A stretch of 64,000 bases of DNA, taken from the NCBI RefSeq assembly GCF_007741535.1, contig NZ_CP036525.1:1178001-1242000 (forward strand), given 5' to 3'. The notes below the pieces were generated by a model that was not told where the DNA came from, made no database searches, and saw nothing but the letters and a program-made list of their open reading frames with translations. Positions 1 through 64,000 of the stretch are shown piece by piece. The translations under genes were made by a program, and so were the position numbers. This DNA is from Rubripirellula lacrimiformis. Lineage in GTDB: Bacteria; Planctomycetota; Planctomycetia; Pirellulales; Pirellulaceae. The stretch's first letter is position 1. Each line of letters begins with the position of its first letter.

Positions 1-1056
1 ATCGACGAGGGAATTGCCCAACCGTCCGAACCGCTGGCGTGTGGCAGTGTCGAATCGAATGTGCCGTGGGATTCCATCGGTCGGCAGGGAAAGAACTTTA
101 TCGCAGGCGGCCCCACGAAGCAGTCGATCAGCGAGTTCACCGGCGACGATGCGAAGACACCGCTGCGGGTTTATGTTGGTGTCCGGTCGGCCGAAGACGA
201 AGAACAGCGAGCCGCATTGGCCGTCCAAGAATTGAAACGGGTTGGCGGATTTGATCGTAAAATCCTAGTGGTTGCGACGCCTACCGGGACCGGATGGTTG
301 GATCAGGGAGCGGTGGACACGTTGGAATACATGCACGATGGCGACACCGCGATCGTCAGCACGCAGTATTCGTATCTTCCTAGCTGGATCACGATCTTGG
401 TCGATCCGTCGTGTTCCAGGCGGTCGGCAACGGCTCTGTTCGACCAAGTCTATGCTCACTGGACAACACTGCCCAAAGACGATCGCCCACAGTTGCATCT
501 GTTTGGTCTAAGTCTGGGATCGTTCGGTTGCGAAGACACCGCGAACTTGTTGAAGACGTTTCAGGATCCGATTCAAGGGTCGGTGAAAAGCGGTCCGCCA
601 TTTCCAAGCACTCGCTGGGCATCGATCGTGTCGGAGCGAAACCCCGGTTCAAGCGTTTGGTTGCCGACGTTTCGCGATGGTTCGATGATCCGATTCACGT
701 CGCAACAGAATCGTCTGGAAAGCGGCAAAGCATGGGGGCCGATTCGGGACGTTTACATTCAACATGCCAGTGATCCGATGGTTTGGTTTTCACCATCGTT
801 GGCTTGGCATCGCCCTGCGTGGCTGAACGATCCACGCGGTCCCGACGTGTCACCCCAACTGCGTTGGTATCCGATCGTGACGTTCCTGCAGATCGCGTTC
901 GACCTGCCGATGGCGACTAGCGTTCCGATTGGCTACGGCCACAACTACGCACCGGCGAACTACATCGACGCCTGGATGGCCGTGACTGACCCGCCAAGCT
1001 GGGAACCCGACGACGTGACCCGGTTGAAGAACCAGTTTGCTCCGTCGGCACCCTGA
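1..1056 (+). CDS. Alpha/beta-hydrolase, membrane type (Abhydrolase_9 family), 5' truncated
   Basis: The reading frame is open from base 1, so the true start lies upstream and only the C-terminal hydrolase part is present. It contains the family-like segment VPWDSIGRQGKNFI and a nucleophile-elbow-like GLSLGSFG, then AFDLPMATSVPIGYGHNYAP near the end. This pattern fits the COG4425 / Abhydrolase_9 proteins, in which several N-terminal membrane helices (outside this window) precede a cytosolic alpha/beta-hydrolase domain. Substrate is unknown for the family. A GTG at 61 could be mistaken for the start, but the codons before it continue the homologous-looking sequence. The gene ends 10 bp before an extragenic repeat. 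Confidence 0.75.
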   Translation: MDEGIAQPSEPLACGSVESNVPWDSIGRQGKNFIAGGPTKQSISEFTGDDAKTPLRVYVGVRSAEDEEQRAALAVQELKRVGGFDRKILVVATPTGTGWLDQGAVDTLEYMHDGDTAIVSTQYSYLPSWITILVDPSCSRRSATALFDQVYAHWTTLPKDDRPQLHLFGLSLGSFGCEDTANLLKTFQDPIQGSVKSGPPFPSTRWASIVSERNPGSSVWLPTFRDGSMIRFTSQQNRLESGKAWGPIRDVYIQHASDPMVWFSPSLAWHRPAWLNDPRGPDVSPQLRWYPIVTFLQIAFDLPMATSVPIGYGHNYAPANYIDAWMAVTDPPSWEPDDVTRLKNQFAPSAP

Positions 1057-1065
1057 AGGACGCCG

Positions 1066-1205
1066 CCAACGGTTTGTCGATTGAGTCGAACTTTCCACGG
1101 CCATGGTGAGCCGCTGGCGGTGCGGTCACGGGCACGGGCACGGGGATTCCCGGCCGCTTACGCGATCGCGGCTCACCTAAGCGACAAACTCTTGACGAGT
1201 CCCGC
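1066..1205 (+). repeat. Interspersed ~130-bp inverted-repeat element, copy A
   Basis: One of five related gene-free elements in this window (others near 41.0, 52.6, 56.3 and 62.4 kb). It begins with ACGGTTTGTCGATTGAGTCG, has GTGAGCCGCTGGC followed later by CGGCCGCTTACGCGATCGCG and GGCTCACC, and ends with GCGACAAACTCTTGACGAG. The ends (GTTTGTCGA and TCGACAAAC-like) and the GTGAGCC/GGCTCAC pair are inverted repeats, so RNA or single strands could fold into a long imperfect hairpin. It lies between two convergent genes. No protein is encoded. Confidence 0.7.
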
Positions 1206-1235
1206 GACGGAAAATCACGCCGGTGCATCCGGGCG

Positions 1236-2663
1236 CTACAGGATCGAACCGGCTCGATAGGCAGCAGCGTCGGGATGCTGATTGACGATCGCTTCGACCT
1301 TTTGGATGACCTTGGCGACTTGTGACGTGGCGTTGCCGACAAATTCGCTGGGGGCACCGATGGCGGCTCGCAAAGTCGCCTCGTCCATCGGGATCCGATC
1401 ATCGGCGGCCAGTCGTTCGATCAGATCGTTGTCGTCCCCGCCTTGTTCTCGCATCGCAAGTGCTGCGGCGACGGCGTGTTCCTTGATCGCCTCGTGTGCG
1501 GTTTCGCGTCCCACACCGGCTTTGACGGCTGCCACTAGGATCTTGGTGGTCGCAAGGAACGGAAGGAATCGATTCATTTCGCGGGCGATGACCGCGGGGT
1601 AGGCGCCGAAGTCGACCAGCACCGTCAGGAATGTTTCCATTTGTCCGTCGATGGCCAAGAAAGCGTCTGGGATCGCGATCCGGCGAACCACACTGCAGCT
1701 GACATCGCCTTCGTTCCACTGGTCGCCCAGCAGGCCACCGACCATCGATAGATAGCCTCGCAGGATGACGCTGAAACCGTCGATTCGCTCGGCCGATCGG
1801 GCGTTCATCTTGTGTGGCATCGCGGACGAACCGACTTGGCCAGGTTTGAATCCTTCGGTGGCCAGTTCGGCGCCCGCCATCAGCCGCAGGGTGCGTGCAA
1901 AGTTGGCGGGGGCAGAGGAAAGCTGTACCAGTGCGGAAACGACGTCAAAGTCCAACGATCGGGGGTAAACCTGCCCGACGGATTCAAAGCATCCCGAAAA
2001 GCCAAGACGCTTGGAAATTCGTTCGTCCAGTTGGGCCAGTTTGGAAGTATCGCCTTCGAACAGGTCCAGCATGTCCTGTTGGGTGCCGACCGGTCCCTTG
2101 ATTCCTCGCAGCGGATAGCGAGCCAGCAGATCCTCGGTGCGGTTCAGTCCGATCAGCAATTCTTCGGCAATCGATGCCAGTCGTTTGCCGACGGTGGTGA
2201 CCTGAGCCGGGACATTGTGGCTGCGACCGGCGATGGCCAGATCGGAAAATTCGGCGGCACGCTGTGCGATCATTCCCAAGGCGGCGATCGTGCGGTCGCG
2301 AACCAGGACCAGGGCGGTGCGGATTTGCAGCTGTTCGACGTTCTCGGTCAGGTCGCGGGATGTCATTCCCTTGTGGATATGTTCGTGTCCGGCCAACGCA
2401 TTGAATTCTTCGATGCGGGCTTTGACGTCGTGTCGGGTGACGCGTTCGCGGGCGTCGATTGAGTGCAAATCGACCTGATCGACGACGGCGCGATAGGCTT
2501 CGATGACACCGGCCGGAATGGCGACTCCCAAATCGGCTTGTGCTTCCATCACCGAGATCCAAAATTCTCGCTCCAGCACGACTTTCCCGGCCGGAGACCA
2601 GATCTTGACCATTGCATCGCTGGCGTAACGGGATGCGAGCACGTTGGGGATATCGACCGACAC
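1236..2663 (-). CDS. purB: Adenylosuccinate lyase
   Basis: Catalyses two fumarate-releasing steps of purine synthesis: SAICAR to AICAR and adenylosuccinate to AMP, in the cytosol as a homotetramer. The fumarase/aspartase-superfamily signature GSSAMPHKMNARSAER is present at about residue 285, with the catalytic loop Ser inside it; HKGMTSRDLTEN matches the substrate-binding TS-D region. The frame is open for 67 codons further upstream, but I place the start at the GTG at 2663 because SVDIPNVLASRYAS fits the family N-terminus, an AGGA lies about 7 bases upstream, and the resulting 475 residues match the usual length. It converges with the upstream hydrolase gene and is divergent from the next gene. 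Confidence 0.93.
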   Translation of the reverse strand: MSVDIPNVLASRYASDAMVKIWSPAGKVVLEREFWISVMEAQADLGVAIPAGVIEAYRAVVDQVDLHSIDARERVTRHDVKARIEEFNALAGHEHIHKGMTSRDLTENVEQLQIRTALVLVRDRTIAALGMIAQRAAEFSDLAIAGRSHNVPAQVTTVGKRLASIAEELLIGLNRTEDLLARYPLRGIKGPVGTQQDMLDLFEGDTSKLAQLDERISKRLGFSGCFESVGQVYPRSLDFDVVSALVQLSSAPANFARTLRLMAGAELATEGFKPGQVGSSAMPHKMNARSAERIDGFSVILRGYLSMVGGLLGDQWNEGDVSCSVVRRIAIPDAFLAIDGQMETFLTVLVDFGAYPAVIAREMNRFLPFLATTKILVAAVKAGVGRETAHEAIKEHAVAAALAMREQGGDDNDLIERLAADDRIPMDEATLRAAIGAPSEFVGNATSQVAKVIQKVEAIVNQHPDAAAYRAGSIL

Positions 2664-3055
2664 GGTGGGATCCTGGTGGGAATCGAGAAAACGGCGGAGA
2701 CAGGGCATCGAGCCTGCCGAAAATGTCTTGGTAGCCGAAAATGTAATGGACTGGCTTCGAATCGCCACCTGCCCGTCATTTTGGCTTTTTGGCGGATCTG
2801 GTCGACGAAGATGGCAATTCGAGCCGCTTCCGACGTACCATTCTGCTGACCCGTTCCCCCACATCGGAGGGTGGCCGGGTGTTTATGCTGCTTGTTTGTT
2901 CTTTGTCGCAGGGCAAACTGTTGACGAGAATCCGCTGGATCGGGGCAAAGCCGGCGTTTCGGCCTGAAAACGAGTTCGATAACATACGGGTCGGTCACAA
3001 CAGCGTTATTCGCTGATTTGACCGCCAATAAATTGTCTAAAGCACCGGATTTTGA
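2664..3055. promoter_or_regulatory. Divergent intergenic region, purB / exported protein
   Basis: About 390 bp separate the purB start (minus strand) from the next start (plus strand), so promoters for both must lie here. The part near 2975-3020 is the most AT-rich (TTCGATAACATACGG, then TTATTCGC and AATAAATTG), a plausible place for the plus-strand promoter, but I cannot assign -35/-10 boxes with confidence. No convincing ORF, hairpin terminator or RNA gene is visible. Confidence 0.35.
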
Positions 3056-5089
3056 ATGTTCACCCAGATTGGTCTTCCGCGTCGTCGAGCCATTCGTCGA
3101 TCGGTTTTTGTTTGCTTGCAGGTCCTGGCGGGGATCCTGGTTGCCAGTCATTCGATGTCGTCGAGCGTCGTCGCACAGGATGCCGGTATCGATGCAGCAG
3201 CCCCGGATGCCGTGAATGGGGCCAATCCAGCGATTGCCTATGCACCGGCGATCAGCCTGCTGCCCGATTCGGTCGCTGGGTTGGTGCGTGTGCCAGACCT
3301 GCCCGGATTTTGCAAAGCTTGGGAAACCACCAACATGGGCAGGTTGCTGGACGATCCGGCCATGCAACCTTTCATCGAAGCCCGACGTGATCGTGCCAAA
3401 GACTATCTGCAATCGCTCGGCAACAAGGTCGGTCTGCATTTAGAAGATCTTTACGAGATCGCATCGGGCGAGGCCGTCTTTGCTTGGTTGCCTTTCGAAA
3501 AAGACAATCGTCGCCCATTCGCCATTTGCGTAGTTGCGGATATCCGCGGACGCCGAGCCAAGGCTGACGAGGTCATGGCGACCTTGGACAAGGACCTGAA
3601 GGCTGGGGGCTGGATCCGCAGCGATGTCCAGCACCGCGGGGAAGCCGTCCGAATTTACGACACCAAGCCCAAGCCCGGGCAGTTGAAGGTCGAACAGATT
3701 GCGATCACGTTGAACGATGCTCGGATCATTGCCGCCGATCGCGACACCGTTGTCACCGATCTGTTGGATGCAATCGCGGGTTCTCCCAAAGGTCCAGCGA
3801 TCAACAAAGCAGAAGACTTTCGCACCGTGCTGACCCGATCGGCTCGCGAGATCAGTGGTCCCGCCAAGGAAAGCGGCGGAAGTTTGGCGTTTGAATGGTT
3901 TGCACGCCCGTTTCAAATGGGACGGATCGTTCGCGAATCGCTGGACATCGATCGGGGCAACCAAGTCGATGTGATCAAGTTGCTGCAGAACCAAGGGTTC
4001 GACGCGATCAAAGCGGCCGGTGGGATCGCGATCATGGCGGGCGATCCGTTTGATTTGCTGCACAAGGGTTACATCCTGGCCCCGCCGGTCACCAGCGAGC
4101 CCGATAAATACAAAATGGCTGCTCGGATGTTGCAGTTTGTGAACCAGCCGTTGGCCGAACTGCCGACTTGGATCCACGATGATGTGGCCAGTGTCAGCCG
4201 CGTGAACCTGCGGATCGAAGAAGCCTTCTGGGCGGCCGAGACATTGGTCAACGAAGCCTTCGGCGACGAAATCTTTCGTGACATCATCGACGGCATTCGT
4301 GAAGACGAAGTCGGCCCCCAAATCGACTTGGCCAAGAACGTGTTGCCCAACTTGGATGACCACGTCTTGTTGATGACCGACAACACATTGCCCGCCGAAA
4401 TTCATTCCGAACGGATGTTGGTTGCCATTCGCGTTTCGGACGCAGCGGCCATCAAACTGGCCGTCAAAAAGGCCATGGAAGTGGAACCAGACGCAAGCCG
4501 GATGGATGTGTTGCCCGGTGTCGAAATTTGGCGGGTTCAACGCGGGGAAGGGACCGACGATTTTGATGCGGAATTGTTCGGCGACTTAGCGATCGAAGAC
4601 GAAGAGGAAACCGACGAACCGCCGCCATTGTTGGACCACTGGGCCATCGCATTGGTCGAAAAAGGCCCGGGGTCGGATTCGCCTTACCTGATGTTTTCCA
4701 GCCACCCCGAATTTCTGGTCGAAACCGCCAAGCGGATTCAAGAGGGAACTCCCGGCGGCTTGGGCAGCATGCCACGTGTCGTCGCGGTCACCGGTGCGAT
4801 GAAAAAACTAGGGGCCGGTTCGGTTGCGCTGGACCGTTTGGTGCGAACCAAGTTGTCGTTGCGAGTGAAGTACCAATTGCTTCGTGAAGGTCGTTTGAAA
4901 GATAGCGACACCCTGTTGGCGTCGTTGATTCGACGCGCGGTCGAAGACGCCGATGGCGAAGAACTTGAATCCGGCGATGTCGGCAAGTTGCCGCCACTGA
5001 AGCAGATCGAACAGTATCTGCCCGAAGCCGGTGGGTACATGGAAACTCACGAAGATGGATGGGGCCTGACAGGTTTTCTGTTGAAGTAG
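3056..5089 (+). CDS. Exported protein of unknown function (677 aa)
   Basis: The protein begins with a basic stretch (PRRRAIRRS) and a hydrophobic core VFVCLQVLAGILVASHS ending near SSVVAQDA, a typical Sec signal peptide with cleavage around residue 40. The rest is a soluble, acidic, alpha/beta-looking sequence with no motif I can name. It resembles the large secreted 'hypothetical' proteins common in planctomycetes (in general style like DUF3352-type proteins), but I do not assign a function. The ATG at 3056 gives the signal peptide directly; the Shine-Dalgarno is weak. The next gene starts 50 bp after the stop in the same direction, so the two may be co-transcribed. Confidence 0.85.
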   Translation: MFTQIGLPRRRAIRRSVFVCLQVLAGILVASHSMSSSVVAQDAGIDAAAPDAVNGANPAIAYAPAISLLPDSVAGLVRVPDLPGFCKAWETTNMGRLLDDPAMQPFIEARRDRAKDYLQSLGNKVGLHLEDLYEIASGEAVFAWLPFEKDNRRPFAICVVADIRGRRAKADEVMATLDKDLKAGGWIRSDVQHRGEAVRIYDTKPKPGQLKVEQIAITLNDARIIAADRDTVVTDLLDAIAGSPKGPAINKAEDFRTVLTRSAREISGPAKESGGSLAFEWFARPFQMGRIVRESLDIDRGNQVDVIKLLQNQGFDAIKAAGGIAIMAGDPFDLLHKGYILAPPVTSEPDKYKMAARMLQFVNQPLAELPTWIHDDVASVSRVNLRIEEAFWAAETLVNEAFGDEIFRDIIDGIREDEVGPQIDLAKNVLPNLDDHVLLMTDNTLPAEIHSERMLVAIRVSDAAAIKLAVKKAMEVEPDASRMDVLPGVEIWRVQRGEGTDDFDAELFGDLAIEDEEETDEPPPLLDHWAIALVEKGPGSDSPYLMFSSHPEFLVETAKRIQEGTPGGLGSMPRVVAVTGAMKKLGAGSVALDRLVRTKLSLRVKYQLLREGRLKDSDTLLASLIRRAVEDADGEELESGDVGKLPPLKQIEQYLPEAGGYMETHEDGWGLTGFLLK

Positions 5090-5139
5090 CCCGTCGGCAC
5101 CATCACGAACGATCGTTTCAGCATCAGCGGAGCCGAGCG

Positions 5140-8100
5140 GTGTACTTCCAAAGTTTCCTGCCGTCGCTCTGCTTGGGTTGCCTGCTGACGTTCGCCCTGG
5201 GGGGCTGCTCCGGACGCGATCGTGAAACGACCGAAACCGGCGACGTTCGGGCCGCCGATCGGGCTGACGATCGGGCCGACGTTCGCGGCCAACCGAACGC
5301 TGCCGCCGGTGATTCTTCTGCCACATCGCCTGGGGATTCCGACCCCGCGAATGCGATGGCTGCGGTCGCGGCGGCATTGCGGGACAACCGTTTGGACCAA
5401 GCCGAGACGTTGCTGCGATCTCGGTTGATCCAGGCTCCCGACGATCTGCAGGCCGCTGCGTTGATCGGCGAAGTGTTGGTCCGCCGCGGTGATTTCGGCG
5501 GGGCGATCGAGTGGATCGATGGGCTGGTTGTGGACCACCCCGACCAGCGGGATGCGTTGCAAGCCGAAGCGGCAGAGATCGCGCTAGAGGCCGGCGATGA
5601 TCAGCAGGCCATCGACCGATTCAACGATCTGGTCCGCCGCAGGCCTGATTTTACGGCCGCCCGATCCCGGTTGGCAGAAGTGCTGAACCAGCGAGGGTTT
5701 CGGTTCGATGGCAACCAGCAGCTGCGTCGCTTGATGGCCCTGCAGCCGATCGGCAAGCAGCAGTGGGTCGCGATCATCCACCCGATGCAGCCCTATGCCA
5801 CGTTCACCGAGAAGCCTGACATCCACGATGCTGATCAGTTGGCACGCGTGGGGGTGATGAGTGTGGTGGCCGCACTGCGGTCTCGTAACGATCGCGTCGA
5901 GGCGCTGCAGTGTCTTCGGGAATCCGACTTGGTTGCCAACCGGAACCCGGCTGCCGTCGCGATGCTGGGACTGCTGTTTGCCGAGACTCAGGACAACGCG
6001 GCCGTCCAGGATTGGTTGGCCACCGCCGAACCGGCGACGGCACAGTACCCCGCATTTTGGATGGCGGCCGGTATGTGGTTGGCCGCTCAGCGAGACGACG
6101 CAGCGATCGACTGCTTTGTTCAGGCTTTGCGACTGGAACCGGGCAGTTTGGACGCGTGGAACAATTTGATTGCTGCGTTGGGAGTCGCCGGTGACTCGGC
6201 GGCGATCAAGATCGCCCAACAACACCGCCAACAGGTCACCGAAATGCGTTTCCTGGTCGGCCAGTGGGCGTCGCATGGAAATGGCGGCAGCGACCCCCAG
6301 TTGATTCAACGCATGACCGAACTGCTAAGTGGTAGCGGGCGTCCGATGGAATCGGTAGCGTGGCAGGAAACTGCGATCGCCGCGGTGGCGCCGGGGGCAC
6401 CCCAGTTGCAGACGCTTGCCGCCTACAAGTCCAAGGTTCTGAAGCGGTTTCCCGATGGCCGCGATCCGTCGATTTGGTTGGCGGGATTGAATGCCGAATC
6501 TCGATCGATCGATGGCTTCATGGCGACCTGGCAACGAATGCGAACCAGCCATGTGCCGACGGTGCAGGGCAGGGCAGGGGACTCGGTTGACCAGGCCGAT
6601 GCACCCATCCAGCGGCCCGTGATGGTGGGCGTGGCGAAGCAGTCGGGATTGACGTTCCGGCATCAAAATGCAGATCCGTCGATCCAACGTGAATTCCGCC
6701 TCTTTGAACCACTTGGCAGCGGCGTGGCCTGCCTGGACTATGACTGTGATGGGCAGGTTGATTTTTACTTTGCCCAAGCCGGAACCAACGTGCCGGATGT
6801 CGAAAGTTCGGTTGGCAACCAACTGTTTCGGCAATCCGATGGTGAGTTTTTGGAACAAAGCGTTGCATCGGAGTCGGGTGATTTTCGTTGGTCGACTGCC
6901 GTCACCAGTGGAGATTGGAATCAGGATGGTTTTGCCGATCTGGTCGTCGGAAGCTTGGGCCAGAACCTGCTGCTGATCAATCAAGGCGACGGTACGTTTT
7001 TGCGCCGGACGTTTGATTCGGTGGACCAACAGGGCAACCCTGAATCGGTGGATCCGATGTCGACGATGGGTTTGGCGATCGCGGACGTGACCGGCGATCT
7101 GTTGCCAGACGTGATCGAAGTGAACTATGTCGACGACTCGCGATCCCTGGATCCGATTCAACGAGACTCTCGTGGGCAACCGTTGACGTTGCCCGGACCG
7201 CTGCATTTCAAGCCAGCGGTCAATCGGGTCTTTGTGTCCCAAGGCGATGGTCGAATGGACGCCCAGGTGCTGCCCGGAGAAAGCACGGCGTTGGGTTTGA
7301 TCGTGACGGACATCGATGGGGACCGCCAAGGCGATATCTTCATCGCCAATGACCAACGTGCGAACCATTGGCACAGCCATCACATGCTTGCCGACGGCAC
7401 CCCGGTTTGGACCGATCAGGCGATCCTAGCGGGGTTGGGGTACGGGCCCGGCGGTAAACCGACGGCGTGCATGGGAATCGCGGCCGCCGATTTTGATCAC
7501 AATGGCAATCTCGATTTGCACGTTACGAACTTCATGGATGAATGGTCCAATTTGTATCTGCAGCAGGCCGCGGGCGGATTCGTTGATTCGGCGGTCGCCT
7601 ACCAGATCGACAAGGCGTCGGTTCGGATGCTGGGGTTTGGGACACAGGCGATCGATTACGACAACAATACGAGCTGGGATTTGATCGTTGGCAACGGCCA
7701 CATCGAAGACTTCCGCAGCGCCGGAAAAGCGTTCGAAATGCCGACCCAAATTTTGGCGTTTGCCGGTGGCAAATTTGTGGCGGTGGATCCCGCTGGCGAT
7801 GATCCGTTTTGGAAGACGGACCGATTGGCGCGAGCGGTGGCCAAGTGCGATTGGAATCGCGACGGTCGGACCGACATCGTCCTGACGGAAATGAATGGCG
7901 ATGCCGAGCTGCTGGAAAACCGCACTCCCGCGGCCAATCGATTCCTGCAGATCGAACTGGCAGGGGTTCACTGCGAGCGAGATGCGATCGGCGCGAAGGT
8001 CAGTGTCCAGACCGACCAAGGCGAATGGTCCCAGTGGGTCCAGACCGGCGACGGATACCTCTGCAAGAACGAATCGCTGTTGATGTTCGGGTTGGGGGGA

Positions 8101-8286
8101 TCCAACCGGATCGTTCGCGTCGCAGTGGCTTGGCCCGGAAAATCGCCGACGGGTTCAGCAAGGACTGAGAATGAAGCGCCTGAAAACAGTGCGTCTGGAT
8201 TTGCAGAACCCGAGATCTTTGACGATGTCGCAATCGACCAGCGCGTTCTGTTGATTGAAGGCGCTGGCCGAGTTTGGCAGCGATAG
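5140..8286 (+). CDS. TPR / FG-GAP / ASPIC (CRTAC1-type) lipoprotein
   Basis: Predicted lipoprotein: FLPSLCLGCLLTFALGGCSG gives a hydrophobic core and a lipobox (LGGC). Residues about 70-500 are alanine-rich helical repeats of TPR style (paired helices with A-L-A spacing). Residues about 540-900 hold FG-GAP/VCBS-like Ca-binding loops such as CLDYDCDGQVDFYFAQAG, GDWNQDGFADLVVGSLG and DFDHNGNLDLHVTN. Near the C-terminus IELAGVHCERDAIGAKV and WVQTGDGYLCKNE match the ASPIC/UnbV domain. This is the CRTAC1 family, extracellular, probably ligand- or protein-binding. I choose the GTG at 5140 (GGAG 7 bases upstream) rather than an earlier in-frame ATG that overlaps the preceding gene. About 1,048 residues. 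Confidence 0.88.
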   Translation: MYFQSFLPSLCLGCLLTFALGGCSGRDRETTETGDVRAADRADDRADVRGQPNAAAGDSSATSPGDSDPANAMAAVAAALRDNRLDQAETLLRSRLIQAPDDLQAAALIGEVLVRRGDFGGAIEWIDGLVVDHPDQRDALQAEAAEIALEAGDDQQAIDRFNDLVRRRPDFTAARSRLAEVLNQRGFRFDGNQQLRRLMALQPIGKQQWVAIIHPMQPYATFTEKPDIHDADQLARVGVMSVVAALRSRNDRVEALQCLRESDLVANRNPAAVAMLGLLFAETQDNAAVQDWLATAEPATAQYPAFWMAAGMWLAAQRDDAAIDCFVQALRLEPGSLDAWNNLIAALGVAGDSAAIKIAQQHRQQVTEMRFLVGQWASHGNGGSDPQLIQRMTELLSGSGRPMESVAWQETAIAAVAPGAPQLQTLAAYKSKVLKRFPDGRDPSIWLAGLNAESRSIDGFMATWQRMRTSHVPTVQGRAGDSVDQADAPIQRPVMVGVAKQSGLTFRHQNADPSIQREFRLFEPLGSGVACLDYDCDGQVDFYFAQAGTNVPDVESSVGNQLFRQSDGEFLEQSVASESGDFRWSTAVTSGDWNQDGFADLVVGSLGQNLLLINQGDGTFLRRTFDSVDQQGNPESVDPMSTMGLAIADVTGDLLPDVIEVNYVDDSRSLDPIQRDSRGQPLTLPGPLHFKPAVNRVFVSQGDGRMDAQVLPGESTALGLIVTDIDGDRQGDIFIANDQRANHWHSHHMLADGTPVWTDQAILAGLGYGPGGKPTACMGIAAADFDHNGNLDLHVTNFMDEWSNLYLQQAAGGFVDSAVAYQIDKASVRMLGFGTQAIDYDNNTSWDLIVGNGHIEDFRSAGKAFEMPTQILAFAGGKFVAVDPAGDDPFWKTDRLARAVAKCDWNRDGRTDIVLTEMNGDAELLENRTPAANRFLQIELAGVHCERDAIGAKVSVQTDQGEWSQWVQTGDGYLCKNESLLMFGLGGSNRIVRVAVAWPGKSPTGSARTENEAPENSASGFAEPEIFDDVAIDQRVLLIEGAGRVWQR

Positions 8287-8321
8287 GTGTTGGCCGTCGG
8301 CGGGCCGAGCGACCGTTGGCT

Positions 8322-9308
8322 CTATTCGGTACCGACCGCTTCGCGGACCGCTGGCAGCACTCGGTTCTGGACGTCTTCCAAGGTGCCTTCTAGGAACGCG
8401 CCTGCGGCCGCTTTGTGGCCACCGCCGCCGAACAGTTGAGCGATTTCGTTGCTGTCCATCGCACACCGGCTGCGGAAGCTGAGTTTAAAACCTCCGCGGA
8501 GTTGTTCAACGAAAATAACCGCCGCTTTGGCACCTTCGACCGCAAGCGTCAGGTTGATCGCATCCTCGGTATCGCTGGGCAGGGCACCGGTGGCTTCGAA
8601 GTCTTCTTTCTTGACGTAGGTGTGCATCAACCGCCCGTCCAATTCGGATTGGGTGCGGGACAGGATGGTGCCGCGAAGACGTAGTCGGCCGATGGTATCG
8701 CGTTCGTAAAGATCGCCGTAGATTTCGCAGGGCATGACGCCGGCATCGATCAGCCGCGCGATGACACGAAAGGTTTCTGAACTGACACTTGGGAAACGGA
8801 ACCAGCCGGTGTCGGTGGCGATTGCCGCGAACAGGGGCATGCCCATGGTGCGTGTCACGGGGACGCCCAGGGCGTCGGCAGCTTGGACCACGAGGTGACC
8901 GGTCGCTTCGGCTTGATAGTCCTTGTACATCGTCGCCCCCAGGTCGTCTTCGCCGACGTGGTGGTCCAGCACGATCTTGTCGCACGATGCTGCGCGAATG
9001 ACATCGCCCATGTCACCCAGTTGGGCCCATGCGCTGGTGTCCAAAATCATGATGCAGTCGCACGAAATGTCTTCGGCTTCGACATGATCGCCCAGTACTT
9101 CGATGCCTTCGGCGGGATCTAGGAACTGCAGCGCCGGCGGAGTTCGGTGGGCGTTGATGATGCGAACGGTCTTCCCGATGGTTCGCAGCACTTCGGCCAT
9201 CCCGAGCTCGCTGCCCAGTGCGTCGCAGTCAGGCCGAATGTGGCTGACCAAGACGAAGGATTCGTAGTGGCTGATTTGATTGGTAAAGGCTTTCCAGTTG
9301 ACGCCCAT
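8322..9308 (-). CDS. DHH/DHHA1 phosphoesterase (NrnA-type oligoribonuclease / pAp phosphatase)
   Basis: DHH-family metal-dependent phosphoesterase. Motif I SHIRPDCDALGS, motif II around LDTSAW, motif III LDHHVGEDD with the DHH triad, and a C-terminal DHHA1 domain with LFGGGGHKAAAGA are all present in order. Length (about 328 residues) is that of NrnA, which degrades nano-RNAs of 2-5 nt and dephosphorylates pAp. Which activity dominates cannot be told from sequence. The ATG at 9308 is preferred over an in-frame start 11 codons upstream because FMGVNWKAF fits the family start and an AGGA sits about 10 bases before it. ribF lies 39 bp upstream in the same direction, suggesting an operon. Confidence 0.88.
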   Translation of the reverse strand: MGVNWKAFTNQISHYESFVLVSHIRPDCDALGSELGMAEVLRTIGKTVRIINAHRTPPALQFLDPAEGIEVLGDHVEAEDISCDCIMILDTSAWAQLGDMGDVIRAASCDKIVLDHHVGEDDLGATMYKDYQAEATGHLVVQAADALGVPVTRTMGMPLFAAIATDTGWFRFPSVSSETFRVIARLIDAGVMPCEIYGDLYERDTIGRLRLRGTILSRTQSELDGRLMHTYVKKEDFEATGALPSDTEDAINLTLAVEGAKAAVIFVEQLRGGFKLSFRSRCAMDSNEIAQLFGGGGHKAAAGAFLEGTLEDVQNRVLPAVREAVGTE

Positions 9309-9347
9309 GAAGATCTGATCCTGATTTGGCTGGCACTGCAAACGGTT

Positions 9348-10382
9348 TCAACGTTCGGTCAGTTGGTGGCGAATGGTTTGAATGTCGTGTTGGATTTGAT
9401 CGACCAAGGCTGCCGGCGAATCAAATTTAATGATTTCGCGGGTTCTAGCAACGAAGTCGACTGATAGCGATTGGCCATACAGATCCACATCGTAGTCGAT
9501 CAGATGAATCTCGACCTTGGTCGATTGATTATCGTCAAAGGTCGGGTTGGGGCCGATGTGGATCGCCGCAGGACAGAATTCGTCGTCCGTAGCAGCGAAT
9601 GGGAGTTTAGCGGCAGTCGATTGTGATGCAGGGGAGGGAAGGGGATTCCACGCTGCGGATGGGGGATTCATCCGAACTTGGCCTGCGTACACGCCCGGTG
9701 CCGGAACTTGGCCGTCGATCTGGCTCAGATTGGCGGTCGGAAATCCGATCGTCCGTCCGCGTCCCTGGCCTGCGACAACCGTTCCACGGATGCGGTAGGG
9801 GCGACCGAGCAACGCGGTGGCCTGGTCAACGTCGCCTGAATCCAACAGCCGCCGGATCCGTGTGCTGCTGACCATTTCACCGTCCATCGTCGTCGGATGG
9901 GCAATTTGCAGCTGGATGCCGTCGGGACTCGATAGCGTTTTCAGCGTTTCGATGCTGCCTTCGCGTCCTCGGCCGAAGAAGAAATTGGGCCCTTCAACGA
10001 TTCCTTTGGCGTCCAGTGCACCGCGGATCAGCGATTGATAGAACTGGTCAGCGGTCAACCGCAGCAGCCCATCGGTGGTATCGCAGACGACCAGTGCGTC
10101 GATACCCAGGGGATGCATCAGTTCGGCCCTGCGGCTGATCGACGTCAACCGGGGTGGGGCGTGCTCGGGCCGCAGGACGGTCGCCGGGTGCGGGTCTAGG
10201 ACTACCGCGACGGCTGGGCCACCGACCTGGTCGGCAAGTTTGCGGACTTGCCGAAGCAGCGCCGCATGGCCGATGTGGACACCGTCAAAGTTGCCGATCG
10301 TGATCGCCCCGCCATGCAATCGCCCCAACGCCCGATGCTGGGCGATGTCGGTGACATTGGCGAGCGGAACGATCTGCGTCAC
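9348..10382 (-). CDS. ribF: Bifunctional riboflavin kinase / FAD synthetase
   Basis: Converts riboflavin to FMN and FMN to FAD. The N-terminal FAD synthetase domain has the nucleotidyltransferase motif ITIGNFDGVHIGH and the SSTRIRRLLDSGD motif; the C-terminal riboflavin kinase domain has RGTVVAGQGRGRTIGFPTAN and then IHIGPNPTFDD and EIHLIDYDVDLYG. Between the GVYAG strand and IHIGPNPTF the kinase domain carries an unusual insert of about 35 residues rich in Pro, Ser and Ala. I place the start at the GTG at 10382 (TQIVPLANV) although the frame continues 13 codons upstream; the Shine-Dalgarno is weak for either. Likely co-transcribed with the DHH phosphoesterase downstream. Confidence 0.92.
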   Translation of the reverse strand: MTQIVPLANVTDIAQHRALGRLHGGAITIGNFDGVHIGHAALLRQVRKLADQVGGPAVAVVLDPHPATVLRPEHAPPRLTSISRRAELMHPLGIDALVVCDTTDGLLRLTADQFYQSLIRGALDAKGIVEGPNFFFGRGREGSIETLKTLSSPDGIQLQIAHPTTMDGEMVSSTRIRRLLDSGDVDQATALLGRPYRIRGTVVAGQGRGRTIGFPTANLSQIDGQVPAPGVYAGQVRMNPPSAAWNPLPSPASQSTAAKLPFAATDDEFCPAAIHIGPNPTFDDNQSTKVEIHLIDYDVDLYGQSLSVDFVARTREIIKFDSPAALVDQIQHDIQTIRHQLTER

Positions 10383-10647
10383 AAGAAAGCAAGCGGCGGT
10401 GAAGGGCAGGGGACCCGGCAACAGGATGCTGTCGGCCCCAAATTATGCACGGCTTCCCCGATTGCTTCTAGCCTGCACAGTTTTGTGCCTCCACGGCCGG
10501 CCACCGATCGCTCAATGGGTGGGGCATTCGGGTCCGTCGTGCCGCCGACGGGCCGAAGAACAGTCTGCGGAATGCGGGGCAGGGTAGGCCGGTGATGGGG
10601 GCCTGACGCTGCGATGTCTTTGGTACAGTGGGGGATCCGGGATATCG

Positions 10648-11373
10648 GTGTCTTATCGATTTTCCCCCGGTTTGTTCCAGCGGTCGGAAAAGAGGCCTTC
10701 GTTGCTACGCAGATTTCTTCGCTTTTGCTCGATCGTTGTCCCCGTCGTCGTTTCCATTGCCATGTTGGTGGGGATGTGGAGGGACCACCGCGAATGGTTG
10801 GTGCTGGACGCCAAGATCGCCAAGTACGAGAGCGCGATCGGACGATTGGACGTGACCACCGAATCTCGCATGCACCTGATTTACAGCGACCCGGGACAGC
10901 CGGATCGGTATCAGTGGCGTGGCCATCTGCCTGCGAACCAATCGTGGCGACTGTCGTGGCGTATCGCTGGAAAGGATGCTGACTATACGCAAGTTTCCAG
11001 CACGAACAGCGAGGACTTTTTCCCGCGAGTTCGAATCGATGACGACGGTAGCGAGATGTCGCTGCATGTGCTGATTGTAGGGAAGGGGATGTCACAAAGG
11101 ATCGGCGCCGCAACTGCCGATCTGCTTCGCAAGTACCGTGACCAGTTGGTCATCGAAGTGATCGCAGAAACGGAAACGGAAGATTATCCAGTTGATCAGA
11201 TTGTCAGCCTGTTAAAGATTCGCCTTCCTGAATCGCTTCGCCAGGATGTGGTCGACCAGTTCGGTAAATTCGCTTGGCAGGTCACCGATAACGGCACGCT
11301 GGTTCATCTGCGACTCGGTACCGATCAGGCCTTGGAAGCCGAGGAAAAATCCGAGGCGGAATCCGATGAATGA
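10648..11373 (+). CDS. Single-pass membrane protein, unknown function
   Basis: A 241-residue protein starting at a GTG. After a basic N-terminus (SEKRPSLLRRFLRF) comes one clear membrane helix, CSIVVPVVVSIAMLVGMW, then a coiled-coil-prone stretch (LVLDAKIAKYESAIGRLD) and a soluble domain ending in an acidic tail (EAEEKSEAESDE). I do not recognise a family. Its stop overlaps the next gene's start (ATGAATGA), so the two are translationally coupled and probably work together at the inner membrane. Confidence 0.75.
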   Translation: MSYRFSPGLFQRSEKRPSLLRRFLRFCSIVVPVVVSIAMLVGMWRDHREWLVLDAKIAKYESAIGRLDVTTESRMHLIYSDPGQPDRYQWRGHLPANQSWRLSWRIAGKDADYTQVSSTNSEDFFPRVRIDDDGSEMSLHVLIVGKGMSQRIGAATADLLRKYRDQLVIEVIAETETEDYPVDQIVSLLKIRLPESLRQDVVDQFGKFAWQVTDNGTLVHLRLGTDQALEAEEKSEAESDE

Positions 11374-12052
11374 TCCGGTGCCACCAACCAGTGTCGATTC
11401 AAAGGTTGCCAAGCCAGTGCAATTCTCTTTGCGGACCATTCTGCTGGTGACGGCGGCCTTTGCACTGTCGGTGGCTTGGTACCAAAAGCACACGCGGCTG
11501 ATCGAAGCGCGGTCCACGGCGGCGATGCTCGCGTCTCGCGCCAGGCTGTTGGAAATCGACGACCCCAGCAAGATCACCGCGGTCGCCCGATTGCCAACGA
11601 AGATCGATGAAACCGTTTTCGAAGTCGCGATTCCCAATCGATCGAAAACCGGCCGCGGTCACCGGATCTGTTTGACGCTGGAGGGACTGGGGGCGGAGTT
11701 TTCGCTGACGCAGAAAAAGTTTCCACACCCTTCGACACGTTTAGAACTGACGCCGGGGCCGCACACGATCGAAGTCCGGCATCACAAACCGGCATCCCGC
11801 GCTGCCGCGGGGCAGCATGAAATTGAATTGGTGATCGATGGCAAAGTTGCCGATCGCTTGGTGCGTCCGGCGGTCTGGTTTACCACTCAGGTAACTTCAT
11901 CGTCGGCGGTCGCCAACTGTCGTTCGTTCGATCCCGACCAGAGGGTTGAATTGCTACGCCGACGATTCCTTGTCGATGGAAACGTGGTGCCGTCACCCAC
12001 GCAGGCCAATCTGGAGAACGGAATTTTGCTGTGGATCGAACGCGCGAAGTGA
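11366..12052 (+). CDS. Single-pass membrane protein, unknown function, coupled to preceding gene
   Basis: About 228 residues. The ATG at 11366 overlaps the preceding stop by 8 bases, which strongly supports this start over the longer open frame. Residues about 18-38 (FSLRTILLVTAAFALSVAWY) form one membrane helix; this FSLR-T-LL pattern close to the N-terminus is common in planctomycete membrane proteins. The remainder is soluble, with paired strands such as GPHTIEVRHHKPAS and HEIELVIDGKVADR. Both genes in this pair have the same topology (short cytosolic tail, one helix, outer domain). Function unknown. Confidence 0.75.
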   Translation: MNDPVPPTSVDSKVAKPVQFSLRTILLVTAAFALSVAWYQKHTRLIEARSTAAMLASRARLLEIDDPSKITAVARLPTKIDETVFEVAIPNRSKTGRGHRICLTLEGLGAEFSLTQKKFPHPSTRLELTPGPHTIEVRHHKPASRAAAGQHEIELVIDGKVADRLVRPAVWFTTQVTSSSAVANCRSFDPDQRVELLRRRFLVDGNVVPSPTQANLENGILLWIERAK

Positions 12053-12055
12053 AGG

Positions 12056-12925
12056 TCATTCGACGCATTGGCGGATCACGTGCGGCAGTTGTTCCAGGAT
12101 ATCGAGTGCCGTCATGCCGGCCTCGCCATGTTGGGCCGCTGCCAGGTCGCCGGCACGGCCATGAACCCAAACGCCTAGCCGGGTTGCATCCCACGGGTCC
12201 ATCTTCTGACCCAACAACGAAGTGATGACTCCCGTTAGCACGTCGCCGCTGCCACCGGTCGCCATGCCAGGGTTGCCAGTCGTGTTGGTCCATCGCTGAT
12301 CGCCGGACACGACGACGGTGGGTCCGCCTTTGACCACGATGACCGCTCCGGTGCGCTCGGCCAAAATCTGAGCGATGCTGATTTGTTGCTCGCGGTCCGA
12401 TGGCGGTACACCGGTCAATCGGTGCAGTTCGCCGGGGTGAGGCGTCAGTACCAAGCGTCCGCTGGACTGGACGTTTTCAGGGGCTGGCCAATCCATCAAC
12501 GCCAAGACATTGATGGCATCCGCGTCTAGCACGCGGGGCAGGGCAGTGGTTTGCAGTAAACGTTCAACGATCCGCACCGATCCGGCGGCCATCGTCATCC
12601 CTGGACCACACGCGATCGCGTCCAGCGGTTTTAGTTTGGCCGGCAGGGCCAGCGCCGCTTCGGTCGCAAACCGGCCCTGGGCGTCGTCGGCTAGCGGGAC
12701 GACCATCATGCATGGATGGAAACTAGCGACCGTTTCTAGGCATCGGTCGGGGACAGCGGCCGTGACCAGTCCAGATCCGGTTTTCAGAGCGGCCATCGAC
12801 GAAAGCGCGATCGATCCGCTCATCCCACGCGATCCACCCACCAACATCACTCGACCAAAGTTTCCTTTGTGGGCGTCGCTGTTGCGTGCTGGCAAATGCA
12901 CCGGAGGTAAGGGGGGGGCGTTCAT
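12056..12925 (-). CDS. nnrD: ADP-dependent (S)-NAD(P)H-hydrate dehydratase
   Basis: Metabolite-repair enzyme that reconverts hydrated NADHX/NADPHX to NADH/NADPH using ADP (ATP in eukaryotes). Ribokinase-like fold with the family motifs HKGNFGRVMLVGGSRGMSGS near the N-terminus, LTPHPGELHRLTG, and the catalytic/phosphate loop NPGMATGGSGDVLTG. It is the stand-alone C-terminal half of the usual bifunctional Nnr; the NAD(P)HX epimerase domain is not in this gene or window. Its ATG overlaps the larB stop by 4 bp (ATGA), so it is translated as the second gene of a larB-nnrD operon. Confidence 0.92.
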   Translation of the reverse strand: MNAPPLPPVHLPARNSDAHKGNFGRVMLVGGSRGMSGSIALSSMAALKTGSGLVTAAVPDRCLETVASFHPCMMVVPLADDAQGRFATEAALALPAKLKPLDAIACGPGMTMAAGSVRIVERLLQTTALPRVLDADAINVLALMDWPAPENVQSSGRLVLTPHPGELHRLTGVPPSDREQQISIAQILAERTGAVIVVKGGPTVVVSGDQRWTNTTGNPGMATGGSGDVLTGVITSLLGQKMDPWDATRLGVWVHGRAGDLAAAQHGEAGMTALDILEQLPHVIRQCVE

Positions 12926-13923
12926 GAGGACGTTTTCTCACCCGTGGTGGTGTTGGATGGCGGCGTCTGTTGATCAGCATCTTGAATCTGTCGCACCACC
13001 ATGCCGGCTAGGTACCCGCCTTTGAAGCCGGCGTCGATATTGACCACGGCCACGTTCGCGGCACAGGCAGATAGCATTCCAAGCAGCGGTGTCAGACCGC
13101 CCAGCGATGCACCGTAACCGACGCTGGTCGGCACCGCAAAGATAGGGACTGCTAGGTGGCCGGCCACAACCGAGGGCAGCGCCCCTTCCATGCCCGCCAC
13201 GACCACGACCGCCGAAGCGCGACGCAATCGGGGGACGACGGCCAACAACCGCTGAGGGCCGGCGACGCCGATGTCGTCATAGCGGGCCACTGGCACGCCC
13301 ATCCAAGCGATCGTTTCGATGGCTTCTTCGGCGACCGGGGCATCGGTGCTGCCGGCGGTGATGACCGCGACGTGCCTTGGCCCAATCGGTGCCGGGCGGG
13401 AAGTGACCGTTGTGGGTTGGTAGGTCGGTTCCGTGCCGGGGGGGGCGGTCCGCGAATCGGCGATTCCCACGGTGTCGGCGGCGCCCATTTCGGCGCCAGG
13501 GACAGACATCGCCGACCGGGCCACACGCAATGTTCGCGCGACCGGGTTGTACCGAACGTGCTCGAATCGGCTTTGTAGTGCCTCGGCGATCGACGATTCG
13601 ATGCGGGTGACCAAGGAATCTTGACCGGCCGCGATCTGGGTGGTGATGATTCGCTGGATCAAATCGGCCGGCTTTCCGGGCCCGTAAATGACTTCCCCGA
13701 ACCCGCATCGGGCTAGGCGGCCAAGGTCGACGGTTGCCCCATCGATGGCCGACGTGGCATCGGATTCACCCGCTGGGACGCTGTGATTGTCGGGGCAAAG
13801 TGCCGTCAGAGACTGGATCAGTTCGTGGGCGGTACTGCGTCCGGCGATCACTTCGCCCACCAAACGCAGCAGGGCAGGGGGCAAGTCCACGGAATTCGGT
13901 GGTTTCTCGCTGGGCTCAGGCAT
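12922..13923 (-). CDS. larB: Nickel-pincer cofactor biosynthesis protein LarB
   Basis: LarB carboxylates and hydrolyses nicotinic acid adenine dinucleotide to the biscarboxylate precursor of the nickel-pincer nucleotide used by LarA-type racemases; it is related to PurE. Visible motifs are GFGEVIYGPGKPADLI, VITAGSTDAPVAEEA, VVVAGMEGALPSVVAGH and SVGYGASLGGLTPLLGMLSAC, all typical of the family, followed by VAVVNIDAGFKGGYLAG. An insert of about 30 residues (TVGIADSRTAPPGTEPTYQP region) separates the N-terminal part from the PurE-like domain. No larC, larE or larA gene is visible in the window. Overlaps nnrD by 4 bp. Confidence 0.9.
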   Translation of the reverse strand: MPEPSEKPPNSVDLPPALLRLVGEVIAGRSTAHELIQSLTALCPDNHSVPAGESDATSAIDGATVDLGRLARCGFGEVIYGPGKPADLIQRIITTQIAAGQDSLVTRIESSIAEALQSRFEHVRYNPVARTLRVARSAMSVPGAEMGAADTVGIADSRTAPPGTEPTYQPTTVTSRPAPIGPRHVAVITAGSTDAPVAEEAIETIAWMGVPVARYDDIGVAGPQRLLAVVPRLRRASAVVVVAGMEGALPSVVAGHLAVPIFAVPTSVGYGASLGGLTPLLGMLSACAANVAVVNIDAGFKGGYLAGMVVRQIQDADQQTPPSNTTTGEKTSS

Positions 13924-14014
13924 GGGCGAATCGTCCGCAAAAGGTTACAAAATTCATCTAAACGGCTACCAAGGTCGACTTTCCATATCTTCAGTTTTCG
14001 TGGACATCATCGTA

Positions 14015-15229
14015 ATGAAAAGTTGTGTACTGGCTTACTCAGGCGGCTTGGATACCTCCGTCATCCTCGGTTGGCTCCAAGATCAAGGCTACGAAGTTCA
14101 CGCCGTTTACGTCGATCTGGGGCAACCCTGCGAAGATCGTGCCGCGATCAAAAAGAAAGCGGAAGACGGCGGAGCTAAATCGTATCGTGCCATCGATGTC
14201 CGCGAAGAACTGTGCCGCGACTTTGCCTTCCCTGTGCTCGCTTGGCAAGCCAAGTACGAACAAATCTATCTGCTGGGCACCTCCATCGCCCGTCCGTTGA
14301 TCAGCAAGATCTGCCTTCAGGTCGCTCGCGAAGTCGGTGCAACCGCCTATGCCCACGGTGCGACCGGCAAGGGAAATGATCAATGCCGATTCCAATTGGC
14401 CGCCGAAGCACTCGACCCCAAGGTCGAGATGATCGCCCCGTGGCGAATCAAAGAGTTCCGCGAAGCGTTCCCAGGGCGTACCGAACTGATCGCTTACTGC
14501 AAAGAAAAGAACATCCCGGTCAAGGCGTCGACCAGCAAACCGTACAGCAGTGACGAAAACGTCCTGCACATCAGTTACGAAGCCGGCCAGTTGGAAGAAT
14601 TGGACATCAATGGCGTCGAATTGGTCGACTTCGGTATGGGTGTCAGCCCCGAAGAAGCGCCCGACAAGCCTGAAACGGTTTCGATCGGGTTCGAATCCGG
14701 CGTGCCGACGACCTTGAATGGTACCAAGGTTGGCGCATTGGAAATGGTCGAAGGCCTGAACCAAATCGCTGGTCGCAACGGCGTCGGTCGGATCGACATG
14801 GTCGAAAACCGATTCGTCGGCATGAAGAGCCGCGGGGTCTACGAATCGCCCGGTATGACCGTGCTGTACAACGCGCTGATGAACGTCGAACAGTTGACGA
14901 TGGATCGCGACCTGATGCACATGCGAGATCGCTTGGCACCGGAAGTCGCTGAAATGGTTTACTACGGTTTCTGGTACACGCCCAAGTTGGATGCGTTGAT
15001 GGCGTTCATCCGGGAGGCTCAGAAACCAGTCACCGGCGAAGTCACTTTGAAGTTGTACAAGGGCAACATCAGCGTCGATTCGCGAACCAGCCCGAACAGC
15101 CTGTACGACGCAGAGATCGCCACGATGGAAGGTGGCGGTTCGTACAACCAAGACGATGCCGAAGGTTTCCTAAGGATCCAGGGTTTGCCTTCGCGAGTCC
15201 AAGGAACCGTGGCTCCTCGCCCGTACTAG
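14015..15229 (+). CDS. argG: Argininosuccinate synthase
   Basis: Joins citrulline and aspartate with ATP in arginine synthesis. The N-type ATP pyrophosphatase loop AYSGGLDTS follows immediately after the start, and GATGKGNDQCRF, TSKPYSSDENVLHIS and MVENRFVGMKSRGVYE are conserved substrate-binding segments. I use the ATG at 14015, giving 404 residues, the family norm; the frame extends about 76 codons upstream without homologous-looking sequence and overlaps the divergent larB start region. A strong intrinsic terminator follows about 90 bp after the stop. Confidence 0.96.
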   Translation: MKSCVLAYSGGLDTSVILGWLQDQGYEVHAVYVDLGQPCEDRAAIKKKAEDGGAKSYRAIDVREELCRDFAFPVLAWQAKYEQIYLLGTSIARPLISKICLQVAREVGATAYAHGATGKGNDQCRFQLAAEALDPKVEMIAPWRIKEFREAFPGRTELIAYCKEKNIPVKASTSKPYSSDENVLHISYEAGQLEELDINGVELVDFGMGVSPEEAPDKPETVSIGFESGVPTTLNGTKVGALEMVEGLNQIAGRNGVGRIDMVENRFVGMKSRGVYESPGMTVLYNALMNVEQLTMDRDLMHMRDRLAPEVAEMVYYGFWYTPKLDALMAFIREAQKPVTGEVTLKLYKGNISVDSRTSPNSLYDAEIATMEGGGSYNQDDAEGFLRIQGLPSRVQGTVAPRPY

Positions 15230-15319
15230 TCGCGGCAAGTCAGTGTCGCTTCGGCATTGGCAACCGACTGAACTGCCGGTTGGCCTATCCGGTTGTCCGC
15301 CCGGCAGCATGAAATTCGC

Positions 15320-15362
15320 AAAGCCGAGTCACGCCCAAGTGGGGTGGCTCGGCTTTTCTTTT
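15320..15362 (+). terminator. Intrinsic terminator of argG
   Basis: AAAGCCGAG-TCAC and GTGGCTCGGCTTTT form a GC-rich stem with a short loop (CGCCCAAGTGGG), followed by a T-rich run (TTTTCTTTT). The stem is also flanked by A residues on its left, so it may act weakly for the convergent gene on the other strand. Confidence 0.8.
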
Positions 15363-15395
15363 GGAGTCAGCAGAGCAGAGCAGGGCAGTGAGTGA

Positions 15396-16313
15396 TCAGT
15401 CCAGCACGTCATCGGCAAGGCGTTCATCGCCCTGTACCGTGATCAGGGCGCGGACGATCGTCGGGTCGATCGAATTCGGGACGAAGTGTCCACGCTGGTC
15501 CACCGTCGCGATCGCCACACCGCCTTCGGTCAGTCCGCCCGGTTCGTTCCCCAGGTTGGTGCCAAGGTTGCCTCGCATCGTGTTGATGTCCAAGTCGATT
15601 GGTTCGGTCCACAGGGCTGACGATGTCGTGGGAATCGCCTCGGTGACCAGGATCGTTTGCGATGGATCGTCGGTGACGTCGCTTGGCCCAAGCGGTCCTT
15701 GGGGGGGAAACAACGTACCGGGGCCGGTAATCAAGTAGTAGCCCGATTGGCTGTAAAGGCCTAAGGCATCGCCGGACGGGTGATGATAGACCGACGGCAT
15801 TTCATACTGGGCAATGTCTCGATTGACTGGATGGTTCCAGCTTAGGTTCAGGTCAAATTGGTTGTATAGATCTTCTTCGCCCAGGTACGGCAGCAACAGG
15901 ACTCGCCATGAGTGAAGCGGTTGGTTGTTCGCGTCCACTGTCATCGGAGGCGGATACACATCGTTGTCCGCCGCGTAGGCGTTCATCGCCGCGGCAATTT
16001 TTTCTAAGTTGCGAATCGTTGCGGTTTGTTCGCGGTTGCTGGCCAGCGTGGAGATCGTTTGGCTGCCAAACCGAATCACGGCAAACAGCAGGCTGCCGAT
16101 CAACAGAATTCCGACCATGGTTGCAGCGATCCAGCCGAACGTTCGCTGGTTCGACTGCGGCCCGGTCGCAGAGGGCAGGGCAGGGGATTCGCTGGAAGCC
16201 TCTGGCATTTGGATCTTGGCGCCGCAGGTGACGCACTGGCCTGCCATCCCACGGAATCGATCCTCGACCTGAGTCTTGGTTTGGCATTCGGGGCATGTGA
16301 ACAAAAATGGCAT
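15396..16313 (-). CDS. DUF1559-type membrane protein with N-terminal zinc ribbon
   Basis: About 305 residues. The N-terminus has two Cys pairs, FTCPECQTK and GQCVTCGAK, forming a zinc ribbon; then a low-complexity linker, one membrane helix (GWIAATMVGILLIGSLLFAV) and an outer domain with the DUF1559-style pattern NLEKIAAAMNAYAADNDVYPP, SWRVLLLPYLGEEDLYNQFD and a C-terminal GGVAIATVDQRGHFVP. DUF1559 proteins are hugely expanded in planctomycetes and resemble type II pseudopilins, but their role is unknown. I start at the ATG at 16313 because the zinc ribbon follows directly; the longer open frame reads into the neighbouring dtd gene's start on the other strand. Confidence 0.85.
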   Translation of the reverse strand: MPFLFTCPECQTKTQVEDRFRGMAGQCVTCGAKIQMPEASSESPALPSATGPQSNQRTFGWIAATMVGILLIGSLLFAVIRFGSQTISTLASNREQTATIRNLEKIAAAMNAYAADNDVYPPPMTVDANNQPLHSWRVLLLPYLGEEDLYNQFDLNLSWNHPVNRDIAQYEMPSVYHHPSGDALGLYSQSGYYLITGPGTLFPPQGPLGPSDVTDDPSQTILVTEAIPTTSSALWTEPIDLDINTMRGNLGTNLGNEPGGLTEGGVAIATVDQRGHFVPNSIDPTIVRALITVQGDERLADDVLD

Positions 16314-16484
16314 ACGGGCGATCCGCAATGGTCTCGAGATTAGGGTTGGCGTTGCGGGCGTTTGCCAGCACCGTGATATTAACAAACTGTTCCAGCCGAT
16401 GCCGAATGTCCGCTGGTCACATCGCAGTCTGGGTTTCGGATTAGCCGACCGGCTGCGGCACTTTTTCTGGAAACGTGGGATCTG

Positions 16485-16952
16485 ATGAGAGTCGTATTGC
16501 AGCGTGTGTCCGAGGCCAGTGTGCAAGTCGATGGGGCCGTGGTCGGCCAGATCGGACGCGGGCTGTTGGTGTTGATTGGGGTAGGGCAGGGCGATACCGA
16601 AGCGGAGGTCCGGTGGTTGGCTGATAAAACGGTGGGCCTGCGGATCTTCGAAGACGAGCAGGGCAAAATGAATCGGTCGGTATTGGACGTCGGCGGCGAA
16701 GTCTTGGTGGTCAGCCAGTTCACGCTGTTGGCGGATTGTCGCCGCGGTCGCCGCCCGGCATTCACCGCAGCCGCCGAACCGTCGCTAGCCCGCGAATTGT
16801 ACTCGGTGTACGGCGATCTGATCGCAGAGCAGGGGATCCGCGTTCAACGTGGCATCTTCGCTGCCGACATGAAAGTGTCGCTGGTCAACGATGGCCCAGT
16901 CACGATCGTATTGGATCGTGACCCGGCGGTCGCCACGGGACTCGTGGATTGA
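16485..16952 (+). CDS. dtd: D-aminoacyl-tRNA deacylase
   Basis: Hydrolyses D-amino acids from mischarged tRNAs, a cytosolic proofreading enzyme. The 155-residue length is standard, the N-terminus [17 protein letters not shown] is typical, and both signature motifs are present: SQFTLLAD in the middle and the cis-proline motif [10 protein letters not shown] near the C-terminus. The gene is followed after 34 bp by a 147-bp tandem repeat array. Divergent from the DUF1559 gene. Confidence 0.95.
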
Positions 16953-16986
16953 AGCACAGCCGGAAGTCGCCGCCTTGATGGGCGAT

Positions 16987-17420
16987 GATGTTTTTGAAAA
17001 GTCCCGAAGGGACGACAGCTATCTGCCGTGTGGCTTGCCACACGGTTATCTGTCGAACACTCCCCACCGGCGAAAAACGATCGCCACTGCGTGGCGATCT
17101 GCCAGCCGAGTCCCGAAGGGGCGACATCGCAGTGATGTTTTTGAAAAGTCCCGAAGGGACGACAGCTATCTGCCGTGTGGCTTGCCACACGGTTATCTGT
17201 CGAACACTCCCCACCGGCGAAAAACGATCGCCACTGTGTGGCTATCTGCCAGCCGAGTCTCGAAGGGGCGACATCGCAGTGATGTTTTTGAAAAGTCCCG
17301 AAGGGACGACAGCTATCTGCCGTGTGGCTTGCCACACGGTTATCTGTCGAACACTCCCCACCGGCGAAAAACGATCGCCACTGTGTGGCTATCTGCCAGC
17401 CAAGTCCCGAAGGGGCGACG
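16987..17420. repeat. Tandem repeat, three copies of a 147-bp unit
   Basis: Units start at 16987, 17134 and 17281 with GATGTTTTTGAAAAGTCCCG; the third is cut short near 17420. Each contains the palindrome CCGTGTGGCTTGCCACACGG (17026-17045 in the first) and the paired stretches GTCCCGAAGGGAC. Copies differ at only a handful of bases. Because 147 is divisible by three, reading frames stay open across the whole array on both strands, producing spurious ORFs; none has a start signal or composition of a real gene. It separates dtd from the convergent hydrolase gene. Confidence 0.9.
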
Positions 17421-17428
17421 GCTGTTTT

Positions 17429-18154
17429 CTAACGCCGTGGTGTCCACGAATCTCGATCGAACAAAGATTGGTCGGGCTGTGCGATGTAGGTGCGTTCTAG
17501 CAATGTTCGCGAACGGATTCGTTCGGCAATGCCGTGGTCACCCATCGCAAAGTACAAAACCAACCCAAGCTGGGCGTAGACCGCGGTGTTGGCCAGCATG
17601 TTGGGGCCAAAAAACTTCAGTGCTGTGCCAAACGATTTTTTCAGCCGAAAGCCTCGGCGGATATCGATCGACCAAATTTCATCCATTGTCAAATGGACCA
17701 AAAATCCAAGCACCACCGCGCATGACTTGAAGACTCGGATCGATTCGTTCGGGCATGGCATCACCAGATAGGCGAGGATGCCTGCGACGGCCGCCGCTGG
17801 GATGCTATGCCACATCCCGCGATGGACGGTGAATCGGCGGAAGCATTCCACTGCGATGAATCGGATGGCGATGTAGACCAGCATCGCGGCCAGAGCCATC
17901 GCTTCGTGTGAAAAATTCAGGTCGCGGAATCGGTCGATCATCAAGATGGGCACGATCGCCGCGACAAACATACTGGTTTCGCGAAGCGGGATTCCCGAGT
18001 CGCTATCCAGGTCCGGCAACATCCCGCTGACCGCGCATAGGCCACACGCCAACATGCCGCTTTCCAGCGACATTGACTGCGTGGACACACCCCAGTAGCC
18101 GTATCCGACTCCTACGATCGTGCTTCCGGTAATGTGGGATTTGAAATCTGCCAC
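17429..18154 (-). CDS. YdjM-type membrane-bound metal-dependent hydrolase
   Basis: About 241 residues of integral membrane protein resembling the YdjM / LexA-binding inner-membrane hydrolase family (PF04307). The His/Asp pattern expected for metal binding is visible: MADFKSHITGS at the start, GMLPDLDSDSG, TVHRGMWHSIP and LVHLTMDEIWSID. Several hydrophobic helices lie between them. The enzymatic reaction of the family is not well established. Start ATG at 18154 gives the conserved N-terminal His directly. Confidence 0.82.
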   Translation of the reverse strand: MADFKSHITGSTIVGVGYGYWGVSTQSMSLESGMLACGLCAVSGMLPDLDSDSGIPLRETSMFVAAIVPILMIDRFRDLNFSHEAMALAAMLVYIAIRFIAVECFRRFTVHRGMWHSIPAAAVAGILAYLVMPCPNESIRVFKSCAVVLGFLVHLTMDEIWSIDIRRGFRLKKSFGTALKFFGPNMLANTAVYAQLGLVLYFAMGDHGIAERIRSRTLLERTYIAQPDQSLFDRDSWTPRR

Positions 18155-18394
18155 TGGGCGGCGAGGGCAGGGGAGTGGAGTGGGGAAATTTTGCTTCCCC
18201 TGTCCATACCCTTTTCCGGGCCTGCGCCGCCAGCCGAAACCTCGCGGGATTGATCTTCGAACCTTGTTGGCAGGTCGCTATAGTCCGTTCCATGAGGCGG
18301 CTGGTTTTTTTTGCTATCAACACCCTTCCCTCATTCCGCTCAGTCCTAGGTTTGGCGGTACCCGAAATCTCTTGTGATCGCATGGATGTGTTTG

Positions 18395-19123
18395 ATGGAG
18401 ATCTATGACATTGTGATGTTGGTCGTCCTGTTCGGCGCGATGTTGTTTGGCGCCGTGAAAGGTTTGGCTTGGCAGTTAGCGTCGATCGCGTCCATCTTGG
18501 GCAGCTACGTCGTGGCACTGAAGCTGCGTGAACCGTTCAGTCAATCGATCAGCGTCGAACCACCTTGGAATCGATTTCTGGCGATGCTGATTCTGTATGT
18601 CGGTACGGCGCTTCTGATCTGGGTTGCGTTTCGAATGGTCAGCGGATCGATCGATCGGATGAAACTGCGCGAGTTCGACAATCACATTGGTGCGATTTTT
18701 GGGCTGATCAAAGGAGCGTTGTATTGCACGTTGATCACCATGTTCGCCGTGACCCTGGCCGGTGATGGAATCCGCGAAGCGGTCGTGCGAAGCAAAAGCG
18801 GGAATTACATCGCCAAAGTGCTGGACCGCAGCCAGACGGTGATCCCGCCCGAGATTCATGAAGTGATCAGTCCCTATCTGGAACGGTTCGATCGCGAGTT
18901 CAGCGAAGGCAAAACCGAAGGCGGTCTGTTGGATCAAGCGACCGGATGGTTGGCTGGTGGGGATTCGCCGCCCGCTGCACAGCCTTGGTCGCCAACCAAC
19001 TTTGTTCCTCCGCCGGGTACTGCCCAAGGGGCCATCGAGCCAATCGACCGCCAGGTCGCCGATCCAAGCAATTGGGTCCCACAGCAGGCTCAGCAAGCGA
19101 TCCAGAATCGCTTGACTCGATAG
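18395..19123 (+). CDS. CvpA family membrane protein
   Basis: Four predicted membrane helices in the N-terminal 150 residues: YDIVMLVVLFGAMLFGAVKG, ASIASILGSYVVAL, FLAMLILYVGTALLIWVAF and GAIFGLIKGALYCTLITMFAV, with the family's G-hydrophobic 'GLIKG' motif. This is the CvpA / colicin V production-protein architecture. The C-terminal 100 residues are soluble and Pro/Gln-rich. I prefer the ATG at 18395 (GGA about 8 bases upstream) over the ATG seven codons earlier. CvpA proteins affect envelope integrity and secretion in other bacteria; the exact role here is open. Confidence 0.8.
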   Translation: MEIYDIVMLVVLFGAMLFGAVKGLAWQLASIASILGSYVVALKLREPFSQSISVEPPWNRFLAMLILYVGTALLIWVAFRMVSGSIDRMKLREFDNHIGAIFGLIKGALYCTLITMFAVTLAGDGIREAVVRSKSGNYIAKVLDRSQTVIPPEIHEVISPYLERFDREFSEGKTEGGLLDQATGWLAGGDSPPAAQPWSPTNFVPPPGTAQGAIEPIDRQVADPSNWVPQQAQQAIQNRLTR

Positions 19124-19147
19124 CGGTCTTTGCGGTCGGTTGGATGA

Positions 19148-19196
19148 CCGTGTGGCAAGCCACACGGCAGGATGCGTTCGTCCCGCTGGGACTAGC
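19148..19196 (-). repeat. Diverged inverted fragment of the 147-bp repeat
   Basis: CCGTGTGGCAAGCCACACGG at 19148-19167 is the same palindrome as in the 16987-17420 array, and the next bases (GGATGCGTTCGTCCC, then GGGACTAGCTATC) match the reverse complement of the unit around GATAGCTGTCGTCCC. It is therefore a solo, inverted, decayed copy about 2 kb from the array. Confidence 0.65.
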
Positions 19197-19418
19197 TATC
19201 CGAAGGCTACGAAGTGGCGTCCGTGCGGTTGGGACTTCGCTGTCTGAAAGCTACGACGTGGCGACAGCAGATTGCCGTGGTGCTCGGCCCGGCGGTTGGC
19301 TCGCCGGCGCTTAAATGTGATGCCCAACGGTTGGCTGCAGCAGTGGGGCGGTCCAACGTCCGTGTTTGGGCGGGTGATTCTGCGAAAACGCCTGAAACAC
19401 GGGAATTACGTAGATCGA

Positions 19419-19446
19419 ATACAACATAAGAGGCATTATCGGACGT
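19419..19446 (-). other. Candidate dif (XerC/XerD) site
   Basis: On the minus strand the 28 bp read as an 11-6-11 arrangement: XerC-like arm ACGTCCGATAA, spacer TGCCTC, XerD-like arm TTATGTTGTAT. The XerD arm matches E. coli dif (TTATGTTAAAT) at 9 of 11 positions, the inner ATAA/TTAT of both arms is conserved and the spacing is exact; the outer XerC arm is weaker. It lies in the gene-free stretch between the CvpA-like gene and accA, about 1.1 kb from where the GGGNAGGG polarity flips. Assignment is an inference. Confidence 0.4.
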
Positions 19447-19497
19447 TGCGGGGCGGGCGCATTGGCTAGGTGATTGCCTGCCTTTGCCACTGTTCCG

Positions 19498-20463
19498 CTA
19501 CGCCGGTTCCTCTAGGAACTGACCGATCTTGCGGAACTTGTCGTAGCGTCCTTGGACCAATTCGTCGCTGTCTTTTGTTTCCAGTTCGGCCAACGTTCGC
19601 GACAGATAAGTCTTCAACCGTGACGCCATCTGGTGATGGTCGCGGTGGGCGCCGCCCAGCGGTTCTTCGAGCACATCATCCACGACTCCGAGCCGCTTCA
19701 GATCACCGCTGGTGAACCGCAGTGCGGCCGCTGCCTTGGGTGCGTGTTCGTGGCTCTTCCACAGGATCCCTGCACAGCCTTCGGGGCTGATCACGCTGTA
19801 ATACGCATGCTCCAAAACGGCGACTCGGTCGCCCACGCCGATGCCCAATGCGCCCCCGGATCCGCCTTCGCCGATGACGACGCAGATGACGGGAGTTTTC
19901 AGCCGGCTCATCATGAACATGCTTTCGGCGATCACTTGCGCCTGGCCGCGTTCTTCGGCGCCGATTCCCGGGTAAGCGCCGGGTGTATCGATAAAACAGA
20001 TCAGTGGCAGGCGGTACTTTTCGGCCAACTTCATCTTGACCATCGCCTTGCGATAGCCTTCGGGATGGGCGCAACCAAAGTGGCATGCGGCGCGTTCTTT
20101 GTAAGTCCGGCCTTTCTGATGCCCCAGCACCATCACCTTGAAACGGTCCAGTTTGGCAAATCCCGACAGCATCGCTCGGTCATCGCCAAAGTGCTTATCG
20201 CCATGCAGTTCGACGAATTCGTCGAAAGCAAGGTTCAGGTAATCGCGTGTGTAGGGACGATTCTTGTGCCGCGATACCTGGACGGTTTGCCAAGCGTTCA
20301 GCGAGCTGTAGGTGTCCCGCAACTGTTTGACCAAATCCAGTCGCAAACCACGAAGCTCTGTTTCGACTTCGTCGCTGCGATCGATTTGTCGTTCCAGCTG
20401 CGCGATGCGGTCTTCAGCAACGGCAATGTTTGATTCGAATTCTAATCCTGGTCCACCACTCAT
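19498..20463 (-). CDS. accA: Acetyl-CoA carboxylase carboxyltransferase subunit alpha
   Basis: Transfers the carboxyl group from biotin to acetyl-CoA, the first committed step of fatty-acid synthesis, as an A2B2 complex with AccD (not in this window). The 321-residue length is standard. Conserved segments include NRPYTRDYLNLAFDEFVELH, GHQKGRTYKER, PLICFIDTPGAYPGIGAEERGQ and IGEGGSGGALGIGVGD, the crotonase-type oxyanion region. Its ATG overlaps the stop of the upstream kinase gene by one base (TAATG), so translation of accA is coupled to that of the kinase. Confidence 0.96.
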   Translation of the reverse strand: MSGGPGLEFESNIAVAEDRIAQLERQIDRSDEVETELRGLRLDLVKQLRDTYSSLNAWQTVQVSRHKNRPYTRDYLNLAFDEFVELHGDKHFGDDRAMLSGFAKLDRFKVMVLGHQKGRTYKERAACHFGCAHPEGYRKAMVKMKLAEKYRLPLICFIDTPGAYPGIGAEERGQAQVIAESMFMMSRLKTPVICVVIGEGGSGGALGIGVGDRVAVLEHAYYSVISPEGCAGILWKSHEHAPKAAAALRFTSGDLKRLGVVDDVLEEPLGGAHRDHHQMASRLKTYLSRTLAELETKDSDELVQGRYDKFRKIGQFLEEPA

Positions 20464-21425
20464 TATCGACCCTCCGTCGCTTGTTGATCGTCGTCGTCTT
20501 CACCTTCAAGTCCGCGATCTTTTAGCAGCATGTCGTCAGCACCTTTGATGCCCGGCATATTGTCGAAGACGCTAATCTTGGGTCGGCGAGGCCGTTTGTT
20601 GAAAATTTGAATTCCGCGCAACACCTTCAGGAACTCCCACATCGATGCCGGTCGGTTTTCTGGCTTTTTAGCCATCATGCTTTTGACCAAGTCGGCGAAT
20701 TCCCGTGTCACGTTGTCGTTATGGACAATCGGACTAGGGATCGAAGCGCTCAGGTGCTTGTTCAGCAAGTCGTTGGGCGTGTCGCCGGTGTACGGTGCTT
20801 TGCCGGTCACCAATTCGTAAAGCACGCATCCGAACGCATAAACGTCGGTTCGTTCGTCGCAAACTTTGCGGCGGATCTGTTCGGGCGCCATATAACTGCG
20901 TGTGCCACGAGCGACTTTTTCGCTATGAAATAACTTACTAAGACCGGTCTTTTTCTTTTGTGAGATTGTAAAGTCAATCAACTTCACAACACCATCACGG
21001 CTTACCAAAAAGTTATCAGGCTTGATATCAAGATGGATCCAATTCTTAGTATGCATATAGTAGAGTCCTTCGGCCGCTTGCTCGACAATCTTATCAAGCA
21101 TGAAGGCTAAGGATTCGGGGCCGCGTCGCAGTGCCTGTTTCATGTTCAGTTCGCTGAACAATTCCATGACCAGCATTGGTCGGCCGCTTTCTTCGCGGTA
21201 CTCGTGGACCTTGATGATCCGCGGACTCGAAAGATCTTTGGCGACGGTGTATTCGTGTTTCAGCAGCGCGGTCTCGGACTTGTCGGCTTTGCTTTCGCGA
21301 AGCACTTTCAGCGCATAGCGATCTTGGGTGTTCTCTTCGATCGCTTCCCAGACTTCGGCGGTGCTACCGCCACGGATCAAACGGGCAAGGCGGTAGGGGC
21401 CTAGGAAGTCTCGTGATTTCGACAT
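20463..21425 (-). CDS. Serine/threonine protein kinase (Hanks type)
   Basis: A single cytosolic kinase domain of about 280 residues plus a short acidic tail (EGEDDDDQQ). The glycine loop is degenerate (RLIRGGSTAEVWEA), the VAIK-type lysine is in YALKVLRES, the catalytic loop reads IHLDIKPDNFLV, the activation-segment start is DFT instead of DFG (KLIDFTIS), and MAPEQ matches APE. It has no membrane helix or sensor domain. I use the ATG at 21425, where MSKSRDFLGPYRLARLI starts the fold; the frame is open 40 codons further. The part encoding the catalytic loop (about 20930-21075) is clearly more AT-rich than the rest. Overlaps accA by one base. Confidence 0.88.
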   Translation of the reverse strand: MSKSRDFLGPYRLARLIRGGSTAEVWEAIEENTQDRYALKVLRESKADKSETALLKHEYTVAKDLSSPRIIKVHEYREESGRPMLVMELFSELNMKQALRRGPESLAFMLDKIVEQAAEGLYYMHTKNWIHLDIKPDNFLVSRDGVVKLIDFTISQKKKTGLSKLFHSEKVARGTRSYMAPEQIRRKVCDERTDVYAFGCVLYELVTGKAPYTGDTPNDLLNKHLSASIPSPIVHNDNVTREFADLVKSMMAKKPENRPASMWEFLKVLRGIQIFNKRPRRPKISVFDNMPGIKGADDMLLKDRGLEGEDDDDQQATEGR

Positions 21426-21531
21426 GGGCTGTGCGCCGGGGAACGGATGGCTGAAAAGGGGCGTCAGATGATACCGGTTAGGTGATGCCACATGATAACG
21501 CAAGGTTTCCCTACTGGGGAAGATCAGGCCT

Positions 21532-22761
21532 TCACTGCCCTGCACCGTCGTTTCGCTGTGAAGCCAGGATTTCGCCGTAAAGACGCCTGATTTGCCGTGT
21601 CATCGTCTGATGACGGAATTGATCCGTAAATCGCGACTGCCCTTCCCTGCCCATCCGATCTCGCATGCCGGCATCGCCAGCGATCCTTTGCAGGGCGATC
21701 GACAGCATGGCGGTGTCCTGGGCGGGCACCAGGAACCCGGTTTCGTCGTTGATCGCTACCTCGCGGGCTCCGTCGACGTCGTAGCTAACGACCGGTTTGC
21801 CGGCGATCAGGGCCTGTGGCAGGGCCCGAGCTAAACCTTCCCGGTACGACGTATGGACCAGGGCGTCCATCGCCCCCACCAAACAAGGGACTTCCGAGGG
21901 GGGGACAAGCCCGGTGAAGACAAAGTGCGAATCCAGGCCGAGTTGCGCAATGCGATTCTGTAGCGGAGATTTCAAGATCCCGTCGCCGACCCACAGGAAC
22001 CGCACATTGGGGTTGGCGGCGATCACATCGACCGCTGCGGTGATCAGGTCGTCGTGGCCCTTCAAATGAAACAGCCGGGCGATCTTACCGATCACAATGT
22101 GGTGGTCTGCGAACCCTAGTTTGCGACGCATTTCATCGCGATGGTCGTTCGCATGGATAAATGGTTCGACGTCCATTCCGCTGTAGATGGTCTTGAACTT
22201 TTCACGCGGCGCGACGCCTGCGTCTACCATCAAGTCGGTCATCGCATCGGCCACGCAAATCATTTGATGACAGCGTTTCGCCGCCCATCGTTCGCAGCGT
22301 TGAAAGAATTGCCGAGCCATCGCCGATTGATAGGGATGGAAAGGCGCCCCGTGAACACTGTGGATAACCGCTGGCACCCGCTGGCCCCATGCGACGTGCC
22401 GCCCTAGCAGTCCGCCTTTGGCGCTGTGGGTGTGGACGACATCGGGGGCGAAATCGCGGATAGCGGATCGGATGTCGCGCGCGGCCTGCCAGTCGTGGAC
22501 TGGATGAATGGCTCGGCGAAGCGAGGGCAGGATCCGGGTCGGCAACTGCCCTGCCCTGCCCTGGTCCAACAGATTGCCCTCTGGTCCAAGCGATGGTCCG
22601 GTGATCAACAGCACATCGTCGCCATAGTCTTGGATCAAGTCCAGACAATTCAGCAGCGTGTTCTCTTGCGCCCCGCCGATGATCATTCGTGTGATGACGT
22701 GTGCGATCCGCAAAACAGCATTCTTTCCAGTGGAGATCTCGGCGAGCGACTTTCCCAGCAT
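21532..22761 (-). CDS. Glycosyltransferase family 4
   Basis: GT-B fold glycosyltransferase using a nucleotide-sugar donor. N-terminal RIAHVITRMIIGGAQEN and the HTHSAKGGLLGR segment are typical of GT4; the C-terminal half has GKIARLFHLKGHDDLI, LWVGDGILK and HTSYREGLARALPQALIAGKP, the E-x7-E donor-binding region. The ATG at 22761 is used; a TTG eight codons earlier and a TTG just before RIAHVI are possible alternatives. Product is likely a cell-surface polysaccharide or glycolipid; acceptor unknown. Confidence 0.85.
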   Translation of the reverse strand: MLGKSLAEISTGKNAVLRIAHVITRMIIGGAQENTLLNCLDLIQDYGDDVLLITGPSLGPEGNLLDQGRAGQLPTRILPSLRRAIHPVHDWQAARDIRSAIRDFAPDVVHTHSAKGGLLGRHVAWGQRVPAVIHSVHGAPFHPYQSAMARQFFQRCERWAAKRCHQMICVADAMTDLMVDAGVAPREKFKTIYSGMDVEPFIHANDHRDEMRRKLGFADHHIVIGKIARLFHLKGHDDLITAAVDVIAANPNVRFLWVGDGILKSPLQNRIAQLGLDSHFVFTGLVPPSEVPCLVGAMDALVHTSYREGLARALPQALIAGKPVVSYDVDGAREVAINDETGFLVPAQDTAMLSIALQRIAGDAGMRDRMGREGQSRFTDQFRHQTMTRQIRRLYGEILASQRNDGAGQ

Positions 22762-22823
22762 GTTCCAGTCAGCCGGTTGTCGCAACCAATGGTGGCTTGG
22801 ATTGCTGCGAAATGGGCCGCTAC

Positions 22824-22863
22824 GAAAAAAGCGGCGTCCCCCGGAAAGGGGACGCCGCTTCGA
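22824..22863 (-). terminator. Intrinsic terminator downstream of fliA
   Basis: Read on the minus strand: AAGCGGCGTCCCC, a loop of about 6-7 bases, GGGGACGCCGCTT, then a run of T (TTTTTT). A near-perfect 13-bp stem with a T tract, 50 bp past the fliA stop, closing the flhA-flhF-fliA transcript. Confidence 0.9.
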
Positions 22864-22911
22864 TGGTTTGCGACATGCGGGTGATGGCTGAACCCGTTCG
22901 GAGCCTTGCGA

Positions 22912-23709
22912 CTAAGCGCCGAACTCGATTCGGCGATAGCCGAGTTGTTGCTGCAGACGATTGACGATCGAGGTATGCATTTGGCTTACCCGCGATTCAG
23001 AAAGATCAAGGGTTGCACCGATCTCTTTCATCGTCAGTTCTTCGTAGTAATAAAGAATGATGATCAATCGTTCGTTGCGGTTGAGTCCCTTGGTGACCAA
23101 TCGCATCAGGTCGTTCTTCTGGACGCGACGAGTCGGGTCTTCGCCCTTCTTGTCTTCCAGAATGTCGATTTCGCGGACGTCTTTGTAGCTGTCCGTTTCG
23201 TACCACTTCTTGTTCAGCGATACGACGCCGACTGCGTTGGCATCGGACTGCATTTTTTCAACTTCGGCGACCGGCAATTCCATGTGTTCGGAAAGTTCGG
23301 CAACCGACGGAGCGCGTCCAAATCGGGTTTCAAGCGTCTTCTTGGCAGTCGCAAGCTTGCTGGCTTTGCTGCGAACCAAGCGAGGCACCCAGTCCATTGT
23401 CCGCAGTTCGTCCAACATGGCTCCGCGAATACGGGGCACACAGTAGGTTTCGAACTTCACCCCACGTTCCATGTCGTAGGCGTCGATCGCGTCCATCAAT
23501 CCAAAGATGCCGGCGCTGATCAGGTCGTCCAGTTCGACTCCGTCGGGCAAGCGTTGCCAGATTCGTTCGCCGTTATAGCGAACCAATGGCATGTAACGCT
23601 CAACCAACCGATTCCGGAGGTCTTCGTAGTCGTGAGCATCCTTTTCCAGCTTTTTGAATTCTTGCCAGACTTGCAGGATCTCGTCGTCGGCTGTGGCTGT
23701 CGCTGCCAT
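22912..23709 (-). CDS. fliA: RNA polymerase sigma-28 factor (FliA/WhiG family)
   Basis: Alternative sigma factor for late flagellar genes. Region 2 is visible as LVERYMPLVRYNGERIWQRLPDG..LDDLISAGIFGLMDAIDAYD and FETYCVPRIRGAMLDELR; region 3 as ELSEHMELPVAEVEKM; region 4 as NERLIIILYYYEELTMKEIG followed by the helix-turn-helix LDLSESRVSQMHTS. The ATG at 23709 has an excellent Shine-Dalgarno (GGAGG 7 bases upstream), so the earlier in-frame starts are rejected. Last gene of the flagellar cluster; its location after flhF is common in bacteria. Confidence 0.94.
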   Translation of the reverse strand: MAATATADDEILQVWQEFKKLEKDAHDYEDLRNRLVERYMPLVRYNGERIWQRLPDGVELDDLISAGIFGLMDAIDAYDMERGVKFETYCVPRIRGAMLDELRTMDWVPRLVRSKASKLATAKKTLETRFGRAPSVAELSEHMELPVAEVEKMQSDANAVGVVSLNKKWYETDSYKDVREIDILEDKKGEDPTRRVQKNDLMRLVTKGLNRNERLIIILYYYEELTMKEIGATLDLSESRVSQMHTSIVNRLQQQLGYRRIEFGA

Positions 23710-23894
23710 CCAATCCTCCGTGAAAGTTATGTATCGCAGCGTCGTGCTGCACCGACTGCCGCCCAAAGCAAGTGCTTTGTCCGGTAGCCAACGTTCGTCC
23801 AATCGCGGTGAGGATCACGCAGCATCCATGCTGACGCGACACCTCGCCGCCTTCACAACATCACCGAAGCAACCTTGTTGGACATCCGTGTCCT

Positions 23895-24164
23895 TCAGTT
23901 ACTCGGTGTATCTGTTTTGTTCAAGCCAGAATCTGCGACACCTTCGCGGTACCACTCGACTCGAGCACGAAACATTCGTTCCAGAGAGTCACGGATCAAG
24001 TAATCCGATATCTTTCCGGCAACAAAACCCACACCTGCAAACACGATCATGGCCACGATGGCTTCGCTGGCAACGCTGCCGGCTAGTTCGCCGTTGATGG
24101 CACCTCGGATGACCACAAGGGCCATGGCGAGAGCACCAAGTGATGCGGCGAAACTTCGTGACAC
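23895..24164 (-). CDS. Small membrane protein in the flhF-fliA interval
   Basis: 89 residues from a GTG. Two hydrophobic segments (ASLGALAMALVVIRGAI and IVAMIVFAGVGFVAGKISDYLI) are followed by a charged amphipathic tail (RDSLERMFRARVEWYREG). It sits where many bacteria encode the MinD-like FlhG/FleN between flhF and fliA, but it has no ATPase motifs and is not FlhG. I do not recognise a family. Codon use and its place in a same-strand operon support a real gene; Shine-Dalgarno is weak. Confidence 0.65.
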   Translation of the reverse strand: MSRSFAASLGALAMALVVIRGAINGELAGSVASEAIVAMIVFAGVGFVAGKISDYLIRDSLERMFRARVEWYREGVADSGLNKTDTPSN

Positions 24165-24324
24165 GGGTTCGTCAAGTTGTTCAGGGTTGTGTTGTCATGT
24201 TTCCTAGTTCGCTTAGTTGCGTCGCAAAAAAAATTACTCAAGTCAATTTTGTTCTGCGCGAAACGTCACAATGTCAGTATCGGGTTTCCCCCAGCGGTTC
24301 ATTACTAATTCTTTTTAGATTCTT

Positions 24325-25569
24325 TTAGGCGGCGTCGATCTGCGAAAACGCTACTGGTGCCGGTAGCAATCGTGATAGCAAGTATTCACGTTCTGCGGGC
24401 GCAATGTCATCAGGGACCTGTTGGCCGTTGGTGACATAGCTGAGCGGGATCCCGGCAAAGTGTTCGTTGGTGACCAGGGCCGACAATGCGGCTGCCGTGT
24501 GCGGTGTCTCGTCCAGCTTGGTCAGGATGGCCGATGTCGGCTGGACCGGCGCGAATCCTTCTAGCGTGGATTGGATCGCGCTGGCCGAACTGTTGCTGCT
24601 GAGCACCAGGTGTGTTTCATCAGGCTGGGCACTGTGCAGCAGGTCCACCAGTTGATCGATGCGAGCACCGCTGCGTGGGCTTCGGCCGGCGGTGTCGATC
24701 AAGATCAGGTCGACATCGCCCAAACGGTCCAGTGCGGGCTGCATCTGGTCGGGGCGTTCGACCACTTCCATCGGCAGGTCCATGATTTCGGCATAGGCCT
24801 TTAACTGTTGGACCGCGGCGATGCGGAATGTATCAATGGTCAGCAGCCCCACTCGGCGGCGTGCTTCGATGCGGAATCCGGCGGCTAGTTTCGCCACCGT
24901 CGTGGTCTTGCCGACACCGGTTGGTCCCACCAAGGCGACGATGCGGCGGTCACCGGGATGGGTCAGGATCGGGCTGCCGATCCGCAGTTCGCGTCCGATG
25001 GTTCGTTGTAAGTGTTCTAGCCACGGGGTGCCCGACAGGAAGGTCCCGCCCGGTGCATCGCCCAGACCCATCGCGAAACTTGCAGTCGCCGTCAGCCAGC
25101 GATCTGCTGTGGCGGCCGATACACCCGCATCGATCAGTTCGTTGCGAAAGGACTGCAGGGGCAACGGCAAGTCTGCTGCGGCATCGGCGCCGCTGTGGCT
25201 GCGGAAGGTGGCCGGTGCGTGGTCGTGATCCGCCATCCGGATCGACGGTCGCGAAAACTCGGCTTGGTCTGGCCCCAAGTGGAAACTGTCGGGCGACGGA
25301 ATTTCGGCGTCCTCGGACTCGATGCCCGGATCCATTGCAGTGGACGTTGTCGCGCTCGAACGAGCGATTTCATCGTGGGCGGCCTGTGGCCCGGTGCCAT
25401 CGGTGTCTTTCAATCCCGCGGTGACTTCAACATAGGTCCGTCCCAACCAACCCATCCATCCATCGCGGACTTGCCGCGTGTGCAGAACGGAAGCGTCAGA
25501 TCCCATCTGTTGACGGATCTGTTCCAATGCGTCTTGCAAGCTAGCCGCTCGAAAGGTGCGAATGTGCAT
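24325..25569 (-). CDS. flhF: Flagellar biosynthesis GTPase FlhF
   Basis: SRP-type GTPase that helps place flagella and recruit the export gate to the membrane. N-terminal IRTFRAASLQDALEQIRQQMG fits the FlhF start; the GTPase (NG) domain carries G1 LVGPTGVGKTTTVAKLA, LLTIDTFRIAAVQQL, G3-like LILIDTAGRSP and G4 LTKLDE, then GIPLSYVTNGQQVPDDI. I use the ATG at 25569 by this fit; the frame also has ATGs at 25626 and 25611, and neither start has a strong Shine-Dalgarno. About 414 residues. Follows flhA by about 120 bp in the same operon. Confidence 0.93.
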   Translation of the reverse strand: MHIRTFRAASLQDALEQIRQQMGSDASVLHTRQVRDGWMGWLGRTYVEVTAGLKDTDGTGPQAAHDEIARSSATTSTAMDPGIESEDAEIPSPDSFHLGPDQAEFSRPSIRMADHDHAPATFRSHSGADAAADLPLPLQSFRNELIDAGVSAATADRWLTATASFAMGLGDAPGGTFLSGTPWLEHLQRTIGRELRIGSPILTHPGDRRIVALVGPTGVGKTTTVAKLAAGFRIEARRRVGLLTIDTFRIAAVQQLKAYAEIMDLPMEVVERPDQMQPALDRLGDVDLILIDTAGRSPRSGARIDQLVDLLHSAQPDETHLVLSSNSSASAIQSTLEGFAPVQPTSAILTKLDETPHTAAALSALVTNEHFAGIPLSYVTNGQQVPDDIAPAEREYLLSRLLPAPVAFSQIDAA

Positions 25570-25687
25570 GGCGTGAACGTTTGGATCAGGGAAAGTGGAA
25601 ACGGTCAGCATTGATGGGGCAGTCATCTTTGCGTCCCGGAAGTCAGGGCGGCAGTCGGTGATCGGTTGGGAACGCTTCGGTCACCGG

Positions 25688-27754
25688 CTATTGATCACTG
25701 ATAACTCCGTGGGATTCAATTTTGGTGTCTTGTGTAACTTCGTTGTACGAAAGGACCTTCAAACGCGGCAATGCCGTCGCGGTGATTTGTCGAAGACCAG
25801 GCCGAATTCTTGGACTGACCAAAACCAGCGGTGTATGGCCTGCTGCAATTAGTTTCTTAACGCCTTCTTGAATTTTCTCGCAAGTCGAGTCGATGGCTGC
25901 TGGACTCATTCGGACAAAAAGTCCGCGATCATTGTGTTCCAGTCCTGCTGCGATTCGATCTTCCATCGCTGGATCAAAGGCCATCACGTGCAAACGATTC
26001 TGGTCATCGCGATAGCGAGAGCTGATTGTCCGCGCCAGACGATGTCGGACGTATTCGCAAAGCCAAGTGGGGTCTTTGGTACGCGGGGCAAAGTCACCCA
26101 GCGTTTCCATGATGATGCCAAGTTGGCGGATCGGGACGTCTTCGCGAAGCAACAGGTGCAGCACTTGCTGGACATCGCTGATCTTCATCACGCTTGGGAT
26201 CAGTTCGTCGACCACGGTCGGTGACGCTTCTTTCAGTTCGTCGATCAGGTGTTTGGTCGCGTCGCGTGAAAGCAGTTCATCGGCATGACGCCGCGCCAGT
26301 TCCTGCAGGTGCGTGGCCAGCACCGCGCCGGGTTCCACCGTGGTGTACCCATAGATGGCGGCTTGTTCACGCCGCATCGGATCGATCCACACGGCCGGTT
26401 CGCCGAATGTTGGATCGCGAGTCGGTTCGCCATCGATCACGCCAGTGGTTTGTCCGCTGTCGATCGCAAGGAGTCGGTCGGGCAGGATCGTTGCGTGCCC
26501 AATCGGGTTGCCTTGGATGCGAATTTCATAATCGAATTGATCCAAAGTCATCTCGTCGCGAACGCGGACTTTGGGCAGGATGACACCGATGTCGGCGGCA
26601 ATCGCGTTTCGCACGCCGGTGATTCGCTGCATCAGATCGCCGCCACGCGCCGGGTCGGCAAGGCTTAGCAATCCCAATCCGATAGAGATTTCCATCGGAT
26701 CGATGGTCAGGAAATCTTCCACGCGTTTTTCGGGCGGGACGGCCGCTGCGACTCGCTGTGCCTCGACTTGGTCGGCTTCTTCGACACCTCGCAGCGCGGT
26801 TTGTCGATTCATCACGACGGCCAGTCCGATGCATCCGAGCCCGAGGGTTGCCATGGGGACGGCGGGCAAATTGGTGACGATCATCAGCATCAAGAATCCG
26901 CCAGCCACAAATAGCGCTTTGGGATTCCCGAAAAGTTGCTGCATGAACTGCGTCGGCAGGCTGGCTTTCTTGGCACTACGCGTGACCAGCAAACCGGCGG
27001 CTAGCGAGATCAGCAGTGCGGGGACTTGGCTGACTAGGCCGTCCCCAATGGTCAATTTGGTGAACAACGCCCCGGCTTCGGTGATCGTCATTCCGGCTTG
27101 CATCACGCCGATGTACAGACCGCCAATCACGTTGATGATGGTGATCACAATCCCGGCCACGGCATCGCCGCGGACAAACTTGCTGGCACCATCCATCGCC
27201 CCGTAAAAGTCGGCTTGTCCAGCGACTTCCTCGCGGCGTTCTTGAGCTTGTTTTTCGTCGATCAGGCCAGCGTTCAAGTCGGCGTCGATCGCCATCTGCT
27301 TTCCTGGCATCCCGTCCAACGCAAATCGGGCGGCGACTTCACTGATCCGAGTGGCACCCTTGGTGATCACGATGAACTGGATCAAAACGATGATCACAAA
27401 GATGATCAGGCCAACTTCGATTCGGTCACCGGCAACAAATTCGCCGAAGCTTTGGATCACTCCGCCGGCGGCGCCCATGCCCCGTCCGTCGGCACCTGTC
27501 AAAATCAGCCGCGTTGTCGCGACGTTCAATACCAGTCGTGCCAGCGTGGTAGCTAGCAACAGAGACGGGAAAATGCTGAATTCTAGCGGCGTGGAAACGT
27601 AGACCGTGGTCAACAGCACGATCACACCGATCGTAATGTTGCCGGCCAATAGCAGGTCCATCAGTGCCGGCGGCAGCGGGACCAGGATGACGACCAAGCA
27701 ACCGATGATGCCAAGCGGAAGCACCAGGTCCCGGTATCGCATCAAAAACTGCAT
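25688..27754 (-). CDS. flhA: Flagellar export gate protein FlhA
   Basis: Inner-membrane component of the flagellar type III export apparatus; its cytosolic domain docks chaperone-substrate complexes. About eight membrane helices in the first 330 residues (LGIIGCLVVILVPLPPALMDLLLAGNI and on), with the highly conserved cytosolic loop FALDGMPGKQMAIDADLNAG and ERREEVAGQADFYGAMDGASKFVRGDA. The C-terminal half is soluble. The ATG at 27754 has AGGG 7 bases upstream and gives 688 residues, the family length; the frame is open 33 codons further upstream. Head of the flhA-flhF-x-fliA operon. Confidence 0.96.
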   Translation of the reverse strand: MQFLMRYRDLVLPLGIIGCLVVILVPLPPALMDLLLAGNITIGVIVLLTTVYVSTPLEFSIFPSLLLATTLARLVLNVATTRLILTGADGRGMGAAGGVIQSFGEFVAGDRIEVGLIIFVIIVLIQFIVITKGATRISEVAARFALDGMPGKQMAIDADLNAGLIDEKQAQERREEVAGQADFYGAMDGASKFVRGDAVAGIVITIINVIGGLYIGVMQAGMTITEAGALFTKLTIGDGLVSQVPALLISLAAGLLVTRSAKKASLPTQFMQQLFGNPKALFVAGGFLMLMIVTNLPAVPMATLGLGCIGLAVVMNRQTALRGVEEADQVEAQRVAAAVPPEKRVEDFLTIDPMEISIGLGLLSLADPARGGDLMQRITGVRNAIAADIGVILPKVRVRDEMTLDQFDYEIRIQGNPIGHATILPDRLLAIDSGQTTGVIDGEPTRDPTFGEPAVWIDPMRREQAAIYGYTTVEPGAVLATHLQELARRHADELLSRDATKHLIDELKEASPTVVDELIPSVMKISDVQQVLHLLLREDVPIRQLGIIMETLGDFAPRTKDPTWLCEYVRHRLARTISSRYRDDQNRLHVMAFDPAMEDRIAAGLEHNDRGLFVRMSPAAIDSTCEKIQEGVKKLIAAGHTPLVLVSPRIRPGLRQITATALPRLKVLSYNEVTQDTKIESHGVISDQ

Positions 27755-28200
27755 CGATCGCCCTTTCTGCATCGTTCCTACCCGGCAACTCATTTGACGG
27801 GCAAGAACCGACGGTAGCGGAAACCCGTCGTTGCGGTCTAGAGAACTTCGCATCAGCGATCACGCGACAGTCCACCGGCCGATTGGAAATTGGCGTGGCG
27901 CTTCAATCCGAGAGCGGTCAGAATTCCCAGATCGGCGATTCGCTATCGGCGAACCTTCGGCGGATGAGCCGTTTGGGCGATCGCCCCGGTTGCCACGTTC
28001 GACCGGCGATAGCGGCCGGCTGCCTTCGTCGTTGTCGAGGAAACAGCGTTGGAACCACAATTCGACGCGTCAGCCAATCCCTCGCTTACGCGTCGGGGGA
28101 CTGGAATTGCTTGGTGGGGGATTGGGGTGGGGGATTGCCGGATCGGCGTCGCTGCGCTCCTTGATCCGGCCTACTTTGCTGGCAACTTGCTTGCACGGGG
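27755..28200. other. Gene-free region upstream of flhA
   Basis: About 445 bp between flhA and the DUF2726 gene. It must carry the flhA promoter, which I cannot pinpoint. At about 27957-27995 it contains a palindrome-centred element (CCGTTTGGGCGATCGCCCC) that recurs in inverted orientation at 49577. A G-rich stretch with repeated GTGGGGGATTGG lies at 28110-28140. No convincing ORF. Confidence 0.45.
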
Positions 28201-28806
28201 CTATTTGATGGCGCCGGGCGGCGTCGATCCCCGTTGGGACAACCGTTTTTGCCACGACAGTTGCTGGGTCGGCGGCCGCAGTTGCTCGTTCGAGTGAACC
28301 GTCGCGATCGACGATGCCTTGGTTCGATGCTTGGCGATGATCTCGTCTAGCAGGTGTCGCAGTTCTTCGACCGATGGTGGATTTTCAATGTCCAGGCGGA
28401 TCAGGGGAAGCTTGGCGGTTGCTAGCACTTGACGCATGAAATCATGCTGAGTCCGCCGCCGTCGATCCATGATCGGTTCGGTCTGGACCGCGCAGATCGA
28501 TGCTCCGCTGGTCGCGTCACAGATCAAGAAGTCGATCCGCTTCAGATTCAATCGGACCGCTTGCTGGACAAATTCAGTCGCGTTGGCGAGGTAGATGACG
28601 TCGCTGAGGCGTGTGTGGGGGCACACGATTGCTCGGGTGCCGACGGCCTGTTGAAGTTGGCGAAATAGCACCAATTCGGCAGATGACAGGAATCGCGGTC
28701 GCGCCTCGGCCGGTACGGTGGCGGCGACCTTCGGAACTTCCCAGCGGCCGGTTTTGAAAAAATGCCGCGCCTTCAGAACCCACGGGAAATGGGTTTCGAT
28801 TGGCAT
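28201..28806 (-). CDS. DUF2726 domain protein
   Basis: 201 residues. The central part (SSAELVLFRQLQQAVG, then VCPHTRLSDVIYL, KRIDFLICDATSG and ATAKLPLIRLDI) follows the DUF2726 pattern, thought to be a PD-(D/E)XK-like nuclease relative. Where family members usually read about AIELDD after the second strand, this protein reads AVQTEPIMD, so the acidic catalytic-type pair seems altered. The C-terminal 40 residues are low-complexity. Function unknown; it stands alone between flhA and serA on the same strand. Confidence 0.72.
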   Translation of the reverse strand: MPIETHFPWVLKARHFFKTGRWEVPKVAATVPAEARPRFLSSAELVLFRQLQQAVGTRAIVCPHTRLSDVIYLANATEFVQQAVRLNLKRIDFLICDATSGASICAVQTEPIMDRRRRTQHDFMRQVLATAKLPLIRLDIENPPSVEELRHLLDEIIAKHRTKASSIATVHSNEQLRPPTQQLSWQKRLSQRGSTPPGAIK

Positions 28807-29014
28807 CCGTTTGTCCTCGTGTCACGCTTGATTGTCTTCGCGTCGAGCGACGCAAAGTGTCAAAGTTTTATGAGGATAGTGCCTGGGCAATTCGTTCGGC
28901 AAGGTGTCCCCGCTGCGGAGCGGTGGTCAACAATGCACCGACGCCACTAGGCTGGGAAGCACTGCAGCCCCCCTGCCGTTGGTCGGTTGGGATCATCTGA
29001 AACGCGGCGATTCG

Positions 29015-30190
29015 CTACGCCGTCGCTCGCAGATGTCGAACCGATAGCACGCCCTTGATGCTGCGGATTGCTGCGATCGTTTCGTCGCTGATTTCAGCGT
29101 CCAGGTCGACGATGGTATAGGCAATGTCGCCGCGCGACTTGTTCAACAAGTCGGCGATGTTCTGTCCGGCATTTGCAAGCAATGTCGAAATCTGGCCGAC
29201 CATGTTCGGGACGTTCGCGTTGGCGATCGTGATCCGATGGCCGCTGGTCCGCGGCATGTGGGCCTCGGGGAAATTGACCGAATTGGTCACCGTGCCGTCT
29301 TCTAGGAATTCGCGAACGCTATCGGCGACCATCATCGCACAGTTTTCTTCGGCTTCGTTGGTCGAGGCACCCAGGTGAGGGAACGCCAATACCTTGGGGT
29401 GCTTCAGGAGCGCTGCGGTCGGGAAGTCGGCGACGTAGCAATGGGAGTGGCCTGAATCCAACGACGCCAGAACCGCCGCATCGTCGCAGATGCCGCCGCG
29501 AGCCAGGTTTACGATGATTCCGCCCTTGGGCATCATCTTCAATCGTTCGGCGTTGACGATGCCGCGTGTGGCGTCGATCAGCGGTACGTGGACCGTGATG
29601 GCGTCGCATTGCGAAAACAGGTGGTCCAGGCTGACAGCCTTTTCGACGCCACTGGACAGTTGCCAAGCGCTTTGCACCGAAATCAACGGATCGTATCCGA
29701 CGACTTTCATGCCCAGCGACAGTGCCGCGTTGGCGACGCGAACGCCGATCGCACCCAGGCCGATCACGCCCAATGTCTTCGACGGCAGTTCGGATCCGAC
29801 AAAGTTCTTCTTGCCCGCTTCGACTGCGACCGAAATCGCTGCATCGTCACCCTCGACGTCGGCAGCGAAACGCATGGCACCATGGATATTCCGCGATGCC
29901 ATCAACAAACCAGCCAGAACCAGTTCTTTGACAGCATTGGCGTTTGCACCCGGTGCGTTGAACACGGGGACGCCGCGGCTGGTCATCGCTTCGACCGGGA
30001 TATTGTTGACCCCGGCTCCCGCGCGACCGATCGCGGCCACCGATTCGGGGATTTCCATATCGTGCATTTTGAACGAACGCAGCAGAATGCCGTCCGGGTC
30101 GCTAATTTCCGAGCCGATCTCGTACTGTTCACGAGGCAAGCGTTGAAGGCCCAGGGGAGAGATGTTGTTCAGCGTCAGAATCTTGTGCAT
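29015..30190 (-). CDS. serA: D-3-phosphoglycerate dehydrogenase
   Basis: First step of serine synthesis, oxidising 3-phosphoglycerate with NAD. NAD-binding Rossmann motif VIGLGAIGVRVANAA, substrate residues in AGAGVNNIPVEAM, catalytic Arg in VNLARGGICDD and the His in FPHLGASTNEAEENC are present. The C-terminal 75 residues (ITIANANVPNMVGQISTLLA onward) form an ACT domain that may bind serine. 391 residues, the short ACT-containing type. Lies 147 bp downstream of serC, same strand, separated by a terminator-like hairpin. Confidence 0.94.
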   Translation of the reverse strand: MHKILTLNNISPLGLQRLPREQYEIGSEISDPDGILLRSFKMHDMEIPESVAAIGRAGAGVNNIPVEAMTSRGVPVFNAPGANANAVKELVLAGLLMASRNIHGAMRFAADVEGDDAAISVAVEAGKKNFVGSELPSKTLGVIGLGAIGVRVANAALSLGMKVVGYDPLISVQSAWQLSSGVEKAVSLDHLFSQCDAITVHVPLIDATRGIVNAERLKMMPKGGIIVNLARGGICDDAAVLASLDSGHSHCYVADFPTAALLKHPKVLAFPHLGASTNEAEENCAMMVADSVREFLEDGTVTNSVNFPEAHMPRTSGHRITIANANVPNMVGQISTLLANAGQNIADLLNKSRGDIAYTIVDLDAEISDETIAAIRSIKGVLSVRHLRATA

Positions 30191-30284
30191 GGACGGCTAG
30201 TGGCGTTTGGCGGAAATGCGAAAGAAAGGGAATAGAGGTTCGGCCGGGGGTGAAGGCTGCCCTCCCCTGCCCGACCGAAGTCAC

Positions 30285-30339
30285 GAAACAGAAAGCCCAA
30301 GTCCTTCGAAGCTCGATTGCTTCAAAGGACCGCGGGCTT
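30285..30339 (-). terminator. Hairpin at the end of serC
   Basis: On the minus strand: AAGCCC, GTCCTTTGAAGC, loop AATCGA, GCTTCGAAGGAC, GGGCTT followed by TCTGTTT. A long stem with one bulge and a T-rich but imperfect tail, immediately after (overlapping) the serC stop. Probably a terminator that may be leaky into serA. Confidence 0.65.
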
Positions 30340-31450
30340 AGCCGTTTTTGTTGGCGAAATCATCCATGAACGAAGCGAGGGCTTGGGCACCTTCGTGCGG
30401 CATCGCGTTGTAGATGCTGGCCCGAATGCCACCGACACTGCGGTGACCCTTTAGGTTCTGCAGATTTTGTTTGCTGGCTTCGGCGACGAATTGACCTAGC
30501 AGTTCTTCGTTTGGCAAATTGAAGGTCACGTTCATCATCGATCGGCAATCGGTTTGGGCATGCCCGAGATAAAATTCGGGATGCTTGTCGATCGTGCCGT
30601 ACAGCAATGCCGATTTGGCCCGGTTCTGGGCTTCCATCGTTTCCAGTCCGCCAATGTCGTTTTGCAACCATTTGGCGACTTTCCCCAGCACGTAGATCGG
30701 GAATGTGGGAGGCGTGTTCCACATGGATCCATTGCTAGCGTGGTTCTTGTAGTTCAAGTACCCAGGCAGCGATTCGCTGCCGCGTTCCAGCAGATCGCGG
30801 CGGATGATCACGACCGTCACGCCGGCCGGGCCAGCGTTCTTTTGAGCACAGGCGTACAACAATCCGTATTTGTTGATATCCAGCGGACGCGACAGAAAGT
30901 CGCTCGAAGCGTCGCTGATCAGCGGGACATCGGCCCCGGTTTGGGGTTCGGATTGGAACTGAACTCCCTGGATCGTTTCGTTGCTGCAGTAATAAAGGTA
31001 CGCCGCGTTATCATCGGTTTGATAGTCGCCCGCGGTGGGGACACGGTCAAAGTTTGATTCCGCAGCCGAATAGGCGATATCGACGGTGCCTTCTTTTTTG
31101 GCTTCGCCAATCGCCTTTTTGCCCCAGGCACCGGTCAGCAGGTACTGCGCCGATTTGCCGCTATCGCGAAGCAGGTTGGCCGGGATCATCGAAAACTGTA
31201 GGGCTGCCCCGCCCTGCAGCATCAAAACGGCGTAATCGTCCGAAATATTCAGCAGCGATCGAATCGACGCTTCGGCTTGTTCCATGATGTCGATGAAGAC
31301 TTTGCCACGGTGGCTCAGTTCCATGACAGAGGCCCCGGCACCGGGATAACACAACAGTTCGTCCTGGACCTCCTGCAACACTGGCAGCGGCAAAGCGGCC
31401 GGACCAGCCGAAAAGTTGAAAACCCGCTCTGCGGTCGCTGTGGCGCTCAT
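30338..31450 (-). CDS. serC: Phosphoserine aminotransferase
   Basis: PLP enzyme converting 3-phosphohydroxypyruvate to phosphoserine; also used in pyridoxine synthesis in some bacteria. RVFNFSAGPAALPLPVLQ is the family start, HRGKVFIDIMEQAE and LMLQGGAALQFSMIPANLL are conserved, and the PLP lysine is in YACAQKNAGPAGVTV. 370 residues from the ATG at 31450; a longer open frame (32 codons more) is not supported by the family. Paired with serA downstream. Confidence 0.95.
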   Translation of the reverse strand: MSATATAERVFNFSAGPAALPLPVLQEVQDELLCYPGAGASVMELSHRGKVFIDIMEQAEASIRSLLNISDDYAVLMLQGGAALQFSMIPANLLRDSGKSAQYLLTGAWGKKAIGEAKKEGTVDIAYSAAESNFDRVPTAGDYQTDDNAAYLYYCSNETIQGVQFQSEPQTGADVPLISDASSDFLSRPLDINKYGLLYACAQKNAGPAGVTVVIIRRDLLERGSESLPGYLNYKNHASNGSMWNTPPTFPIYVLGKVAKWLQNDIGGLETMEAQNRAKSALLYGTIDKHPEFYLGHAQTDCRSMMNVTFNLPNEELLGQFVAEASKQNLQNLKGHRSVGGIRASIYNAMPHEGAQALASFMDDFANKNG

Positions 31451-31614
31451 CGTATCTGAGTTTCCTATAACGAAGGGTATCATGGGATCAAGCAAGCCAA
31501 ACGGGCCGGAATGACAGCCAGCCTGACCGAGGAATGCTTTTGACATCGGATTCTATGCCTTCCGACAATGGTGCGGAAGGTTGCGATCCGCACCAACTTC
31601 AAGCGAGCCGCTAA

Positions 31615-34600
31615 ATGCTTCTTAACGACGGTGACGGGGGTCAGATTGACGCCAATCGCGATGCCGACGACGGTTCTGACCGATCTGACGTGGATCGAGC
31701 GATCCAACTTGCCGCGGACCTGCTAGAGCGGGCTGCCGAACTGCAGACTCCGCAAGAACGCCGCCAACAGGCCGAATTGGACCGAATGGTCAAGCACCAG
31801 ACGGACAAAGCCACCATGGTCGAAATGACCGACCAAGCTTTTCGGACCTATTCCCCGGCTCGCGTCGCCGACCAGCTGACCCACCTGTTGGATGTCCAGG
31901 GGATCCCGCGGTTCTTCAGTCCCGTCGAACAGGCGATGCTGCGTGGGTTCCAGTCGTTCGGGGAATATCTGCCCGGCGTGGCGGTCCCGCTAGTCAAAGA
32001 AAAGATGCGCCGCGAAACCGCGAACGTGATCTTGCCGGCCGAACCGGAACTGTTGACCCAGCACCTTCGCAACCGGCAAAGCCACGGCGTCGGTATGAAC
32101 GTCAACCTGTTGGGCGAAGCCGTGCTGGGCGAAGACGAGGTCCGAAACCGAATGCGACGCTACACCGAAGCGCTGCGTTTGGATGATGTCCGATGCATGT
32201 CGGTGAAGATATCGACCATGGACAGTCAAGTGTCGTCGCTGGCACGCCAGCACACGATTGACAAAGTTTCCGACCGATTGGAAACGTTGTATCGAACCGC
32301 GGATCGCGAAATCGATCCGTCGACGGGCAACAGCAAGTTCATCTATCTGGACATGGAAGAATATCGCGATCTGTACCTGACCGCCGATGTGCTGTGCCAG
32401 ACGCTGGACCGCCCCGGACTGGAACAAACTCGCGCTGGTATCGCGCTGCAGGCCTATGTGCCTGATTCCTATCCCGTGATGCAGCGCTTGATCGAGTGGT
32501 CGACCAAGCGAGTTGCCGATGGTTGCACCGGACTGACGATTCGGTTGGTCAAAGGCGCCAACCTGGAAATGGAACGCGTGGAATCTTCCATCGGCGGCCA
32601 CCGACAATCCCCCTACATGTCAAAGGTGGAAACCGACGCGAACTACAAACGCATGCTTCGCGACTTGGTCGCTGCGGCACGATCGGGCATCGTCCACATC
32701 GGCTTGGCATCCCACAATTTATTCGATGTCGCACTGGGATTGATTTGGGCTGGCGATTTGGTTCATACCGACGCAATTCAGATCGAAATGTTGGAAGGGA
32801 TGGCCAATCACCAACGCCGGGCGATCGGAGACCATGTCGAGAATCTATTGCTGTATGCACCGGCATGTCGGCAGGATGAATTTCTGAATGCGATCGGGTA
32901 CCTGATTCGGCGATTGGACGAAAACACCGGACCTCAGAATTTCTTGCGTCACTCGTATCGGTTGAAACCGGGCAGCCCCGAATTCAAACGTTTGGCGGAT
33001 GATTTCCGGCAATCGTATGCGATGATCGATTCGGTATCGTCGGCGCCACGCCGGAATGTCGAACGAAAGGATGCACCGGAGCAGCCGCCGGTTGCCGAAC
33101 ACTGGTCGTTGTACGTCAACGAACCGGATACCGACTGGTCCGTTCCCGCCAATTCGGTTTGGGCGGAACAGACGTTGCAAAAATGGAAAGATCAGTGCGG
33201 TGATCAGGCGACGGTGGTTCCCTTGTGGGTGGGGGATCAACAGGTCACGCCCGAGCCTGACCAGATGCGTGAATCGACGGACCCATCGCGGCCTGGATGC
33301 GTGGTTTGCCGTTACCCGATGGCCAGTTTGGATCAGGTGCAGCAGGCCGTTTCGATTGCCGCGTCCGACAGCAATCCGTGGAAAGACACGTCGCTGGAAC
33401 ATCGCCATGAAGTGCTTCGCGGGGCGGCCCAGCGAATGCGGCAGCGGCGTGGTGATATGATCGGCGCGATGGTCGCCGAAGGCGGGAAAACGATTCCAGA
33501 AGCCGATCCCGAAATCAGCGAAGCGATCGACTTTTGCGAGTTCTATCCGCTGACGGTCAATCATTGGGCCCAGCAAGCCGGCGTTGATATCTGTTCGCGC
33601 GGTGTCGTGGCGGTGATCACCCCTTGGAATTTCCCGTTGGCGATTCCGGCAGGCGGAATCGCGGCGGCGTTGGCGTGTGGCAACACCGTGATCCTGAAAC
33701 CCGCATCCGAAACCGTTTGGGTCGCAGCGATGGTATGCGACGCGTTCTGGGACGCTGGCGTCCCGCGTGATGCGTTGCAAATGCTTCCCTGCGAGGACGA
33801 GGTCGCTGAATCGGGACTGGTCAAAGACGGCCGCGTCGAAACGGTGATCTTGACCGGGGGAACATCGACGGCCAAACGGATGTTGGCAGTGCGACCGGAT
33901 TTGCACTTGTTGGCTGAAACCGGCGGGAAGAATGCAACCATCGTGACGGCGATGGCCGATCGTGATTTGGCGGTCAAGCACGTTGTCCAGTCGGCGTTTG
34001 GACACGCTGGTCAAAAATGCAGTGCGACATCGCTGCTGTTGTTGGAACAAGAGGTGTTCGACGATCCGAAATTTCAATCGCTGTTGGCCGATGCGGTCGA
34101 GAGTTTGCCGGTGGGTTCGGCTTGGGATCTGGAAACCAAGATGGGCCCGTTGATCGCTCCGCCCGGCAAGACGCTGACTCGCGGAATGAAGACTCTGGAA
34201 GACGACGAAACTTGGTTGGTGGCTCCCGAACATATCGTCGGCCAGCCCAATCTGTATCGCCCCGGCGTCAAATGGAATGTCGCACCAGGAAGTTTCTCGC
34301 ACCTGACCGAACTGTTCGGTCCGGTGTTGGGTGTGATGCCGTTCAGTCGGCTAGAGGAGGCGATCGAAATTGTCCGGTCGACCGGGTACGGATTGACCAG
34401 CGGGCTGGAAAGTCTGGATGACCGCGAAATCGAATTGTGGAAACAATCGATTCACGCAGGCAACCTGTACATCAACCGATCCACGACCGGGGCGATTGTG
34501 CTGCGGCAACCATTCGGCGGCGTGGGGCTTAGTGCGTATGGTCCGGGAGTCAAAGCCGGGGGGCCGCACTATGTGTTGGCGCTGATGCGAATCACCGATT

Positions 34601-35292
34601 CAGGTCAAACCACGCCGTCGACCGATTCGGTGTCCACCACGGTGGCCCCCTCGACGCTGGGATCGAAGCCGACCGATGCTCTAACGCGTTGGGTTGGTGA
34701 ATTGTCGGGGACGGGAATCGACGACGAACTTCGTCGGTCGCTGATGCAAATGGTCGACGAATGTTCTCGCGCCATGCAGGTCGAATTCTCGGGCAGTCAC
34801 GACACCGTCCGACTGCTCGGCCAAGACAATCTTCGTCGATATCTTTCGGTCAAAGGTTTGACGATCCGTGTGGAAGCTGGCGATTCGCAAAGCGACTTGC
34901 TATCAGCCGTGATTGCCGCGGTTTCGGTTCAGACTCCGGTCACGTTGTCGATCGACCCGAAGGTGCCCGATGAATGGATCGAGTGGCTGGATGCGGCGGC
35001 CGACGCGGTGCCCGGTTTGGTCGATCCGATCGACGAAACGGATTCGGATCTGGCTGATCGGATCGCTGCGGGGGATGTCACTCGGCTGCGTCGTTTGACG
35101 CCATCCGTTCCCGGTTCGGGTTCGTTGGCGGCTTGTTGCGAACACTTCGTGACGGTCATTTCGGAACCGGTGCTATCCTGCGCCGCGATCGAATGTCTGC
35201 GTTACTTGGACGAGCAATCGATTTCGCACGACTATCACCGGTACGGGAACCTGGGGCGTCGAGCCAACCAGCAACGGCGTCCGGTGGAATGA
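31615..35292 (+). CDS. putA: Bifunctional proline dehydrogenase / glutamate-semialdehyde dehydrogenase
   Basis: Oxidises proline to glutamate in two coupled steps. Residues about 80-470 form the FAD-dependent proline dehydrogenase barrel (for example LRLDDVRCMSVKIST, YVPDSYPVMQRLIEW, IRLVKGANLEME). Residues about 560-1000 form the aldehyde dehydrogenase: ITPWNFPLAIPAGGIAAALA, ILTGGTSTAKRML, the Glu in LLAETGGKNA and the catalytic Cys in GHAGQKCSATS. The last roughly 200 residues are an extra C-terminal domain. There is no N-terminal ribbon-helix-helix DNA-binding domain, so it is an enzyme only. 1,225 residues. Stands alone between two minus-strand groups. Confidence 0.94.
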   Translation: MLLNDGDGGQIDANRDADDGSDRSDVDRAIQLAADLLERAAELQTPQERRQQAELDRMVKHQTDKATMVEMTDQAFRTYSPARVADQLTHLLDVQGIPRFFSPVEQAMLRGFQSFGEYLPGVAVPLVKEKMRRETANVILPAEPELLTQHLRNRQSHGVGMNVNLLGEAVLGEDEVRNRMRRYTEALRLDDVRCMSVKISTMDSQVSSLARQHTIDKVSDRLETLYRTADREIDPSTGNSKFIYLDMEEYRDLYLTADVLCQTLDRPGLEQTRAGIALQAYVPDSYPVMQRLIEWSTKRVADGCTGLTIRLVKGANLEMERVESSIGGHRQSPYMSKVETDANYKRMLRDLVAAARSGIVHIGLASHNLFDVALGLIWAGDLVHTDAIQIEMLEGMANHQRRAIGDHVENLLLYAPACRQDEFLNAIGYLIRRLDENTGPQNFLRHSYRLKPGSPEFKRLADDFRQSYAMIDSVSSAPRRNVERKDAPEQPPVAEHWSLYVNEPDTDWSVPANSVWAEQTLQKWKDQCGDQATVVPLWVGDQQVTPEPDQMRESTDPSRPGCVVCRYPMASLDQVQQAVSIAASDSNPWKDTSLEHRHEVLRGAAQRMRQRRGDMIGAMVAEGGKTIPEADPEISEAIDFCEFYPLTVNHWAQQAGVDICSRGVVAVITPWNFPLAIPAGGIAAALACGNTVILKPASETVWVAAMVCDAFWDAGVPRDALQMLPCEDEVAESGLVKDGRVETVILTGGTSTAKRMLAVRPDLHLLAETGGKNATIVTAMADRDLAVKHVVQSAFGHAGQKCSATSLLLLEQEVFDDPKFQSLLADAVESLPVGSAWDLETKMGPLIAPPGKTLTRGMKTLEDDETWLVAPEHIVGQPNLYRPGVKWNVAPGSFSHLTELFGPVLGVMPFSRLEEAIEIVRSTGYGLTSGLESLDDREIELWKQSIHAGNLYINRSTTGAIVLRQPFGGVGLSAYGPGVKAGGPHYVLALMRITDSGQTTPSTDSVSTTVAPSTLGSKPTDALTRWVGELSGTGIDDELRRSLMQMVDECSRAMQVEFSGSHDTVRLLGQDNLRRYLSVKGLTIRVEAGDSQSDLLSAVIAAVSVQTPVTLSIDPKVPDEWIEWLDAAADAVPGLVDPIDETDSDLADRIAAGDVTRLRRLTPSVPGSGSLAACCEHFVTVISEPVLSCAAIECLRYLDEQSISHDYHRYGNLGRRANQQRRPVE

Positions 35293-35329
35293 TCTGACCG
35301 CCGTGCAGGGCCTAGGCGTCGTGCAGGGC

Positions 35330-35884
35330 CTAGTCGTCGAAGCCGAATTCTCGCATCCAGTCGGCGACATCGGCTTCGTCCAATTCGTCAGGCTTGCGAT
35401 CCGTCGCGGGCGGTGGTTCGTCCACTTCCCGCTGGACCGCTAGGTGGACGTGTTGATCCAGCAGGTCATCCAACCATTCCTGTGAATCCAGCGCCAGGCT
35501 GCCGCGACGTTTCGCGGCGGTCTGCACGCGTTGGTCCGATGAAACGACCGCCAACGACTTGGGCGCCGAGTGGGCTGCGATCAGTTCTTCCAACAGGTCG
35601 TCAGCCTCCGGATAGTCGACGGCAAAGATGATTTCGATTTCGTGGATGATGAATCGATGGGGGCGATCGCGGGGCGGGTTGGCTGCGTCAAAAACGACGC
35701 AAGTTCTAGCCCGTGTAGCGGCATCCAGATGTTTGCTTAGCCGGCTGACCAATCGCATTCTTTCCTGGTGCAACCAGTGGGCATCCGGCCGACGCGGTGG
35801 TGCCGTTGGGGCTAGCACGTTGTATCCATCGATCAACAGCCACAGTGTGGGGCGTGGCGGTTCGTCGGTGGGCGTGAATTCCAT
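35330..35884 (-). CDS. NYN-domain RNase-like protein (YacP type)
   Basis: 184 residues of PIN/NYN fold. LWLLIDGYNVLAP carries the first conserved Asp, CVVFDAANPP the second, IIFAVDYPEADDLLEELIA the acidic pair and LAVVSSDQRVQTAAKRRG the last; these are the metal-binding acids of YacP-like NYN proteins. Family members (Rae1/YacP in Bacillus) are ribosome-associated endoribonucleases. The C-terminal 40 residues are acidic. The DNA just after the stop contains a direct duplication of GTGCAGGGCCTAG (35303 and 35321), the second copy reaching the stop codon. Confidence 0.85.
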   Translation of the reverse strand: MEFTPTDEPPRPTLWLLIDGYNVLAPTAPPRRPDAHWLHQERMRLVSRLSKHLDAATRARTCVVFDAANPPRDRPHRFIIHEIEIIFAVDYPEADDLLEELIAAHSAPKSLAVVSSDQRVQTAAKRRGSLALDSQEWLDDLLDQHVHLAVQREVDEPPPATDRKPDELDEADVADWMREFGFDD

Positions 35885-35928
35885 TTCGTGGTCCCATGGG
35901 AACGGATGATTTCATCAAGGGACGTGCG

Positions 35929-37083
35929 TTAACGGTTCGCAGCACGATGAAAGGCGTCGATCACTCGATTGGCGATGATCGTGTTGGAAAATCGGCTATG
36001 CATTTCATCACTGATCGACGTGACGGTGGCCGAATTGACCGATAGTGCCCACGCTAGTGCTGCTGCAAAGTCGTCGACGTCTTCAAGATCGAACTCCCCT
36101 GCCCTGCCCTGTTCGCCGACAACCTCGCCAACGGATGTCCCGCGAACGTAACACGTCGGTGTGCCCACATAGTAGGCTTCCAACGCTGGAAGCCCAAACC
36201 CCTCGATTTCGCTGGGCAGCAACAGCGCGGTCGATCGGCCCACTGCGGCTTGCAATTCCGTCATCGATTTTGGTGGATACTGCGTGACGCCCCGAAGTGA
36301 TGCCAGGATTTGTTGACCCGCGTTGTCTAACTTTCCGATCAGTTCCAGTCGCGGTAAATCATGGCCGCGTTGCTGCAGTGTGTGCCAAAACGTTAGCAAG
36401 CGGTTGGTGCCTTTATGAGGGGCGGGCGATGCTAAGTGGGTCACGCAGTCGTCTTTGGCATTACGATGCCCTCGCAGGCTTTCCCAGGAACTGCCTTCGT
36501 AGGTGACTTCGATCGGTGGCGGTGTGATGTCATGCCGTTGGCAGAATTGTCGCAGTTGGTCGGCGGCATGATCCGAGATGGTCATCACGTAGGACAATTG
36601 ACGCAGGCTTCGCTTGGTCAGTTCAATCCAATATCGGAACGCTCGCGGGCTTCGCGTTTCGGGGTAATGGTCGGCGTAGTGCTGGACGATGGTGTCATGC
36701 ATCGTGCCAATCGATGGACGATGCGGGGTGGACCAGTTCGATACATAGCCCTTGGGGTAGTACCACAGGTCGACTTCGGGACGCGCCAACCAGGGGTGAA
36801 ACGCATCCGCCATTACGCGGCCAAGCGTTTGGTCGGTGCGAAATGGAATCTTGCGTGACTGGATCGACGGTTCAGGGTGGGCGTACGAACTGCGGCTGAT
36901 CACCTGGGTCATCGCCAGGTCGTCGCGGCCCGCAAATTCATCCATCAACGTCCGCGTCATCGACGTGATGCCGAGGCTGCGGTCGCGATGCGGATTTTGA
37001 TCCGCAAGGTAAACCGCCACCCTTAGCGGCGAGGTTCTAGCCTGATGGTCAGCGTGGGCCGTCGGTGCGATGGATGTTGTCAT
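35929..37083 (-). CDS. Glycosyltransferase family 4
   Basis: GT-B glycosyltransferase of 384 residues. Features: N-terminal DRSLGITSMTRTLMDEFA, the IGTMHDTIVQHYADHYPE segment, SYVMTISDHAADQLRQF, and the donor-binding region STALLLPSEIEGFGLPALEAYYVGTP with the E-x7-E pattern. Similar to mannosyltransferases acting on cell-surface polysaccharides. Its ATG overlaps the stop of the upstream glycosyltransferase by 4 bp (ATGA), so they are co-translated; a flippase gene precedes them. Confidence 0.88.
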   Translation of the reverse strand: MTTSIAPTAHADHQARTSPLRVAVYLADQNPHRDRSLGITSMTRTLMDEFAGRDDLAMTQVISRSSYAHPEPSIQSRKIPFRTDQTLGRVMADAFHPWLARPEVDLWYYPKGYVSNWSTPHRPSIGTMHDTIVQHYADHYPETRSPRAFRYWIELTKRSLRQLSYVMTISDHAADQLRQFCQRHDITPPPIEVTYEGSSWESLRGHRNAKDDCVTHLASPAPHKGTNRLLTFWHTLQQRGHDLPRLELIGKLDNAGQQILASLRGVTQYPPKSMTELQAAVGRSTALLLPSEIEGFGLPALEAYYVGTPTCYVRGTSVGEVVGEQGRAGEFDLEDVDDFAAALAWALSVNSATVTSISDEMHSRFSNTIIANRVIDAFHRAANR

Positions 37084-38399
37084 GGCCCGGTCACCGTCGC
37101 TTTGGTTACCGCAGCCGCTTGAGACGCCATCATCGCTTGGGTCGATTGGCTTCCCGTCGATGAAACCGGACCTGAATCATTGCCCGCCTGCGATGGGTGG
37201 TGACTTGCTGATTGCAGGTCGATCGGATGACCCCGCTGCGCCGCGATCGCATGACAGACGGCGTCCACCAATTGATCGGCAGATGCCATCGGTGTGCGAG
37301 CGGATCCCGTGGCGCGAGCCGCGATCGGCATCTGTTGGTAGGCCGCATCCGGCATCGCCAACATGCGATCCAAAGCCATCGCTAGCGAACCCGGTGATTC
37401 CGGATCGTATTGGAACCCCTGTTCGCCGTCACGCAGCAACGTGTTGACCGCTTGGCTGTGACAGCTGCCGATCACCGGCAATCCCGACATCAACGATTCG
37501 TCGACCACCAACCCCCATTCGTCGGCCAGCGTGGGGAACAACATCACGTCGTTGCTGCGATAGTGTTCGGCAATCTGTTCGGGTGCGCAGTGGCCGTGCA
37601 TGACCAGCGTCAGGTTTGCTGCCGTTGGACGAGATTCGATGTCGGACTTCAACGGGCCATCGCCCACCAGATTCCAAGTGACCGAAATGTCGGGGTTGGC
37701 CGCGGCCCAATCCGATAGTTGGTCCATCGCCTGCATCACCCCTTTCCGCTCGCTCAGTTGTCCGACACTCAGCATGCGAATCGACGTGCGGTCGACGTGC
37801 GGCGTGCGATCACCGCGGAATGGTTTGTGCGGATCGGCGGCATAGTCCCATGGCGACAACCGCGCGGGGTCGGCACCGAGTGATCGAACCAGACGACGGC
37901 AACTGGGGCCGTTGTAGGTGACCCAATCGGTGCGTCGCAACAGTCGACGGCGAAGCCAATGTCGCAGTCGACCACGACCGCTCTCGCTACGCTCCGATGC
38001 ATACACCGCCGTTACGTGTGCACAGTTGCGATGCCATCGGCTGTACAGCGACGACCAAGCGGTGCGAGCACCCAATTCCAAAGACACGATCGCGTCGGGG
38101 TTCAAGCGGCGCAGCTGGCCGATGGTGTCTAGCGGCACATGGATATAGTTGACTTCGCGGTACCCGCTGGGGTGCGTTGGATGCCGTGTGATGGTCCACG
38201 TTTTCTGGACTCGAACATCCAGGTCGCTCCAGTCGGTTTGCCAGTCGCGGTTGGATTCCATCGCAACCGACGACAGGATCGTGAACCGCCCTACCCGCTG
38301 CGACATTTCTTGACAGACGGCGATCAAATTGGGAGCGACAAAGTTGACCAGAAAGACAACGTGCAAATCTTCAGGGGCGACCGTCGCTGAGGGTTTCAT
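37080..38399 (-). CDS. Glycosyltransferase family 4
   Basis: About 439 residues. HVVFLVNFVAPNLIAVCQEM opens the first Rossmann domain, IRMLSVGQLSERKGVMQAMD begins the second, and LFPTLADEWGLVVDESLMSGLP contains the E-x7-E donor-binding pattern. C-terminal 50 residues are Ser/Gln/Ala-rich low complexity. ATG at 38399 chosen by fit to the domain start. Coupled to the downstream glycosyltransferase by a 4-bp overlap and preceded by a polysaccharide flippase: one export-linked polysaccharide gene group. Confidence 0.87.
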   Translation of the reverse strand: MKPSATVAPEDLHVVFLVNFVAPNLIAVCQEMSQRVGRFTILSSVAMESNRDWQTDWSDLDVRVQKTWTITRHPTHPSGYREVNYIHVPLDTIGQLRRLNPDAIVSLELGARTAWSSLYSRWHRNCAHVTAVYASERSESGRGRLRHWLRRRLLRRTDWVTYNGPSCRRLVRSLGADPARLSPWDYAADPHKPFRGDRTPHVDRTSIRMLSVGQLSERKGVMQAMDQLSDWAAANPDISVTWNLVGDGPLKSDIESRPTAANLTLVMHGHCAPEQIAEHYRSNDVMLFPTLADEWGLVVDESLMSGLPVIGSCHSQAVNTLLRDGEQGFQYDPESPGSLAMALDRMLAMPDAAYQQMPIAARATGSARTPMASADQLVDAVCHAIAAQRGHPIDLQSASHHPSQAGNDSGPVSSTGSQSTQAMMASQAAAVTKATVTGP

Positions 38400-38495
38400 G
38401 GAGTCGTTGTGACGGATCGGCTGAAGAGGATACTGAAACGCGATCAATGCGCCGCGACGCCTTCGTTCTTGCGGGGCAACGATGAATCCGACGCA

Positions 38496-39869
38496 TCAGT
38501 CAGACTGGTGTACGTCAGAATACACGATGCTAGTCAACCAAACGAAACAAACAAGTTGCCCGGCCAAAGCTGCGATGGCAATCGACAGTGTTCCATAGGT
38601 GTCAAATAGCCCCCAAGTGGCGGCGAACATCACCCCGATGGCCAAGAAACGAGCTCGGATCGGCGCCAATGGGCGCCCACGGCCCTTCAGATAACTGTCC
38701 AGTCCCTGCAGGATCCCTTTGATGGCAGAAACCGGTGCTAGCCAGAGTGCAAAAATGATCGCTGGTTCGAACGCATCCCCATAGAACAGTCTGACCAACG
38801 GGCCGATCAACAGCATGAACGCGATCGTGCTGGCCACCTGGACGGCCACCGATGATCCTAGAATTCGATGGATGTCGCTGGTGCCTAACCGCTTGTCCGA
38901 ATTGGCTCCTGCGTTGAACAGGAACATGCCCAGCGTGTTGGGGATCACCGTCAATGGATACACCGCAGGGACCATCGCGGCGTAGAAGCCTTGTTCGATC
39001 ATCGGCGCCAGCCATAGCACCAACAGCAAATCCAATCGTTCGAACAGGTCCGTCGCCAACATCGACACCCCATAGGGACGGCTCTCTTTGGCAAGTGTTC
39101 GGACCGTTGGACGGGAGGGGCCGCGAAACGGTTGGGGTAAACCAATCAGGCAGGCTACCATCGAAATGCCGGATGAAGCCACGAACATCCAGGCGGCCAA
39201 GTGGACGTCAATCGTGGTGACCATTGCCGCGATCAACAACAGGCATGGGAACGCTGCCGCGGCAATCAATCGACGCACGTTGTACCTGCCGAATTCCCCC
39301 GCACCGCGATCCACCGCGGTCATGATCAGCATGGCATGCTGGCCAAGGATGCTGAGCGAACACAAGGTTGCCACGGGAATCAAATATCGTTTGTCACCGG
39401 GCAACGCCAGCAGGTTCAGCGCGATCGCGATCAACATGGTGATCGTACCGGTGGTGATCCCTAGCCACAGTGCGGCCCGTCGCAGGCGATAGCGACCTTC
39501 GGCCGAGTTCGAGACGGCTTCGGTGGCTCGTCGGCACACCGCTTCGATGCCACCGAACAGCCCCACATACAACAGCAGTTGGACGTACAACATCGCCGCG
39601 GCGTACTCACCGCGACCTTCGGGACCCAGCAAGCGGGCAAGCAGAATCCCCTGCCCCAACTGCAACCCGACGATCGCGAAGGCGATGCCCGTGGTCGACA
39701 CGAACTGGGACGCGTGGCGTCGGTATCCCTGCCCGGGCGTGTCGGATTCGCCGCTGGATCGTGGCGTAAAGTAGCCTCCATCGGCAGCCGGTGTGGCGGT
39801 CGATTCCTCGCGCTCGGGCTGCAGGTTCTCTGCGGCCAGCGTCTCGGGACTGATTGCGGGGGGGGTCAT
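38496..39869 (-). CDS. Polysaccharide flippase (Wzx/RfbX-like, MOP superfamily)
   Basis: 457 residues with about 12 hydrophobic helices after a roughly 50-residue polar N-terminus. FVSTTGIAFAIVGLQLGQGILLARLLGPEGRGEYA is the typical first-helix region of Wzx-like exporters, and the LARLLGPEGRGEY motif is strongly conserved in this superfamily. Expected to flip lipid-linked oligosaccharide across the inner membrane. Its position directly upstream of two glycosyltransferases supports this. Confidence 0.88.
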   Translation of the reverse strand: MTPPAISPETLAAENLQPEREESTATPAADGGYFTPRSSGESDTPGQGYRRHASQFVSTTGIAFAIVGLQLGQGILLARLLGPEGRGEYAAAMLYVQLLLYVGLFGGIEAVCRRATEAVSNSAEGRYRLRRAALWLGITTGTITMLIAIALNLLALPGDKRYLIPVATLCSLSILGQHAMLIMTAVDRGAGEFGRYNVRRLIAAAAFPCLLLIAAMVTTIDVHLAAWMFVASSGISMVACLIGLPQPFRGPSRPTVRTLAKESRPYGVSMLATDLFERLDLLLVLWLAPMIEQGFYAAMVPAVYPLTVIPNTLGMFLFNAGANSDKRLGTSDIHRILGSSVAVQVASTIAFMLLIGPLVRLFYGDAFEPAIIFALWLAPVSAIKGILQGLDSYLKGRGRPLAPIRARFLAIGVMFAATWGLFDTYGTLSIAIAALAGQLVCFVWLTSIVYSDVHQSD

Positions 39870-40079
39870 GCTGACGCAAGTATAGTCGGACGCCCGAAAC
39901 GGGCTGAACCCAACCTCCCAAAATAATGTGTTTCGCGAGGCGATTTACCGGAGCGGTGGAACGGTTCAGGCCGCAGAGAATTCGCAGGCTTTCTAATCTG
40001 CCATCCCCCCGTCCGGTCTCGGTCGTCCAAGAGGCTAAGCTGCCCGCCGGTTTGCCGGTTTGCTGGGTGGCTAGCTTGG

Positions 40080-41018
40080 CTAGCTTGGATGGCTTGCGGT
40101 GGGATGCCAATCGGTCAGGATCGATGACGGATAATCGACATTCAGCAGGAACAACCCGTGTGCCGGCGCGGTCTGGCCGGCAGCGCTGCGGTCCAGTGCC
40201 GCGAACACATCGGCTACCCACTCGGGCGGATACTTTCCGCGGCCCACCGCCACCAACGTGCCCACGATATTGCGGACCATGTTGTAAAGAAATCCGTTCG
40301 CTTCGACTTCGATGGCAAGGTTCAGTGCGGGCTGCTCGGGGCGACCGCCGTAGACCTGGGCATCGGGCGTTTCGCGGTCATCGATCTCTGGTGAGTCGAT
40401 CCCTGGTGATTCGATCCCCGGCGAATCTTGGATGATCACGTCACATGCTCGGACATCACGGACCGTCGTTTTACGATCCGATCCGGACGCCTGGAAACTG
40501 GCAAAGTCGTGCTCGCCCACCATCCGCCGAGCCGCCGTGCGCATCGCTTCGACATCGATCGCCGTGTGCAGGTGCCATCGATATCGGTATTGGAAAACGT
40601 CCCGCGGCCCGCCCACCTGCAGTTGGTATCGGTAGCGTTTTCCGGTGGCGTCGCGGATCGCGTGGAATCCATCGACAGCGGTTTGGGCCTGCGTCACCAC
40701 GATGGTATCGGGCAAATGAACGTTGATCGCACGAGCGAGTGTTTGGGGGGAATGCGACCAGGTGGGGATCCGCACGCTGGCGACTTGCGCAATCGCATGC
40801 ACGCCTGCGTCGGTTCGCCCGCTGCCAACGACGTTGCATCGTTGGCCTGCGATTTTTGCAATCGCATTCTGCAAGCACTCTTGAACGGTCTTGCGATCTG
40901 ATTGGACCTGCCACCCCGCAAAAGATCCGCCGTCATAGGCGATCGTCAGTTTGTAGGTTCCAGTCAGTCGTCTGATCCTGCGTGAAAAAAAATATCCCTG
41001 CGCCGCGAAACTCGCCAA
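40080..41018 (-). CDS. truA: tRNA pseudouridine(38-40) synthase
   Basis: Makes pseudouridine at positions 38-40 of the anticodon arm. LTIAYDGGSFAGWQVQSDRK is the family start, GSGRTDAGVHA holds the catalytic Asp, GKRYRYQL and EANGFLYNMVRNIVGTLV are conserved. Before ALNLAIEVEANGF there is an insert with a tandem SPGI(E/D) motif, encoded by three 15-bp repeats near 40387-40432. The start is uncertain: TTG at 41018 is the only standard start near the N-terminus but lies in a repeat element, while a CTG at 40967 has an AGGA 8 bases upstream and fits the family better. Confidence 0.9.
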   Translation of the reverse strand: MASFAAQGYFFSRRIRRLTGTYKLTIAYDGGSFAGWQVQSDRKTVQECLQNAIAKIAGQRCNVVGSGRTDAGVHAIAQVASVRIPTWSHSPQTLARAINVHLPDTIVVTQAQTAVDGFHAIRDATGKRYRYQLQVGGPRDVFQYRYRWHLHTAIDVEAMRTAARRMVGEHDFASFQASGSDRKTTVRDVRACDVIIQDSPGIESPGIDSPEIDDRETPDAQVYGGRPEQPALNLAIEVEANGFLYNMVRNIVGTLVAVGRGKYPPEWVADVFAALDRSAAGQTAPAHGLFLLNVDYPSSILTDWHPTASHPS

Positions 41019-41190
41019 GCGTCTGCCGATTGAGTGAGCCGCGACGCGTGAGCGGCCGGGAAATCCCCCACCCGTTGCCTCACCGCCAGCTGTTCATCAT
41101 TGCCGCTAAAGGTTCGACTCAATCAACAGCCTGCCAAGCGTGTCGGCCGTGCGTCGGCGTAAGCGAAAGTCTTGGCGACATTCGCTGCCG
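41017..41190 (-). repeat. Interspersed inverted-repeat element, copy B, with attached hairpin unit
   Basis: Inverted copy of the element at 1066-1205: GATTGAGTGAGCCGCGACGC, GTGAGCGGCCGGGAAATCCC, CCGCCAGCTGTTCATCATTG and AGGTTCGACTCAATCAAC. It is followed at 41157-41184 by GCGAAAGTCTTGGCGACATT, a single unit of the 39-bp hairpin family seen in tandem at 56100. It lies between asd and truA (same strand) and overlaps the possible TTG start of truA. Confidence 0.7.
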
Positions 41191-41226
41191 ATTGATCGGC
41201 ATTGTCCGCGTTCTTTTGCAACCGCG

Positions 41227-42246
41227 TTAGCTTGATACCGCGGCTGCTTTGCGGACTAGCAATTCGGCGATTTGGACGGCATTGGTAGCCGCGCCTTTTC
41301 GCAAGTTGTCGCTGACGCACCAAAATGCGATGCCGCCGGAACCGCTGATGTCTTTGCGAATTCGGCCGACGAAAACGTCATCTTTGCCATCGCAGTCACG
41401 CGGCATCGGATACTGCATCGCGTCCAGGTCATCGACGACGGTGACGCCATCGGCAGCTCGAAACAGTTCGGTCGCTTCGGCAGCCGTCAGTGGCCGCTCG
41501 GTTTCCACCAAAATCGATTCGCTGTGACCGATCATGACGGGGACACGGACGCATGTTGGGCAGATTTGGATGTCGTCATCGCCGAAAATCTTGCGAGTCT
41601 CGTAGACCATCTTCATCTCTTCGCTGGTGTACCCCTCGTACTTTCGCGATCCGATTTGCGGGATCAGGTTGAACGCGATGGGGTGTTGGAACACCTTGGC
41701 CGGATGGACTTTGCCCGACAGCGAATCACGGACGCTGTCCTTCAGTTCCTCGTTGCCGGCGATGCCTGCGCCACTGGTGGCTTGATAGGTGCTAACCACG
41801 ACTCGTTTGACGCGGGCTGCTTTGTGCAGTGGGGCCAGTGCAACGACCATCTGTGTGGTGCTGCAGTTCGGGCTGGCGATGATCCCCGAGTGGTGGTCGA
41901 CCGCGTCGGGGTTCACTTCGGGCACGACCAACGGCACCTTGTCGTCCATCCGCCAGAAAGCGCTTTCGTCGACGACGACCGCACCGGCTTCGACAGCCCA
42001 GGCTGCGAATTCGGCCGACACTTCGTCCGGCGTGCTGGCAATGACCAGGTCGACATGCTTGAACGCGTTGGGTTCCAGCAATTCGATTTTGATCGTTTCG
42101 TCGCCAACGCGTACTTCCTTGCCCACCGATCGCTCGGATGCCAACAATTTCAGTCGCTTGTAGGGGAATTTGCGTTCCACGAGTTGTTCAAGAACAATCC
42201 GACCGACGGCGCCCGTAGCGCCGACCAAAGCAATGGTTTCGTACAC
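41227..42246 (-). CDS. asd: Aspartate-semialdehyde dehydrogenase
   Basis: Reduces aspartyl phosphate to the semialdehyde, the branch point to lysine/peptidoglycan and threonine/methionine. NADP-binding IALVGATGAVGRIVLEQL, catalytic Cys in IIASPNCSTTQMVVAL, and substrate residues in STYQATSGAGIAG are present, with a late His expected in the VRVPVMIGHSE segment. 339 residues, normal length. dapB and thrC, the next steps of both branches, are in this window at 58-60 kb but not linked to it. Confidence 0.95.
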   Translation of the reverse strand: MYETIALVGATGAVGRIVLEQLVERKFPYKRLKLLASERSVGKEVRVGDETIKIELLEPNAFKHVDLVIASTPDEVSAEFAAWAVEAGAVVVDESAFWRMDDKVPLVVPEVNPDAVDHHSGIIASPNCSTTQMVVALAPLHKAARVKRVVVSTYQATSGAGIAGNEELKDSVRDSLSGKVHPAKVFQHPIAFNLIPQIGSRKYEGYTSEEMKMVYETRKIFGDDDIQICPTCVRVPVMIGHSESILVETERPLTAAEATELFRAADGVTVVDDLDAMQYPMPRDCDGKDDVFVGRIRKDISGSGGIAFWCVSDNLRKGAATNAVQIAELLVRKAAAVSS

Positions 42247-42281
42247 AGAAAAAACGAATGGTTTCAGGTTTCAGGTGTCAT

Positions 42282-42331
42282 GTAAAAAGGGATAGCCGCC
42301 CAAGGCTCTGAGCCTCGGGCTCCCGGCGGCC
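42282..42331 (-). terminator. Terminator-like hairpin after the SUMF1-like gene
   Basis: On the minus strand GCCGCCGGGAGCCCGAGGC, loop TCAGA, GCCTTGGGCGGC, then TATCCCTTTTT. The stem has an internal bulge but is very GC-rich and ends in a T run; it lies about 17 bp after the stop of the 42348-43583 gene. Confidence 0.7.
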
Positions 42332-42347
42332 TACTACTGTTGATCTT

Positions 42348-43583
42348 CTACTGTTGGTCTTTCATCGCTTCGGGCAGGCTTGGGTCAACCAAGCCGTATC
42401 CGCCGCGACCGCCAAGGATTCGCGATTCGACGTCGCTAAGGACGTCCTCGGCGCTGGCGCTTTGGAACTTACGGATCGCTTCGGCGCTGAGCGGACGATA
42501 GCTGCGGAACAAACGAAAGCCGACGCCACGAGCCGGGTCGCTGGTGTACCACCAGGGGCTCTTGGGAAAGTTCGGGTCTTCCTCTTTCCAGGCTTCGTCA
42601 TCGCTAACCAAGCGAGCGGCACTGCGAAGCATTTCTGGATCGCCTTCCCAGCTGCCGCCGCGAACGACCACGCCGGAGGCGGTCTCGCCCCACTTCACGA
42701 CATCGGTTGCGTTGATAGGTTCGCTCTTTTTGAACGGCGTGTAGTCTTCGGTGTGCGAGTTGACGGTGATCTCAGCAACGTTGCCATGCATGTCGTGCAG
42801 GCCAAATGCGTTGGGTTTCTTGGTTCCAACCGGCATCTGTCCCGAATCGGCGTTGTCAAAGTACCAGGCGTAATCGTCGATGTCGTCGGCGCTGTCACCC
42901 CAACTGAAGGCCGTCTTGGATCCCGCACGGCAAGCGTATTCCCATTCGGCTTCGGTGGGCAAACGATACTGAGTGCCGGTGACTCCGGTCAGCCACTTGG
43001 TGAACTGCTGAGCCGAATATTGGGTCATCGTGACCGCTGCTTGCTGTGGATCTTCACCGTATTCGAACGTGAAGCTGGGTTCGTACAGTTCGGTGGGCGC
43101 GGTGATCGCATCGACCACGTTGGAGTCGTCCACCACACGTTTGCCGTCGGCTTCGAAACTCTTGAAGATCGCGTACAGTCGCATGAACTCTTTGTACTGG
43201 GCCCAGGTTGTTTCGGTCTTGGCAACCCAGATTGGATCGACCACGACTTCGACCTGAGGACCTTCGTCGTCACCGCGATCGGATTCGTCTTCGGGGCTGC
43301 CCATCATGTACGTTCCACCGGGCACAGGGACCATGTCGATGGTCACGTCGGTGCCGGGAATCGTCAGGCTGTACGGGACCATGTAGCCCTCGTCGACTTT
43401 GACCGATGGCCCTTCGGCCGGCTTGGTTGCCGAGATGCCAACCTTGTTGCCCGCTGCTTTGGTGTCCGAGGTTTCAGCTTGAACCGATGCCGATCCGACC
43501 AACAACGATCCGGCCAAGGCTACGGTCGTCATGGCTGTGGAACGAAAAGTTTTCAGTGGCTTTGTCAGGTCGGGCAAATGCAT
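42348..43583 (-). CDS. Exported SUMF1 / formylglycine-generating-enzyme-like protein
   Basis: 411 residues with a signal peptide (VALAGSLLVGSASVQA, cleavage near residue 36). The body matches the FGE-sulfatase fold: MVPVPGGTYMMGSPEDESDRGDDEGP, then QYRLPTEAEWEYACRAG, NAFGLHDMHGNVAEI, VVVRGGSWEGDPEMLRSAAR and GVGFRLFRS. Planctomycetes have many such proteins alongside many sulfatases. I do not see the paired catalytic cysteines of true FGE near the C-terminus, so it may be a structural or binding relative rather than an active enzyme. A 14-bp direct repeat (CTACTGTTG with ATCTT/GTCTT) overlaps its stop region. Confidence 0.85.
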   Translation of the reverse strand: MHLPDLTKPLKTFRSTAMTTVALAGSLLVGSASVQAETSDTKAAGNKVGISATKPAEGPSVKVDEGYMVPYSLTIPGTDVTIDMVPVPGGTYMMGSPEDESDRGDDEGPQVEVVVDPIWVAKTETTWAQYKEFMRLYAIFKSFEADGKRVVDDSNVVDAITAPTELYEPSFTFEYGEDPQQAAVTMTQYSAQQFTKWLTGVTGTQYRLPTEAEWEYACRAGSKTAFSWGDSADDIDDYAWYFDNADSGQMPVGTKKPNAFGLHDMHGNVAEITVNSHTEDYTPFKKSEPINATDVVKWGETASGVVVRGGSWEGDPEMLRSAARLVSDDEAWKEEDPNFPKSPWWYTSDPARGVGFRLFRSYRPLSAEAIRKFQSASAEDVLSDVESRILGGRGGYGLVDPSLPEAMKDQQ

Positions 43584-43903
43584 GAAAGGTTACTCGCGGG
43601 TGAAAGAAAGGCAGTTGAAATTGGCGGGGCTAGCGGCGTGCGTGACTCATCGGCTGTCAAAACTTTGCTGGCTGGCCCAATGGATTCGTTGGTTTCGAAA
43701 GTCCTGCGGGCTTTCGAATCAAGCGGAGATGGATCGACGCAGGGTATCGAGTGGTTCGTCTTGATTGTGACTTCGGTTAGGGGAAACCCAGAAGTCCAAT
43801 TTAGATGCCGCACTCGCGGTCACAAGTGTTCTCTTGCGGGAAAGCACCAGAGTCTCAGTGCTACCAGAGACCCGATGCCACCCGTTGGCTGGAGTTCCCA
43901 GCG
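43584..43903. other. Gene-free region upstream of the SUMF1-like gene
   Basis: 320 bp between the O-antigen ligase stop and the SUMF1-like start, both minus strand. It should contain the SUMF1-like promoter. Short open frames here lack start signals and their composition is unlike the neighbours. I see no terminator or repeat family member. Confidence 0.4.
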
Positions 43904-45424
43904 TCATTGGGGATCGTCATCGGAAACCGGCAACGAAGGGCCCGAAGGATCTGGTCGCTGAAAACCAGTATACGGTGGTAGGGCATTGCTTTCGATGTCC
44001 GATTCGGAATCAAACGGGGCTTTCCTGCGGCCGGGTAGCCATTGTTGGCCGGTTGCGGGGTAAATCAGGACCGCAAACCACAGCAGTGTCGAAGGCGATG
44101 CGAAAGTGTCCAGCACGGTGTCCTCGAAGATCGCCGAAATCAGCACATAACCAGAGATCGCTCGGATCAGCGGCAGCGGGCTAAGCAGCCCAAATACCAG
44201 GTTCCATCCCAACAGCGCCAACACCAACAATCCGGCAATCAGTCCGCCCGAAAACGTCGCGTGCAGCACCAGGTTGTGAGTGTGCATGGAAAAATCCTGC
44301 ATCAGTTTCGGGGTGCTGTTCAGCCCCCACCCCTGCAGCGGCCGCTGGGCGATCAGACGCACCGCTTCGGCCCAAATCGCGGTCCGACCCGTTGCCGATG
44401 TCAGTTCTTCGATATCGCCCGTCTTGGTCACCATCGATGTCAGCGAGTCTCCGCGAAATGCCTTTCCGCTGGCCAATTCGACAACGATCAACCCCGCCAT
44501 TGCGATCGCGATGACGGCCAGCAAGGATGCGATTCCGACACGCGTCATCAATTTGTCGATCAACAGCATGCCAGCGGCAACCAGCCCCGCTAAAACGGCA
44601 CTGCGGCTGAATGCGGCGATGGCCGTCGCGACCGCTAGGACGATGATCGACATCCACAGCAACCGCCGCCATGGCTGGGCCGTCGCCCCAAACTGCCGAT
44701 CGTTTGGACGCGTTGAATTCATCGGCCGCTGTGTCTTGCCCGCCTGATGTTCGCTGCCCGAGGATTGCAGCAGTGCCAGGCTAAGCAGTCCGGCTAAGAC
44801 TCCGGTTCGTCCGATCGCGTTGGGGTGACCTAACCCGCCCATTCGCAAAACAAACGTTTCCTGGCCAAGTTCTTCTGAAAAAATCCCGTACTGGGGCATC
44901 AGCAAGTACAGCCCCCAATTCGCCAACGCATTGATCACCAGACCGCACAAACAGGCGATCACAAATCGACGCATGCCCAACACCACGATGACCGTTGGGA
45001 CAAAGCAGACGTAGCCCATGTTGATCACCGCTGCGACCCGCGATGTGGTGGCCACCTCTTTGAAAGCGACCGCCGACGTCAACAAGAAGACAACGGAAAT
45101 CGCCACCAACAGCAAACCGGGGAACGTCATCAGTGTCTGGCGAACTTGCCGGCTGCAGATCGTGCCAGCGACGCCGATTAGGCCGGCGGCCAACGCGATC
45201 ACCAGCTTGATCAGGACCGGGCCATCCACGCCCAGGTGGTCATCGCCCGATTCGTAGAATCCATTGATGTCGACCGTGTTGAACAACGTTGCCGCGATCG
45301 TTGTGATCAAACACGCGATCGAAAACGACTTGGTACTGACCAACCCCGTCGCCACCCAATCGGATGCCGATCGTTCGGTGGAACCGCCAGAGACGGTGTG
45401 CGGATGGGGCGCCGAAGCATCCAT
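43904..45424 (-). CDS. O-antigen ligase / Wzy-type polymerase family membrane protein
   Basis: 506 residues, about 10-12 membrane helices. The periplasmic loop contains the Wzy_C-type segment ELTSATGRTAIWAEAVRLIAQRPLQGWGLN and then SMHTHNLVLHATFSGG, where the conserved Arg and His of O-antigen ligases lie. Likely attaches or polymerises surface polysaccharide, in line with the flippase and glycosyltransferases at 36-40 kb. The C-terminal 40 residues are polar and low-complexity. Confidence 0.88.
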   Translation of the reverse strand: MDASAPHPHTVSGGSTERSASDWVATGLVSTKSFSIACLITTIAATLFNTVDINGFYESGDDHLGVDGPVLIKLVIALAAGLIGVAGTICSRQVRQTLMTFPGLLLVAISVVFLLTSAVAFKEVATTSRVAAVINMGYVCFVPTVIVVLGMRRFVIACLCGLVINALANWGLYLLMPQYGIFSEELGQETFVLRMGGLGHPNAIGRTGVLAGLLSLALLQSSGSEHQAGKTQRPMNSTRPNDRQFGATAQPWRRLLWMSIIVLAVATAIAAFSRSAVLAGLVAAGMLLIDKLMTRVGIASLLAVIAIAMAGLIVVELASGKAFRGDSLTSMVTKTGDIEELTSATGRTAIWAEAVRLIAQRPLQGWGLNSTPKLMQDFSMHTHNLVLHATFSGGLIAGLLVLALLGWNLVFGLLSPLPLIRAISGYVLISAIFEDTVLDTFASPSTLLWFAVLIYPATGQQWLPGRRKAPFDSESDIESNALPPYTGFQRPDPSGPSLPVSDDDPQ

Positions 45425-45644
45425 GAGGCCAATGAAGGGGGAAAGTACCGGTCGAACGGGAGGACGGCTGCACAGAGGCCGATCCGCTATCCTAATTCGC
45501 CAATTCTTAGCTGCCGCTTTTCAACGGGCAAGTCAGACGGATTTGCCCGGATCGAAATGCAATCTGCGAAATTTGATCGGGCGAATTGGAATCAGCAAGA
45601 CTCGATCGGCGAAGTTTCATCCGCCCATCTCTCACCGGCGATCG

Positions 45645-47219
45645 TCAATGACGATCCAGCATCTCTGGACGCATGCCCAGCACGACGGCGATGTCCAGCG
45701 GTTCGCCTTCGCGGTGGATCTTTAGCGAAACACGGGTGCCGGATTCCGACTGGCCGATCAGCTGCATCAAATGAGTTTTGTCGCGAGCCAGGTGGCCGTC
45801 GACCGCCAAAATAACGTCGCCGGCAACCAACCCTGCGGTTGCCGCTGGCGAATCCAGGGCGGGAACCTGGGTGATCATGGCACCACGAATCCGGGCGTTG
45901 TCCCCGGTCAGCTGTTCGTCGGGCACTTCGCCCAACAAGACGCCTAGAAAGCCGCGTTCCACCCGACCAAAGTCACGCAGCCGATGGTAAACCTGTTTGA
46001 CGACGTTGCTGGGGATCGAAAAACTGACGCCCTGGTAAGTGTCGCCGACGATCGCCGTGTTGATGCCAACCAGGGTGCCGCGTGCATCCACCAAAGGGCC
46101 GCCGCTGTTGCCTGGATTGACCGCGACATCGCTTTGCATGAAGTCTTGATACTGAGTGCTGGCTCGAACCATCCGGTGTTTGCCACTCAAAATGCCAAAC
46201 GTGACGGTACGGTCCAGACCAAACGGGCTGCCAACGGCCCAGACCGGCGAACCGACACGGCAACGGTCGCTGTCGCCCCACACGATCGGGATCAGGCGAT
46301 CCGAATCGATCTTCAGCAGAGCCAAGTCGGTCAACGGATCGGTGCCCGCGACGACCGCCGATACGCGCCGCCCGTCGCTAAGTGTGACCGTGATGTCCTC
46401 GCCGTCGGCGATCACATGGCGGTTGGTCAAAACATAGCCGGCCGCATCCACCACAACCCCGCTTCCCTGGTCGGGGGAAGGCGTCAAACGAGGTCCCAAT
46501 AGCGATGCCACGTTGGCGTCCTTGATCGGCAACCGACGCTGGACGTCGATGTGGACGACGCTGGGGCCGACCGCAGCATTCACCATCTGGTAGGCATCGC
46601 TAAGCGTATCGAGCGAAACATTGCGAAGTCCCTCGGTGCCCGATTCGTATTCGGCACGAAGTTCTCCACGGTGCCAGGCGTAACGAATCTCTTCGACGAT
46701 CTGTGGGACCACGAAACGGGCCGCCAACAACAGCATCGCCATCGTCGCCAACAACACCAAGCTTTGAGTTAACGGGTCAGGGTTCCGATTCTTCTTGCGT
46801 TTCGCGGGTTTGGATCCGCTGGGCGGGGCGACCGCATGGATTTCCGATGGGGTGCCAATCGCCGCTGGATTTTGGGCCAGACGCGACGATTCGGAAACGG
46901 GCGGCGGATCGACCGGCTTGGGGCCTGCGGGGATCACCGGCAACCCGGGGCGGCCGACGTCGACTCGGCGAAGCGTGATTTCGTAGGCCGTTTCCGGGGC
47001 CAGGCCGGATTCAGGATCAAAATCAGACGGCTGCACCGGATCGGACCGCTGGATCCGTACGGGCAGCCGGTCCAATTCAGGCAACTGGTTCAGTTCGGGA
47101 AGCTGGTCCCGGCTGGGCGACTTGTCCAATTCCGGACGGAAGTGTCCCATCGCGGGCGGCGACGTCGGTGGAGTCTCTGGCAGGGCGTCGCGGCCTGGAC
47201 GCGATGGATCATCGGCCAT
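45645..47219 (-). CDS. HtrA/DegP-like trypsin-type serine protease with PDZ domain
   Basis: Membrane-anchored protease. The first 145 residues are Pro-rich and disordered, followed by KRKKNRNPDP and one membrane helix (SLVLLATMAMLLLAARFVVPQI). The protease domain has the triad: His in VLTNRHVIADGE, Asp in DPLTDLALLKI and Ser in DVAVNPGNSGGPLVD. A C-terminal PDZ domain (RGFLGVLL, SPAATAGLVAGDVILAVDG) follows. Protein quality control in the periplasm is the family role. ATG at 47219 chosen; the frame extends 35 codons upstream. The long N-terminal cytosolic Pro-rich segment is unusual for HtrA. Confidence 0.9.
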   Translation of the reverse strand: MADDPSRPGRDALPETPPTSPPAMGHFRPELDKSPSRDQLPELNQLPELDRLPVRIQRSDPVQPSDFDPESGLAPETAYEITLRRVDVGRPGLPVIPAGPKPVDPPPVSESSRLAQNPAAIGTPSEIHAVAPPSGSKPAKRKKNRNPDPLTQSLVLLATMAMLLLAARFVVPQIVEEIRYAWHRGELRAEYESGTEGLRNVSLDTLSDAYQMVNAAVGPSVVHIDVQRRLPIKDANVASLLGPRLTPSPDQGSGVVVDAAGYVLTNRHVIADGEDITVTLSDGRRVSAVVAGTDPLTDLALLKIDSDRLIPIVWGDSDRCRVGSPVWAVGSPFGLDRTVTFGILSGKHRMVRASTQYQDFMQSDVAVNPGNSGGPLVDARGTLVGINTAIVGDTYQGVSFSIPSNVVKQVYHRLRDFGRVERGFLGVLLGEVPDEQLTGDNARIRGAMITQVPALDSPAATAGLVAGDVILAVDGHLARDKTHLMQLIGQSESGTRVSLKIHREGEPLDIAVVLGMRPEMLDRH

Positions 47220-47536
47220 GATGCTAAAGCGACTCCTCAAAAAAGACACTGGTCTGTGAACGCATCCATTGTAGCGCAGCCACAATAGCGTCAGGCAAGT
47301 TTTTTTGGCTGATTTTGACCGCATTCAAGCTTGCTGGCCGTTACAACCGGCCCGTTATGCGTGCTGGACGGGGGGATGGTGCACCCAGGCTGTCTCAGAT
47401 TTCGATCCCCCCAATCGGCCGGGCAAGCTGACTGCGGCATGTCGGACCGAGTATCTTTACACTGGTGTCGGCCAGTCTCTGGCGACGCTTGAACCGGCTC
47501 CCTATCCCCGCTCCGACGTTTTCTGCACGATTGCCC

Positions 47537-49534
47537 ATGTCTGACTCCATCCGCGAATCGATTTACGAAGCGATTGCATCGATTCGACTGATCGACCCCC
47601 ACACGCACATCAATCCCCATGCGGCCGGTTCGACAACTTTGGCAGACCTGTTGGGCTATCACTATTACACCGAACTGGCGCATTCGGCGGGGATGCCGAA
47701 GCAACAGATCGAAGAACCGGGGATCGGCCCGCGTGAACTGGTTCGCCGATTGGTCGAAAATCTCTCGCCGCTGGAAAATACGGCCCAGTACCGATGGTTG
47801 GTCGAAATCTGTCGGATGTTCTTCGGGTTCGATGGCGATCGGATCGACGCGTCGAATTGGGAATCGCTGTACGACACGGCCGAAACCCAGATGGCATCGG
47901 CGGATTGGGCCCAGATGGTGCTGGATCAAAGCAACGTCGAAGCGGTCTTTTTGACCAACGATTTTGATGATGATTTGGCCGGCTTCGACACCGACACTTA
48001 CATCCCTTGCCTGCGCACCGACGATCTGGTGTTCCACTTGGCCAAGCCCGAAGTCCGCCAGCGTTTGGCCGGTTGTTCGGGGATCGAATTGGACGGGTCG
48101 CTGGCTTCGTTGCGGGCGTCATTGCGTCAGCGGTTCCAGCACTTTGTCGCACGCGGGGCGCGCGCTTGTGCGATCTCGTTGCCGCCAACCTTCCAGCCCG
48201 CCCCGGTCAGCGATGGGCGAGCGGCCACCGCGCTGGACCAAGTCCTTCGCCGCGGTGTGCTGGCGGATGATTCGCACAAACAGGCGCTGTCGCGTCGCGT
48301 GTTTTGGACGCTGGCGGAACTCTGTGACGAATTCGGGCTGCCCTTCGATCTGATGATTGGCGTGAATCGTGGCGTCTATGCCAACGGCGTCTACCAGGGC
48401 CAAGACCTGTACGACAGCCGCGTGTCGTTGATCCAGTATCGGGAACTGTTCAATGCGTTCCCCGATGTCAAGTTTCCCGTCTCCGTTTTGGCCAGCGTCA
48501 CCAACCAGGAATTGGTCAGTTACGCATGGATCTTTCCCAACGTGATCACCAACGGTCACTGGTGGTACAGCAATACGCCGTCGTTCATCGCTCGCGATGC
48601 GGCTGCCCGATTGGAAGCCGTCCCCCAAACCAAGCAGATTGGTTATTACAGCGACGCCTATAAATTGGAATTCGTCTGGCCCAAGTTCGACATGTACCGT
48701 CATGTGCTCTCCGGCGTGTTGGCCGACCACTTTGTTGGCAGCTGTGGGTGGAGCGAAGAGCGCGCGGTCGCACTGGGCCGTCGCGTGCTACGAGACAACG
48801 TCGACGAGATTTTTCCGCGACCGACGAAACAACCCGAACGGGTCGATCCGTTGGCGGACACCTGGACCGATGATGATTCCGGAATCTCGCTAGGTTCGAT
48901 CGGTTCCGCCGGTGCCGCGGCGATCGGAGCAGCCGGGATTCTGGGGGGAAATGATTCACCGACATCACCCAGCAGTGAATCGGATCGGATGACTGCCCTG
49001 CCCTCGGACGCTGGATCCAGCGAAACCGTTGCGATCGATGATGACGATGACGAAGACGGGCTAGCCGATTTCGCCACCGTCAGTGAAGCCGACGAAACGA
49101 TCCGTATCGACGAAGACGATGCATCCGAAGTGGATCCGATCGTTGATAGCCTGAATCCGTTGATGGACCTGGATCCGTTGCCAAGCGAAGACGAGATCCA
49201 GTCGGCCGAAGTGGATGATGTCGAATTGCGAGACACGTCGTCCCAGCGAACCGCACCGGATGCGGAATCCATCGCCAGCGAACTGGACGACCAACCGTTG
49301 GACCTGGGTGATATGTTTGCCGACGACGATGGGCCCCAGGCTAGTGTCGAAGACGGTCCGCAGATCAAACAGCTTCGCGGCGAAGAATCGTTCAATCCCG
49401 ACGATGAATCGTTGAAACTAACGCCCGATCCATTGACCGGTGAATTGACCTTCGCAGTTGGCGACGACGAAGAGATCGCCGACCCCAACGCGACGTTGGA
49501 AATCAAAGACGACGACGAACAGAAGCCCAGCTGA
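47537..49534 (+). CDS. Glucuronate isomerase-like amidohydrolase with long acidic C-terminal extension
   Basis: 665 residues. The first 440 residues are a TIM-barrel enzyme of the UxaC / amidohydrolase type: LIDPHTHINPHAAG carries the metal-binding HxH, SAGMPKQQI, FDLMIGVNRGVYANGVYQGQ and VITNGHWWYSNTPS are typical. UxaC isomerises glucuronate to fructuronate; the substrate here is not certain. From about residue 450 a Asp/Glu/Ser-rich tail of about 215 residues begins (many DDDDDED and EDE runs), with no recognisable domain. ATG at 47537 (SDSIRESIYEAI) chosen; the frame is open upstream. Confidence 0.82.
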   Translation: MSDSIRESIYEAIASIRLIDPHTHINPHAAGSTTLADLLGYHYYTELAHSAGMPKQQIEEPGIGPRELVRRLVENLSPLENTAQYRWLVEICRMFFGFDGDRIDASNWESLYDTAETQMASADWAQMVLDQSNVEAVFLTNDFDDDLAGFDTDTYIPCLRTDDLVFHLAKPEVRQRLAGCSGIELDGSLASLRASLRQRFQHFVARGARACAISLPPTFQPAPVSDGRAATALDQVLRRGVLADDSHKQALSRRVFWTLAELCDEFGLPFDLMIGVNRGVYANGVYQGQDLYDSRVSLIQYRELFNAFPDVKFPVSVLASVTNQELVSYAWIFPNVITNGHWWYSNTPSFIARDAAARLEAVPQTKQIGYYSDAYKLEFVWPKFDMYRHVLSGVLADHFVGSCGWSEERAVALGRRVLRDNVDEIFPRPTKQPERVDPLADTWTDDDSGISLGSIGSAGAAAIGAAGILGGNDSPTSPSSESDRMTALPSDAGSSETVAIDDDDDEDGLADFATVSEADETIRIDEDDASEVDPIVDSLNPLMDLDPLPSEDEIQSAEVDDVELRDTSSQRTAPDAESIASELDDQPLDLGDMFADDDGPQASVEDGPQIKQLRGEESFNPDDESLKLTPDPLTGELTFAVGDDEEIADPNATLEIKDDDEQKPS

Positions 49535-49646
49535 TCTCGTTCGCGGTTTAGTCGCTAACCTCGGTTTGAACACCCAAGATCGGGGCGATCGCCCAAACGG
49601 TTCGCCCACCGAAAGACGGCTGGTGACTTGCTTCATCTGCGGTCAG

Positions 49647-49721
49647 CTCGAACCCGAACTCGAACTCGAACTCGAACTCGAACTCGAACTCGAACTCGAA
49701 CTCGAACTCGAACTCGAACTT
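49647..49721. repeat. GAACTC hexanucleotide tract
   Basis: About eleven head-to-tail copies of GAACTC (first one GAACCC), ending in GAACTTTTTCTC. The complementary hexamer runs the other way at 49824-49864, so the two could pair across about 105 bp. Confidence 0.92.
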
Positions 49722-49823
49722 TTTCTCCGCATCAGGAACACGCTTGGACGGGCCACCGTTGGTGCCAGTCTGCGTGATGTCAATCGGGCGGTTGACTTGT
49801 GGGCCTTGGTTTTACGGTGGGAA

Positions 49824-49864
49824 GAAAGTTCGAGTTTAAGTTCGAGTTCGAGTTTAAGTTTTTA
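49824..49864. repeat. Inverted AAGTTCGAG-type hexamer tract
   Basis: Reads GAAGAAAGTTCGAGTTTAAG, TTCGAGTTCGAGTTTAAG, TTTTTATA. Its reverse complement is almost identical over about 40 bp to 62585-62631, and it is antiparallel to the GAACTC tract at 49647. Confidence 0.88.
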
Positions 49865-49991
49865 TAGCGGCTCGCCAGCCGAAAGACGGCTGGCTGCTTG
49901 CTTGTCGTTTCCCGTGCCAGCGGCACCACATCATCCGATGCGATGCCGTTGGTTTGCCGGAGGGGCGATTCGAGGGGCGATCCGAGGGGGA

Positions 49992-51596
<1,605 letters not shown>

Positions 51597-51687
51597 CGCT
51601 AGGAGAACCTTTCAGGGACTCTTGGAAATGGGAAACAGTGTTTGAGAAAAGGGAACTTCGACCATGCGGTCTGACCTACAAGACCAT

Positions 51688-51719
51688 AAAAAAACCCGAG
51701 TCGCTGGGCGACTCGGGTC
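51688..51719 (-). terminator. leuA attenuator (intrinsic terminator in the leader)
   Basis: On the minus strand ACCCGAGTCGC, loop CCA, GCGACTCGGGT then TTTTTTT: a perfect 11-bp stem and a 7-T run. It stands about 90 bp before the leuA ATG and 50 bp after the leader-peptide stop. A terminator placed upstream of the gene it serves is the hallmark of attenuation. A second small hairpin (GGACCAC, GAGG, GTGGTTC) lies between leader peptide and terminator. Confidence 0.88.
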
Positions 51720-51768
51720 TATGTCTTTTTCTTTCGTGAACCACCCTCGTGGTCCGGACAAAACCTGA

Positions 51769-51828
51769 TCACCCGCCGAATCGGCGTCGCAGAAGTAGCA
51801 GCGATAGGTTCAGGGTGATGTTTTGCAT
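51769..51828 (-). CDS. leuL: leu operon leader peptide
   Basis: A 19-codon ORF, MQNITLNLSLLLLRRRFGG, ending in TGA. Six of the 19 residues are Leu, four of them consecutive (CTG CTA CTT CTG) and two codons are the rarer CTA. Followed by a small hairpin and then by the intrinsic terminator before leuA. By analogy with leuL of enterobacteria, ribosome stalling on the Leu codons when leucine is scarce would block the terminator. The Shine-Dalgarno is not obvious, so translation could be leaderless or weak. Confidence 0.75.
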   Translation of the reverse strand: MQNITLNLSLLLLRRRFGG

Positions 51829-52034
51829 GGGCTTATGTTAGCCAGGACCCCGCGCCCGCGTCAACGGTTCACTTCGATTGCTGAATTTGGCAGCGAAAGC
51901 TGGATTTGCCGCAGTCCAGTCTCCCGTCACGGCCGCGCCGCCACGCAAATCTCTTTGCGTGCGCCTTGCGTACGCGGTGCGTGCGGTGTATGATTCGCTC
52001 GTTCACTGCCCTGCCCCGTTCACGGAAAACAAAA

Positions 52035-52607
52035 ATGCCTTACTTAATGATCAATCTGGACGACATCGGCGATTGCCAACGCGGCCTGCGCCAACTTCGT
52101 GGCCGTCTTCGCCGCGCCGGCGCCGAACCGATGGGCCGCGGGCGTCATGGCGGTCCCTGCGGACCCGGACCCGGACCCGGACCCGGACCTGGACCCGGCC
52201 GCGGAAACGCCGGCGGCGATCCATCCGCGGCGGGGAACCATGAAGGTCCCGCCCGTCATGGGAATGGCGGAAACGGGAATGGCGGAAACGCAGACGAAAA
52301 GACTGGACCAGCATCGTTGCCGCTAAGACAGAAGTTGGCTCGGATCAGTCAGCGGGGCGTTTGGCGATTCGTCTCTGGGATCGCCCAACTGGATCCGGCG
52401 CCCCGTTCGCTGGCGGAACTTGACGAAGCGCTTTCGCTGCCGGCCAATAAGATGCGGTCCACCAAAGCGATCTTTGCCAAGCTCGAAAACCGCTTCGATC
52501 TAAGGTTCTTGCGTTTGGCCGAAGAAGCTGGCAACGACAGCGCTGGGAACCCGCGGTACATCATGCCGCCAAGGATTCGTAAAGCTGTCCGTGAAATCAC
52601 CGGCTGA
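52035..52607 (+). CDS. Gly/Pro-repeat protein with possible winged-helix C-terminus
   Basis: 190 residues. The N-terminal 30 residues are Arg-rich (QRGLRQLRGRLRRAG), followed by a GPGPGPGPGPGPG run encoded by six to seven GGACCC hexamers and a Gly/Asn-rich stretch (GNGGNGNGGN). The C-terminal 95 residues look folded: SLAELDEALSLPANKMRSTK followed by AIFAKLENRFDLRFLRLAEE and NPRYIMPPRIRKAV, which could be a winged-helix DNA-binding domain (inference). No family recognised. It is divergent from leuA; the upstream region 51850-52030 is shared with leuA's leader promoter. Confidence 0.6.
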   Translation: MPYLMINLDDIGDCQRGLRQLRGRLRRAGAEPMGRGRHGGPCGPGPGPGPGPGPGRGNAGGDPSAAGNHEGPARHGNGGNGNGGNADEKTGPASLPLRQKLARISQRGVWRFVSGIAQLDPAPRSLAELDEALSLPANKMRSTKAIFAKLENRFDLRFLRLAEEAGNDSAGNPRYIMPPRIRKAVREITG

Positions 52608-52639
52608 TACGGTTTCACTTCGAAACTGCGGCCGCGAAA

Positions 52640-52825
52640 CCTCGGTAGCGGTTTGTCGATTGAGCCGAACTTTCAATGGTAATGGTGATTCGCTGGCCGT
52701 GATGCCGCGGGTGTTGGGGTGATTCCCGGCCGCTCGCGCGATCACGGCTCACTTAGGTCGACACACCGCCAAGAGTTTCGGCCGTGTGTGGAGGGTGGCC
52801 GAAAGTCTTGGCGACGTTCGCTCGT
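52640..52825 (+). repeat. Interspersed inverted-repeat element, copy C, with attached hairpin unit
   Basis: GCGGTTTGTCGATTGAGCCG, AACTTTCAATGGTAATGGTG, ATTCGCTGGCCGTGA, CCCGGCCGCTCGCGCGATCA and CGGCTCACTTAGGTCGAC follow the order of copy A. It is followed at 52796-52820 by GCCGAAAGTCTTGGCGACGT, a unit of the 39-bp hairpin family. It lies between convergent genes just before the flhB stop. Confidence 0.72.
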
Positions 52826-52853
52826 GCCAGAACGAAAGTCCCGGCCGCCGTCG

Positions 52854-53936
52854 TTAGGCTGCGGTTGCTTTGGGGATGTCTTTGCCCTGCAACTGATACA
52901 CGTACCGCAGCACTTCGGCGACGGCTTGGTACTGTTCGGTTGGCACGATCTGGCCGACGTCAACGGTCTTGTAGAGGACCTGCGCCAGCGGTTTGCGTTC
53001 GACGACGGGGATCCCGTTTTCGAGTGCGATTCGGCGAATCTTTTGGGCCAGTGGCCCGGCGCCCTTGGCCAGCACAATCGGGGCGGGCATGGTCAGTGGA
53101 TCGTATTGAATCGCGATGGCGAGTTCGGTGGGGTTGCTGACAACGACATCGGCTTTGGGGACTTCCGATTCGGCGCGTTGCATCATCATTTGTCGCTGGA
53201 CATGTCGGCGGCGAGCGGCGACTTGCGGGTCGCCTTCGGTTTCTTTCATCTCGTCACGCATCTCTTGGTCGCTCATCATCATGTCCTGTTCTTGCTTCCA
53301 ATGTTGGAACGCATATTCGGCAATGGCCAAGATGAAAAGAGCGACACCGATCCACACGCAGGTTCCCATCAGCGATCGAAACATGACGCTGGCGATTTGC
53401 GGCACACTCATTTGTGCCAGCGATAGAATGGGATCGCGATAGTATCGCAGCGCCGCATAGGCGACGGCGCCAATGATCATCAGTTTGAAAATCCCGAATC
53501 CCAGTCGCATAACGCCCTGTAGCGACAGGATCCGTTTGACGCCGGCAAGTGGGCTGATGTTGCTTAGCTTGGGTTCAATTTTGGACGTCGTCAGAATCAG
53601 ACCGGTCTGCGAGACGTTGACCAGCACGCCGGCGACGAACATTGCCAACAGCATCGGTACCGCGGCGATCGCTAGTCGTGCCGATCCACCCAGCAGCCAA
53701 TTTGATGCATCCTGCGTCCCGATGGGTGCCATGCGGGGAGTCGACAGCGCGTCGGCGATCGCACCTGCCATGTGGGCGCAGGCTGGTTCGCCCAGCATCC
53801 ACAGCGCGGCCAATGCCGCCAACAGCATGCCGGCCGAGGTCAGGTCCTGACTCTTGGCGATCTGGCCCTGTTCGCGCGACTGACGCCGCTTCTTTTCGGT
53901 TGCTAAGTGTTTCTTGTCACCACTGCTGTCAGACAT
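52854..53936 (-). CDS. flhB: Flagellar export protein FlhB
   Basis: Substrate-specificity switch of the flagellar export apparatus. Four membrane helices in the N-terminal 210 residues, then the cytosolic FlhB_C domain. The autocleavage motif reads NPTE (VVVSNPTELAIAIQYD) rather than the more common NPTH; cleavage between Asn and Pro needs only N-P-T in place. KKHLATEKKRRQSREQGQIAKSQDL is the typical N-terminus (read with its first residues). 360 residues. Last gene of a fliP-fliQ-fliR-flhB operon, 9 bp after fliR. Confidence 0.95.
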   Translation of the reverse strand: MSDSSGDKKHLATEKKRRQSREQGQIAKSQDLTSAGMLLAALAALWMLGEPACAHMAGAIADALSTPRMAPIGTQDASNWLLGGSARLAIAAVPMLLAMFVAGVLVNVSQTGLILTTSKIEPKLSNISPLAGVKRILSLQGVMRLGFGIFKLMIIGAVAYAALRYYRDPILSLAQMSVPQIASVMFRSLMGTCVWIGVALFILAIAEYAFQHWKQEQDMMMSDQEMRDEMKETEGDPQVAARRRHVQRQMMMQRAESEVPKADVVVSNPTELAIAIQYDPLTMPAPIVLAKGAGPLAQKIRRIALENGIPVVERKPLAQVLYKTVDVGQIVPTEQYQAVAEVLRYVYQLQGKDIPKATAA

Positions 53937-53945
53937 CGATCAAAC

Positions 53946-54755
53946 TCACCAAAGCTTTCCGAGTCGGACGGCGGTGACGGCCAGTTCGTTCTGGAAGATC
54001 AATCCAGCCGATCCGATCGTGAGCGCCAACACGACCAACATGGCCAACGCGTTGATGCTAAGTCCGATCGCCAGCACGTTGATCTGTGGCAGAGTTCGGC
54101 TGATCAGTCCGGTGACCACGTTGGCCAATAGCAGAGCCGCCATCACCGGTGCGGCAACGCGGATGCCGGCGACCATGCCGGAGGTCAATTGATCAACGAT
54201 CAGCGTCATCATGGATTCATCGAACGTCACATCGCCGGCTGGCAGCGATTGGAAACTGTCCATCAAAATATCTAGCATCATGCGATGACCGCCGGCCGCC
54301 AACATCACCGCCGTCACCAGCATCCCAACCATCCGTGCGATCGCTGGCATGCTGCTGCGTGTGGTCGGGTCGATCGCGTCGCCCAATTGCATACCGCCGG
54401 TGCTGGTGATCGCTTCGCCACCAAGCTGCAGCCCGGTGATGATCAGTTGAACGGTCGCACCGATCAGCAGTCCAATCATGCCCTCGCGAGCCAGTGCGAT
54501 CGCAAGTTCCACCAAATTGTCCATCTGGGGCAACGATTCCGCGGGGGTAACGGCGGAAACCGACGGCAGCAACAAGGCGGTGATCATGATCGCCAAGAAC
54601 GCTCGCACGCGGTTGGGGACGCCGACACCGATCGCTGGCATCGACATCAGTAGTGCGCTCAGCCGCGTCAGTACCAACACACCCAACAACAGGTGGTCGC
54701 CCATCCATTGGGTCAGAATCGACGTCGTCGATGCAGCCACGTCCGGTTCCATCAC
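53946..54755 (-). CDS. fliR: Flagellar export gate protein FliR
   Basis: 269 residues with six membrane helices (LLLGVLVLTRLSALLMSMPA and on). The family pattern is seen in GLQLGGEAITSTGGMQLGDAIDP and in the C-terminal AAPVMAALLLANVVTGLISRTLPQINVLAIG. Its ATG overlaps the fliQ stop by 4 bp. Part of the FliPQR export channel. Confidence 0.95.
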   Translation of the reverse strand: MMEPDVAASTTSILTQWMGDHLLLGVLVLTRLSALLMSMPAIGVGVPNRVRAFLAIMITALLLPSVSAVTPAESLPQMDNLVELAIALAREGMIGLLIGATVQLIITGLQLGGEAITSTGGMQLGDAIDPTTRSSMPAIARMVGMLVTAVMLAAGGHRMMLDILMDSFQSLPAGDVTFDESMMTLIVDQLTSGMVAGIRVAAPVMAALLLANVVTGLISRTLPQINVLAIGLSINALAMLVVLALTIGSAGLIFQNELAVTAVRLGKLW

Positions 54756-55015
54756 GGCATCCCTGCGTGCTCGAACACATGCCGCGTGAATTCAACCAAT
54801 CGCGTTAGCAACCAGGGCAAGCACGCCACCAACGCTGCCGCCATGGCCAGCACCTTGGGCACAAAGGCGACCGTTTGGTCTTGGACCTGAGTCAACGCCT
54901 GCATCAGGCCGACCGCCAAGCCGGCAGCCATGCCGACCAACAGCATCGGCGCAGCGATCACGACAGCGGCAATCAGCGTCGCACGGCAAAGGTCGATGGC
55001 GTCGGCAGGATCCAT
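54752..55015 (-). CDS. fliQ: Flagellar export gate protein FliQ
   Basis: 87 residues, two membrane helices (ATLIAAVVIAAPMLLVGMAAGLAVG and PKVLAMAAALVACLPWLL) separated by the conserved loop LMQALTQVQDQTVAFVPK. Length and motif are those of FliQ. The ATG at 55015 is chosen (DPADAIDLCRA); an upstream open frame of 21 codons overlaps fliP. Overlaps fliR by 4 bp. Confidence 0.94.
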   Translation of the reverse strand: MDPADAIDLCRATLIAAVVIAAPMLLVGMAAGLAVGLMQALTQVQDQTVAFVPKVLAMAAALVACLPWLLTRLVEFTRHVFEHAGMP

Positions 55016-55070
55016 GTTTGGCTGGCAAATGAAGGGGGGAAGGAAGAGAATGAAAAGTTGGTGGCGGTCG

Positions 55071-55961
55071 TCAACCAATGGTGCCGAAGCTGTCCATCAG
55101 CATCTTGACGACCAGGTGCCAGCCGTCGACGAGGACGAACAGCAACAGTTTGAATGGCAACGAGATCACTTGGGGCGGCAGCATCAGCATGCCCATCGAA
55201 ATCGTCACGCTGGCGACGACCAAGTCGACGATCAGGAATGGCAGGTAGATTTGGAATCCCATCAGGAACGCCGTCTTCAATTCGCTCAGGATGTAGGCTG
55301 GCAACAGCACTCGCATCGGGACGTCTTCGTAACCCGTCGGCAGGTCGGCTTCGCTGTCCATGTATCCATAAAACAGCAGCACGTCGTCTTCGTTGCCCGC
55401 CACGTCAATCTGACGCGACATGAACTGGCGAATCGGAATGGCCCCTGCCTCGTACGCTTCTTCGAGCGTCATCGGGGTCTCGGGATCGGTGTACGGTTTG
55501 ACGGCGTCTTCATAGACGCGGGTCCACACCGGTGTCATCACAAACATGGTCATGAACAACGCGATGCTGGTCATCACTTGGCTGGGCGGCAACGATTGCA
55601 GCCCGATCGCTTGGCGCAGCAGCCCCAACACGATGATGATCCGGACATAGCAGGTCGTCATCAACAGGATTGCCGGTGCCATGCTAAGCACGGTCAACAG
55701 CAACAACACCTGCAGACTGCTGGCCATCCCTTCGGGGCTGGTCCACTGTTCCGGCCCGCCGCCGATCATGTCGATTGCATTGGTGGGGACCGAGATCGGG
55801 CCGCGCGAGATGATCGTCGGCGCGTTATCCGCGGAAGTGGTTTGCGAGGTCTGGGGCGATTCGATGCTGGTATCGGCCGAGGTCTGCGCAAACGCGCTGC
55901 CAACACTGCTGGATAGCAGGGTGACGAAAAACGCTAGGCTGCAAAACCGACTCAACACCAC
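55071..55961 (-). CDS. fliP: Flagellar export gate protein FliP
   Basis: 296 residues from a GTG. A cleavable signal peptide ([20 protein letters not shown]) is followed by a 50-residue polar segment, then [39 protein letters not shown] and, near the end, [39 protein letters not shown], both highly conserved in FliP. First gene of the fliPQR-flhB operon. fliN, fliM and other basal-body genes are not in this window. Confidence 0.95.
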
Positions 55962-56099
55962 GTCGCTCCATCGACTACGGCCAACGAAGGTGGCCGACTA
56001 GGATCGGAGCTTAGGAGATGGACGGTGCCGGGCGAAAGATCAACCCTCGGCAAGAATCGATACAGACATGAGCGGGAATGGAAATTTTCTAGCGTTTCG
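55962..56099. other. Upstream region of fliP
   Basis: 138 bp between the fliP start and the hairpin array. It is the only space for a fliP promoter that is not repeat sequence. I cannot identify a sigma-28 or sigma-54 box with confidence, and no ORF is supported. Confidence 0.35.
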
Positions 56100-56275
56100 T
56101 AGCGAAAGTCGCCAAGACTTTCGGCGATCCACGTCTCGTACCGAAAGTCGCCAAGACTTTCGGCGATCCACGTCTCGTAGCGAAAGTCGCCAAGACTTTC
56201 GGTGACCTCACGTCTCGTAGCGAAAGTCGCCAAGACTTTCGGCGATCCACGTCTCGTAACGAAAGTCGCCAACGG
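56100..56275. repeat. Tandem array of a 39-bp hairpin unit
   Basis: Four full units beginning at about 56103, 56142, 56181 and 56221, plus a partial fifth at 56260. Each contains CGAAAGTC-GCCAA-GACTTTCG (8-bp stem, 5-base loop) and a linker CGATCCACGTCTCGTA. The partial fifth unit runs directly into the inverted-repeat element at 56264. Solo units of the same family sit next to copies B (41157) and C (52796). A 535-codon-style open frame through the area is an artefact of the repeats. Confidence 0.92.
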
Positions 56276-56405
56276 TTTGTCGATTTCGTCGAACTTTCAA
56301 CGGCAATGGAGAGCCGCTGGCCGTGAAGCAACTGGCAACGGGAAATGCCCGGCCGCTCACGCGATCACGGCTCACTCCATCGACAAACTCTTGACGAGTT
56401 CTGCT
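56264..56405 (+). repeat. Interspersed inverted-repeat element, copy D
   Basis: GCCAACGGTTTGTCGATTTC, AACTTTCAACGGCAATGGAG, AGCCGCTGGCCGTGA, GCCCGGCCGCTCACGCGATC, ACGGCTCACTCCATCGACAA and ACTCTTGACGAG: the most complete copy, with both terminal inverted repeats (GTTTGTCGA / TCGACAAAC). Fused at its left end to the 39-bp array. Confidence 0.8.
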
Positions 56406-56549
56406 ACGAAAAACCGCCCCAAACATGGGGAATCAATGCTTTACAGCGTTGCCCAAACGGCTAGCGAATCCAATGGAATCCGACCTTTCGCCACGAAAGT
56501 GGCGCTATCCAGCTTGGGAGCGTGCGAGAAACGAGAGTCCTCGCAGTCC
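56406..56549. other. Spacer before the hisN-like gene stop
   Basis: 144 bp after repeat copy D. I see no ORF, terminator or repeat family member in it. Confidence 0.4.
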
Positions 56550-57368
56550 TCAGCGAAGCATTTTCAGCGCGGCGTCGTGCAGTCGCCCGTTGGTGCCCAC
56601 CCCGTCGCCGCCGCGACAGGTTTCGATGCCTTTCCAGTCGGTGAATTTGCCACCGGCTTCGACCACAACCGGCAGGATCGCGGCCACATCCCAGGCGTTG
56701 CATTCGGGGTCGACCATGATGTCGGCTCGCCCGGTGGCCACCATCAGGTATCCGTATCCATCGCCCCAGGATCGAGTCAGCCAGGCGGCTTTTTCCAGAT
56801 CCTTGTAGGCGGATTGGGCACCGCGTTGATCGAACGAATCGACTTGGCTGACCACAAACACCGCTTCGGCGATGTCCGATTTGGTCGAAACGGCGGCCTT
56901 TTTCCAGGGGCTCGATTCGACGGCATGGTCGTCTTTGAACCAACTGCCCTGCCCCACCGCGGCGACGATGATTTCGCCAGTCGCGGGAATGAAGATGACT
57001 CCGCCCAGCGGTTTGCCGTCCCATTCCAGCGCCAGCAGCGTCGAATACAGAGGAACGCCACAGACGAACGATTTGGTCCCATCGATCGGGTCGACGACCC
57101 ATCGATAGCGGCTGGTGCCGGCCTGTTCGGCGAATTCCTCGCCTTGCACCGTGTCGCTAGCAAACCGCTGCTGGATCAATTTGCGGACCAACTGCTCGGC
57201 TTCGCGGTCGGCGACCGTGACGGGGGATTCGTCGGATTTCGCATCGATCACCAAACTGTCGCTGCGAAAATACTTCAGCGTGTGGTGTCCGGCTGCGACG
57301 GCGACGTCGATCATCGCCGACAATCGGCCGTCGTGGGCTTCGGTCCAGGAATCAGGATTTTGCGACAT
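56550..57368 (-). CDS. Inositol-monophosphatase family phosphatase, histidinol-phosphatase-like
   Basis: 272 residues. Metal-binding motifs in order: VQGEEFAEQAG (Glu pair), WVVDPIDGTKSFVCGVPLY (DPIDGT) and ECNAWDVAAILPVVVEAGG (WD). The KSF after DPIDGT and overall length are closer to HisN-type histidinol-phosphatases than to inositol monophosphatase proper, so histidine synthesis is the best guess; substrate is not proven by sequence. The start overlaps the lspA 3' end by 17 bp, so it is the downstream partner of lspA. Confidence 0.86.
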   Translation of the reverse strand: MSQNPDSWTEAHDGRLSAMIDVAVAAGHHTLKYFRSDSLVIDAKSDESPVTVADREAEQLVRKLIQQRFASDTVQGEEFAEQAGTSRYRWVVDPIDGTKSFVCGVPLYSTLLALEWDGKPLGGVIFIPATGEIIVAAVGQGSWFKDDHAVESSPWKKAAVSTKSDIAEAVFVVSQVDSFDQRGAQSAYKDLEKAAWLTRSWGDGYGYLMVATGRADIMVDPECNAWDVAAILPVVVEAGGKFTDWKGIETCRGGDGVGTNGRLHDAALKMLR

Positions 57369-58020
57369 GGTCGTGTTTTGCTTCAGCGTTTTTTGATTCG
57401 GCGGGCTGTTTGTCGTTTTTCCCGTTGGAATCCGGTTGGGGCGAATCCAGTTGGCCCGGGAAAAAAGATTGATACATCAGCATGCCGGCTCCGACCACCA
57501 GCAGCGAATCGGCAATGTTAAAATTTGGCCACGGATCCAGCCCCGGAAACCCTTCGATGCGGAACAAAATCCAGTCTCGAACACCGCTCTGCCACTGGGG
57601 TGGGTACCCGTCCAACCACCACATCCCCAGCCGATCGTACAGATTTCCGATGATTCCGCCGGTGATCATGCCCAACGCCACCGTCAGCCACAGCGACTGG
57701 GCGGCACGGTAAACGAACAACCAGACCAGGATCCCGATCGCGGCGACGATCGAAAATGCGGCGAAAAACAAGCCTTTGCCGGCTCCGATCCCAAACACGG
57801 CACCAATATTGACGGCCGTTTCGATGCCCAGGACCCCGTCGATGATCCACCAGGGATCGTTCATGCCGGGCAGCCCACGCCATTGGAAAATGGCGGATTT
57901 GGTCGCTAAATCTGCAACCGCACCCAATGTCGCCAAGGCAACGAACCACACGACACGTGATTTTGGCACCGCCAGAGACGATGCGGCGCTGGAATCCAGT
58001 TCAGGTGTGGCAGAGTTCAT
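57352..58020 (-). CDS. lspA: Lipoprotein signal peptidase (signal peptidase II)
   Basis: Cleaves the signal peptide of diacylglyceryl-modified prolipoproteins in the inner membrane. Four hydrophobic helices; the catalytic aspartates are in [14 protein letters not shown] and [13 protein letters not shown], and [11 protein letters not shown] corresponds to the conserved N-x-G-x-x-F motif. The C-terminal 35 residues are a polar, Lys/Asp/His-rich tail not usual for LspA. ATG at 58020 chosen over a longer frame (66 codons more). About 222 residues. Overlaps the phosphatase gene downstream by 17 bp. Confidence 0.92.
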
Positions 58021-58281
58021 AGCAGGCGGGATCGTGATGGCAGTGGGGCGAGCGGGCGGTGGAATCGGTTGGGCGCCAGAATCGAAGCGGAGCTGCAGGG
58101 GGAAGCCGCCAAGTTCCGGGTCGTGCTGGGCTGGCTTCACGGTAGAATTAGCCAGCCCGATTGCCCAGACCGGTTTCGAAACACAAGTCAGGCCAAATTT
58201 CCCAGAGTTCATCGCCATTTGCCAGTTCGGCTGGCGATGAACATAATGAGAGAAAACCGTAAAACACTAGGATCGCAACCC

Positions 58282-59643
58282 ATGTCGTCTGTCGCTGAGC
58301 TTAAGTCTGATACCGCAAGCCAAACGGTCTATTTCCGATGCGTGGCGGGCTGTGCCGAAAAGCATTCGATTTACGACGTTATCTACACCTGCCCGACCTG
58401 CGGCAGTTTGTTGGAAGTTCACCACGAACGCCAGCCGCTGAAAAAACGCAACGCTTATCAATGGCAGCAACTGTTTGATTCCCGTGCCAGCACGTCTAGC
58501 TGGCCATACGGCAGCGGTGTTTGGGGGATGCGTGAATGGGTCATCCCTTCGCTGGCGGACGAAAATGTCGTCAGCATGTTCGAAGGCAACACGAACCTGT
58601 TTTGGGCCGAACGACTGGGCAAACAGTTGGGCGTCCCCGATCTGTGGATCAAACTTTGCGGCAATAGCCACACCGGCAGCTTCAAAGATTTGGGCATGAC
58701 GGTGTTGGTCAGTGTCGTCAAGCAGATGATGGCCCAAGGCAGCCCCGTCAAAGCGGTCGCCTGTGCCAGTACCGGCGACACCAGTGCGGCTCTGGCTGCC
58801 TATGCCGCCTACGCCGGCATCCCCGCGGTCATCTTCCTGCCGGCCGGAAAGGTCAGTACGGCTCAGTTGATTCAGCCGGTTTCCAACGGAGCCCACGTGT
58901 TGGCGTTGGACACCGATTTCGATGGCTGTATGAAGATCGTCCAGGAAGTCACCAAGGACGATTCGATCTACCTGGCCAATTCGATGAATAGCCTGCGAAT
59001 CGAAGGGCAAAAAACCGTCGGGATCGAAATCGTTCGCCAGTTCGAATGGGAAGTCCCGGATTGGATCATCATTCCGGTCGGCAACCTCGGCAACATCAGC
59101 GCCCTGCACAAGGGGTTCCAGTTGATGATGGACCTGGGGCTGATCAACCGGATGCCGCGTTTAGTGGCGGCGCAAACCGAACGCGCCAATCCGTTCTACC
59201 AATCGTTCAAAAATGGGTTCCGCGAAAAGGTCAGCGTGACCGCCAGCGATACCTTGGCCAACGCGATCCGAATCGGTGACCCGGTCAGCTATGTCAAAGC
59301 GGTCAAAGCGGTCCAGGAAACCGACGGGATCGTCGAACAGGCCAGCGAAGATGAATTGGCCGCCGCGGCCGCCCACGCTGACCTGACCGGCATGTTTACC
59401 TGTCCCCACACGGGCGTCGCGTTGGCGGTGCTGACCAAACTGATCAAGCGAGGCGTGATCAAGTCGTCGGACCGAACCGTCGTGCTTAGTACTGCACACG
59501 GGCTGAAGTTCACCGATTTCAAGGTCGGCTATCACGAGTCGACTTTGGAAGGCATCAACAGCCAGTACGCCAACCCAGCCGTCCACCTGCCCGCCGATGC
59601 GTCGGCGGTCAAAGACGAAATTGCCAAGCGACTGAATTTGTAG
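58282..59643 (+). CDS. thrC: Threonine synthase
   Basis: PLP enzyme converting phosphohomoserine to threonine. The PLP lysine is in [15 protein letters not shown], the phosphate loop in SNGAHV / [13 protein letters not shown], and [21 protein letters not shown] is the substrate-binding segment. The N-terminal 60 residues include [10 protein letters not shown] and [11 protein letters not shown], a Cys4 zinc-ribbon-like element seen in long ThrC forms. ATG at 58282; two more ATGs at 58237 and 58246 are possible. 453 residues. Divergent from lspA and followed by dapB. Confidence 0.94.
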
Positions 59644-59718
59644 CCCGTGGGGTCGATCGGTATCGGCCCGTAAGCCCTGGCCTACGAAAACGATCCGGTT
59701 GACGTTAGATTCTTCGGC

Positions 59719-60525
59719 ATGAGCAACAAAATTCAACTCGCCGTACACGGCGCTGCTGGTCGGATGGGACGTCGCGTCGTCGCTTTGGCTGCCGAAGACA
59801 AGGATATCCAAGTCACCGCCGCGATCGATCACGCCGAAAACGGCCTGATCGGGCAAGACGCCGGTTTGGTCGCCGGGATCGCTGCGCTGAACGTGCCGCT
59901 GTCTGCCGAGTGGCCCGGCTACGCCAGCGTCGTCATCGATTTCTCGCTACCGATCGCCGTCGATGGTTGTCTGGCCCGCTGCGTCGCGGCCAAGATGCCC
60001 CTGGTGATCGCGACCACAGGGCTGCAGGATTCTCAGAAAGCGGCGATTGCCGAAGCCGCCAAACTGATCCCCGTCGTGTGGGCGCCCAGCATGTCGACGG
60101 CGGTCAATTTGACGATGAAAGTGACTCAGCAGATCACCGAAACGCTCAAAAATGTGACCGGCGGAGTCGACATCGAAATCATCGAACGGCATCACCGATT
60201 CAAAGCGGATGCCCCCAGCGGAACGGCGCTGCGGTTCGGCGAACTGATCGCTGAAAAAATGGACGGCGATGTCAAACATGTGCACGGCCGCGAAGGCGAA
60301 ACCGGGCAACGCACCCGCAACGAAATTGGTTATCACGCCGTCCGCGTTGGTGACAATCCCGGCGAACACACCATCGTGTTTGCGATGATGGGCGAACGCA
60401 TCGAAATCAATGTCGCGGCCAGCAATCGTGATTGTTACGCGTCCGGCGCGATCACGGCTGCGAAGTGGCTGCAGAGCCAACCGGCTGGCTTGTACAATAT
60501 GTTCGACGTGTTGGGACTTTCGTAG
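59719..60525 (+). CDS. dapB: 4-hydroxy-tetrahydrodipicolinate reductase
   Basis: NAD(P)H-dependent step of lysine and diaminopimelate synthesis. NAD-binding AVHGAAGRMGRRVVALAAED, the catalytic His/Lys region EIIERHHRFKADAPSGTALR, and GEHTIVFAMMGERIEI near the end are all typical. 268 residues, standard length. Follows thrC by 75 bp in the same direction; the next small gene follows 42 bp later. Confidence 0.96.
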   Translation: MSNKIQLAVHGAAGRMGRRVVALAAEDKDIQVTAAIDHAENGLIGQDAGLVAGIAALNVPLSAEWPGYASVVIDFSLPIAVDGCLARCVAAKMPLVIATTGLQDSQKAAIAEAAKLIPVVWAPSMSTAVNLTMKVTQQITETLKNVTGGVDIEIIERHHRFKADAPSGTALRFGELIAEKMDGDVKHVHGREGETGQRTRNEIGYHAVRVGDNPGEHTIVFAMMGERIEINVAASNRDCYASGAITAAKWLQSQPAGLYNMFDVLGLS

Positions 60526-60567
60526 TCGCAGCTTTTTCGTTTTCGCACAAGAGGCCCAACAAGTTCG

Positions 60568-60936
60568 ATGGCGAAATGTGACGAAGGCTATCTGTGTGAA
60601 GTCTGCCAGTGCGATGTGGCGTCGATCGTGGACAGCGATTTGTACCTTCGTTATGTGATCGGCGAATTGGATCCCGAGGTGCTGCATACGCGGCCCGAAC
60701 GCCACATCCGATGCAATCCGGTCATGGCCCAGTTCATCGATCACTCGCATTTCGATGCGGTGACGGTCGACGGGGACTTTGCTAAATCCGAACTGGATGC
60801 CGACTACGTTGCCGCGCGGACTGCGTTGGTCACACGCGGCTATCAACGGTTGCTGGAAATCGCGGCGACCGAAGGCGACCGGGATGTGACGGCGTACCCG
60901 TTGCCCGAAGCGATCGCAAAGTACCGGATAGGTTGA
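60568..60936 (+). CDS. Small Cys/His-rich protein, unknown function
   Basis: 122 residues. The N-terminal part has CDEGYLCEVCQCDV and the middle has RPERHIRCNPVMAQFIDHSH; these Cys and His residues could bind a metal. The rest is acidic-helical. I do not recognise a family. It lies between dapB and an MFS transporter, all same strand, with short gaps, so it is probably part of that transcript. Confidence 0.75.
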   Translation: MAKCDEGYLCEVCQCDVASIVDSDLYLRYVIGELDPEVLHTRPERHIRCNPVMAQFIDHSHFDAVTVDGDFAKSELDADYVAARTALVTRGYQRLLEIAATEGDRDVTAYPLPEAIAKYRIG

Positions 60937-60998
60937 TCTGCTAGACTCTCGCCAAGTTCGACCGATTTCGATTCCCTTGGTCCAGAGACCCCGTCGCC

Positions 60999-62318
60999 AT
61001 GTCCAGCAAACTTTTTCAGCGTGGTTTTCTTAGCCTGCTGACAGCTCAGTTTTTTGGTGCGATGAACGACAACGTGCTGAAGGGCATTTTGACTTTCATG
61101 GTCATCGATGGTGCTTGGGCCGGGCACCTGGGCGAAGGCGGGCAAGGGATCGTTGGTATTTGCTTCACCATCCCATTCATCTTGTTGTCGGGGTACGGTG
61201 GCCAGTTGGCCGATCGATTTTCGAAGCGGGATGTGACGATGTGGGTCAAGATCGCGGAGATCCCGATCGCGATCATTGCCGCCATCGGGTTCTTCACGGG
61301 CAACCTGTGGCTGACGATGTTGGGTCTGGTCGCATTGACCTGTCAAAGTTCGTTTTTCGGACCGGCCAAGTACGGCATGATCCCGGAACTGGTCGACGAT
61401 GGCGACCTTAGCCGCGCCAACGGCACGATCAACATGATGACCAACGTGGCTGTCATCGTGGGCACCTTGGCCGCTGGTGCGATCAGCGATCGATATTCGC
61501 CACAGGAAGGTACCGCCGGTCTGGCTTGGTTGCCGGGCGCCGCATTGGTTTTGATCGCGATCTGCGGATGGGCGGTCGCTCTCGCGATGCCTCGACTGCC
61601 GGTGGGTGACCATGATCTGAAATGGGACTGGAACCCGTTGTCGACTTACGTCCTGACCATCCGTGAAATGGCCAAGTCGCGGCTGTTGGCGGTGATGATG
61701 GCCTGGGGGTACTTCTACTTGTTGGCTGGGTTGGCCCTGTTCATCGTGCCCGAGTACACCGTCGTGCTGGGAATCAATCGGGCCGAGGCCAGTGTGTTGA
61801 TGGGCGTTTTGGGCATCGCGATCGGCGTCGGATGCGCGGTGGCCGGATTGATTTCGGGGCACAAGATCCAGCCCAAGTTGATCCCGATCGGTGCAGCCGG
61901 TTTGATTGTGTTTTTCACATTGTTGGCGGCCGTGCCTGCACCTCAGATGCCGGGCGCGACGATGTTGCAGGTCGCCACTAGCATGGTTTCGCTGCTGATC
62001 TTTGGTGCCGGCTTCTTTGCCGGGTTTTACATCGTGCCGCTGCAGGCACTGCTGCAGTACTTGTCGCCCGATGACGAACGGGGCCGTTTCTTGGGCACCG
62101 CCAATGCGGTTTCATTCGCCTTCATGACCGTAGCGGCGCTGTTGTACTGGGCCATCCGCCCCGGCTTTGACGACAAGCCGCAGAACATCTTTTACATCTG
62201 CGCAGCTCTGATGGCCATCGGCGCGGCATTCTTTCTGTGGCGACTGCGCGGGACAGGGTTACTAGTCGGCAGCCGTGCGCCCGACAGTTCGATCGACGAC
62301 GACGTCATCGGCGAATAG
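60999..62318 (+). CDS. MFS transporter (LplT-like)
   Basis: 439 residues with about 12 membrane helices. LLTAQFFGAMNDNVLKGIL and the loop SSFFGPAKYGMIPELVDDGDLSRANGTINM (spread over helices 4-5) are strongly conserved in the LplT/lysophospholipid transporter and related MFS families. The real substrate is not known here. Stops 60 bp before repeat copy E. Signal of a conserved GGQLADRFSKRDV loop between helices 2 and 3 supports MFS membership. Confidence 0.88.
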   Translation: MSSKLFQRGFLSLLTAQFFGAMNDNVLKGILTFMVIDGAWAGHLGEGGQGIVGICFTIPFILLSGYGGQLADRFSKRDVTMWVKIAEIPIAIIAAIGFFTGNLWLTMLGLVALTCQSSFFGPAKYGMIPELVDDGDLSRANGTINMMTNVAVIVGTLAAGAISDRYSPQEGTAGLAWLPGAALVLIAICGWAVALAMPRLPVGDHDLKWDWNPLSTYVLTIREMAKSRLLAVMMAWGYFYLLAGLALFIVPEYTVVLGINRAEASVLMGVLGIAIGVGCAVAGLISGHKIQPKLIPIGAAGLIVFFTLLAAVPAPQMPGATMLQVATSMVSLLIFGAGFFAGFYIVPLQALLQYLSPDDERGRFLGTANAVSFAFMTVAALLYWAIRPGFDDKPQNIFYICAALMAIGAAFFLWRLRGTGLLVGSRAPDSSIDDDVIGE

Positions 62319-62377
62319 CCCCAGCCGGCGTGCGGGGCATTACGTCTGCTGAGGCAAACGGAGATGTGTTTCCGCGG

Positions 62378-62510
62378 CCTGCTGATTGAGTGAGCCGTGA
62401 TCGCGTGAGCGGCCGGGCATTGCCCTTCCCCCATTGCCCGTGGCCTCACGGCCAGCAGCTCACCATTCCCGTTGAAAGTTCGGCTAAATCAGCAGTCGGC
62501 TAGCCACGGT
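62378..62510 (-). repeat. Interspersed inverted-repeat element, copy E
   Basis: Inverted copy: TGATTGAGTGAGCCGTGATC, GCGTGAGCGGCCGGGCATTG, CCTCACGGCCAGCAGCTCAC, CATTCCCGTTGAAAGTTCGG and CTAAATCAGCAG. It follows the MFS gene stop. Confidence 0.75.
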
Positions 62511-62584
62511 TCCCACATTCGATCGGGGACAACGTTCAAACGGCGAGTGGGGTTCTCTCCCATCATTCCGGCCTACCTGATTGC

Positions 62585-62631
62585 GAGTTCAAAAACTTAA
62601 ACTCGAACTCGAACTTAACTCGAACTTTCTT
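62585..62631. repeat. Dispersed copy of the GAACTC/AACTTAA tract
   Basis: GAGTTCAAAAACTTAAACTC, GAACTCGAACTTAACTCGAA, CTTTCTTTC. Nearly identical (one indel) to the reverse complement of 49824-49864, about 13 kb away. Confidence 0.85.
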
Positions 62632-62861
62632 TCTGGCACAACATCAGGACAAGCAAGCCGACCGTCCGGTGAATGCTAGTGATGCTATGTGAGGTCAACC
62701 CCATCCGCGGCCAGAAACCAGCGAATTGCTTTCGCATTCGCGATTTTCTCGCCCCAACGAATGGAACTCGGATGGTTGCCTCGGGTTTCTTTGGGCCCAA
62801 TCGGGGGATACGATAGTCGGAGCTCTGGTATCCGAAATATCCAAAATAGTTAAGGTCCGAG
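62632..62861. promoter_or_regulatory. Upstream region of the giant secreted protein gene
   Basis: 230 bp with no convincing gene. The stretch TATCCGAAATATCCAAAATAGT just before the Shine-Dalgarno AAGG (62853) is AT-rich and may hold the promoter. Some short open frames here are shadows. Confidence 0.35.
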
Positions 62862-64000
62862 ATGGCTCGCAAGCGAGAAGTCGGCAAAAAGCAGCGACGG
62901 TCAGTTCTTCGAATGGAACCACTCGAGAAGAGAAACCTGCTTGCCGCAGCGATCACGCCATGCGGCCCCCCGACTATTCTAGAATTGGTCTCTGACCAGA
63001 GCGTTGTTCGAGAGTCCGTCCATCCCGCCCTGGCCTCTGAAAGGTTGATGAGTCATAGCGTGCCGGAAGGGGAATCCGTGGTAACGGCTGTGTGGACCGA
63101 TCCGTCCGGCGGTGATTGGAGCGACCGGACAAAATGGCAATCTGGCCAACTTCCAGGTGCGTCAGATGTGGTACTTGTCGATTTGGATCCTGACGCGACA
63201 CTTTTTGTTTCAAGCGGAACGAATGAAGTAGCTGAAGTTCAGCTTAGCGGTGAGATTCATATTGGCTCTGGAAGTCTCTCAGCGGCAAGGATTGGAGTAT
63301 GGGCGGGGCAGATCACGCTCGCCGGTGGAACGCTCTCGAACACATCGGTCGTCTCCACCTCATCTGAGGCGATCTTCAGTGGTGTTGCTGGGAGTCTTCG
63401 CAATGTGATTCTCGACGGTAATGGATCGATCAGTGCTTTAGGGTCAGACAGTATCATCAATGTCAACGGTGGCTTGACGCTCAATGGTGACCTGACGATT
63501 ACCGGAACTCGCACTTCCAGTGGCGAGAACTTTCGAGCGGGATTGAGTTTCGGTAGCAACGAAAGCTTGTCGGGATCCGGGCAAGTGTTTCTCAACACAG
63601 TCAACGCCACCGATGATGTCGCCGCTCTGGCATTTCTTGAACTGGAAGGCTTCAGTAGCAATGTTGAAACGCTCTCCATTGGCTCGGACATTGAGATCGG
63701 CGGCGACGGCGGCTCAATCTACACAACCCAGTCGAGTGACTTAGTCGCGATCGGTGGGGCAGTGACGGGATCCAGCAGTGGTGATCTTTTCATTCGACGT
63801 GCCACCGGACCGCTAGCCGTTACGGATCTTGCAGGTAACGTCACTTTGGAGGGCCCGTTTGACAATCTTCAGTTGACTTCAGTAGGAGAGACCCAGCTCG
63901 ATTTATCACAAGTGACCAGTCTGGTCGGCGTCAGTCTAACGGGAGATGTACTCTTCGGCCCTGGATCTGACGTCAACATCAATGGCGGCTTAGCGATTGA
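62862..64000 (+). CDS. Large secreted beta-structured protein, N-terminal part (runs off window)
   Basis: Starts ATG GCT CGC AAG CGA at 62862 with AAGG 7 bases upstream and stays open to the last base. The N-terminus MARKREVGKKQRRSVLRMEP continues LEKRNLLAAAI: the planctomycete 'LEPR-LLA' anchor/export motif in variant form. A repetitive, Gly/Ser/Thr/Asn-rich sequence follows with short strand repeats such as INVNGGLTLNGDLTITG, typical of filamentous-adhesin or autotransporter-like beta-helix proteins. Codons are noticeably AT-richer (ATT, CTT, AGT) than in neighbouring genes. Such proteins are often thousands of residues long; the end lies outside this window. Confidence 0.82.
   Translation, partial: MARKREVGKKQRRSVLRMEPLEKRNLLAAAITPCGPPTILELVSDQSVVRESVHPALASERLMSHSVPEGESVVTAVWTDPSGGDWSDRTKWQSGQLPGASDVVLVDLDPDATLFVSSGTNEVAEVQLSGEIHIGSGSLSAARIGVWAGQITLAGGTLSNTSVVSTSSEAIFSGVAGSLRNVILDGNGSISALGSDSIINVNGGLTLNGDLTITGTRTSSGENFRAGLSFGSNESLSGSGQVFLNTVNATDDVAALAFLELEGFSSNVETLSIGSDIEIGGDGGSIYTTQSSDLVAIGGAVTGSSSGDLFIRRATGPLAVTDLAGNVTLEGPFDNLQLTSVGETQLDLSQVTSLVGVSLTGDVLFGPGSDVNINGGLAI

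What the first reader, a model, noticed from the sequence alone, without database searches (positions are those of the whole stretch)
4545..62430. KOPS-like GGGNAGGG octamer flips strand at about 18.2 kb: probable replication terminus
By eye, GGGNAGGG (the E. coli FtsK-orienting consensus) occurs on the plus strand at 4545, 6567, 6572, 8577, 9631, 9636, 10404, 10577, 11080, 12536, 13872, 16173, 16178, 16579, 16584 and 18165, and on the minus strand at 18323, 21640, 21645, 22549, 22554, 30260, 30265, 36097, 36102, 38289, 39649, 39727, 48996, 50856, 52009, 56947 and 62423. I found none in the opposite orientation on either side. The motifs lie inside genes of both directions and in spacers, so transcription does not explain the polarity. 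Both arms point toward about 18-21 kb, as KOPS point to dif. The mostly minus-strand genes right of 19.5 kb are also co-oriented with a fork arriving from the right. KOPS have scarcely been described in planctomycetes, to my knowledge.
Basis: partly seen in the sequence, partly recalled or inferred. Interest (0 to 1): 0.86.

Follow-up and report, generated by a model that had tools for sequence, protein, structure and literature searches.

The report
dif site off the replication axis
The flipping octamer looks like a real signpost (KOPS) leading the DNA pump FtsK to a chromosome-unlinking site (dif) in a planctomycete, but that site is not where strand composition says replication ends, so two chromosome axes that normally coincide appear to be separated.

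Summary
The active word is GGGCAGGG, the most polarised of 2,888 octamers in the window and of 56 octamers of equal composition in 460 kb (70 towards, 2 away). The 28-mer is found once in each of 21 of 100 family genomes; with a free centre it is found in 200 of 297 class genomes; reversed-pattern controls gave 0. In eight single-contig family genomes 397 of 412 listed CAGGGCAGGG point to it, 185 of 185 loci within 500 kb. FtsK with a gamma domain and XerC/XerD-like genes are present.

The claim "replication terminus" is not supported. Coding-corrected skew shows no lasting switch here; it switches at a dnaA-dnaN-dciA cluster (0 Mb) and near the opposite point (4.35 Mb). Instead parB lies opposite dif (1.9-8.9% off) in 8 of 8 genomes, 34-45% of the chromosome from the contig-start dnaA gene. 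The FtsK/parABS axis is rotated against the skew axis. Replication direction itself was not measured.

The parts
19419..19446 (-). dif-like site, 28 bp: minus-strand arm ACGTCCGATAA (19446-19436), centre TGCCTC, arm TTATGTTGTAT (19429-19419)
   Evidence: Best match in window to E. coli and B. subtilis dif (17/28 each; next best 16); one copy in each of 21 of 100 family genomes, all mismatches in the centre or one T/C; flanks only 0.53-0.54 conserved in those 21 loci
4545..4552 (+). GGGAAGGG, towards dif
6567..6579 (+). two overlapping GGGCAGGG, towards dif
8577..8584 (+). GGGCAGGG, towards dif
9631..9643 (+). GGGGAGGG and GGGAAGGG overlapping, towards dif
10404..10411 (+). GGGCAGGG, towards dif
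10577..10584 (+). GGGCAGGG, towards dif
11080..11087 (+). GGGAAGGG, towards dif
12536..12543 (+). GGGCAGGG, towards dif
13872..13879 (+). GGGCAGGG, towards dif
16173..16185 (+). two overlapping GGGCAGGG, towards dif
16579..16591 (+). GGGTAGGG and GGGCAGGG overlapping, towards dif
18165..18172 (+). GGGCAGGG, last plus-strand copy before dif
18323..18330 (-). GGGAAGGG, the one of 33 that points away from dif
   Evidence: lies 1.1 kb left of dif
21640..21652 (-). GGGAAGGG and GGGCAGGG overlapping, first copies right of dif
22549..22561 (-). two overlapping GGGCAGGG, towards dif
30260..30272 (-). GGGGAGGG and GGGCAGGG overlapping, towards dif
36097..36109 (-). two overlapping GGGCAGGG, towards dif
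38289..38296 (-). GGGTAGGG, towards dif
39649..39656 (-). GGGCAGGG, towards dif
39727..39734 (-). GGGCAGGG, towards dif
48996..49003 (-). GGGCAGGG, towards dif
50856..50863 (-). GGGCAGGG, towards dif
52009..52016 (-). GGGCAGGG, towards dif
56947..56954 (-). GGGCAGGG, towards dif
62423..62430 (-). GGGAAGGG, towards dif
18374..19123 (+). CvpA-like (Pfam Colicin_V) gene, left neighbour of dif
   Evidence: Pfam 77.3 bits; homologue in 20 of 21 family loci of 3 kb around dif (none in L019 = G028)
19498..20463 (-). accA, right neighbour of dif
   Evidence: Pfam ACCA 438 bits; homologue in 18 of 21 family loci of 3 kb (none in L018, L019, L026)

Best explanation
The octamer, with GGGCAGGG as its core (often in 5-bp-step tandems), is this planctomycete's KOPS. 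It points the DNA translocase FtsK along both chromosome arms to a single dif site at 19,419-19,446, where XerC/XerD-type recombinases would resolve chromosome dimers and finish segregation. Shown by sequence: the motif polarity, its density peak, the 28-bp site and its conservation, the FtsK gamma and Xer genes, and a parAB locus nearly opposite dif. Inferred: that FtsK reads the motif and that the recombinases cut this site. The site is the end of the FtsK/parABS (segregation) axis. It does not coincide with the replication terminus that strand composition predicts. Composition, tested in three genomes, puts the origin at the contig-start dnaA gene (a dnaA-dnaN-dciA cluster in the two genomes checked) and the terminus opposite; in eight single-contig genomes dif lies 8-19% of the chromosome from that gene and 31-42% from the point opposite it.
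For: Motif: 33 of 33 polarised; top of 2,888 octamers in the window; in 460 kb 70 of 72 GGGCAGGG (92 of 101 GGGNAGGG) towards dif, reversed control GGGANGGG 14/17 and 11/12; of 56 composition-matched octamers GGGCAGGG has z 8.0, the next two (4.3, 4.2) are shifted copies of it, and all others pooled are 347:270. Whole genome: 77 of 78 CAGGGCAGGG fit dif and parB as the two poles; eight single-contig genomes of six genera: 397 of 412 listed sites, and 185 of 185 loci within 500 kb of dif. dif. Machinery: FtsK_alpha, FtsK_SpoIIIE and FtsK_gamma, the gamma domain matching the FtsK of PDB 2VE8/2VE9 (41.6 bits); XerD- and XerC-like genes 354 and 328 bits. Off-axis: 4-fold-site skews, free fit, G055, G083, dnaA-dnaN-dciA at the skew minimum, parB opposite dif in 8 of 8, parA beside it in the two loci read.
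Against: No binding, translocation, recombination or replication timing was measured. The dif match on its own is modest: 17 of 28, with several 16s elsewhere in the window; and 97 of 297 class genomes, including 7 of 8 of one genus of the same family (g44), have no match within 3 mismatches. Far from dif the octamer is sparse and mixed (1.0-2.0 Mb right of dif: 3 plus, 1 minus). The FtsK gamma recognition helix differs from the P. aeruginosa one at some positions (GYGRAAKLIDFM against GYNRAARMIEAM). Skew is noisy: one 340-kb bin (680 kb) has GC -0.011, and 3 of 6 40-kb bins from 1.22 Mb on are slightly negative in GC though 5 of 6 keep the AT sign. Gene orientation weakly opposes an origin at dnaA-dnaN: 598 ORFs co-directional against 689 head-on in the G000 sample; G055 is even, 105:105 (from one search counts). 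Housekeeping hits split 9:9 in G000 and 5:1 for it in G055; 16S runs with it, both 23S genes found against it. One TTATCCACA at -163 is the only close DnaA box before dnaA. Exact parS was found in only 2 of 8 genomes, and one-mismatch matches are no commoner than the control.
Confidence: 0.8

Rival explanations
1. Ordinary terminus: replication starts near parAB (about 5.2 Mb) and ends at dif, as in other bacteria; the skew and the dnaA-dnaN position are relics or have another cause.
For: KOPS, dif and parB are aligned with each other as usual. The full-length DnaA lies 146-818 kb from parB in 8 of 8 genomes. Gene orientation fits this axis slightly better, 692 to 595 in G000 (from one search counts).
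Against: Skew at 4-fold sites does not switch lastingly at dif or parB. Fitting the parB/dif axis explains R2 0.20 with reversed sign, against 0.57 for the dnaA-dnaN axis; in G055 0.10, reversed, against 0.65. The two discriminating quadrants of G083 are +0.061 and -0.041, as for an origin at the contig start. So the skew axis is kept in three genera.
Confidence: 0.14
2. Inverted skew: the origin is at the skew maximum (about 4.35 Mb, on the parAB side) and the terminus at the dnaA-dnaN cluster; the leading strand is C- and A-rich. dif would then be 8-19% from the terminus.
For: Puts parAB nearer the origin and dif nearer the terminus than the main reading; weak excess of ORFs co-directional with it in G000 (689 to 598); both 23S genes run with it; full-length dnaA at 4.39 Mb in G000.
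Against: Needs a reversed leading-strand bias (G/T-rich leading strands are the rule, recalled) and an initiator-clamp-loader gene cluster at the terminus. Housekeeping genes do not decide: 9:9 in G000, 1 of 6 for it in G055. In 5 of 8 genomes the full dnaA is over 1 Mb from the point opposite the contig-start dnaA gene (positions, lengths; hand arithmetic).
Confidence: 0.2
3. Compositional or transcriptional artefact: any G-rich octamer would show the same polarity.
For: The motif is G-rich, the window has regional skew, and the 55 other octamers of equal composition lean slightly the same way when pooled (347:270).
Against: None of those 55 comes near 70:2; the reversed control is unpolarised; GC skew does not change sign with the motif; the flip recurs at the same 28-mer in 8 of 8 single-contig genomes.
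Confidence: 0.01

Closest known systems
E. coli / Pseudomonas / Vibrio FtsK-KOPS-XerCD-dif system (mostly recalled; passages of PMC3025954 and PMC6199493)
   Same: GGGNAGGG consensus, polarity towards dif on both arms, density peak at dif, FtsK gamma domain, two Xer recombinases, 28-bp site with 11-bp arms.
   Different: Core narrowed to GGGCAGGG with 5-bp-step tandems; dif shares 17 of 28 bases with E. coli dif; the convergence point is not at the skew switch and lies far from the point opposite dnaA-dnaN.
P. aeruginosa PAO1-UW, where segregation but not replication ends at dif (PMC6199493; passages and section 11 read)
   Same: Segregation axis and replication terminus separated; KOPS follow dif.
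   Different: There dif is about 0.7-0.8 Mb from the terminus after an inversion and the GC switch stays within 15 kb of dif; here the fitted GC switch is about 3.15 Mb (37% of the chromosome) from dif in G000, and parB is also displaced, in eight genomes of six genera.
AIMS, architecture-imparting sequences (PMC5993296; passages read)
   Same: Strand-biased octamers densest near the terminus/dif.
   Different: Those origin/terminus calls were validated with dif at the terminus; the two disagree here. The terms planctomyc and Rhodopirellula occur 0 times in that main text.

Membership tests
KOPS | Matches GGGNAGGG | tested here: met
   33 sites, 23 of them GGGCAGGG
KOPS | Polarity towards dif on both arms, flipping at dif | tested here: met
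   70 of 72 in 460 kb; 397 of 412 listed sites in eight genomes
KOPS | Density rises towards dif | tested here: met
   GGGCAGGG 44 in 302 kb next to dif (right) and 36 in 298 kb (left), against 1-11 per 113-190 kb bin elsewhere
KOPS | Host FtsK has a gamma domain | tested here: met
   PF09397 88.9 bits; PDB 2VE8/2VE9 match
KOPS | Bound by FtsK gamma and orients translocation | not testable with these tools
   Needs biochemistry
dif | 28 bp, two 11-bp arms around a 6-bp centre, arms conserved, centre variable | tested here: met
   Loci were chosen by at most 3 mismatches and required the arms, so arm conservation is partly by construction; that all mismatches fell in the centre (bar one T/C) and that flanks are 0.53-0.54 is not
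dif | One copy per chromosome | tested here: met
   One copy in 21 of 21 family genomes with a match; some genomes of other families (f16, f18) have two
dif | Lies where KOPS converge | tested here: met
   8 of 8 single-contig genomes
dif | Lies at the GC-skew switch | tested here: not met
   (three genomes). A positional rule rather than part of the site; it lowers 'terminus', not 'dif'
dif | Recombined by XerC/XerD | not testable with these tools
   Xer genes present: 354.1 bits (over cut-off) and 328.2 bits (just under 329.6) among 24 matches
Replication terminus | Skew extremum at the site | tested here: not met
   Free fit: switches at 0 and 4.35 Mb
Replication terminus | Opposite the dnaA-dnaN cluster | tested here: not met
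   31-42% of the chromosome away from the point opposite the contig-start dnaA gene in 8 of 8; dnaN beside it checked in two, G000 and G055
Replication terminus | Marker-frequency minimum | not testable with these tools
   No sequencing reads available
Chromosomal parABS | parA-parB operon | tested here: met
   G000 Pfam ParB_N, HTH_ParB, ParB_C and AAA_31; ORFs in G006; the other six loci not read for parA
Chromosomal parABS | parS consensus beside it | tested here: inconclusive
   Exact parS within about 5-7 kb of parB in G006 and G072 only, 2 of 8; one-mismatch matches at control level
Chromosomal parABS | Close to oriC | tested here: not met
   34-45% of the chromosome from the contig-start dnaA gene in 8 of 8; not met only if the origin is there

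The most novel reading that the evidence does not exclude
In this planctomycete family the chromosome has two separate axes. Replication runs from a dnaA-dnaN-dciA origin to the opposite point; segregation runs from parABS, which would be replicated late, to a dif site replicated early, with KOPS following only the second axis. Replication order and segregation order would be uncoupled, perhaps suiting budding division, in which a finished chromosome is moved into the bud.
Probability: 0.55. Interest if true: 0.93.

Novelty: new variant of a known kind. Interest (0 to 1): 0.8.

Why it matters
The dif site of planctomycetes was missing from a published catalogue (Kono 2011, PMC3025954, passages: 0 of 1 predicted). 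More importantly, two generalisations seem to fail here by sequence: that the GC switch sits at dif (mean 13 kb in the survey of PMC6199493) and that parS is invariably near the origin (same paper). If coverage data confirm the skew-based origin, replication and segregation axes can be separated stably over a bacterial family, which makes the causes of GC skew and of parS-origin linkage directly testable in FtsZ-less budding bacteria (that description is recalled).

Tried and rejected
DnaA-box hunting: the densest segments (5.58 and 5.80 Mb) proved to hold inverted TTATTCACA boxes 1,557 bp apart, three such pairs, so probably ends of a repeated IS-like element (inferred from the spacing) and not an oriC. 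parS by consensus in 8 genomes: informative in 2; no perfect 16-bp palindrome was found in the 8 parB loci of about 3.5 kb. tRNA orientation: too few and mixed. rRNA and housekeeping-gene orientation (71 E. coli queries): mixed. GC content as a replication-timing proxy: no signal. Whole-genome GGGNAGGG listing: truncated, so replaced by the rarer 10-mer. In one search two of the 42 G072 sites were not listed (both forward, by the totals), so 412 of 414 sites were examined. One search used rounded lengths for G036, G011, G028 and G072; the geometry, not the site counts, was redone with exact lengths. In one search the sample is 28.8% of the genome; and in the second cosine fit and binned means the contiguous 460 kb was thinned to 1 segment in 4 (106 segments). 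ORFs are greedy longest ORFs, not curated genes.

Literature searched for prior reports: KOPS+FtsK+planctomycetes, dif site+GC skew+planctomycet, FtsK+KOPS+polar sequences+genome-wide, planctomycet+origin of replication+dnaA+GC skew, parS+ParB+planctomycet, parS+distance from oriC+chromosomes, GGGCAGGG+FtsK, a six-term query with no result. No title or abstract start listed describes this; only PMC3025954, PMC6199493 and PMC5993296 were opened (passages, and one section of the second), and the library lacks most subscription journals.
Full report
The observation. A scan of all k-mers shows that GGGCAGGG is the most polarised of 2,888 octamers. The longer words AGGGCAGGG (42 towards, 0 away) and CAGGGCAGGG (32, 0) in the surrounding 460 kb show a preferred 5-bp-step extension. 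Of 56 octamers of the same composition none but GGGCAGGG and two shifted copies of it stands out (z 8.0, 4.3, 4.2; next 2.3), and the reversed motif is not polarised. Genome-wide the motif is no commoner than its reversed control (808 against 974); what is unusual is its local density and its orientation.

The dif site. The window's best match to E. coli and B. subtilis dif is a 28-mer on the minus strand at 19,419-19,446 (17 of 28 each, next best 16), between a CvpA-like gene and accA. The match alone would prove little. But within 3 mismatches the 28-mer is found exactly once in each of 21 of 100 family genomes, every mismatch in the central bases or at one T/C position, with a reversed-pattern control of 0. 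With a free centre it is found in 200 of 297 class genomes, control 0; 97 have none, among them 7 of 8 genomes of genus g44 of the same family. In the 21 family loci the flanks average 0.53-0.54 identity to consensus; the arms are 0.99-1.00, partly because the loci were chosen on them. Kono et al. tried one planctomycete and predicted none (PMC3025954, passages).

The motif and dif belong together. In 460 contiguous kb, 70 of 72 GGGCAGGG point to the site. In the whole genome 77 of 78 CAGGGCAGGG fit poles at dif and parB. In eight single-contig genomes of six genera 397 of 412 listed sites fit; 185 of 185 loci within 500 kb of dif do; and the flip brackets dif with nearest sites 3.3-21.7 kb on one side and 1.7-35.8 kb on the other. 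Under the axis contig-start dnaA to opposite point only 164 of 412 fit. Far from dif the motif is sparse and its polarity mixed in places. FtsK with alpha, motor and gamma domains and two strong Xer genes are present. The gamma domain matches the FtsK gamma of PDB 2VE8/2VE9 (that it is the P. aeruginosa protein and 2VE9 a KOPS complex is recalled).

It is not at the skew-predicted terminus. Skew at 4-fold sites, corrected for coding strand, is T-rich on the plus strand in every 340-kb bin from 0 to 4.4 Mb and G-rich in all of those up to 4.08 Mb but one (680 kb, -0.011), and the reverse beyond, bar the last, single-segment bin for A/T; near 1.197 Mb it is noisy but does not switch lastingly. 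A free two-breakpoint fit gives 0 Mb (-92 to +50 kb) and 4.35 Mb (4.2-4.5), R2 0.57; the parB/dif axis gives R2 0.20 with the opposite sign. G055 gives 0 (-399 to +400 kb) and 3.55 Mb (3.55-4.5), R2 0.65, from 20 segments, of which one (6.5 Mb) has the wrong sign. In G083 the two discriminating quadrants are +0.061 (se 0.015) and -0.041 (se 0.011), as for an origin at the contig start. The contig start holds a short DnaA, dnaN and DciA in G000, with homologues of all three at the start of G055. In the other six single-contig genomes only the short DnaA-like gene at the contig start was located, and in five of them skew was not measured.

Where dif does belong. The best ParB homologue lies 1.9-8.9% of the chromosome from the point opposite dif in 8 of 8 genomes and 34-45% from the contig-start DnaA gene. 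It sits in a parA-parB operon in G000 and G006, the two loci read, with two exact parS sites within about 5 kb in G006 and within about 7 kb in G072. In G083 parB falls inside the 0.3-Mb interval of the far flip. dif is 8-19% from the contig-start DnaA gene and 31-42% from the point opposite it. Strain CA13 (G087, 20 contigs), whose main contig does not start at dnaA, gives 10% of that contig, so the closeness is not produced by how records are rotated.

What remains open. Sequence alone cannot say how forks move now. For an origin at dnaA-dnaN: the gene cluster, the normal sign of skew (recalled rule), and the recurrence in three genera. Against or neutral: a slight excess of head-on ORFs in G000 (689 to 598) and none in G055 (105:105); housekeeping genes 9:9 in G000 and 5:1 in G055, 16S with and two 23S genes against; parB and the full-length DnaA on the other side; one close DnaA box before dnaA, no cluster. 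PMC6199493 reports the GC switch on average 13 kb from dif in 2,027 chromosomes and parS invariably near the origin (passages and section 11). The first fails here whichever reading of replication is right; the second fails unless the origin lies near parAB.

Verdict. The KOPS and dif parts are new members of a known kind and well supported. The separation of the dif/parABS/KOPS axis from the skew axis is a new variant, seen in sequence in three genera and, by gene positions, in eight genomes; its meaning for replication needs one coverage experiment. 

Noticed in passing
G268:C1:42860-42985, G257:C1:11354-11446 and other f18 genomes: dif-like sites occur as inverted pairs, 65-98 bp between their starts, in 18 genomes of one other family among the listed matches; unexplained (duplicated dif or an Xer-based element?).
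   Followed up: no
L272 (Singulisphaera acidiphila plasmid pSINAC02): The dif pattern scan (locus listed) also fetched a plasmid, which may use the host Xer system for dimer resolution.
   Followed up: no
   Followed up: no
G000:C1:4518725-4518779: A run of CAGGG units gives six CAGGGCAGGG in 55 bp, all pointing to dif from 3.3 Mb away.
   Followed up: no
L149 and L049:1-1110: Two DnaA proteins: a full-length one 146-818 kb from parB in 8 of 8 genomes and a short one at the contig start, beside dnaN in G000 and G055. Which one initiates is unknown.
   Followed up: partly
G055:C1:7339628 and G011:C1:6925511: A second ParB homologue (142 and 130 bits) lies about 0.6 and 0.3 Mb from the contig-start dnaA gene in 2 of 8 genomes.
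   Followed up: no
L244 (Pan216, CP036279.1) and L294 (TBK1r, CP036432.1): dif at 47.1% and 85.7% of the record; if both start at dnaA, the former is conventional and the latter off-axis.
   Followed up: no
G000:C1 about 853-866 kb and 6.635 Mb: 16S and 23S genes lie about 8 kb apart on opposite strands near 0.86 Mb; a second 23S lies at 6.63 Mb.
   Followed up: no
window:22830-22859: Perfect inverted repeat AGCGGCGTCCC with an 8-base gap, terminator- or REP-like.
   Followed up: no
window, GAAGAAC: This heptamer is also strand-polarised, with a switch between 14.2 and 19.7 kb; in the 460 kb region GAAGA leans towards dif 645:469, possibly a second weaker polar motif.
   Followed up: no
L147:11801-12372: Five 113-bp tandem copies near 5.58 Mb.
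   Followed up: no
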